Of a stretch of DNA of 32,191 bases, positions 1-32,191 are shown one piece after another; the first letter of the stretch is position 1, and every line of letters begins with the position of its first letter. The DNA is from a virus, in IMG/VR virus record IMGVR_UViG_3300032313_001250, positions 1 to 32,191 of that record; one strand, 5' to 3'. The notes beneath the pieces were generated by a model. That model searched no databases and was not told where the DNA came from. It worked only from the letters and a program-made list of their open reading frames with translations. The position numbers were made by a program, and so were the translations under genes.

Positions 1-174
1 AGATATTTCTTTTACTTTAAGTTCGTTGTAATACTCTACTAACTCATCGTAACGGTTTTCGATTTGGATTTTTGTTACCTCTAAGCTACCTAACTCGTTA
101 ACTAATGCTTGGTTAGACTGTTGGATTTCTTGAAGTGTTTTGATTTCTTCTTCTGTTAATTTTTTGTTTTCCAT
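1..174 (-). CDS. Small coiled-coil phage protein, 3' part cut by window edge
   Basis: An ATG at 174 opens a frame that stays open for 58 codons to position 1, so the C-terminus lies outside the window. The peptide starts MENKKLTEEEIKTLQEI and is Glu/Lys/Gln-rich with heptad-like spacing of Leu and Ile, which suggests a coiled coil. Short coiled-coil proteins of this look are common downstream of virion genes in phages of Bacteroidota (from memory). I assign no function. The upstream spacer carries a 10-bp perfect palindrome, ATAACGTTAT (175-184), and a copy of the AT-rich pre-start motif (188-197). Confidence 0.75.
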   Translation of the reverse strand, partial: MENKKLTEEEIKTLQEIQQSNQALVNELGSLEVTKIQIENRYDELVEYYNELKVKEIS

Positions 175-187
175 ATAACGTTATTTA

Positions 188-197
188 GTATAAATAT
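188..197 (-). promoter_or_regulatory. AT-rich pre-start motif (ATATTTATAC on coding strand)
   Basis: The coding strand reads ATATTTATAC 14 bases before the ATG at 174. It is a one-base-shorter variant of ATATTTATAAC, which recurs in the same orientation in other spacers of this window (see findings). Whether it is a promoter, an mRNA-processing site or a translation element cannot be told from sequence alone. Confidence 0.4.
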
Positions 198-209
198 ATG
201 TAAATTTTA

Positions 210-1190
210 CTAAGTTATATTGATTAGAATACCGTTGATAAAATTTAAAGTATTGGGTGGTGGATTATGTACAATAGTTACTGGGCCTGTAAACCCTACT
301 GGGGAGGGCGCGTAAGAGGCTGATAAAGCAAATGAACTTGTTCCAAATAATTGACCTGTAAATGATCCTGAGAAGGATCCTGTATTACTTAGAAATTGAT
401 CTACTCTATTTGCTGTTACAATAAGTGAAGGTATGCCTGGTACTACTCCAAATGCTGATTCTGCATGTAATCGTACGTTACCATCAGTTGAATACCACAT
501 TAATTGAAAGTAATCATTTGCAGCAGCATTAACAAAGAAATTCCAGGCTGCAACATAGTGAGCACCATTACCAACTAATTGTAATGATGTAGCAGAATCA
601 CTTATGTCAGTTCCATTTTTTCTAATCCATATCCATATCTCATCTGTTCCACTGTCTGTTTTATCTACTTGTGCTGAGAATTGTATGTCGTAAACTCCTG
701 GGTTTTGTACTTTAATATAGGTATTGAAGGGGTTTGTTGATCCTGAAATAGACACTCCATTTGAAATATCAGTTACATTCAAAGACATTGATCTAGCTGT
801 TCCTGCTACATTTGTCTGTGTTTGTGTAGAGTAAAAACTACCATATGAACCGGTTGCTGTATTTCCTGTTCCACCTGATCCACCGGTTGATGTAATTGTG
901 ACTTGTCCTAAGCCATTACTTGGTGATAAACTAATATTTGATCCTGCAAGTAATTGAGTCACTCCACCGTTTGCTGCGTAGGAAGCTGATAAGGCATAGG
1001 ATGAGGATATTGCAAAAGAGGCGGTAGGGGAAATACCAACATTAATTGTTAAATCATTGAATTCTCCTACAGAACCAGTAACCGCTCCTACAAAGTTAAT
1101 TTTATTAACTTGTGTTGTTACTAGATTACCTTGATTTTCTACTTTTAACGGTATTAAACCAGGACGAGATATTTTACTATAGTCTGGCAT
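210..1190 (-). CDS. Virion fibre/decoration protein with a C1q/TNF-like jelly-roll
   Basis: 326 aa. The N-terminal part (about 1-110) is low-complexity Ala/Ser/Gly/Thr sequence with repeats such as ASFAISSSYALSASYAA, and a second copy (TSSFALSASYA) lies near residue 287. These repeats are typical of trimeric fibre shafts in phages of Bacteroidota. Residues about 115-265 have the alternating hydrophobic pattern and Gly/Asn turns of a C1q/TNF-like jelly-roll: N-terminal YGSFYST, central VYDIQFSAQVDK, then WIWIRKNG and YFQLMWYSTDG. The likely role is an exposed trimeric fibre or head decoration that binds host surface or glycans. It lies 3 bases downstream of the gp15-like gene. It is the only gene here ending in TAG. 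Confidence 0.7.
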   Translation of the reverse strand: MPDYSKISRPGLIPLKVENQGNLVTTQVNKINFVGAVTGSVGEFNDLTINVGISPTASFAISSSYALSASYAANGGVTQLLAGSNISLSPSNGLGQVTITSTGGSGGTGNTATGSYGSFYSTQTQTNVAGTARSMSLNVTDISNGVSISGSTNPFNTYIKVQNPGVYDIQFSAQVDKTDSGTDEIWIWIRKNGTDISDSATSLQLVGNGAHYVAAWNFFVNAAANDYFQLMWYSTDGNVRLHAESAFGVVPGIPSLIVTANRVDQFLSNTGSFSGSFTGQLFGTSSFALSASYAPSPVGFTGPVTIVHNPPPNTLNFINGILINIT

Positions 1191-1193
1191 TTA

Positions 1194-2042
1194 TTATATA
1201 CTTCCTGTAGTTTCTATAAAAATAGATACTTTTGTTTTACTTGTAAATTTAGAAATAGCTGTATTGTTTTTCTGAATAGTATTGGGGATAATGTATCCAT
1301 CCATTTTTACAGTAAAAGTACTTCTAACTATTCTATCACTGTTATCTGAAATTTCTGTTTGGAATCCAAACGAATCAATCGCTGCTTTAAATTTAAAGCG
1401 TTCGGGATTACCCCAATAAGCATCAGATGTATATTGGATAGCCTCTACTATTTTATTGAGTTGTTCTACATAATAAGTAAATACTACAAATGAATAAGTA
1501 ACGGTTACATAATCAGGAACAACTACAGCATAAAACTGTTGTTCTGGTTTTTTATTATTTAATAAATCAAAATGATTATATGCATTTCTAGCAGAATATC
1601 CTGTTTGTGTAACACTATAATTATATGGATTATTAGCGTCTATTTTACTAGCTATATTTTTACTTTTTTCAATACTATCACGCTTAAACATAATTAAAGG
1701 AGCCATAATAGTTCCTTTAACGTCTCTATAATAACCATCCTTCTGAAATGATTTCCATTTTTCAGAAGAACCATAAATTACAGGAACAGATATTTTTTCA
1801 CCATTTTGTATTACAAAAGGTTTAATAACATTTTCAAAATAATAAAAAACGGACTCATCTATATCTTGAATACCTACTGAAAATGGTTTTGTAGTATCTC
1901 CTTTCCAAGATGTTTGTAGGGCTCTATTTTTAGGATCAGGAACAGCATTATTAGGATTTCCTTGAGTAATATCATATGGTTCTACAAGAGAATTACTAAT
2001 TTGTTTTTGTGTTTTTGGTATTGGTTTTCTATTATTATCCAT
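1194..2042 (-). CDS. 15: T4 gp15-like tail sheath terminator/tail completion protein
   Basis: 282 aa, soluble, no signal peptide. The central region contains FYYFENVIKPFVIQNG, VPVIYGSSEKWKSFQKDG, TIMAPLIMFKRDS and YTSDAYWGNPERFKFKAAIDSF, which I recognise as the conserved core of gp15-type tail completion proteins of T4-type phages. In T4, gp15 caps the tail tube and sheath and joins the tail to the neck. The gene follows the gp14-like gene with a one-base TAATG overlap at 2042, keeping the 13-14-15 order. The first 45 residues are polar and probably flexible. The family call is from memory of conserved motifs. Confidence 0.75.
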   Translation of the reverse strand: MDNNRKPIPKTQKQISNSLVEPYDITQGNPNNAVPDPKNRALQTSWKGDTTKPFSVGIQDIDESVFYYFENVIKPFVIQNGEKISVPVIYGSSEKWKSFQKDGYYRDVKGTIMAPLIMFKRDSIEKSKNIASKIDANNPYNYSVTQTGYSARNAYNHFDLLNNKKPEQQFYAVVVPDYVTVTYSFVVFTYYVEQLNKIVEAIQYTSDAYWGNPERFKFKAAIDSFGFQTEISDNSDRIVRSTFTVKMDGYIIPNTIQKNNTAISKFTSKTKVSIFIETTGSI

Positions 2043-2566
2043 TATAATCTTTGTTTATCTATTCCCACACGATCAGCAGGGGTATAGTGAGTACTACAAA
2101 TGATAGAAACATTGTATCCAAAATCCTCTAAATCATTTTCTAAAATATTAACTCCTGTATCATCTTTATACGGATAACTTGGATTTTTACCTGTAAAATA
2201 CTGGTTAGCATTTGTAGAATCAATTTCCCAATATCCATTTTGCCACATAATAAAATCACCTACCTCAGGAACTAAACTAGCATCAACTAGATCATCTCTT
2301 AAAAATTTAAAGGTAATAGGTTGAGAAAAAGCAGGACCAAATTGATCTTCAATAGGAAATGATTGGTCTGATCTTTCAATTAGAGCAAACATTAAAACAG
2401 GTTCCTCAAATACCCTACCTGATGCCGCCTCCCCATACATATTTACCTTAGTATCCGTTATATTGCATTTATAGTAAACGACCTGTTGGGATATGATATT
2501 CCGCATTAACTCACGGTTAATGTGTCTAAACAAACTTATATCGCGACTACCACCAAATAAAGCCAT
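2042..2566 (-). CDS. 14: T4 gp14-like neck protein
   Basis: 174 aa. The N-terminus (SRDISLFRHINRELMRNII) is a predicted amphipathic helix, followed by a beta-rich core with NMYGEAASGRVFEEPV and a PEVGDFIMWQNGYWEID turn. It matches the general pattern of gp14-type neck proteins of marine and freshwater T4-type phages, which seal the filled head at the connector together with gp13. Its place directly after a gp13-like gene and its overlap with the gp15-like gene support the call. Start ATG at 2566 is one base after the preceding stop. Confidence 0.7.
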   Translation of the reverse strand: MALFGGSRDISLFRHINRELMRNIISQQVVYYKCNITDTKVNMYGEAASGRVFEEPVLMFALIERSDQSFPIEDQFGPAFSQPITFKFLRDDLVDASLVPEVGDFIMWQNGYWEIDSTNANQYFTGKNPSYPYKDDTGVNILENDLEDFGYNVSIICSTHYTPADRVGIDKQRL

Positions 2567-2567
2567 A

Positions 2568-3719
2568 TTATCCTATATAAATAGTCATTGGAACTTGTGA
2601 AATTTCGGTATTACGGGCTACGGTTTCTGCTGCTCTTCTTTCAAGTAATGATTGACGAGATGTTTGATCAAAGTATTCTCTTAGTCTAGTAGTTAATGCT
2701 ATTTTATCGGCATCGGCTGAACTTACTAATGCGGTTCCATTCAATGTAACTTCAGAGCCTGGAATTGGGATAGTGGAGTATTTGCTTCTAATATTTCCGA
2801 GCATTTCTCGAGATAAAGCTAAAGTATATTCAAAAATCCAACTTCTGCCTAAAGAATTTATTTGAGCATAAGTAATATTATTATAAGGTGCTTTACTTAC
2901 ATTATTTATTTTATTTCCTCCAGCACCAATAGCGGCATTATTTCTATCCTCTATTTTTATATAATTAAACCAAAGTTGATGTCCCATATCCTCATCTGTG
3001 GGAATTGGGAATATTCTTAACTTGTTATTAACTAGTTGGAATGTGTAATTAGATAATCTAACAGTATTACTCATCTCAATAGCATTGATGTTAGCCACAT
3101 CATAACTTAAGGGCATTAATATAAAATTGGTTGCAGGACCATAACCTGCTAATCCAGTTAGTCCAACAGCACTTGTAGCTCCTGGTCCTAATCCAGCCCA
3201 AGGACTGTACAATTGGTTAATTGCTGGAAGACCTTCAAAAAATATTTTTTTAACCTCTATACCACCCGTTATATTATTATTAATAGCCCATTGTTCTAAA
3301 TTATAATCTTGAATAGAGGAAGTTAAATAAACAGATCCACTATGCCAATCAATATTACCTCCAACTCCAGCCTCTGATGCATATTGTTGAGACATTCTAA
3401 TAATAGGTCCTAAACTAGGGGTAACTAAAGAATTGTTTAAATTAGAACCCGTTGATGCTCCTTCTAAAGATAAATAATTATCTCTTAATTGAAAAGCATA
3501 TAATTCATTACCATAAACAGTTATTGCTTGTTCAAAAGCGGTATAAAAATTTACATCTTGTAATTCAACATTTTCAATAGGCCATCCTAAACGTAAAGCA
3601 CAAAATTTAGTAACTTTATCAGCATCAGTTTGAAACTGATAATCATTATCGTAAAATCCAAAAGGTGTGTCTCCAGGAAAAAATGATGATGAACCAGGGT
3701 ATATAGGAATAACAGCCAT
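2568..3719 (-). CDS. 13: T4 gp13-like neck protein
   Basis: 383 aa, larger than T4 gp13 (309 aa) but similar to versions in environmental T4-type phages. Conserved-looking features are an N-terminal segment with KFCALRLGWPIENVELQD and AFEQAITVYGNELYAFQ, a Gly/Ala-rich insertion at about 165-200, and a C-terminal helical region (SWIFEYTLALSREMLGNIRSK) followed by RLREYFDQTSRQSLLERR. In T4, gp13 binds the portal and, with gp14, closes the packaged head. The start follows a 39-base spacer after phoH that carries the AT-rich motif. Confidence 0.7.
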   Translation of the reverse strand: MAVIPIYPGSSSFFPGDTPFGFYDNDYQFQTDADKVTKFCALRLGWPIENVELQDVNFYTAFEQAITVYGNELYAFQLRDNYLSLEGASTGSNLNNSLVTPSLGPIIRMSQQYASEAGVGGNIDWHSGSVYLTSSIQDYNLEQWAINNNITGGIEVKKIFFEGLPAINQLYSPWAGLGPGATSAVGLTGLAGYGPATNFILMPLSYDVANINAIEMSNTVRLSNYTFQLVNNKLRIFPIPTDEDMGHQLWFNYIKIEDRNNAAIGAGGNKINNVSKAPYNNITYAQINSLGRSWIFEYTLALSREMLGNIRSKYSTIPIPGSEVTLNGTALVSSADADKIALTTRLREYFDQTSRQSLLERRAAETVARNTEISQVPMTIYIG

Positions 3720-3730
3720 AATAATATTTT

Positions 3731-3741
3731 GTTATAAATAT
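3731..3741 (-). promoter_or_regulatory. AT-rich pre-start motif ATATTTATAAC
   Basis: An exact ATATTTATAAC on the coding strand in the spacer between phoH and the gp13-like gene, 11 bases before the ATG. The upstream flank is also TTTTA-rich. It is one of several same-orientation copies in the window. Confidence 0.45.
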
Positions 3742-3758
3742 TAAAATGGCTTAAAATA

Positions 3759-4448
3759 TTAATCTCTGTATGTACTAAATACATCCAAAACAGGATCTAC
3801 TACAGCATGTCTATGATTTTTTTCTAGATGTAATACTTTTACTCCTTTAACCTCTAGTTCTAGTTTTAAAAAGAAATCAAATCCCGATTCTTTTTTATTT
3901 CTAAGATCACATTGAGACATATCACCACAAAAAACCATTTTAGAATTCATACCTAATCGACCAATCATTAATTCTGTTTGTTTCATAGTAGCATTTTGTG
4001 CCTCATCAATCATTACATAACAGTTAGAAAATGTGTTACCTCTTAAAAATCCAAAAGGTGCTACTATAACTGATCCTTCGGTAACTAATTTTTCGGTTTT
4101 TGGTTTACCTATTAAATCATACATTATGTTATAAATAGGGGATGTTAAATAAGATAATTTATCATCAACTCCTCCTGGTAGAAATCCTATATCCTCACCT
4201 GCTGTTACATAGGGTCTAGCTATAATTAATTTTTCTACTTCTTTATTAAATAATTGATCTAAACCTATTTGAACAGCTAACATTGTTTTACCGGAACCTG
4301 CTTTACCTTTAATAGCGGTAATATGATTCTTTAAAATTTCTGCTTTAGCTATTTTTTGTTCATCATTAAGTTGAATACCAAAATTTATTGGATTTTTTGG
4401 TTTTCTTTTTTCTTTGTATACCTCATCGGTATGTGGTAAAGATGTCAT
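3759..4448 (-). CDS. phoH: PhoH-like P-loop ATPase
   Basis: 229 aa. Walker A is GKAGSGKT at 48-55, and Walker B is VMIDEAQNA near 146-154. Family blocks ARPYVTAGEDIGFLPG and MVFCGDMSQCD are intact, as is the C-terminal EKNHRHAVVDPVLDVF. This is the short phage form of PhoH: an ATPase related to the helicase-like domain of bacterial PhoH, very common in marine and freshwater phages, with uncertain function (proposed roles in phosphate stress or RNA metabolism). It lies 6 bases downstream of psd and forms part of a three-gene metabolic insert between capsid and neck genes. Confidence 0.93.
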   Translation of the reverse strand: MTSLPHTDEVYKEKRKPKNPINFGIQLNDEQKIAKAEILKNHITAIKGKAGSGKTMLAVQIGLDQLFNKEVEKLIIARPYVTAGEDIGFLPGGVDDKLSYLTSPIYNIMYDLIGKPKTEKLVTEGSVIVAPFGFLRGNTFSNCYVMIDEAQNATMKQTELMIGRLGMNSKMVFCGDMSQCDLRNKKESGFDFFLKLELEVKGVKVLHLEKNHRHAVVDPVLDVFSTYRD

Positions 4449-4454
4449 ATGTTT

Positions 4455-5174
4455 TTATTTGTTTATAATACGCACTAATTGATCTAAACCGGCATTAACA
4501 TGCATAGCATCATCCAGGCAAAGTTTAAAATCGAATCTGTCATCTAAAGGTAACACAAGATCTACTTGAGAACCCCAGCGAATTTGAGAAAAACGTTCAT
4601 TTTGAGCAAAAATATCGTTTTGGTCATTAGTAAAGTGAGAAATAACATTTACATCCTCATCGGCAATCTGAATTAGGTAGTAAGTATAATCTAAAGAAGG
4701 TGAATAAATTTGGTTCCACATTCTTTCATTGTACTTTAAATACTCCATATTAGCAGGATTAATTTTTTTTCTTAAAATATCCTTTTCAACCGCCAACATG
4801 GGTTTATTCATCGATTCTATCACGTCTAGTGGTTTATATTTAAGCATACCTCCATAAGGTATACGATTGATGTGAACATCATAAAACGACATGAATATAC
4901 CGATAACTAATGATGGTTTATTGTATTCATCATCACCAACTACATCTTGAAGAGTATAATTCATACCCTTAATTTCAACTACTGGTTCTGTAGGGTCTTT
5001 AATAAATCTTTGATACAAAATAGTTCCATCAGCTGGGCTGTAAAAATATTCATGGTCAATAAAATTAGGACGGATTGGATCTCTAAAGAAAAATGTATTA
5101 GATAATTCACCTACAGGAAGTTTTTGGAGTTGTTTTACTTCCCCATTTAACCATTCTTCTAATGTTTGTGCCAT
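4455..5174 (-). CDS. psd: Phosphatidylserine decarboxylase proenzyme, short type
   Basis: 239 aa. Diagnostic family features are present in order: FFRDPIRP (29-36), SPADG (46-50) with the putative catalytic Asp49, FMSFYDVHINRIP (94-106) with His101, and WGSQVDLVLP (200-209). The Gly201-Ser202 pair corresponds to the self-cleavage site that yields the pyruvoyl prosthetic group in the LGST/GSxV-type motif. The family converts phosphatidylserine to phosphatidylethanolamine at the cytoplasmic membrane. Length fits the short (archaeal-like/Psd-B) form without an N-terminal membrane anchor. It overlaps the upstream amidinotransferase-fold gene by one base (TAATG), so the two are likely co-translated. 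All residues needed for self-processing appear intact. The substrate in infected cells is not shown. Confidence 0.88.
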   Translation of the reverse strand: MAQTLEEWLNGEVKQLQKLPVGELSNTFFFRDPIRPNFIDHEYFYSPADGTILYQRFIKDPTEPVVEIKGMNYTLQDVVGDDEYNKPSLVIGIFMSFYDVHINRIPYGGMLKYKPLDVIESMNKPMLAVEKDILRKKINPANMEYLKYNERMWNQIYSPSLDYTYYLIQIADEDVNVISHFTNDQNDIFAQNERFSQIRWGSQVDLVLPLDDRFDFKLCLDDAMHVNAGLDQLVRIINK

Positions 5175-6088
5175 TATAGTAAAGTTTTGTTATGATCTAC
5201 TCTATTCAAATGCATAACCATACAAGATAACATAGCACCTGATTTCATAAATTCTGATAAGTTAAATACAACTGGTTCCATTCCAGCATTTGAACATATT
5301 TTTTCTAATGTTTCTAACTTATGTTTTTCGGCATCATAATATTCGTGTGTTTTCTTTAATTCCGAAATATTGGATGCACATAATATCATATTACCATATT
5401 TAACGGAATTAGTTAAACCACCTAGGGCATCATCGGCTGATATATCAATAATCTCTGTATGTTTTTCAATTTCGACAATCTCATCTTCATCAAATAATTC
5501 AGTACAAATTATTGTTTGGTCTGTATTTAATGGGAAAATAGAACAATCCAAATGATATAAATACTCATCAACCATAGCTACCTTAATAATATCCATGTTA
5601 TAATTTTCTTCCATCCACTCATAAGTTTTGATGTTAGAACGGATACCATAACCACCAATGTATTTGTTACCATAAAGATATTTTAAATCAGCCTCACCTT
5701 CCCATTTATAAGGGGAAATAGTGGTTTTATAACCCATTTGATTAAAAAATTTCTCTCCAACTAATTCCTCACCTTTACGAGGGTCGGAGGAAAAGTTTGA
5801 TAGTAAAATCTGATTAGTGTTCTTGATATGAGGTAAATGAATACCTAAATTGGCAACATAAACCTGGTCTTGGAAATTACCTTCGGATGGTAATAGGTAA
5901 ACTAAAGAACCACCAGCCATAAACTGATATAAATCCATAAACTGTTTATAGGCTTTAGGACGGTTAACTAAAAGTTCATCATCTGTTAATTCTTGCATCC
6001 AAATGTTATTAGGATCAGAAGTAGATAGGGAAAAGGGGAAGTTCATTACGTAACTTTGAATAGGTAACTTACTTGGTGTTTCTTTCAT
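5174..6088 (-). CDS. Amidinotransferase/deiminase-fold (guanidino-group modifying) enzyme
   Basis: 304 aa. The layout matches the pentein superfamily (arginine deiminase, dimethylarginine dimethylaminohydrolase, amidinotransferase). It has VYVANLGIHLP (77-86), a WEGEAD block (129-134) carrying the acidic catalytic residues, GGYGIRS (145-151), LYHLDCSIFPL (177-187) with the probable catalytic His179, and SGAMLSCMVMHLNR near the C-terminus with the probable nucleophile Cys289. Such enzymes hydrolyse or transfer the amidino group of arginine-like substrates. Which reaction this one performs (citrulline formation, amidine transfer, agmatine) cannot be told from motifs. It is the first gene after the capsid terminator and has a late-promoter-like TATATAAATA just upstream. 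It is coupled to psd. Confidence 0.8.
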   Translation of the reverse strand: MKETPSKLPIQSYVMNFPFSLSTSDPNNIWMQELTDDELLVNRPKAYKQFMDLYQFMAGGSLVYLLPSEGNFQDQVYVANLGIHLPHIKNTNQILLSNFSSDPRKGEELVGEKFFNQMGYKTTISPYKWEGEADLKYLYGNKYIGGYGIRSNIKTYEWMEENYNMDIIKVAMVDEYLYHLDCSIFPLNTDQTIICTELFDEDEIVEIEKHTEIIDISADDALGGLTNSVKYGNMILCASNISELKKTHEYYDAEKHKLETLEKICSNAGMEPVVFNLSEFMKSGAMLSCMVMHLNRVDHNKTLL

Positions 6089-6095
6089 AATACTT

Positions 6096-6103
6096 TATTT
6101 ATA
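6096..6103 (-). promoter_or_regulatory. T4-late-promoter-like TATAAATA
   Basis: The coding strand reads TATATAAATA (6105 to 6096), and its last eight bases equal the T4 late promoter consensus TATAAATA. It lies between the capsid-gene terminator and the ATG at 6088, so a promoter is expected here. The distance to the ATG is only 7 bases, which would give an almost leaderless mRNA. That leaves the call tentative. Confidence 0.4.
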
Positions 6104-6145
6104 TAACTTGTGTTACCTATACATATTATATAGGCCTATACTAGT

Positions 6146-6172
6146 AAAAAAAAGCCCCGATTTCTCGGGGCT
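6146..6172 (-). terminator. Rho-independent terminator after the major capsid gene
   Basis: In the minus-strand transcript an 8-bp stem AGCCCCGA/TCGGGGCT (6172-6165 and 6160-6153) is closed by a GAAA tetraloop and followed by a run of eight U (6153 to 6146). It lies 22 bases after the stop codon of gene 23. This is the strongest GC-rich hairpin seen in the window and is a textbook intrinsic terminator. Confidence 0.92.
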
Positions 6173-6194
6173 TCTTTATAGAAAAAAATCTATA

Positions 6195-7856
6195 TTAGAT
6201 AGTGTTCAAACCACTAACATAAATTTTCGCATAGAATTCCGGGCGAATCATCTTCTTTGCATAACGAGTCATCAAACCTTTCTTTGGAGTGAAGGTTTCG
6301 GGATCGTATACAAGAGGAGTCATGATCAAAGGAATGTAAGGAGCAAATACAGCACCAGTTTCCAAGAATTGAGAACCTCTATAACCCAATAACATCAAGT
6401 TTTCGGTCATGTAAGGATTCTTGTAAACTTTGTAACGGTTGTTGATAGTACCTACTTTCTGTACACCAAATGCATATTCCATTTGAGCAGAATCTCCGTT
6501 GTTGTTAGAAGCAAATCCAGGGATTGATTCCAAGATAGTTGCAACTGTTGGAGAAGTTACGATGAAGTTAGCACCACCTCTAAGAGTCAATTGGTGAATC
6601 TTGTTGCTCAATTTCTGAACTTTAGTTCCCAAAGTTTGGAACCATTGTCCTTGAGTATTGTAGAAACCAGCATTACCGAAAGTACCTTCAGTAGAGATAG
6701 TTACGTTGTTTACAGCAGACCAGTATTCAGTTCCAGCAGCAGCATCTTCGATCAACATTTCCAAGATTTCCATATCAATTTCCATTGAAATGTACTCACT
6801 CATCATGTTAGTCAATTCAGCTTCAGCATCGATGTTCTGGTAAGCGGCCAAATCTTGAGCAAATTCTGGAGTCCAGCTAGCTTTTAATTTCTTAGTCTTA
6901 GCTGTAATAGCTTGAGACTGCATCTTAACGTTAAGTTCAGGAATGATAATAGTAGTAGCACTCTGAGCGTTAGGAATTGAGTAAGAACCTGAATCTTCAA
7001 AATCACCTCTGTTAATATCAGTGGTTAATTTATTGTAGAATACAGTTGAACCAGCAGAAGTTGCAGTACCATTCGTTTCAGCGGTAGATGCTGTAAAGAA
7101 GAAAGCAATTGTATTAGCTGTGTAGTTGTAAGTAGTAAACTGTGGTAACAACTTATCTACAGTAAATGCTGATCCTGAAAGTAAGGTAAATCCTCTTACT
7201 GCATCTGCATCAAAATTTGCTAAAACGGTTCTAGCAGAAGAAATAGTTACTTTTTTAACTGTACCTGCAGCAGCTGAAGCTGAGTAAGTAGAATCAAAAT
7301 TTAATTCTTGCCATACGGTTGAACCTGAAGTAACAGCAGCTGAAACAACTGATGAAGTTTGGTTAGTAGAGTAAGTGAATTTGTTTGCAGGATTGTATAA
7401 ACCACCTTCAGCAGCAGGAGTAGAGAAGGGGAATTGACCAGATGCATTTCTATCACCATACAAAGAATCACCAGCGGTAAAAGGATTCTTAGAATTACCA
7501 TATTGGAAATCCAAGAAGAATACTAGACCTGAAGGCATATTCATTGGTTGAACAGAAACGAATTCTTTAGCTACGATATTTCCGAATACTTTACGTACTA
7601 AAGGAAGAGCAATACCCGCCCAGTTTTCACCCTGGGTACCTGAGGTATATCCTGAATTAGTTGAAATTGTGTTGGTTTCAACTACTAATTGTTTAGCTTG
7701 GTTTTCTAATAACATAGAAATGTTATTTTTCTCAACCTCGTTAAGACCTTCTAATAAGCCAGTTCTAGCCCATTTACCGGCTAATCTGGATGCATCGCTC
7801 TGCAAGTTCTTCCATGAACCAGCTGAGCTTTCTAAAAGTTGTTGTATTTGTGACAT
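6195..7856 (-). CDS. 23: Major capsid protein, T4 gp23-like
   Basis: 553 aa. The N-terminus (MSQIQQLLESSAGSWKNLQ) and the following helical region resemble the cleaved delta-domain of gp23. QLVVE (56-60) before TNTIST fits a gp21-type cleavage site ([LI]xxE), giving a mature chain of about 493 aa. The block GYTSGTQGENWAGIALPLVR and the C-terminal GVQKVGTINNRYKVYKNPY, MLLGYRGSQFLETGAVFAPYIPL, TPLVYDPETFTPKKGLMTRYAKK are characteristic of T4-type capsid proteins. It forms the HK97-fold shell. The gene directly follows the scaffold gene, with a 30-base A/C-only leader and a strong terminator downstream. Codon choice looks more optimised than in the neighbours (for example GCA/GCT and AAC/TTC). 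Confidence 0.96.
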   Translation of the reverse strand: MSQIQQLLESSAGSWKNLQSDASRLAGKWARTGLLEGLNEVEKNNISMLLENQAKQLVVETNTISTNSGYTSGTQGENWAGIALPLVRKVFGNIVAKEFVSVQPMNMPSGLVFFLDFQYGNSKNPFTAGDSLYGDRNASGQFPFSTPAAEGGLYNPANKFTYSTNQTSSVVSAAVTSGSTVWQELNFDSTYSASAAAGTVKKVTISSARTVLANFDADAVRGFTLLSGSAFTVDKLLPQFTTYNYTANTIAFFFTASTAETNGTATSAGSTVFYNKLTTDINRGDFEDSGSYSIPNAQSATTIIIPELNVKMQSQAITAKTKKLKASWTPEFAQDLAAYQNIDAEAELTNMMSEYISMEIDMEILEMLIEDAAAGTEYWSAVNNVTISTEGTFGNAGFYNTQGQWFQTLGTKVQKLSNKIHQLTLRGGANFIVTSPTVATILESIPGFASNNNGDSAQMEYAFGVQKVGTINNRYKVYKNPYMTENLMLLGYRGSQFLETGAVFAPYIPLIMTPLVYDPETFTPKKGLMTRYAKKMIRPEFYAKIYVSGLNTI

Positions 7857-7886
7857 TGTTTTGTTTTTTTGTGTTTTTTGTTTTTC
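7857..7886 (-). promoter_or_regulatory. A/C-only unstructured leader of the capsid gene
   Basis: The 30 bases between the scaffold stop and the capsid ATG consist, apart from one G at the 5' end, only of A and C on the coding strand, with repeated ACAAAA units and no Shine-Dalgarno. A similar ACAAAAAACAAAAA tract precedes the scaffold ATG. Unstructured A-rich leaders favour initiation in Bacteroidota (known from reporter work in that phylum). I infer that this tract drives high capsid synthesis. Confidence 0.6.
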
Positions 7887-9194
7887 TTATTTAATAATTC
7901 CGGCTAATTTTTGCCATCTTGCAACTTGATTATCAGTTTCAACGATTGGTTGCTTACTAGGTTTAACCATTGGTTTAGAAGTAACACCTTTAATTAATGA
8001 CTCATTAATGTTGTTTTTAATAACAGATGAGGGTTTAATATTAGTGATTAAAGTTTCATAAACTAATTTAGTTTCCTTAACGCTAGTAGCTTGGTCGAAA
8101 GCTTCTAATACTTTTGTTTTTTGACGTTCAGTCAAATTTTGTGCTTTGAAAATTTTGTTAGTGTAAAGTAATTTAGCATTTAAAAGATTAACTTCATTAA
8201 GCTCATTTTTAATAGTTCTTAGAGCAGCATAAGCTTCATCAAGTTCTTTTTTCATGTGTTTTGCTTCTAATCTAGTTCCTCTTCCTTCATCATCCATATC
8301 ATCAACAGCTGCTTTTTCATCAGCTAATTTCATAGCTTCTTCAAACTCATAGTTTTCACCATTCCATGTCATGAAAGGTTTTACACCCATTCTTTCACAA
8401 TCTTCTAACATAGCTAATACAGCTAACCAATCATACCCTTTAAAATCTAATTCAGCTACATATTCATTGTTAGCTTCATCATCTATCATAACATCAAAAC
8501 CTAACATTTTGTAAGTTTTAAGGGCTTGGGAATTATCACCATCAATAAAATCTAATAATTTTGGAGAACTAGATTGGTTTTCTTTTACCATTTTGGATGA
8601 TTTTAACTTTTTGCGTTCTGTAATTTCCATTTCCATTTCTTCTTCACCTTCCATGTTACCTTCTAGCTCACCAGAGGCTACCATATCGGCAATTACATCT
8701 TCGATAAATTTCTTAAGATCATTCTCATCCATACCTTCGATATCGATTTCTTCATCTTCTGAATCTTCAATACCATCAGCATCGCTGTCTTCGTATCCTT
8801 CTTCAGCTTCAGCTAAATTACCGTGTTCGTAGTCGCCTGTAGGATCGTTGATTGTACCTAATCTTTCATCTACTGAATCATCACCTTCTTCTAATTCATC
8901 TAACTCTCTTAAAAGTTCCTCAAGATCTAACTCTTCTTCCATATGTTCTTCTTCATACATTTTGTCTGAATCCATTTCATCTACAGAATCATAGTTTTCT
9001 TCAAGTTCCTTTTTTTTCATTTCATTCGTTTCTTTAGAATCTTCATCATCCATTTCTTGGAGTTTTGCTGCTAACTTTTCTCTCAAGTAAGGGGTGAAAC
9101 TTTCCTCTAAAGCTGCTTTTGCATTGGCGATGGCTGTTTCCTTAACAGCTTTAGCATCGGCAATGGCTTCTTTAAGTAAATCTCTGTTTGCCAT
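7887..9194 (-). CDS. 22: Prohead core scaffold protein, T4 gp22-like
   Basis: 435 aa. The N-terminal helix (MANRDLLKEAIADAKAVKE, then a conserved AALEESFTPYLREKL block) is the hallmark of gp22-type scaffolds in environmental T4-type phages. Residues about 45-200 are extremely rich in Asp and Glu. The C-terminal third is helical, with LNEVNLLNAKLLYTNKIF and ERQKTKVLEAFDQA. The protein ends in RWQKLAGIIK, a terminal peptide recurrent in this family. It builds the prohead core around which gp23 assembles and is then degraded by the gp21 protease. It is longer than T4 gp22 (269 aa) because of the acidic insertion. Genes 21-22-23 are consecutive, as in T4. Confidence 0.92.
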   Translation of the reverse strand: MANRDLLKEAIADAKAVKETAIANAKAALEESFTPYLREKLAAKLQEMDDEDSKETNEMKKKELEENYDSVDEMDSDKMYEEEHMEEELDLEELLRELDELEEGDDSVDERLGTINDPTGDYEHGNLAEAEEGYEDSDADGIEDSEDEEIDIEGMDENDLKKFIEDVIADMVASGELEGNMEGEEEMEMEITERKKLKSSKMVKENQSSSPKLLDFIDGDNSQALKTYKMLGFDVMIDDEANNEYVAELDFKGYDWLAVLAMLEDCERMGVKPFMTWNGENYEFEEAMKLADEKAAVDDMDDEGRGTRLEAKHMKKELDEAYAALRTIKNELNEVNLLNAKLLYTNKIFKAQNLTERQKTKVLEAFDQATSVKETKLVYETLITNIKPSSVIKNNINESLIKGVTSKPMVKPSKQPIVETDNQVARWQKLAGIIK

Positions 9195-9279
9195 TTTTTG
9201 TTTTTTGTCCTCAAATAATTTTTTGGAAGTACGCTTATTTTTGACTAATGTCGAAGCGTAATAGATATTTTTAATAGTA

Positions 9280-9299
9280 ATGTGATATAGAAATCACAT
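9280..9299 (-). promoter_or_regulatory. Inverted repeat in the scaffold gene leader
   Basis: ATGTGAT at 9280-9286 and ATCACAT at 9293-9299 form a perfect 7-bp inverted repeat with a 6-base spacer, about 85 bases upstream of the scaffold start and between two terminator-bounded regions. It could be an operator for a dimeric protein or an mRNA stem-loop in a leader of the scaffold-capsid transcript. The 200-base gap 9195-9394 otherwise contains only the two hairpins listed next and no ORF that I can support. Confidence 0.4.
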
Positions 9300-9337
9300 A
9301 TTACGAATATACATATATGATAATTCTTCAAAGTAGA

Positions 9338-9366
9338 AAAAGAAACCCTCCTTTTTAGGGGAGGGT
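9338..9366 (-). terminator. Rho-independent terminator between protease and scaffold genes
   Basis: In the minus transcript the 7-bp stem ACCCTCC/GGAGGGT (9366-9360 and 9351-9345) with loop CCUAAAAA is followed by a U-rich tail UUCUUUUUC. It ends the gene 21 transcript and insulates the scaffold-capsid unit from upstream read-through. Confidence 0.8.
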
Positions 9367-9369
9367 CGA

Positions 9370-9390
9370 TCTAAGGAGACTATCCTTAGA
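9370..9390 (-). other. Second hairpin directly upstream of the terminator
   Basis: TCTAAGGA (9370-9377) and TCCTTAGA (9383-9390) form a perfect 8-bp stem with a 5-base loop, immediately 5' of the terminator hairpin in the transcript and 4 bases after the gene 21 stop codon. There is no U-tract of its own. It may aid termination, protect the 3' end or act as an RNase site. Confidence 0.6.
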
Positions 9391-9394
9391 GGGG

Positions 9395-10003
9395 TTAAAA
9401 TATAGGGCAAGTACCTTGTGAGCAAAGTATTTCTGTGATAATAGAATTTACTTTATTGTATTTATTTATTTTGGCTGGTTCTAAACCTTCTTTAACTAGT
9501 TGCATGTATGAACCTGGATTAGATGGGGTAGAAACAAAATCCCAACATAGTAATTCAAAATCATCTTGTACCTCTAAAGTACCTTCATTTATTTCTTTTA
9601 ATGAACCCATACCACGAGATGATACACCCACTTGTACATTATTTTCAATAAGTGCTTTTAAAATATTACCCGATACTGTGGGTAAGATTTCTATTTTACC
9701 TATTACTTTATCTCCGTTCCAATATACTTCTCTAATAATATGAGATACATTTTTTAAAGATATAATAGATGATTCAGGATGATCTAATTCACCTGTTGCT
9801 CTATTTTCTTTTACTATCTGTTGGTACTTATCAATTTCTCGTTGCCATAGTTCTTTAGGATAATATCTACCATTACCGTTTTTAACTTCGGCTGTAGCAA
9901 GTATTCCTTCTACTAGTGGATTACCAGAAGGTGCTTTCATTCCCTCATGTAATTGAACAGGGGATACTGAAAAAGGTATAGTTTCGATTAATACTTGCTT
10001 CAT
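9395..10003 (-). CDS. 21: Prohead core protease, T4 gp21-like
   Basis: 202 aa, close to the usual length of this S78-type serine protease family. GELDHPESS (71-79) supplies catalytic His75, and VGVSSRGMGS (125-134) supplies the catalytic Ser (128 or 129). WDFVSTPSNPGSYM is also typical of the family. The enzyme matures the prohead by cutting scaffold, capsid and internal head proteins after Glu in motifs such as [ILF]-x-E or [IL]-x-x-E. Its presence matters for the right half of the window, where many proteins carry such motifs. The C-terminal tail (IITEILCSQGTCPIF) may be removed on activation. It is followed by two hairpins. Confidence 0.9.
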   Translation of the reverse strand: MKQVLIETIPFSVSPVQLHEGMKAPSGNPLVEGILATAEVKNGNGRYYPKELWQREIDKYQQIVKENRATGELDHPESSIISLKNVSHIIREVYWNGDKVIGKIEILPTVSGNILKALIENNVQVGVSSRGMGSLKEINEGTLEVQDDFELLCWDFVSTPSNPGSYMQLVKEGLEPAKINKYNKVNSIITEILCSQGTCPIF

Positions 10004-10010
10004 TTTATTT

Positions 10011-10526
10011 TTATTTCTTAAAAAAGTCGTTTATGGATTCTTTTAAATCACCATAACCACTCGATTTATATTTACCTTTGGGGGCTTTAGGGTCCTCTAA
10101 TTGTTCACCTTTTAAACCCTTAATACCAAACATAGCATTTTTAGAATAATAATTAACATCTTTAGCCATATTTTTAGCCACGATATCTTTTAATTGTTCT
10201 ACGGTTTTGCTTTCATTAGCTGGATCTTTCATTTCAGCATAAAAACCATTTAAAAAAGATTGACCATATAAATTATCTATATTTTTTTTGTTTTTATAGT
10301 CATAGTTTTTTGTTTCTAAATCTAAAATAGATTTTTCAACTTCTTTGTTAACGGCTTTAACCTCTGCTTCAGATAAAATACTTTTATTTTTTAATATATT
10401 AACAGTAGTATTAAAATCATTATGAACAGTAATCCAATTGGGGAATTGGAGTCTTGCTTGTTTTAAGAAAAAGTTTTTATCACCTTTTCCTTCTTTAATA
10501 AGTAAATATTGATCTTGTAGTGTCAT
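10011..10526 (-). CDS. Conserved phage protein in prohead-core position (unknown)
   Basis: 171 aa, Lys-rich. The N-terminus MTLQDQYLLIKEGKGDKNFF leads into a helical block with LKQARLQFPNWI and NTTVNILKNKSIL, a peptide I have seen in many environmental T4-type phages without an assigned function. A second block near the C-terminus (YYSKNAMFGIKGLKGEQLE) precedes a basic linker and LKESINDFFKK. Its position between portal and protease matches the small core genes 67/68 of T4, so a prohead-core or vertex-assembly role is plausible, though the sequence itself does not resemble gp67/gp68. It sits 7 bases upstream of gene 21. Confidence 0.7.
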   Translation of the reverse strand: MTLQDQYLLIKEGKGDKNFFLKQARLQFPNWITVHNDFNTTVNILKNKSILSEAEVKAVNKEVEKSILDLETKNYDYKNKKNIDNLYGQSFLNGFYAEMKDPANESKTVEQLKDIVAKNMAKDVNYYSKNAMFGIKGLKGEQLEDPKAPKGKYKSSGYGDLKESINDFFKK

Positions 10527-10527
10527 A

Positions 10528-11310
10528 TTATTCAGGTTGTTTAAATAGTTGTATTATGTCTTCTAAATATTCTTGAGTTAAATCGGTACCGTATATAACT
10601 CGAAAATCAGGTTTTTGACTGTATTGTTTGATTGTATCTTTTTTAGCTTGTTGAAGTAAAGGTATCAATTGATTTAATTGTCTTTCTATAGTATCAAAAG
10701 CCTCAACTCTATCTCTAATCCAATTAGTTAATGCTGGATTAGGAATATTTAAATCATTAATAAAAGTATCAACATTAAAGTTGTCTTCTTTTAGTGATTT
10801 CTTTTTTAATTTGTATTTAAAAGCATATGGTGTAGCATAATTTTCACCTGATGTGCCTGATGTGAATCCTGCTTGACCACTACCTCCACCTACAGTAGAC
10901 ATTTCATCTAATCTATCTTTAATGGATTCGTATTGGTCAGGATAATATCTACGCAAATATGTTCTAAAACCATTAAATGCTTCTCTTACTTTAACTAAAG
11001 TTTCAACAACTTTTTTATCATTTTTACCTTCAGGGGTTACAGAAAGTGCTCTTAACGATTTAAATGCTGTGTATAAATTTTGTAAACTTTCACTAAAGGA
11101 AGCTAATTTAATAATCTTATGTCCTACAGAACCGGTTTCAGGATCAACGGTAGATGTTTTAAAATAAGTATCTAAATTATCGGAAAAAAAATCACGTTCC
11201 ATATCCACAGGACCATATTGATCTTCTAATCGTTTGATTAAATCAACATCAACATCCTTTGGTTTAAGAACTTCATTTATTTTATTTAACTTATACTTAA
11301 AATTATCCAT
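10528..11310 (-). CDS. Conserved phage protein in prohead-core position (unknown)
   Basis: 260 aa, predicted mostly helical. A Gly/Ser-rich segment (140-148) leads into GFTSGTSGENYATPYAF (148-164), which resembles the GYTSGTQGENWA block of the capsid protein encoded downstream. The same type of block with ATPxAF appears in other phage proteins (from memory). The N-terminus contains KINEVLKPK, similar to the Glu-containing tags discussed in the findings. It overlaps the preceding gene by 8 bases and sits one base before the next. A head-assembly or internal-head role is an inference from position. Confidence 0.65.
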   Translation of the reverse strand: MDNFKYKLNKINEVLKPKDVDVDLIKRLEDQYGPVDMERDFFSDNLDTYFKTSTVDPETGSVGHKIIKLASFSESLQNLYTAFKSLRALSVTPEGKNDKKVVETLVKVREAFNGFRTYLRRYYPDQYESIKDRLDEMSTVGGGSGQAGFTSGTSGENYATPYAFKYKLKKKSLKEDNFNVDTFINDLNIPNPALTNWIRDRVEAFDTIERQLNQLIPLLQQAKKDTIKQYSQKPDFRVIYGTDLTQEYLEDIIQLFKQPE

Positions 11311-12160
11311 GGATATTAGTTAATTCCTCTAATAATTCATAATATTGTAATAGATTAACTAAATCATCATTTCCTATTGAAGATGTTTTTCCTAAAGGAT
11401 TAATAATGTTATTTATTTCTTGCAATTTAATACGAGTTGCTTTATTTTCTATTTGTTTAGTTAATAAAGATAATGAAGATTTAATTTCATTGATTTTCGT
11501 ATTGTAAAAATCTTTTAATTTAGGAGTAGAATCTACAGAAGTGATAAATTCTCTTAAAACGGACTTTTGGTTTAAATTCAAAGCATCATATTTTCCATTG
11601 AATTTTTCTAACATTACTTTATATGTTAAAATTCTAAGGTCTTTATCATATGATTTAAATTCCTCCATTATACTATCTTCTACCTTTTGTTTATCAATTT
11701 GTTTGGAGGTTAGGTGTTCTATTAACGTAATCTTATTATTAATTATCTGGTCTGGTGTAGATAGATTATCGCTGTTATATACCTCTACTAACGTGTATAA
11801 TGAGGCATGTAGTTTATAATTAGGTAACTTGGTTTTAAAAAACTCATCTAAATTATAATGTTTTTGGATTTCTTGGATTAAATTATATTTTAATCTTTTT
11901 AGAATACCTCTATTTAAATTTTTGGATGATTCAATAATAGTAGTAATAACTACATCTGCTTTTCCTTCTGTTAAATTTTTATATTTCGATAAGGTTTCAT
12001 ACAGTTTATACTCTTTTCCTAATTCTGTTTTAACAAAATATTTTTTAAGTATTAAAGCCGCTTTAGAATCCTTACCAGATAAAGTATCAGAGGTTATTTG
12101 TCTAACTAATAGTTCGAACAAAAGTCCCGTATTCTTATATTTTGAATGTTTTATATTCAC
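11303..12160 (-). CDS. Conserved phage protein downstream of portal (unknown), GTG start
   Basis: 285 aa, helical and Lys/Leu/Ile-rich. The N-terminus, HSKYKNTGLLFELLVRQITSD, is a conserved peptide of T4-type phages outside the enterobacterial group. It starts with GTG at 12160, because no in-frame ATG lies before the conserved N-terminal block. A GGAG four bases upstream of the GTG is one of the few Shine-Dalgarno-like sequences here. It follows the portal gene in the place of T4 gene 67, so involvement in prohead core assembly is possible. It has no membrane segments or catalytic motifs that I recognise. Confidence 0.65.
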   Translation of the reverse strand: MNIKHSKYKNTGLLFELLVRQITSDTLSGKDSKAALILKKYFVKTELGKEYKLYETLSKYKNLTEGKADVVITTIIESSKNLNRGILKRLKYNLIQEIQKHYNLDEFFKTKLPNYKLHASLYTLVEVYNSDNLSTPDQIINNKITLIEHLTSKQIDKQKVEDSIMEEFKSYDKDLRILTYKVMLEKFNGKYDALNLNQKSVLREFITSVDSTPKLKDFYNTKINEIKSSLSLLTKQIENKATRIKLQEINNIINPLGKTSSIGNDDLVNLLQYYELLEELTNIHG

Positions 12161-12172
12161 TCCAGTAGTTTT

Positions 12173-12183
12173 GTTATAAATAT
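12173..12183 (-). promoter_or_regulatory. AT-rich pre-start motif ATATTTATAAC
   Basis: An exact ATATTTATAAC on the coding strand, in the 33-base spacer between the portal stop and the GTG start at 12160, 12 bases before the start codon. Same orientation as the other copies. Confidence 0.45.
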
Positions 12184-12193
12184 GTATAATCTT

Positions 12194-14074
12194 TTACTCC
12201 TTTAAATTTGATTCATCTAATAAAGAATGCCCATCTTTCTTCTTATTAAAGATATTTACTTTTTGTAAAGATTCAATTAATGTTTTATTTTTGAATTTTG
12301 TTTCTAAAGCAAATGAAGAGGAATCTTTTTTAGATCTACCATATCCCTCTTGGTCATCGTTTCTCATAGCATCTTTTCCTAATCTATCTTTACCAAAAGC
12401 ATTATCTTGAGTATTAATATTAGATACTCTTTCTTTAGGACGACCTAAAGGTGCTTTTTCATCATATCCATCGGGTAAGGAGTTATCCTCATATCTGCCT
12501 TTACCATATAGAGATGCTAAATCATGAGGTGTACCATATGATTTACCTGTTTCTAATGGATCGTTTCCTTCTTCACCTATTTGTTTGTATCTGAAGGCAC
12601 GTTTTTGGTCTTGAGCAACTAAATCTCTCATTTCCTCATATTGATCCTGACTGAAATGGAATATATTTTCATAAATCCAATCTGTAGATACTAGTTTTGA
12701 TTCAACCATTTGAGCGGCTAAATCAATTTTCTCTTTCATTAAAGCTACTCTTTCTTGATCATATATGATGGAGGGGGTAGTTAAATTTAATTCAAAATTT
12801 GCTAAATTATCTGCTGTATATCCTTGAGAGTATAAATGAACAATAGCAATTTTATACAATTCAGATAACATAATACGTTGAATACGGTCGATAGTACGAG
12901 CAAATCTAATATCCTCGGCCGCTAATGTTGCTTTACCTTGAATATTTTCATCATAACCCATAAATGCTTTTGGTACTTTAAGGGCAGCAAATAATTTATC
13001 TCTTAAGTAGTTAACATCCGCAATACCATCGTATGTAAGACCAGGTAGATTCTCTATTTTAGTTGATGAATCATTACCTCTTACAGGGATGTAAAAGTCT
13101 TCCATCATATTTTGAGAATTGTATTTTAAATTATATTCACCTGTTCTTTCATCTACTAATGGAGTACGTTTCATTGTAGTGATTGTTTTTTGCATAAAAT
13201 TTTCTACCTCATTAGAAGGAATAGAACCAACATTAATGTAAAAAACACGTCTATCAGGGGAACGAGAAATTCTATGTATTAACATAGCATCTTCCATTAA
13301 AGCATATTGTTTATATAATCTACGGGCAGGTTCAATATATGAACGACCATAAGGCAAATAGTTTACATCTGTTATTAAACGGAAATGTGCTACCTCATAA
13401 TTATCTAATACAACTCTATTCTCATTTTTTTGTCTAGAGGCAACATCTGGAACAGCATAATACCCTGAACTACCTCCATATACTCCCTCAGCCGAATATA
13501 AAAATTGTATAGCATTTGGACGTTCAGGATCAAAATTTTCTTGTCTTTCCATATGGTATGCTGTAATAGGAATTACATTATACACACCAAATTTTTCTGC
13601 AACCTCTAATTTTAAGAAAAAATCACCATATTTACATGTTTGACGAATCCAAGACCAAAGATTAAATTCAATATTCAATACATCATAAAATAAATTATAA
13701 AGTATTTGTTGAATATCCTCATCGTTAGATCTGATCTGGAGCATTTCCCCCATTTCATTTCTTAAAGTAGATTCTTCAGCCACTATATCAAGAGCAGAGG
13801 CAATAATGGCATCTTGGTCCATAATATCATAATCCGAATATATAAACGTTCTAAGATATTGATAGTTAATGTTTAATTGTTGACCGTATAGAGAAGAGGC
13901 AGCAGGAGAGTAAATACGGTTGTATCTATCTACTAGAGAGTTAGTTGCTACATCACCGGATCTTTGTATGCTATCTACGTCTAAAACTTTTAATTGATTT
14001 CCTCCTTGATTTCGGATGATTACATCAGTAGAGAATAATCGTTGTAAACGTGTAAATAATTTAGTATCTGCCAT
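12194..14074 (-). CDS. 20: Portal vertex protein, T4 gp20-like
   Basis: 626 aa, slightly larger than T4 gp20 (524 aa) because of a polar C-terminal extension from about 510 onward. Portal-family features include DYDIMDQDAIIASALDIVAEE, YGDFFLKLEV, DVNYLPYGRSYIEPARR, RISRSPDRRVFYINVGSIP, MEDFYIPVRG and PKAFMGYDENIQGKATLAAED. The protein forms the dodecameric channel for DNA entry and exit and nucleates head assembly. It lies directly between the terminase and the prohead-core genes, as in T4-type genomes. Confidence is high from the dense family motifs. Confidence 0.95.
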   Translation of the reverse strand: MADTKLFTRLQRLFSTDVIIRNQGGNQLKVLDVDSIQRSGDVATNSLVDRYNRIYSPAASSLYGQQLNINYQYLRTFIYSDYDIMDQDAIIASALDIVAEESTLRNEMGEMLQIRSNDEDIQQILYNLFYDVLNIEFNLWSWIRQTCKYGDFFLKLEVAEKFGVYNVIPITAYHMERQENFDPERPNAIQFLYSAEGVYGGSSGYYAVPDVASRQKNENRVVLDNYEVAHFRLITDVNYLPYGRSYIEPARRLYKQYALMEDAMLIHRISRSPDRRVFYINVGSIPSNEVENFMQKTITTMKRTPLVDERTGEYNLKYNSQNMMEDFYIPVRGNDSSTKIENLPGLTYDGIADVNYLRDKLFAALKVPKAFMGYDENIQGKATLAAEDIRFARTIDRIQRIMLSELYKIAIVHLYSQGYTADNLANFELNLTTPSIIYDQERVALMKEKIDLAAQMVESKLVSTDWIYENIFHFSQDQYEEMRDLVAQDQKRAFRYKQIGEEGNDPLETGKSYGTPHDLASLYGKGRYEDNSLPDGYDEKAPLGRPKERVSNINTQDNAFGKDRLGKDAMRNDDQEGYGRSKKDSSSFALETKFKNKTLIESLQKVNIFNKKKDGHSLLDESNLKE

Positions 14075-14082
14075 AAAATATA

Positions 14083-14093
14083 TTAATAAATAT
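14083..14093 (-). promoter_or_regulatory. AT-rich pre-start motif, variant ATATTTATTAA
   Basis: The coding strand reads ATATTTATTAA, beginning at the last base of the terminase stop codon and lying 8 bases before the portal ATG. It is a two-mismatch variant of the recurrent ATATTTATAAC element. Confidence 0.35.
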
Positions 14094-15664
14094 TATAAAA
14101 GCCAGCTAATATCTTCCTCACCATTGCTCGTCTTAATGGAGTATGGGTTTGGAATGTTATTACCTGTGTAACCTCCTTGATAAGAGGTGCCTTTTGAAAA
14201 ATTGTTAAGAGCTGCTCTAGTTAAATCATGAGACTGTTGTTGGAATTTTAATGATGTATCTCTTAGATACATTGCTACTCCAAAAGGCATTACTAGATCA
14301 TCATTATAACCTACTTGTGCCTCTGGTCTACCATTTTTCCAAATAAAAACCTTCATTTCCTCTAACAGTCTTTTTGATCTAATAACTACTGATTTATCAC
14401 CAATATATTCTCTAAGTTTATTTATGACTAAAGGTCGTGTTCTTAAAGACATAGTAAATCCAGGGGTAACATTAGTGCTATTCTCATATTGGTGAAAATA
14501 CGAATCAACTGTTAAAGTATCACTCTTAGGTGAATAATATATGTTTTTATATCCTCTTTCTAGTACTGAATCGATAGTTGCCCATCCAATAGAGGCATTT
14601 TCAATTACTAATAATGCTTGGTTATATTCTGTGGCTATAGCTACTAAAAAGTAACCAAATTCTTTTGGGGGAATTTGCCCTTTATATTCAGCTACCTGAA
14701 CATTAGTGGAAATGTCTACTACATGGAATGTTGAAAAATCTTTACCATCACCACGAGCAACGTCCGCTACTACCATATAATCTCTTGTATAATCGGCTGG
14801 TTCCCAAACCCATAAATTATGGTCTGCGCCTCTTCTTTCAACAGGATCTTGTATGGTTGTTTGTTGAATAAATTCTATCCACTCACTGTAAAATACTACA
14901 TCACCTGAGGTATTAAAATCACAATCACATTCTTGGGATGCTAATCTAGGATCACCTAATAATTCATCTTGTCGTTTTCTCCATACTTCATCTCTCTCAG
15001 GATGTACATACCAAGGTAATTTAATAGGTAAAAAATCATTTTCTTGGTTTTCTGCTGAGGCCCAAGTTTTATGAAACCAGTTACCTGTACCATATGGGGT
15101 AGATAATACAATAGCACCACCACCCGTTGCTAATGTTTGTTGAGCTGAGGCCCAAATTTCACTTATGTTTTCAATAAATGCTGCCTCATCTATAATCAAT
15201 AAAGAAACGGCTTCTGATCGACCTGCATCACTGGATGCGGATGTTGCTTTAATTTGGGAACCATTACTTAACCTAAGTGTTAATTTATTATGTTCATCTG
15301 CTGGTATTTTAAGCCAAGAAGGTAAGTTATCATACATAAACTTAACCTTAGTAACCATGTTTTTAGCAGTTTCTTGTTTGGTTGCTATACAAAGTACGTT
15401 TTTATCCTTATGAAATAACATTAACCATAAAGAATGTCCAGCAGCTAGAGTTGATATACCTAACTGACGAGATTTCAATATAATAGAATAAGGATTATCT
15501 TTTAATAAATGTAGTACTTTATCCTGGAATGGGTATAAGTTAAATAGAACACGGCCACGTTGTGGATGTTGTATGTGGCAGTATTTTTTCATAAAATGTG
15601 CAGGATCTTGTACACATTTGATGTATTCTTGTTTTATAATTTCTTTTATATTAGCTTCACTCAT
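14093..15664 (-). CDS. 17: Terminase large subunit, T4 gp17-like
   Basis: 523 aa. The ATPase domain has a degenerate Walker A KSRQLGIS (64-71), Walker B LLIIDE (155-160) and coupling motif STP (188-190). The nuclease domain begins near 290, with VVADVARGDGKDFST supplying Asp301, LLVIENAS supplying Glu355 and YNDDLVM supplying Asp455/456. This is the motor that packages concatemeric DNA through the portal and cuts it. No small terminase (gp16) gene is visible next to it; T4 carries gene 16 immediately upstream of 17. Its start is one base from the preceding stop. Confidence 0.97.
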   Translation of the reverse strand: MSEANIKEIIKQEYIKCVQDPAHFMKKYCHIQHPQRGRVLFNLYPFQDKVLHLLKDNPYSIILKSRQLGISTLAAGHSLWLMLFHKDKNVLCIATKQETAKNMVTKVKFMYDNLPSWLKIPADEHNKLTLRLSNGSQIKATSASSDAGRSEAVSLLIIDEAAFIENISEIWASAQQTLATGGGAIVLSTPYGTGNWFHKTWASAENQENDFLPIKLPWYVHPERDEVWRKRQDELLGDPRLASQECDCDFNTSGDVVFYSEWIEFIQQTTIQDPVERRGADHNLWVWEPADYTRDYMVVADVARGDGKDFSTFHVVDISTNVQVAEYKGQIPPKEFGYFLVAIATEYNQALLVIENASIGWATIDSVLERGYKNIYYSPKSDTLTVDSYFHQYENSTNVTPGFTMSLRTRPLVINKLREYIGDKSVVIRSKRLLEEMKVFIWKNGRPEAQVGYNDDLVMPFGVAMYLRDTSLKFQQQSHDLTRAALNNFSKGTSYQGGYTGNNIPNPYSIKTSNGEEDISWLL

Positions 15665-15665
15665 A

Positions 15666-16238
15666 TTATTTTAGTATTTGCCAGGATATTCCTAACTTTA
15701 TAATAGGTTGTAATCGAAAATTAAATCCTAATCCTAAATTATATTGAGTTTTACCTTCAAATTCATAAGAACCGTTAGCTAGTATAAAACCATTTCCTCC
15801 TAACGCAATATCAGAGCCTAAAAATAAAGAATGTTTTCTTACAACCTCATTAGTTACAATAGTATTAATTTCTTTTCTTTTAACTTTATAATCCATAAAT
15901 TTAGTAATTTTAATCAATGGATTTTCACTTAAAATAGAATACTTAACTAAAATATCAGTAGAATCATTTTTTACGTGTAATGAATCCTCGGTTTGAGCTA
16001 AAATAGTTCCTACTGGGTATGGAAAAGAATCATGAATAGTATCATGAACAGTTACTGTGTATTTATTCCATTTAGGTTTAAGTATAGTATCATGTTCTGT
16101 AAAAGTATCCCATTTAGTTATTTCTATAACCTTTATGGAAGTTTTTCCAGTAGAAATAAACGTATTATCACATTTAGATAACCAGACAATTATTGCAAGT
16201 AATATTGCAATTACAATATATTCTATTTTTATTTTCAT
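15666..16238 (-). CDS. Membrane-anchored protein with beta-rich C-terminus (unknown)
   Basis: 190 aa. Residues about 5-21 (IEYIVIAILLAIIVWL) form one transmembrane or signal-anchor helix, followed by Lys-Cys. The -1 residue is Lys, so this is not a good lipobox. Residues 30-130 are an extended, Thr/Lys/Asp-rich periplasm-type region with repeated short strands (TVHDTIHDS). The last 55 residues alternate aromatic and Gly positions, like beta-hairpins of outer-membrane or envelope proteins (FLGSDIALGGNGFILANGSYEF, trimmed here at the point of repetition). A spanin-like role in lysis is possible, since it would bridge the envelope, but I see no specific spanin motif. Confidence 0.6.
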   Translation of the reverse strand: MKIKIEYIVIAILLAIIVWLSKCDNTFISTGKTSIKVIEITKWDTFTEHDTILKPKWNKYTVTVHDTIHDSFPYPVGTILAQTEDSLHVKNDSTDILVKYSILSENPLIKITKFMDYKVKRKEINTIVTNEVVRKHSLFLGSDIALGGNGFILANGSYEFEGKTQYNLGLGFNFRLQPIIKLGISWQILK

Positions 16239-16648
16239 TAACCAACTAATCCACCAGTATCAATTTTAACGTCTCTTTCTTTAAACGCTTTAATCAATTC
16301 AGGTTTTTTGATAAACTGTTTTAAAGCAGCCATTTTTTTATCTTTTTCGACTCCTTTATCCATTGCTTTTACTTTAGTAACTAAAGTTTTAAGTCTTGAT
16401 TTAAAATCCTCAAAATCAGAATTTGGTACTTTAAATTTAGAAGGAGCACCTTTTACTTTTTCTTTAGCAAGTTCAGCTTTAGTAGGTTCTTTATCTTCAT
16501 CTTCATCCTCAGTTACAGTAACATTTAATCCTTTTTTAGCTAATTCTTCTGCTTTTTTAGGGTCTTTAGTAGAAATAGTACCTTCAATTTCAGATAAAAT
16601 TCCTATAATTTCTTCTTTAATGAATTTTTTAAATTCAGATGCTTTCAT
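16238..16648 (-). CDS. Small charged protein with N-terminal head-targeting-like tag
   Basis: 136 aa, 25-30 percent Lys plus Glu and Asp. The N-terminus MKASEFKKFIKEEIIGILSE resembles the T4 capsid-targeting peptide (MKTYQEFIAEA type). ILSE (17-20) followed by IEGT is a possible gp21-type cleavage point. The rest is a Lys-rich helical region with an acidic stretch (TEDEDEDKEPTK) and a C-terminal helix pair containing FKSRLKTLVTKVKAMDKG. I recognise no enzyme motif. It overlaps the next gene by one base (TAATG) and has the ATATTTATAAC element immediately upstream of its ATG. Confidence 0.65.
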   Translation of the reverse strand: MKASEFKKFIKEEIIGILSEIEGTISTKDPKKAEELAKKGLNVTVTEDEDEDKEPTKAELAKEKVKGAPSKFKVPNSDFEDFKSRLKTLVTKVKAMDKGVEKDKKMAALKQFIKKPELIKAFKERDVKIDTGGLVG

Positions 16649-16649
16649 G

Positions 16650-16660
16650 GTTATAAATAT
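16650..16660 (-). promoter_or_regulatory. AT-rich pre-start motif ATATTTATAAC
   Basis: An exact copy overlapping the last base of the upstream TAA stop. The spacer is the 11 bases TATTTATAACC between stop and ATG, nearly identical to the 11-base spacer at 21428-21438. Confidence 0.5.
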
Positions 16661-17190
16661 TACCCAAAAATTGTTTCTTTAATTTTTGAGATACGTTCAT
16701 CCGTTGTACCTGATATGGTTATTAGATTTTTAATACGGTGTTGATTTCTGTTTAAATCTAGTTTAATAAGATTATTAATAACTTCTCTATAATTAGCATC
16801 TGTAGTTCTTACTCCATTATCCTCTATTTCTACTCCTTCAGGAGAAACATAAAATAAATAATCATATTCATGTAATAAGTTACGTGCTAATTCATTAAAC
16901 TTTTCAGATTCATAATAACTAATAGATTCAGCAGCTCTAGTAAAAGCCATAACATCAATTACAGTTCTATCTGTAATAATATTAACTTGTAATAATTCAG
17001 CAGCACGTTCTGCTAAAAATATAATCTGACCTTTTAATGTTGAATCAGTGTTTAATGGAATACCTAAATCACGTAGATATTTAGAACGTTCAGTTGCAAA
17101 ATTATAGTCTACAAATTCAGGTAAATCTTTTAAAGCATTAACAAGAGTTGTTTTACCTACACTCATTGAACCACAAAAACCTATCTTCAT
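16660..17190 (-). CDS. NadR-like/AAA_28 P-loop nucleotide or nucleoside kinase
   Basis: 176 aa. It begins MKIGFCGSMSVGKTTL, with Walker A GSMSVGKT at 7-14. The DRTVIDVMAFTRA block (98-110) resembles the Asp-Arg region of NadR ribosylnicotinamide kinases and related deoxynucleoside kinases. YDYLFYVSPEG is the following core strand. The family phosphorylates nicotinamide riboside or nucleosides, so a role in NAD or nucleotide supply during infection fits, but the substrate cannot be read from the sequence. It has no N-terminal tag, unlike its neighbours. It sits 2 bases after the MORN-like gene. Confidence 0.82.
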   Translation of the reverse strand: MKIGFCGSMSVGKTTLVNALKDLPEFVDYNFATERSKYLRDLGIPLNTDSTLKGQIIFLAERAAELLQVNIITDRTVIDVMAFTRAAESISYYESEKFNELARNLLHEYDYLFYVSPEGVEIEDNGVRTTDANYREVINNLIKLDLNRNQHRIKNLITISGTTDERISKIKETIFG

Positions 17191-17192
17191 AT

Positions 17193-17441
17193 TTAGTTTC
17201 TATTTTGACCTGCTTGACCTAAAGCTGTCTTGTACCATGGTAATCCCTCACGATTACGTCTTGCTTCTTTCCAACCATCTTCTGTATATTGAATGCCATG
17301 AAGATAATATTCTCTTCTACGATTATCACCTTCAGGAATTAAAGCTGGACCTTCCCAATTATGTAATTTACCATCAAAAACATAAGCAATAGTTCCATCT
17401 GCTTTTTTTAGTTTTTTAGTTTGTTGATACTTTTTGGTCAT
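17193..17441 (-). CDS. Small MORN-like phage protein
   Basis: 82 aa. The centre, DGKLHNWEGPALIPEGDN followed by REYYLHGIQYTEDGWKEARR, matches the small MORN-variant unit (x-NG-x-x-H-x-x-x-GPA-x-x-x-x-x-G-x-x-x-YYxxG) found in many phage and bacterial proteins. The C-terminal REGLPWYK tail is also recurrent in phages (from memory). The function is unknown. The N-terminal 12 residues are Lys-rich. It lies between the FAD dehydrogenase and the NadR-like kinase in the same transcription unit. Confidence 0.7.
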   Translation of the reverse strand: MTKKYQQTKKLKKADGTIAYVFDGKLHNWEGPALIPEGDNRRREYYLHGIQYTEDGWKEARRNREGLPWYKTALGQAGQNRN

Positions 17442-17477
17442 GATTGTAATATAATAAAAATATATTGCTTATCCAAA

Positions 17478-18836
17478 TTAAAAATGAATTACATCTCCTG
17501 ATGTATTATCCCACTCTTTCTCTAATATAGATTCTACTGATAGAATACCTTGAGCCCCACTTACAGTTATACCACGAGCCGATAAAGCATCTCCTACAAA
17601 GTGAACATTAGAATAATCTACTAAAGATAAATTTTTATAATTTACTTTCACTTCAGGTGAAAGATATTTTACCTCGGGAATATAAACACCCCAATCATCA
17701 CCTAATGTTGGAAATATTTTTTTCATATCCTCAATAAAATCTTCAATATATTGAAAATAACCTTGAAATGATTCTCTAACTTTAAATAATTCTTCTAATC
17801 CAATTTGAAAAGCATCTACTTGATTTCCTTCAGATGTTGTTGAAACTGTACGAGAGGGGGAATAATATAATCCTTTATCTTTAATTTGGCATTCTTTAAC
17901 TAATTTTCTTGACCAAGCAAATGGATCCTCGATACCATTGATTTCCATTAAGATACCAAAATTGGTCATATCGTTTCTATAACGCATATCTTTTTTAGCA
18001 TGACCATTGTAACTATAATCCCCGTATGTTTCCTCTACAGCAACATAAGCTGCATTATTATTTGTACAAAATGATCTTAATGAAACACCTTTATCCTCAA
18101 ATTTACGATATAATTTAAAATCATAACTAATATCAATTAATTTTTGGAAATGTTCTTGTGGTGCCTCAAATCGAACTCCAATCTGTACTGATTTAGGTTC
18201 ATCTGGTAATTCATATTGTTGAGCTAATTCTTGAGCAAAGTCAATACCTGATTTTCCTACTGCAAAAATAAGTTCATCATATTCAATAGCACCTTCCCCA
18301 ACTTGATTTTTATAAGTAAAATACACTAAACGAGATTCAAAATCAATTTTAAATACTTTTTCTTCCCAAATAAATTTTACACCTTTAGATACTAAATAAT
18401 CATACCAATTTTTAGCAATCTCAGATAGATAATCTGTACCTACGTGCCAAACAGGAAATAATCGTAAACCAAAATATGGTTTAATAAAATCTGGTTCAGT
18501 AATAGGATTTGAACATTGTACTTCCTCTGGTTTAGGATGAAAACGTTTAAAGTTATTAATAACCTCATCCATTAGTTTCATTGCCTTTTCCTCACCTGTA
18601 TACTTAGATAATTGTCCTCCAATAGCTGTATGATAAGTTAATTTACCATCAGACCAACCTCCAGCACCTAGGAAACCTGTCATTACTTCCTCAGGTTTTC
18701 TGTTATAAGGGTCTTTACCCATATCTATCAGGGTTATTAGATGACCTGGGTATCCATTGTCTACTAATTTAGTAGCAGCATTTACTCCTGCTACACCTGC
18801 TCCTACGATTACAATTTTTTTATTCATATCTAACAT
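17478..18836 (-). CDS. FAD-dependent dehydrogenase (COG2509-like)
   Basis: 452 aa. The N-terminal Rossmann motif VIVGAGVAGVNAA (8-20) is followed by GAGGWSDGKLTYH, the counterpart of the GGAGAFSDGKL block of NAD(FAD)-utilizing dehydrogenases. The C-terminal FAD-contact block is FVGDALSARGITVSGAQGI. The cysteine-bearing motif usual in the cellular family appears here as SLRSFCTNNN. The oxidation substrate is unknown. Cellular homologues are soluble flavoproteins of uncertain role. It is an unusual gene for a phage. It starts just after a terminator and ATG 18836 is chosen because GAG precedes it, but Met4 at 18827 is equally possible. It shows no tag sequence. Confidence 0.85.
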   Translation of the reverse strand: MLDMNKKIVIVGAGVAGVNAATKLVDNGYPGHLITLIDMGKDPYNRKPEEVMTGFLGAGGWSDGKLTYHTAIGGQLSKYTGEEKAMKLMDEVINNFKRFHPKPEEVQCSNPITEPDFIKPYFGLRLFPVWHVGTDYLSEIAKNWYDYLVSKGVKFIWEEKVFKIDFESRLVYFTYKNQVGEGAIEYDELIFAVGKSGIDFAQELAQQYELPDEPKSVQIGVRFEAPQEHFQKLIDISYDFKLYRKFEDKGVSLRSFCTNNNAAYVAVEETYGDYSYNGHAKKDMRYRNDMTNFGILMEINGIEDPFAWSRKLVKECQIKDKGLYYSPSRTVSTTSEGNQVDAFQIGLEELFKVRESFQGYFQYIEDFIEDMKKIFPTLGDDWGVYIPEVKYLSPEVKVNYKNLSLVDYSNVHFVGDALSARGITVSGAQGILSVESILEKEWDNTSGDVIHF

Positions 18837-18867
18837 CTCAATATAATATATTTTTTTATTTTTTCCA

Positions 18868-18901
18868 AATTAAAAGTGGCCCACTTTTTAAGGTAGGCCA
18901 C
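18868..18901 (-). terminator. Rho-independent terminator upstream of the FAD dehydrogenase gene
   Basis: In the minus transcript GUGGCCUAC (18901-18893) pairs with GUGGGCCAC (18884-18876) as a 9-bp stem that includes one internal G-U and an 8-base loop, followed by UUUUAAUUU. The internal pair is a wobble only on the minus strand (it would be C-A on the plus strand), which supports this orientation. The terminator closes the block that ends at 18947. Confidence 0.8.
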
Positions 18902-18946
18902 AGCTCTATATAATTTAACCCCTGGGAAAGCACGACTGTCTATGAA

Positions 18947-19102
18947 TCAGTCTATAAATTTAGGAAACCTATTTAAATAAAATTGTTCTTTATCATCCAA
19001 ATCAATATCAACCTCAGATAATCTTTCTTGATATTCTGATTCAGTAATAATACCTGCTCTTTTTTGAAGTAATAATATTTCTTCTGTTAATTGATATTTC
19101 AC
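18947..19102 (-). CDS. 51-aa peptide with QKRAGIITESEY motif, GTG start
   Basis: GTG at 19102 overlaps the stop of the cupin-like gene as GTGA, giving a 51-residue frame ending in TGA at 18947. The peptide contains LLQKRAGIITESEYQERLSE (11-30), a motif that recurs in many T4-type phage proteins and resembles the C-terminal WQKLAGIIK of the scaffold gene in this window. This match and the coupled start justify calling it real despite its length. A head-associated role is inferred only from the motif. Downstream, 18841-18946 holds the terminator. Confidence 0.6.
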   Translation of the reverse strand: MKYQLTEEILLLQKRAGIITESEYQERLSEVDIDLDDKEQFYLNRFPKFID

Positions 19103-19359
19103 GATTTGTGTATTTTTAGTTTTAGAGTTCCAGTTCCTTTAATAACACGATGCCACTCATGTCTTTTTATAAATATTGGATAATTTAAAGAAGTCGGCAA
19201 TTGATTATCTAATTGTAACTTCCAATCTGTTTCACCTATTATTTCAACTGTTCTATCCTCATTATCACGATGCCAAAGTAATTCAATAGGGTCAATATTA
19301 TCATCAAACTCTCTGATGATATATTTATTTGTAACCTCTATATCCTTATATGGTTTCAT
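19099..19359 (-). CDS. Small cupin-like conserved phage protein
   Basis: 86 aa. LLWHRDNEDRTVEII (28-42), a WKLQLDNQLP strand pair and the terminal FIKRHEWHRVIKGTGTLKLKI form the His/Glu-containing two-strand pattern of small cupin-like proteins known from cyanophage and other T4-type genomes (from memory). The histidines of WHRD and EWHR could bind a metal. No reaction is known. The ATG at 19359 comes directly after, and in frame with, the TGA stop of the upstream gene. Confidence 0.7.
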   Translation of the reverse strand: MKPYKDIEVTNKYIIREFDDNIDPIELLWHRDNEDRTVEIIGETDWKLQLDNQLPTSLNYPIFIKRHEWHRVIKGTGTLKLKIHKS

Positions 19360-20157
19360 TCATATCGTAGATTGTGTGAGTTTCTTTTGGAGTTTATTTA
19401 CCGCAGTTTGTAATGATTTTAAATGATCTTGTTTCCAACCAATATTTTTCTTTTTCCATCCAGGAACTATATTATTATAAGAATCTGTTTTTGCTTTATT
19501 ATAAGCAGCCTCATCATTATCATAGTTTTTTGCCGCATCCCTCCGAATTATTTCCTCCCAAGAAGGCCATTCATAATAATCGGGGGATGCTGTTACTAAA
19601 TTAATAATTTCTTTATCACTTAATTTAGAATTTGTTTCTATTTCGTTATTTAATCTATCTATTTGCTTTTGAAAACCTTCAATTTCTTGATTAATTTTTT
19701 CTATTTTAGATAGTTTCTTAATTTTTTCTTTATAAACAGAAGTAATTTCTGAGTTACCTGTTTTTCCTAATCTGGTTTTGGTAATATAACGATAATGTAA
19801 TTGTTGAATACTATAACCACCAGCTAATATAGCTTCTGTTTCAAAGGGATATACCGTTCCATCCCTTTCAATTTGGGCGGATATTTGAATGCTTCCTTTG
19901 CCTGATCTTCTTGCACTTATAGAAACAAGTTTATCAGTTGGTTTAGTATATGATTCAACGGCCTTAACTAAATCTACAATAAGACTCCACCTAAACATTT
20001 CCCTATCATATTCAGTAACAGGTTTTTGAAACTTTTCAACATACCATTCCTCTATTTGAGATATCATATCTTTTATAGTAGGCTCTAATTCATCTAATAT
20101 AGTATTAACTATATTTTGATTAAGCACTTCTTTTAAAAGTGTTTTAAGTTTAATCAT
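19360..20157 (-). CDS. Tagged helical/coiled-coil protein (unknown)
   Basis: 265 aa. The N-terminal tag is MIKLKTLLKEVLNQNIVNTI. Residues about 80-130 look like a beta-rich module (VSISARRSGKGSIQISAQIE) and 145-190 form a coiled coil (KIEKINQEIEGFQKQIDRLN). The C-terminus has a Trp-rich stretch, EWPSWEEIIRRDAAKNYDN, and a Lys-rich helix. I recognise no catalytic motif. The stop is TGA followed immediately by the ATG of the next gene in the same frame. Confidence 0.65.
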   Translation of the reverse strand: MIKLKTLLKEVLNQNIVNTILDELEPTIKDMISQIEEWYVEKFQKPVTEYDREMFRWSLIVDLVKAVESYTKPTDKLVSISARRSGKGSIQISAQIERDGTVYPFETEAILAGGYSIQQLHYRYITKTRLGKTGNSEITSVYKEKIKKLSKIEKINQEIEGFQKQIDRLNNEIETNSKLSDKEIINLVTASPDYYEWPSWEEIIRRDAAKNYDNDEAAYNKAKTDSYNNIVPGWKKKNIGWKQDHLKSLQTAVNKLQKKLTQSTI

Positions 20158-20158
20158 G

Positions 20159-20596
20159 TTATTCCCCTTTACGTTCTTGCCAATCGTAAGATATAGTATC
20201 TTTTACAATAGGACCACCTTTAGCCCATGTTCTACAAGTACGAGCGGAATGGCATTTAAAACTATGCATCCAACAATATCCTAACTTACCATCTTTATCT
20301 GATAGTTCACCAGGCATACAATCTTCCATTCTTGGAGAAATATCAAAAGCCGCACAATTACCACATAAAGATTGTTCGGCTGCTTCAACGGTTGTGTCCC
20401 AGTGTTCCGCTAATTCCTCCCAAAATTCTCCAGGTTCATCTACATTTAAAGGACCATATTTAATATAATCTGCTTTAATAGCTGAGTCTCTGTTTTTAGT
20501 GTTTAGTTCTAGATCTTGAGTAGGAAGAGGACAAGCCATAGCTGCCTCAAACAGCTTATTTTCGGCTAAATATTTTTTTAAATCAAAGTTACTCAT
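20159..20596 (-). CDS. Tagged cysteine-cluster protein, possible HiPIP-like Fe-S site
   Basis: 145 aa. The N-terminal tag FDLKKYLAENKLFEAAM (4-20) includes LFEA, a possible gp21-type cut site. The core TQDLELNTKNRDSAIKADY and CGNCAAFDISPRMEDCMPGE...GYCWMHSFKCHSARTCRTW carries Cys78, 81, 93, 108, 115 and 121 plus His111 and His116. Close relatives occur as uncharacterised proteins in cyanophages (from memory). The order C-x2-C-x11-C-x14-C with an aromatic-Cys near the end resembles high-potential iron-sulfur proteins; zinc binding is the alternative. It could be a small redox or metal-carrying virion protein. Confidence 0.72.
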   Translation of the reverse strand: MSNFDLKKYLAENKLFEAAMACPLPTQDLELNTKNRDSAIKADYIKYGPLNVDEPGEFWEELAEHWDTTVEAAEQSLCGNCAAFDISPRMEDCMPGELSDKDGKLGYCWMHSFKCHSARTCRTWAKGGPIVKDTISYDWQERKGE

Positions 20597-20603
20597 CTTA
20601 TTT

Positions 20604-20614
20604 ATTATAAATAT
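20604..20614 (-). promoter_or_regulatory. AT-rich pre-start motif, variant ATATTTATAAT
   Basis: One mismatch (final C to T) from the recurrent element, located 7 bases before the ATG at 20596 in a 30-base spacer. Confidence 0.4.
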
Positions 20615-20626
20615 AGTTAAATAGAT

Positions 20627-21427
20627 TTACCAAAAACCGCTAAAATTAGATTTTAAACCTAATAACTTTGCGTACCTTGGTAACCTACAAGACCAGTAAG
20701 ATGCTTTTGTACGGTCTTTTTTATTAGGACAATCATGTCTTTTAGAAAAAGCAGCTCTAGCCTTTGAATTATTTATTTTAGCTGATAATCCTGATGTATC
20801 ACCAAATGATATTTTTTTAACTTTACCTTTATCTTTTACATAAACATAAAATTTCTTCGATCCACCACGTTTTGGTTTTCCAATTGGTGGGTCTTTCTTT
20901 TTATCTTTTTTAGCTTCGTCTAATTTTTCCTCAACTTCCTCCATTATAAAATCTAATGGAACTTTTTTACCTTCTTTATTTAATACTCGTAAATCAGATT
21001 CGTGATATGATTGGTTTCCTTCTTTTGTTTTAACTACAATAAATGAACCTTTAATATCAACTACTTCACCTGATAATCCACCGTATTCTTTGGATGATTT
21101 TACTTTATCTCCAACTTCAATCTCGTATACAATACCATATTCACCCAAATGTGTTTCGGTTAATATCTCTAAATCATCTCCTGTAAAATCTAAAACACCA
21201 CGAGTATATAATGCTCTTGCTTCTGCCCATAAATTAAAATAATTGGATGAACCAGCACGATATACATGCTCGGTAAGCGGTTTTTTATTGTCTATATGAT
21301 ATTTTAATCCCTCAGACAATATATCACGTGGAGCTATGCTTTCATTTAATATAGGCGCTCTAGTAGGTTTAACTGCTTTGCAGCAATCACTATATAACAC
21401 CTCTTTAATTAGTTTTTTTAAATCCAT
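20627..21427 (-). CDS. Modular tagged phage protein with KOW-like and basic C-terminal modules
   Basis: 266 aa. The N-terminal tag is MDLKKLIKEVL. A second module (about 50-98: HVYRAGSSNYFNLWAEARAL) and a third beta-rich SH3/KOW-like module (105-150: VGDKVKSSKEYGGLSGEVVD) follow. LDEAK at 169-173 marks the boundary to a Lys-rich linker and a C-terminal module (192-258) containing VKKISFGDTSGLSAKIN and a conserved HDCPNKKDRTKASYWSCR block with Cys233 and Cys247. The last module is widespread in T4-type phages (from memory) and has no known function. LNES (27-30) and LDEAK are candidate prohead-protease sites. Confidence 0.72.
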   Translation of the reverse strand: MDLKKLIKEVLYSDCCKAVKPTRAPILNESIAPRDILSEGLKYHIDNKKPLTEHVYRAGSSNYFNLWAEARALYTRGVLDFTGDDLEILTETHLGEYGIVYEIEVGDKVKSSKEYGGLSGEVVDIKGSFIVVKTKEGNQSYHESDLRVLNKEGKKVPLDFIMEEVEEKLDEAKKDKKKDPPIGKPKRGGSKKFYVYVKDKGKVKKISFGDTSGLSAKINNSKARAAFSKRHDCPNKKDRTKASYWSCRLPRYAKLLGLKSNFSGFW

Positions 21428-21428
21428 A

Positions 21429-21439
21429 GTTATAAATAT
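21429..21439 (-). promoter_or_regulatory. AT-rich pre-start motif ATATTTATAAC
   Basis: An exact copy starting at the last base of the upstream TAA stop and ending 1 base before the ATG at 21427. The whole 11-base spacer is TATTTATAACT, matching the spacer at 16649-16659 in ten of eleven bases. Confidence 0.5.
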
Positions 21440-22656
21440 TATTTAGTTTTACTAATCCGTAATGATAAAGGTAATAATTTACCTGAGGTATTCCTAATTG
21501 AAACTTGATATTGAGAGATGCCAAAAATAGGACTGTTGGTATCTATCTTCATAGTTAATTGTTTTGTGTTTGGTCCTGGGTATTTTATTTCTGTGTTAGT
21601 AATGTTACCAATAGCATTTTGAGCATCTTCAGGTGAAAGTAAAGATATAACTTTTACTTCACCTGGTTTGGTTTCTCTAACATAATAATAACCATAACCT
21701 AAAGATGAAGCTAATAATTTTTTAAACTTTTCAGTGTCAATTTCAGCTTTAGACCAACTACCTTCCGTACCTTCTTTAGTTACATACTGATTTAATCCAT
21801 CAGCTAATTTTTGAGAATCAATATTAAAAATATCAAACAATAAAGCTATCGATGGAGTAGTATTTTTTTTACTTTCATCATAAACAACTTTACCATCTTT
21901 TTCATAAATAAAAGGAACATTAGGACCACTATAAACTCCACTACCGGCTACGTTTTTTAATGAAATAAAATATTCTTTATTATCATAGGTTATAGTTAAA
22001 TCCGATATTGTTTTACCTATATCTTGAGGACCATCTAAACTTAAACTTCTTTTAGTATCTGTAGCACCAGCAAATTTAATATTGTTAGCAATTAATTTAG
22101 TATTATCAATACCTAATTTATCATATAATGTTTTTAAATCATTAGGTAATTCATTATTAGGTTTACCTACATTTTCTTTAGCTTTAGCTACAAAATTTTG
22201 CTCATATTTTTCTCCTTCATTACCTCCACCACTTACAATAATTCTAATCATACCAAATTTATCAGTATCCATTTCATACATTGAAAATTTACCTGATGGA
22301 TTAGGTCCTTGTTTGGGACTATAAGTAGTTATGTTTTCAGCTCCTAATAAATCTTTAAAAAGTTGAATTATTTTTTCAGAATCTATTTTATTAGGATTAC
22401 CTAAACGATTTTTATCACTTTGTGGTTTAAATCCTAACTCGGAATTAGCATTACTTAAAATATATTCAACTGCTTTTTTAGTGTTAGTATTGATTTCTCT
22501 ATCTGTTATTTCCAACAACAATGATTCTTTTAAATTAATATCTAATTCTTTTAGTATAGATTCTAACAACATAACATCTTTAGGATTACCCATATCAGGA
22601 TAACCTTTATCAAATTTGTATGAAAACTTTTTAAAAAATAAATCTAGTGCGTCCAT
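21439..22656 (-). CDS. Phage protein with possible PD-(D/E)xK-like core
   Basis: 405 aa. The N-terminus LFFKKFSYKFDKGYPDMGNP is a conserved phage peptide (from memory), followed by Leu/Glu-rich helices (LLESILKELDINLKESLLLEI) that resemble the tags. The core has RIIVSGGGNEGEKYEQNFV, KFAGATDTKRSL and DIGKTISDLTITYDNKEYFISLKN. The last has the D-x(n)-hydrophobic-x-hydrophobic-K shape of restriction-endonuclease-fold proteins, although the usual acidic residue before x-K is Ser here. A nuclease, possibly inactive, is one reading. I cannot confirm it without structure prediction. The C-terminal 80 residues are beta-rich. Confidence 0.55.
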   Translation of the reverse strand: MDALDLFFKKFSYKFDKGYPDMGNPKDVMLLESILKELDINLKESLLLEITDREINTNTKKAVEYILSNANSELGFKPQSDKNRLGNPNKIDSEKIIQLFKDLLGAENITTYSPKQGPNPSGKFSMYEMDTDKFGMIRIIVSGGGNEGEKYEQNFVAKAKENVGKPNNELPNDLKTLYDKLGIDNTKLIANNIKFAGATDTKRSLSLDGPQDIGKTISDLTITYDNKEYFISLKNVAGSGVYSGPNVPFIYEKDGKVVYDESKKNTTPSIALLFDIFNIDSQKLADGLNQYVTKEGTEGSWSKAEIDTEKFKKLLASSLGYGYYYVRETKPGEVKVISLLSPEDAQNAIGNITNTEIKYPGPNTKQLTMKIDTNSPIFGISQYQVSIRNTSGKLLPLSLRISKTK

Positions 22657-22666
22657 AATATTTTAT

Positions 22667-23152
22667 TTAAACCTCTGGTTCTTCAGTGGGTGTTTCTTCT
22701 GGTGTTTCTACTGGGTCTTCAGCAGGCTCGGCTGATGTTTCTTCATCAGGAGTTGCCTCTGCTTTTTGACCATAAGATAATACTCTTGCTAATGTTTGAG
22801 CGGCTTGTTCTTCCTCTCCAAGATTAGTAAGATAATATTTTTTACCTTCAATAGTAGCAACCCAACTTCTAGGGGTGTAATGTAGAAAAAAGGTTTCACC
22901 GTTTGCTAATAATATTCTAAATGTAGTAGGACGTGGTGCAACCCATTGAATATCTTCAATAAATAATTCGTATTGTTTTGTAAATAAATCTACAATAGTT
23001 TTTTTAAGGTCTGGAAACTTGGCTAAAACAGGAAATGTTTCTTCTATATCTAAATTAATGTTAGAAGGAGTATCTAAGTCAACAGGCGTATCTTTTGAAT
23101 ACACCTGTTTAGCTAGAATTTTAATTTTTTCTTTTAACTCATTTCTAGTCAT
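22667..23152 (-). CDS. Conserved phage protein with tag and acidic Pro/Glu/Thr tail
   Basis: 161 aa. It starts with a tag-like helix MTRNELKEKIKILAKQVYS. The core (50-125) contains FPDLKKTIVDLFTKQYELFI, VAPRPTTFRILLANGETF and a strand with TPRSWVATIEGKKYYLTNL, a block conserved in environmental T4-type phages. The tail (about 133-161) is repeats of Pro, Glu, Thr and Ala (ETSAEPAEDPVETPEETP) and is probably disordered. It has no known function. It overlaps the preceding gene by one base. Confidence 0.65.
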   Translation of the reverse strand: MTRNELKEKIKILAKQVYSKDTPVDLDTPSNINLDIEETFPVLAKFPDLKKTIVDLFTKQYELFIEDIQWVAPRPTTFRILLANGETFFLHYTPRSWVATIEGKKYYLTNLGEEEQAAQTLARVLSYGQKAEATPDEETSAEPAEDPVETPEETPTEEPEV

Positions 23153-23541
23153 TATTTAGACTTTAGTTTTTGTATAATTTTTTCTGATATATAAGGTTTG
23201 GCTATTTTTTCAGCAGCATCTATATTACCTTTATTTAAAGCTATTCTAGCTTGTTTAAGGTTACTTTGGTCTGAAGCATCTTTGTTAGTCATTGCTTTAA
23301 GTGCTTTAGTAATTTTACCTGCTAAAATTTCATCCTTACCAATTTTATTCTCATCGATTATCTCTTCATCAGAGGCAACACCTACCATAGCATCAATAGA
23401 TGGTTCTTTAAGTTCAAAATCAAGATAATGTTTGGCAGAAACCATATTATGAGCGGCTGTAGTAATTTTAGACTGCCACCAAGCAGGAAAATCTACTTCA
23501 CCTGGACCTTCAAATTGGTCTACCATTTGATAAAGCTCCAT
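23152..23541 (-). CDS. Downstream half of an interrupted phage protein
   Basis: 129 aa from ATG 23541. The first residues, MELYQMVDQFEGPGEVDFPA followed by WWQSKITTAAHNMVSAKHYL, form a conserved helical module of T4-type phages that normally follows ...HMIKxxLYRIxKYA in one chain (from memory). Here it is separated from the upstream ORF only by TGA AAA TAT GCT, in the same frame, so 23152-24390 reads as one gene interrupted by one TGA. The rest is helical (DEILAGKITKALKAMTNKD, ALNKGNIDAAEKIAKPYISE). It may be expressed from the internal ATG, by read-through, or not at all. Confidence 0.6.
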   Translation of the reverse strand: MELYQMVDQFEGPGEVDFPAWWQSKITTAAHNMVSAKHYLDFELKEPSIDAMVGVASDEEIIDENKIGKDEILAGKITKALKAMTNKDASDQSNLKQARIALNKGNIDAAEKIAKPYISEKIIQKLKSK

Positions 23542-23550
23542 AGCATATTT

Positions 23551-25562
<2,012 letters not shown>

Positions 25563-25571
25563 AATAGTATG

Positions 25572-25582
25572 GTTATAAATAT
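25572..25582 (-). promoter_or_regulatory. AT-rich pre-start motif ATATTTATAAC
   Basis: An exact copy on the coding strand in the 21-base spacer before the ATG at 25562, 9 bases from the start codon. Confidence 0.45.
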
Positions 25583-25583
25583 G

Positions 25584-25874
25584 TTATTTTTTATTATATG
25601 TACCTTTTTTGTATTCTGCTTTTTCTGTATTCTTTACAAATTGTTTTCCCTTACGAGAACCAGCAGCTTTTTTCTTAGAGGTTTTAGCAAGTTCGGCTTT
25701 AGATAATGATTGAGCTTTTTTACGAGGTAAACACCTAGTTGTAGCCCCACCTTTTTTCATCGTTCCACAAGGACCAGTAATATTACCTTGAGTATCAATA
25801 CGCACCCAGTCCTCTTTTTTAAACCAGTCACGTAATGATTCAGATACTAATTCTTGTAAACGATTTATATCCAT
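25584..25874 (-). CDS. Small very basic conserved phage protein
   Basis: 96 aa with a high Lys/Arg content. The N-terminal helix MDINRLQELVSESLRDWFKK acts like the tags of the neighbours. The core VRIDTQGNITGPCGTMKKGG and RCLPRKKAQSLSKAELAKT is a conserved block in T4-type phages (a small domain of unknown function with two Cys, C36 and C48). The C-terminus is a run of Lys and Gly suited to binding DNA. A DNA-associated internal head protein is a plausible role. It shares the TAATG overlap with its upstream neighbour. Confidence 0.7.
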   Translation of the reverse strand: MDINRLQELVSESLRDWFKKEDWVRIDTQGNITGPCGTMKKGGATTRCLPRKKAQSLSKAELAKTSKKKAAGSRKGKQFVKNTEKAEYKKGTYNKK

Positions 25875-27025
25875 TATTTTTTCTTTTTTTTACCTGACAT
25901 TTGGCCTTTACATACTTTTGATGCGCGACCCATTAAATAAGCAGAATGTTTTTCTCCTCCTCCTCCTTCAGATTTAGGTTTTTTTCTCTTTTCAACATAT
26001 GCTTTACCTGCAGGACATAGTTCCTCGTTAATTTTATCTAAAGCTTCGGAAATTCTTTCCTCTAATGGTTTGTACCCAGAACCATAAGGTGCTGCTTTAC
26101 CATCGTGATTAGGGGCAACATTTTCTTCTGTTTTTTCAGTAGTACCTACAATCTCTTCATAATCATCTATTTGTAAAATACCTCTTTCTTTACCTAATTT
26201 GTTTGCCTTTTCGGTAACATCATGTAAATCTAAATCTTGTTCCGCATCTTCTCTAGCGTATTCTAACATACGAAGGAATAAAGGAATATCCATTGTAATT
26301 GTATCTACTTTATCTTCTGATTTGGCTTCATTCATGGATGATTTTACATCTTCGGGATAAACAAACATTTTGTATTTTAATTTTTTATCTAAAAGTTCTA
26401 TATCATATCCAAACACATCTTCCATTACATCACTATACATTGACCTACCACTTTTACTTACTTTTATAATTTCCCATTTGTTATCTACAATTCCATTTCT
26501 TATTTCGTAAGGTAAATTTTCTGGGAAATTTTTTAATTCAACAACATCACCAATTTTAAAATGTGAACTTTTAGCTTCATTCATTGATTTTGATTGTTTT
26601 ACAGCACTTCCTAAATTAAATTCATAAACAATCCTATTAAACTTATCATAAAATTCATTTGATTTATTATTTGGTCTATAAATTGCTTCAAATGGTTTAA
26701 AATTATTACCTGACATTTCGTATTTAACACCTAAAGCATCTAATTTCTTTTTAGCCATGTCAATAGCTGTTTCTTCTTTAGCTTCATTTAAATCAATAGA
26801 TCTATATAATCCATCTTTACTTTTTTTATCTTTATCTTCTAAAGCTTTTTTAAATTCCTCTGCTTTCTTTTTAGCATTGTCGGGAGCACCTTTAGGATCA
26901 TTTTTAAATACTTTAGAGTATTTTTTATAATCTCTATCAGTCCAAACTACTTTGTAGCTATTTTCTGTTTTAGCTTCTTCTAAAGATTTAGAAAAGAATT
27001 CTTGTATTTTTTTAATATCGTTCAT
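25874..27025 (-). CDS. Beads-on-a-string protein with four [LM]xEAK linkers
   Basis: 383 aa. Four near-identical linkers occur: LEEAK (15-19), LNEAK (79-83), MNEAK (148-152) and MNEAK (231-235), separated by 64, 69 and 83 residues. Each follows Ser/Asp-Leu or Ser-Met. Between them lie small modules: YKVVWTDRDYKKYSKVF, a 69-residue alpha/beta module with FKPFEAIYRPNNKSNEFYDK, and a KOW/SH3-like beta module (FKIGDVVELKNFPENLPYE). The C-terminal module has INEELCPAGKAYVEKRK and AYLMGRASKVCKGQMSG, ending in a Lys tail. If the linkers are cut after Glu by the gp21 protease, this is a polyprotein. No enzyme signature is recognised. Confidence 0.75.
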   Translation of the reverse strand: MNDIKKIQEFFSKSLEEAKTENSYKVVWTDRDYKKYSKVFKNDPKGAPDNAKKKAEEFKKALEDKDKKSKDGLYRSIDLNEAKEETAIDMAKKKLDALGVKYEMSGNNFKPFEAIYRPNNKSNEFYDKFNRIVYEFNLGSAVKQSKSMNEAKSSHFKIGDVVELKNFPENLPYEIRNGIVDNKWEIIKVSKSGRSMYSDVMEDVFGYDIELLDKKLKYKMFVYPEDVKSSMNEAKSEDKVDTITMDIPLFLRMLEYAREDAEQDLDLHDVTEKANKLGKERGILQIDDYEEIVGTTEKTEENVAPNHDGKAAPYGSGYKPLEERISEALDKINEELCPAGKAYVEKRKKPKSEGGGGEKHSAYLMGRASKVCKGQMSGKKKKK

Positions 27026-27639
27026 TATTTTTTCTTATTTAAATATTCATCAAGTAAAGTACCAATCACACCCGCTTTCTGTCGTATAAATATCCAATCC
27101 TCTTTAGTAAATTTATATTCCTCATTATACGAAACAGCTAATGCTCCTATAAAACGATCTTGTAAATCATTTAAGGCAATCATATAAAATGATTGGGTAC
27201 CAAAAGGTTTTGTAACTGAGGATAAATCATAATCATCCTTAGTAAAGTCCGATATAGCTATTTCACCATCGGAATACAAAGTAGACATAGCTTTAGGAAA
27301 TAAAGATACAGGAATATTTTGAAATGTATGTTGGATTGGAATTAAACCGGGAATACATTTTTCATAAAAAATTGAAAACTTTTGTATTGATTTTCCTGTA
27401 GGATAAAAATGACCTCCATTATGAAATTGGGCAACCCATACTCTATCTGCCTCCATTTCATCTAAAAGGTGGATAACTTGTTCATCAACTAAGCTATTTA
27501 ATTCAATGGCCTCATCTACTGGATCTTTAGGGGTGGATTTGGTTTCAAATTTTTTCTTAGCCCATGCTACAGCAATAGGCCCAAAAACGGCGGTAATCAA
27601 AGCTACCGAAATTGTAGTTAATACAGTTAGTGGTTCCAT
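27025..27639 (-). CDS. Membrane-anchored GAF-domain protein
   Basis: 204 aa when started at ATG 27639. The longer frame to 27717 would overlap the upstream gene by 79 bases, whereas 27639 gives the TAATG overlap usual here, and it places a clean transmembrane helix at the N-terminus (LTVLTTISVALITAVFGPIAV, about 4-24). Residues about 60-195 form a GAF-like alpha/beta domain with RVWVAQFHNGGHFYPTGKS, FSIFYEKCIPG, NIPVSLFPKA, and DRFIGALAVSYNEEYKFTKE. GAF domains sense small molecules or mediate dimers; no ligand is predicted. A holin-like or membrane-sensor role is conceivable. Similar phage proteins exist without experimental function (from memory). Confidence 0.72.
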   Translation of the reverse strand: MEPLTVLTTISVALITAVFGPIAVAWAKKKFETKSTPKDPVDEAIELNSLVDEQVIHLLDEMEADRVWVAQFHNGGHFYPTGKSIQKFSIFYEKCIPGLIPIQHTFQNIPVSLFPKAMSTLYSDGEIAISDFTKDDYDLSSVTKPFGTQSFYMIALNDLQDRFIGALAVSYNEEYKFTKEDWIFIRQKAGVIGTLLDEYLNKKK

Positions 27640-28208
27640 TATTTTCTTAATGATTTTAAATATTCTAATGCTTCTTGTTTTTGTCTTAATAATTGTTCCT
27701 TTCCAGAACCATCCCATTTTTCAACATCTCCTTGTTCTGTTATAAAGGATTCTTTAGCATTAATAAAATCTTCAAACCAAATTTCGAAATCTTTGGACAA
27801 CCCTTCTATGTAATCATTTGTAACTTCTTTTTCTACTTGTTCTAATTTATTTTCTTGACGTAATTTATGTTCGGTCATAACCTGACAGTTAAAGCAGTGA
27901 CCATACATTACATACCATCTTTTATCAAGATGGGGTTTCATACTTTTACTACAAGTAGGACAAAACACAGGTAAAATTATACCCTTTTTAGCGTTATCTA
28001 ATTTAGTTATATTTTGTTTAATACCATTTTTAATGGTCCAGTTACGACCATCTTCATCCCAGATATCTCCTTCACTATGAAATTCTTTAGCTTTATTATA
28101 ACCAGTCCCCATCGTGGTACGATCACCGTATTTACCCGTAACTAGGTTACGCATACGTTCAACATCACGTTGTTTGAACTCTTTTTTCAGAACTGTATCT
28201 TTTTTCAT
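27639..28208 (-). CDS. Zinc-ribbon conserved T4-type phage protein
   Basis: 189 aa. RDVERMRNLVTGKYGDRT (14-31) and EGDIWDEDGRNWTIKNGIKQ (46-65) are conserved in T4-type phages. A four-cysteine ribbon CPTC-x18-CFNC (Cys83, 86, 105, 108) follows, then a helical Glu/Lys-rich C-terminus. A role in nucleic acid or protein binding is likely from the ribbon. The function is otherwise unknown. It has no obvious N-terminal tag and ends in the TAATG overlap with the GAF gene. Confidence 0.75.
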   Translation of the reverse strand: MKKDTVLKKEFKQRDVERMRNLVTGKYGDRTTMGTGYNKAKEFHSEGDIWDEDGRNWTIKNGIKQNITKLDNAKKGIILPVFCPTCSKSMKPHLDKRWYVMYGHCFNCQVMTEHKLRQENKLEQVEKEVTNDYIEGLSKDFEIWFEDFINAKESFITEQGDVEKWDGSGKEQLLRQKQEALEYLKSLRK

Positions 28209-28916
28209 TTATTTTTTCTTATATTCAAATAATAAGATTTCTTTCAATTCTGATTTTTTTAGTTTGCCTGTTCTTTTTAATTTTTCCATCAAATCGGTTA
28301 CTCTATGAGGTATATCAAAATTATTACTGTTAGGTGCTCTGCCTGGGATCATGTCTTGGGGATTGATTTCCTCTTCATCAGGTATTTCTAATTGGGAAGG
28401 ATCATAATCAGCATAATCAATCTCTACATTAAATCTATTAGCATAAGTATCAAATTCCTCACTTGCCATAAAATCAGAAAGTTCATCCTCGGTTGAAAAA
28501 TATCCTGTATCTCCTAAATCTGTTATAAATTTAGAAAACTCTGAACGTGGTTCATAGCTCATAGGAAACGATTTGTCCTTATATTTAAAAAATATAGTAG
28601 CTAAACGTTTATCTAAAGCTTCTTTTAAACCAAGATTTTCCTTAACGGCTTTTAATGTTGGTTTATCTTTAGTAACAGTAGTTACTTTATTACGAGTAGC
28701 AATATCTTTAATTTTGGATGCTAATGAGGCAGCAGATGATTCTTTGGTTTTAATATCAATTACCATTTTACCATCAACACCTGCTTTAATATCTAATTTA
28801 CCATCTGGAAAATCTTTTTTCCATTCTTTAGACATTTTTACTTTTACCTCATCGGCAGTTGCTTTAGCTTTATCTCCTGATAATACTAGTCTTTTATATG
28901 TAATTGGTTGTGCCAT
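28209..28916 (-). CDS. Modular protein with C-terminal tag (unknown)
   Basis: 235 aa. An N-terminal alpha/beta module (1-85) has YKRLVLSGDKAKATADEVKV and KMVIDIKTKESSAASLASKI. LKEA (97-100) marks the boundary to a second module with RLATIFFKYKDKSFPMSYEP and an acidic region rich in Asp and Tyr. The extreme C-terminus, LKKSELKEILLFEYKKK (219-235), is the tag sequence found at N-termini elsewhere in the block, here placed last. No catalytic motif is seen. Confidence 0.65.
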   Translation of the reverse strand: MAQPITYKRLVLSGDKAKATADEVKVKMSKEWKKDFPDGKLDIKAGVDGKMVIDIKTKESSAASLASKIKDIATRNKVTTVTKDKPTLKAVKENLGLKEALDKRLATIFFKYKDKSFPMSYEPRSEFSKFITDLGDTGYFSTEDELSDFMASEEFDTYANRFNVEIDYADYDPSQLEIPDEEEINPQDMIPGRAPNSNNFDIPHRVTDLMEKLKRTGKLKKSELKEILLFEYKKK

Positions 28917-28918
28917 AA

Positions 28919-29464
28919 TTATAGTCCTATGTTTTGTAGTTGTTTAATTGTATCTTGTGTGCTTGTATGTAGAATTCCTATACCACCTTGACTTCTCCAT
29001 TGGTCAATATTATCAGGGCGGTCGTCAATAAGTATTCGATTTCCCTTAGAGTAATTCTTTTTTTTATCAGCTGATGCTAAAATTAATTCTACTCCTGGGA
29101 GGTTATTTTTTACCCATAATCTTTTACCTAAACGAGAGGCAGGATTTCTAGAGGGGGCTGAAAGTAATTTAGGGGTATATTTAGAAATATAATCCCAAAG
29201 TTGTTTTCCATCGGACATCCAGTCAATCCCTACCCAAAATTTTACTTTATTTTCAACATCTATTAAATTCCAAAACTTTTCTATACCATATTTGTTTTGG
29301 TATTGAGAGGCAGATAAACGTTCAGGATTAAGTTCTTTAAAACGTTTTTCAAAATCAGTTAAAACGCCATCCATATCACAATACAATTCATAGTGAGGAA
29401 AAGGTTCAGCAGGAACTGCTTCTTCTTCTTTTAATTGCTTATATAAATCTGTTAGCTTATACAT
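28919..29464 (-). CDS. HAD-superfamily 5'-nucleotidase-like phosphatase with N-terminal tag
   Basis: 181 aa. After a tag-like leader (MYKLTDLYKQLKEEEAVPAE) comes HAD motif I, YCDMDGVLTDF, with the nucleophile Asp30 and general acid Asp32. Motif II is LLSAPS (Ser102) and motif IV is ILIDDRPDNI (Asp147-Asp148). The architecture suits the NT5C-like 5'(3')-deoxyribonucleotidase group or a generic small HAD phosphatase acting on (deoxy)nucleotides. It starts inside the end of the upstream large gene (8-base overlap, GATGTATAA). The tag suggests packaging in the head; that is inference. Confidence 0.82.
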   Translation of the reverse strand: MYKLTDLYKQLKEEEAVPAEPFPHYELYCDMDGVLTDFEKRFKELNPERLSASQYQNKYGIEKFWNLIDVENKVKFWVGIDWMSDGKQLWDYISKYTPKLLSAPSRNPASRLGKRLWVKNNLPGVELILASADKKKNYSKGNRILIDDRPDNIDQWRSQGGIGILHTSTQDTIKQLQNIGL

Positions 29465-32191
29465 CTTTTCTTTTTAATACTACAAATCGACCTTTACCTT
29501 GAGGGGTATTAAATTCAAGATTAACATCTTTTCTAAAATACCCAGGTATTCTATTATATTTGTTGTCTGTTAAATTAGCATATATTGTATGATAGTTTTT
29601 ATCTCCTATATTATCCATTGAAGCTATACCAATATAATCAGGTTCGTCAGTTTCAGCAAGATCTAATATAATTTTATACATTGTATTTAAAATTTTTATA
29701 TAATCTTCTTTAGTTGTATCACCTGTGGGGGTAGAAATAGGATTATTTTTAGGATGAAATTCTACATTATAAAATTCTTTATTGTCATTATATGGACTTT
29801 TTATTCTGTAGATATCATAAGTGTATACTTTATTTCCTGCTCGGAACATACCCTTATATAAATCACCTTCTATTTCAGCTGCATTGTTTTTTGATAAAGT
29901 AATTTCATGGAGAGATTCACGTAACTTATCTACAAATGTTTTGGGATAATTAAATTTAGGTATATCAATAAACAATTCATTAACATTATTTTTTATTTTA
30001 TCCTCCCAATTACGTAACATCATATTTCCTTTCTCGTATGCCTCTCTTTCAATTTCATCTAAATCCCCACCCTCATTTGTGTTAGTTGTAGTTATATTAC
30101 TTAACTTTCCATTAAGATTTTGTTCGTGATGAATCATTTCATGAGCAAAAGATCGTAATATATCTTTTGGGTGTCTGCCAAAAGTATATAAGGTGATTGA
30201 TTTATTGGATGGATCATAGTAAGCAGTCTTACCCAAAAGATCGGATGCATTTTCTTTGTCATCCTTTATAACCTTTATTTTTGGCAATGGTTTTATATTC
30301 ATTCCATTGTCTATCATGTACTTAGATAAAGATACGAAATTTCCCTGTGGATTCCAACCCTTTGTCAAATCTCTTCCAACCTCTTTTCCAAATTGTTTTG
30401 CCAATTCATTTAAACCAAAAGGATCTGATATAGGGGTATTATCGTATCCACACTTATGACAAATATATAAATCATCTCCACCATCCTCTTTATCCCATTT
30501 CCAACCACAATTATCACAAATAACTTGAGTAGCAGTTACTAATTCTTCTAAATTATTAGAATCCATATTTTCACTTATAACAGGAACTTGTTTTGTATCC
30601 TCTACATCATTAAAATCTTTAGGATATTGTTTATTAATTCCACTAATAATAATATCTTCATTATTTGTATTAACATCAAATGTAGAAGGAGATACGTTTA
30701 TAAAATAATTTTTATAATATTCTAATCTATCAAAAGTATCTGAATTAGTTTGTTGGTTTTCATTTGTTTTTTGTTTACGTAATCGTTCTGTCTTCTTTTT
30801 AGACATTTCTTTACGTGATTCAATATAATCTAATCCTCTTTTTAAACGAGCTTTTACCTCAGGATCTTTTGCTTTACCATAAGCAGCTCTTACTCGTTGA
30901 TGTATTAAATTAATTACCTGGGATTGGCGAGCATGTGGTTTAGATTTAAATGATGTTTTGTTTAGAGTATCAACTATATCCTCTTTAGTTTTAAATTTAA
31001 TACCTACTGTATCCTTTGGGTTTTCATCTGTGTATAATCTACGAGATGATCCTTCAGGTTTTTTACCCGTTCCTTTTTTAGGATCAGCTTCATTAATAGC
31101 ATCAGGTAAAAGAGCGACTACTCCATCTCCATATAATTCAGAGCGAATAGGTTCAAATTTAACACCCGGTATTGCTTTAGAAATAAAAGCTTTATATAAA
31201 TTATCTCTTTGAGTACCAAAATCTTCAGATGATTTTTTAGATGGGTAATAAGTAATACCTTTAGTTTTGGATTTTTTAAGATATTTTTTTATTATATCTA
31301 CTATAGTAGCCATCACTTTATACATTTCTCCTTTATTGACTACTATTTTAGATGAAGAACCTTTAGCATCTTTTAATTTAGCTGAGAATTCTATATTAAG
31401 GATTGGGATTCCTTGGTATGTATCTGTTGTTACGTCTACATTATATTGTGTTTCGCTATCTGTTATGAATCGAATATAAACAGAATAACCTTCTATATCA
31501 ACTTCTTCCCATTTATATGGTTTAAGATTTGCCTCCCCTACTTCATTTATTAAATTTTTTTTATAAATTTCTATATATTCATCACCTTTAGCATTTTTAC
31601 CTTCTTTAGCATCATAATCAGATAATTTAGATAAATTCTTTTTAATGTAAGCAGCATAAAATTTACCCCGTTTAGAATCTAATTTAGATCCGGTATCAAC
31701 ATCACTTTTAGGAGCAACTTGTAAGGATACTAAATTACCTCCAGAGGCATTTACGTTGTCAATAAAATCAAAAATAATTTTTGTTACTGTAGATAATACT
31801 GAAAATTGTTCATTTAGGTTAGAGGTTTTTTCTTCTGTATCTCCTTCAATATTAAAACCAACCGCAGCATATGTTTTGTATGGAGGACCCGGTTTCCAGT
31901 TTGGGTTTCCGGCAATATTAGCATATCTTTTACGTTCCATTACTACATGAAACCTGACATCATAATTACCTTTATCGGTTTTAAATTTATATACTAGTTT
32001 AGTATCAAAATATGTAGCTGAAGTATTAGTTTCATGAAACTTTTTAGCAACATCTACTAATTTACTTGGATCTATATCAGATGTAAAAGGATATACTTTA
32101 GCACTCGCATCACCAATTTCATTCATAAAAGCAGATGGGGTAACATATGAACTTAGTTTTAAAGCTTTTAACAATAAAGCAACTAAAGAAC
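29457..32191 (-). CDS. Large multidomain protein: three repeat domains, zinc ribbon, HExxH protease (5' end outside window)
   Basis: The frame is open to the right edge: codons S-L-V-A-L precede the TTG at 32174, so TTG is not a credible start and the true start lies beyond 32191. Numbered from 32174, there are three copies of an alpha/beta module (about 18-182, 209-340, 756-900), two of them opening with NE[IV]G[DE]A...[KP]xY. Between them lie a Lys-rich region (380-470), a zinc ribbon CDNC/CHKC (Cys553, 556, 572, 575), and a metalloprotease-like segment ILRSFAHEMIHHEQ with HEMIH at 678-682 and a downstream DEIEREAYEKGN that could supply the third ligand. INEA (359-362) is a candidate cut site. 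The HExxH block is recurrent in T4-type phages. I infer a virion or head-internal multidomain protein. Confidence 0.75.
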   Translation of the reverse strand, partial: SLVALLLKALKLSSYVTPSAFMNEIGDASAKVYPFTSDIDPSKLVDVAKKFHETNTSATYFDTKLVYKFKTDKGNYDVRFHVVMERKRYANIAGNPNWKPGPPYKTYAAVGFNIEGDTEEKTSNLNEQFSVLSTVTKIIFDFIDNVNASGGNLVSLQVAPKSDVDTGSKLDSKRGKFYAAYIKKNLSKLSDYDAKEGKNAKGDEYIEIYKKNLINEVGEANLKPYKWEEVDIEGYSVYIRFITDSETQYNVDVTTDTYQGIPILNIEFSAKLKDAKGSSSKIVVNKGEMYKVMATIVDIIKKYLKKSKTKGITYYPSKKSSEDFGTQRDNLYKAFISKAIPGVKFEPIRSELYGDGVVALLPDAINEADPKKGTGKKPEGSSRRLYTDENPKDTVGIKFKTKEDIVDTLNKTSFKSKPHARQSQVINLIHQRVRAAYGKAKDPEVKARLKRGLDYIESRKEMSKKKTERLRKQKTNENQQTNSDTFDRLEYYKNYFINVSPSTFDVNTNNEDIIISGINKQYPKDFNDVEDTKQVPVISENMDSNNLEELVTATQVICDNCGWKWDKEDGGDDLYICHKCGYDNTPISDPFGLNELAKQFGKEVGRDLTKGWNPQGNFVSLSKYMIDNGMNIKPLPKIKVIKDDKENASDLLGKTAYYDPSNKSITLYTFGRHPKDILRSFAHEMIHHEQNLNGKLSNITTTNTNEGGDLDEIEREAYEKGNMMLRNWEDKIKNNVNELFIDIPKFNYPKTFVDKLRESLHEITLSKNNAAEIEGDLYKGMFRAGNKVYTYDIYRIKSPYNDNKEFYNVEFHPKNNPISTPTGDTTKEDYIKILNTMYKIILDLAETDEPDYIGIASMDNIGDKNYHTIYANLTDNKYNRIPGYFRKDVNLEFNTPQGKGRFVVLKRKDV

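What the first reader, a model, noticed from the sequence alone, without database searches (positions are those of the whole stretch)
16238..32191. A block of head-packaged proteins? Shared capsid-targeting-like tag on many unrelated genes
Seen: at least ten otherwise unrelated proteins carry a short amphipathic leader of the type M-K-x-x-[ED]-[FL]-K-x-[FLI]-[IL]-K-E. Examples are MKASEFKKFIKEE (16648), MIKLKTLLKEVL (20157), SNFDLKKYLAENK (20596), MDLKKLIKEVL (21427), MTRNELKEKIK (23152), [13 protein letters not shown] (25562), MYKLTDLYKQLKEE (29464). Copies also occur inside ([23 protein letters not shown]) and at a C-terminus ([11 protein letters not shown], 28916). Known: T4 internal proteins IPI-III reach the prohead through a leader (MKTYQEFIAEA type) cut by gp21. 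Inference: these genes encode cargo loaded into the head and injected with DNA, where early host-takeover functions might act. The metabolic genes between them (kinase, FAD enzyme) lack the tag, which makes it selective.
Basis: partly seen in the sequence, partly recalled or inferred. Interest (0 to 1): 0.85.

Follow-up and report, generated by a model that had tools for sequence, protein, structure and literature searches.

The report
Swappable capsid-address tags on phage cargo
A family of large phages, probably of flavobacteria, puts short, interchangeable and apparently removable address labels on many unrelated proteins, most likely so that these are loaded into the virus head and carried into the next host cell, as is known for a few proteins of phage T4.

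Summary
Tag-like N-termini sit at every coordinate given, though two or three are degenerate and there is more than one consensus. The common core is h-x-x-h-[IL]-x-E, where h is a hydrophobic residue. It matches the phage T4 capsid-targeting sequence (MKTYQEFIAE) at the residues needed for targeting (4, 7) and processing (8, 10). The core is far above chance (window 6/38 genes vs 0.4 expected; ten relatives 6.6% vs 0.9% in a GC-matched flavobacterial genome). It lies next to the head genes and is absent from 122 homologs of replication and metabolism genes.

I find four tag classes. One (RxQKLAGI) is also the C-terminus of the phages' own scaffold. Tags precede 233 unrelated bodies in viral contigs, including Fe/Mn superoxide dismutase, zeta-like kinases, nucleotidases and ADP-ribosyltransferase-like proteins. 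Homologous bodies carry different tag classes. Many tags end in [ILV]xE, like the capsid protein's conserved pro-site. Contigs fetched by tag alone carry T4-type prohead protease and capsid genes in 14 of 18 cases; the other four lack both.

Best reading: a T4-type internal-protein loading system, much enlarged, with exchangeable addresses. Packaging, cleavage and injection are inferred; no virion proteomics was available.

The parts
16589..16648 (-). Class A tag MKASEFKKFIKEEIIGILSE on gene 16238-16648, directly upstream of the spanin-like gene and TerL
   Evidence: core FKKFIKE; 23 loci carry the homolog, consensus MKKSELKxxIKEEIIxILSE
20128..20157 (-). Class D (T4-CTS-spaced) tag MIKLKTLLKE on gene 19360-20157
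   Evidence: same spacing as T4 MKTYQEFIAE; core LKTLLKE
20546..20596 (-). Class B tag MSNFDLKKYLAENKLFE on gene 20159-20596; homologs carry a class D tag instead
   Evidence: alignment A4: body conserved from C22, tag L6, L10 and E12 invariant across both classes
21401..21427 (-). Class D tag MDLKKLIKE on gene 20627-21427, followed by ILNE and ILSE sites
23117..23152 (-). Degenerate class A-like N-terminus MTRNELKEKIKI on gene 22667-23152
   Evidence: misses the strict core; class A regex matches the relative in L036
25494..25562 (-). Class B tag [23 protein letters not shown] on gene 24393-25562
   Evidence: core YKEFLKE
25194..25226 (-). First internal tag-like copy [11 protein letters not shown]
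24891..24941 (-). Second internal tag-like copy [17 protein letters not shown]; an internal copy is kept in G001, G004, L185, L196 and L231 homologs
25839..25874 (-). Tag MDINRLQELVSE on the small basic protein 25584-25874
   Evidence: core LQELVSE; relatives MDINSIREIIRE in G005 and ITEERVYEIVKE in G003
26975..27025 (-). Degenerate tag MNDIKKIQEFFSKSLEE on gene 25874-27025, a modular protein with several NE-A linkers (polyprotein-like)
28212..28265 (-). C-terminal copy [18 protein letters not shown] of gene 28209-28916; the G001 homolog ends KLTVTQLKEIIKKEYYK
29426..29464 (-). Degenerate tag MYKLTDLYKQLKE on the 5'-deoxynucleotidase gene 28919-29464
   Evidence: PF06941 over cut-off from residue 28; homologs with tag-like N-termini
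19040..19102 (-). Class C tag MKYQLTEEILLLQKRAGIITE on gene 18947-19102
   Evidence: homologous to ITEETLRLQKLAGIISESQYKEKLAEVDI in L018 and L023
7890..7919 (-). Scaffold C-terminus RWQKLAGIIK (scaffold gene 7887-9194), same motif as class C tags
9395..10003 (-). Prohead protease (T4 gp21 type), N-terminus MKQVLIE
   Evidence: PF03420 E=9e-29
6195..7856 (-). Major capsid protein gp23 with conserved pro-site NQAKQLVVE (predicted cut after E60)
   Evidence: PF07068 E=4e-78; 23 relatives keep NQAKQ[LI][VI]xE
12194..14074 (-). T4-type portal gp20
   Evidence: PF07230 E=2e-69
14093..15664 (-). Large terminase
   Evidence: PF03237; 60% identical to Flavobacterium phage immuto

Best explanation
The block encodes internal (cargo) proteins of a T4-related phage. 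Short N-terminal (sometimes internal or C-terminal) amphipathic tags dock the proteins onto the scaffold core while the prohead assembles. The gp21-type prohead protease then removes the tag after an [ILV]xE site, and the freed proteins stay in the head with the DNA and are delivered at infection. Shown here by sequence: the tags, their selectivity, their interchangeability, the match to T4 CTS positions, and the motif shared with the scaffold tail. Inferred: docking, cleavage, retention, ejection and function in the new host.
For: (1) The core matches the T4 IPIII CTS positions that experiments link to targeting (4, 7) and processing (8, 10) (PMC9026906); the scan recovers T4 ipII, ipIII and gp61.1. 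(2) Enrichment over shuffles, internal windows and a GC-matched flavobacterial genome. (3) In immuto 9 of 21 genes just upstream of TerL are tagged against 5 of 205 elsewhere, p=1e-7. (4) 0 of 122 replication/metabolism homologs are tagged. (5) The class C motif is the scaffold C-terminus. (6) Tags end in [ILV]xE, as does the MCP pro-site conserved in 23 relatives. (7) 233 body clusters, 13 holding more than one tag class; the cleanest swaps are. (8) 14 of 18 contigs fetched by tag carry PF03420 and PF07068; the other 4 lack both. (9) Synonymous codon variation shows that the peptide is conserved. (10) Tagged SOD and ART-like bodies begin after the tag.
Against: No proteomics or cleavage data. 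Tag-like helices also start TerL in several relatives and a ~115-aa protein beside baseplate genes. Some tagged genes lie away from the head genes, e.g. immuto 1.8 and 25 kb. The scan misses T4 ipI, whose propeptide differs. Syn9, RM378 and HTVC008M show no enrichment. The positional regexes were written after seeing examples. Some of the 13 mixed clusters join weak or chained matches.
Confidence: 0.82

Rival explanations
1. The tagged proteins are prohead core (scaffold-accessory) components like T4 gp67 and gp68: they help assembly and are then degraded or leave, and are not delivered effectors.
For: The tag is shared with the scaffold tail; several bodies are small and highly charged, such as 16238-16648, kept next to TerL in 23 loci; the block is rich in [ILM][NST]E[AGSD] sites (10 seen, 2.8 expected), as in core proteins cut many times.
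Against: Enzymes such as superoxide dismutase, zeta-like kinase and deoxynucleotidase carry tags; the bodies are too diverse (233 clusters) for a structural role.
Confidence: 0.12
2. The tags are docking helices for some other virion or cell structure (baseplate, portal-terminase, membrane or replication site).
For: Similar helices occur in TerL and beside baseplate genes; some class A genes in other phages lie among tail genes (L235, L255).
Against: The T4 CTS match, the motif shared with the scaffold, and the protease-like ends all point to the head; replication proteins are untagged.
Confidence: 0.06
3. Chance: lysine- and glutamate-rich AT-rich genomes often start proteins with amphipathic helices.
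For: One TerL N-terminus matches by apparent chance; a background of about 1-2% exists in control phages.
Against: Shuffled, reversed and GC-matched controls are far lower; the reversed class A pattern gives 0 viral contig hits against at least 120.
Confidence: 0.01
4. The conserved starts are DNA elements (recombination seams or translation signals), and the peptide is incidental.
For: Tags are conserved while bodies are swapped, as a recombination seam would give.
Against: Ser4 uses six codons and Leu6 five among class A tags; four unlike peptide classes replace each other on homologous bodies; a terminal copy sits on the scaffold's C-terminus.
Confidence: 0.03

Closest known systems
T4 internal proteins IPI, IPII, IPIII and their capsid-targeting sequence (CTS), processed by gp21
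   Same: Short N-terminal peptide with hydrophobic residues at the CTS positions and a terminal [IL]xE; unlike bodies behind a common tag; gp21-type protease, gp23, gp20 and scaffold in the same gene cluster.
   Different: Three further tag classes; about 7-17 tagged genes per genome against 3-4 in T4; a tag shared with the scaffold C-terminus; internal and C-terminal copies; enzymes as bodies; processing not shown.
T4 Alt (ADP-ribosyltransferase packaged and injected)
   Same: Some tagged bodies are ART-like (PF15633 over its cut-off in L336:577-1053; weak ART-fold matches).
   Different: Different ART family; packaging not shown; Alt's own propeptide was not compared here.
Phage P1 DarB capsid-targeting N-terminus
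   Same: N-terminal signal that carries a heterologous protein into the head (PMC9024508).
   Different: The P1 paper reports no consensus among Dar N-termini; unrelated sequence, and P1 appears to lack a separate scaffold.
Polyvalent proteins (Iyer et al. 2017, PMC5512222)
   Same: Window gene 29457-32174 is a long multidomain protein with a DUF6934 match and, by eye, a zinc ribbon and an HExxH-like peptidase; likely tagged homologs carry nucleotidyltransferase and nucleotidase domains.
   Different: That paper infers delivery from gene context; a tag of this kind was not looked for there as far as I read.
phiKZ/SPN3US ejection proteins with propeptides cut by a prohead protease
   Same: Head proteins and ejected cargo carry propeptides cut after Glu (PMC5694885).
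   Different: Those propeptides are mostly much longer and no shared short tag is described.

Membership tests
T4-type internal proteins with CTS | Short N-terminal leader with hydrophobic residues at CTS positions 4 and 7 and [IL]xE at 8-10 | tested here: met
   MIKLKTLLKE (20157) has the same spacing; other classes share the core with shifted start
T4-type internal proteins with CTS | Leader shared by proteins with otherwise unrelated bodies | tested here: met
   52 body clusters in relatives, 233 in tag-fetched contigs
T4-type internal proteins with CTS | Same phage encodes a gp21-family prohead protease | tested here: met
   PF03420 in the window and in 14 of 18 tag-fetched contigs
T4-type internal proteins with CTS | Leader is necessary and sufficient for entry into the prohead | not testable with these tools
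   Needs reporter fusions
T4-type internal proteins with CTS | Leader is removed after Glu during head maturation | not testable with these tools
   Predicted only, from [ILV]xE ends like the MCP pro-site
T4-type internal proteins with CTS | Mature protein is in the virion and is injected | not testable with these tools
   No proteomics of this clade found in the searches made
T4-type internal proteins with CTS | Homology of the bodies to IPI, IPII or IPIII | not tested
   Not expected; T-even internal proteins themselves differ in the mature part (PMC3012670)
Polyvalent proteins (gene 29457-32174) | Several unlike domains in one polypeptide, encoded with virion genes | tested here: inconclusive
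   Only DUF6934 passes Pfam's cut-off; other domains by eye or in homologs

The most novel reading that the evidence does not exclude
These phages use a small set of interchangeable head addresses, one of them copied from the scaffold's own C-terminal tail, to load a large and quickly changing set of unrelated enzymes and effectors, and some cargo is made as multi-module polyproteins that the prohead protease cuts into separate effectors inside the head.
Probability: 0.35. Interest if true: 0.88.

Novelty: new variant of a known kind. Interest (0 to 1): 0.72.

Why it matters
If right, a short sequence signal predicts from genomes alone which phage proteins ride in the head. Several hundred unnamed proteins would then become candidate first-response effectors or anti-defence proteins: T4 IPI blocks a restriction enzyme, and IPIII is needed on one E. 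coli strain (PMC9391042). The motif shared with the scaffold tail offers a concrete docking hypothesis for how cargo is recruited, which is unsettled even in T4. The Flavobacterium phage immuto gives a cultured system in which to test it.

Tried and rejected
A single position-specific profile was dominated by orthologs next to TerL and mixed in coiled coils; I replaced it with a simple core plus four class patterns. Measuring where cross-class homology begins relative to the cleavage-like site was inconclusive, because local alignments run into the tags; the clean cases are the alignments. The polyprotein idea has only moderate support: [ILM][NST]E[AGSD] is enriched in the block, but the looser [ILMV]xE[AGSD] is not. 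The structure model of 20159-20596 was too poor to use (mean pLDDT 46), and the structure-library sequence search found nothing. The ART-like model gave ART-superfamily top hits only at E about 0.5, so the ART label rests on the Pfam match. E. coli could not be used as host control because its genome was not held; a flavobacterial MAG replaced it. The paper found for the Flavobacterium hosts (PMC7077304) does not mention immuto and gave no proteomics that I could use. In-window concentration alone is weak (all six strict hits in 21 of 38 genes, about p=0.02 by hand); the p=0.004 printed assumed a 17-gene block and should not be used.
Full report
Setting. The window is a 32-kb virus record. Genes run on the minus strand and include T4-type terminase, portal gp20, prohead protease (PF03420), scaffold and capsid protein gp23 (PF07068). 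The nearest isolate is Flavobacterium phage immuto (terminase 60% identical). Two of five genome contigs with a related terminase come from Flavobacteriales MAGs, so a Bacteroidota host is likely. Immuto has a block in the same place with the same kinds of genes.

Observation. Reduced to its shared core, the motif is hydrophobic-x-x-hydrophobic-[IL]-x-E in the first 15 residues. In T4 IPIII (MKTYQEFIAE) experiments place targeting mainly at residues 4 and 7 and processing at 8 and 10 (review PMC9026906); these are the four core positions. A blind scan of T4 with the core finds ipII, ipIII and gp61.1 among ten hits and misses ipI. The window has 6 hits in 38 called genes against 0.4 expected; immuto 15 of 226 against 3-4; G002 13 of 117 against 1.5; G004 7 of 85 against 0.8. 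Syn9, RM378 and HTVC008M are near expectation. Over ten relatives the rate is 6.6% against 0.9% in 337 genes of a flavobacterial MAG of the same GC content (0.309 against 0.311), p=1e-6.

Selectivity. In immuto 9 of 21 genes in the 18 kb upstream of the terminase are tagged against 5 of 205 elsewhere, p=1.3e-7. Among ten genomes 0 of 122 homologs of replication and metabolism genes are tagged, 2 of 171 virion-gene homologs (both terminase, probably chance), and 93 of 1578 others.

Tag classes. A: MKKSELKxxIKEEIxxxLxE. B: FDLKKYLAExxLxE. C: RMQKLAGIITE. D: MIKLLDILKE, spaced like the T4 CTS. Class C is also the C-terminal end of almost all full-length scaffold proteins found (24 class C matches by the strict pattern include scaffolds from window, immuto and Mel-JY01; one search lists the rest with small variations). 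In RM378 an ORF next to gp23 ends LERIKRLAGL. Reversed proteins give almost no matches (0 to 1). Synonymous codons vary freely in class A (six codons for Ser4, five for Leu6), so the peptide is what is kept.

Bodies. In the tag-fetched contigs 391 N-terminally tagged ORFs fall into 233 body clusters. Named bodies include Fe/Mn superoxide dismutase (two examples, E about 1e-30, domain starting at residue 15 or 31), zeta-toxin-like kinases (E about 1e-17), 5'-deoxynucleotidases, nucleotidyltransferase-like and an ART-like family (PF15633 over its cut-off in one member). Several are directly preceded by a tag ending in [IL]xE, for example MIGLISLLKE-VQSKPKAIILAGSPGAGKG and MINLIQLLTE-AKDTKFKVPKL. 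Contigs fetched by tag alone carry PF03420 and PF07068 in 14 of 18 cases; the same four lack both, and all four are shorter than 105 kb. Since the tag-bearing phages are relatives, part of this co-occurrence is shared descent.

Interchangeability. Thirteen clusters mix tag classes. Some of these come from chained or weak matches, but several are clean. The window protein 20159-20596 carries a class B tag, and its homologs carry MKLLDILNE or MINLLDILSE; in the alignment the body is conserved from C22, while of the tag only L6, L10 and E12 stay invariant. Three ART-like homologs read MENKNLKLIDLLNE-SKQVGLLYHYT, MKKSELKQLIKEETHKILNE-GKQVGTLYHFT and MIKLLDILKEITE-GKQVGTLYHFT. The model of the first has a poorly ordered first 15 residues before a confident body.

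Protease sites. The MCP pro-site NQAKQ[LI][VI]xE is kept in 23 relatives, the protease begins with an LIE-type sequence, and the scaffold tail is preceded by PI[VLM]E. The block's proteins are enriched for [ILM][NST]E[AGSD] (10 against 2.8; other window genes 3 against 2.7), notably in the modular protein 25874-27025, but the looser pattern is not enriched. In-head cutting of polyproteins is therefore only a hypothesis.

Verdict. The best-supported mechanism is loading of internal proteins on the T4 plan with several exchangeable addresses. Head targeting is likely (0.82). Delivery and early action are inferred from T4 IPI and IPIII, Alt and P1 DarB (PMC3012670, PMC9391042, PMC9024508). It works like the T4 CTS system; formal membership needs packaging and cleavage data that these tools cannot give. 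I found no paper describing these tags in the searches made, which cover open-access papers only.

Noticed in passing
L207:2128-2784(-), L341:5505-6206(+), G017 47433: Phage-encoded Fe/Mn superoxide dismutase behind a class D tag; I know of no report of this enzyme as T4-type head cargo.
   Followed up: partly
window 14093-15664; G001, G002, G004, G006 and other loci: The N-terminus of the large terminase in many relatives (MSQDLKQIIREEY) fits the tag core; absent in immuto; probably chance.
   Followed up: partly
immuto 81525-81944, G002 80808, G003 53507, G004 64132, G005 23692: A ~115-139-aa protein (beside baseplate genes in immuto) starts with a tag-like helix (LKxLIKEAVKEAIQEELKEILLEA); function unknown.
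   Followed up: no
RM378 (NC_004735) 127198-128046: ORF next to gp23 ends LERIKRLAGL like the scaffold tail, so it may be the unrecognised scaffold of this Rhodothermus phage.
   Followed up: partly
T4 NC_000866 18966-19130 (gp61.1): Hypothetical protein starting MKTFKEFIKED, very like the T4 CTS, beside gene 61.2 (adfA, DarT inhibitor per PMC9391042).
   Followed up: partly
window 27025-27717: Protein with an N-terminal membrane segment and, by eye, a GAF-like domain; no Pfam match.
   Followed up: no
L083:872-2534: Four consecutive small genes, three with nearly the same class B tag and unrelated bodies.
   Followed up: partly
L302:10401-11592; L306:626-2237: Tandem arrays of four and up to seven class A tagged small genes.
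   Followed up: partly
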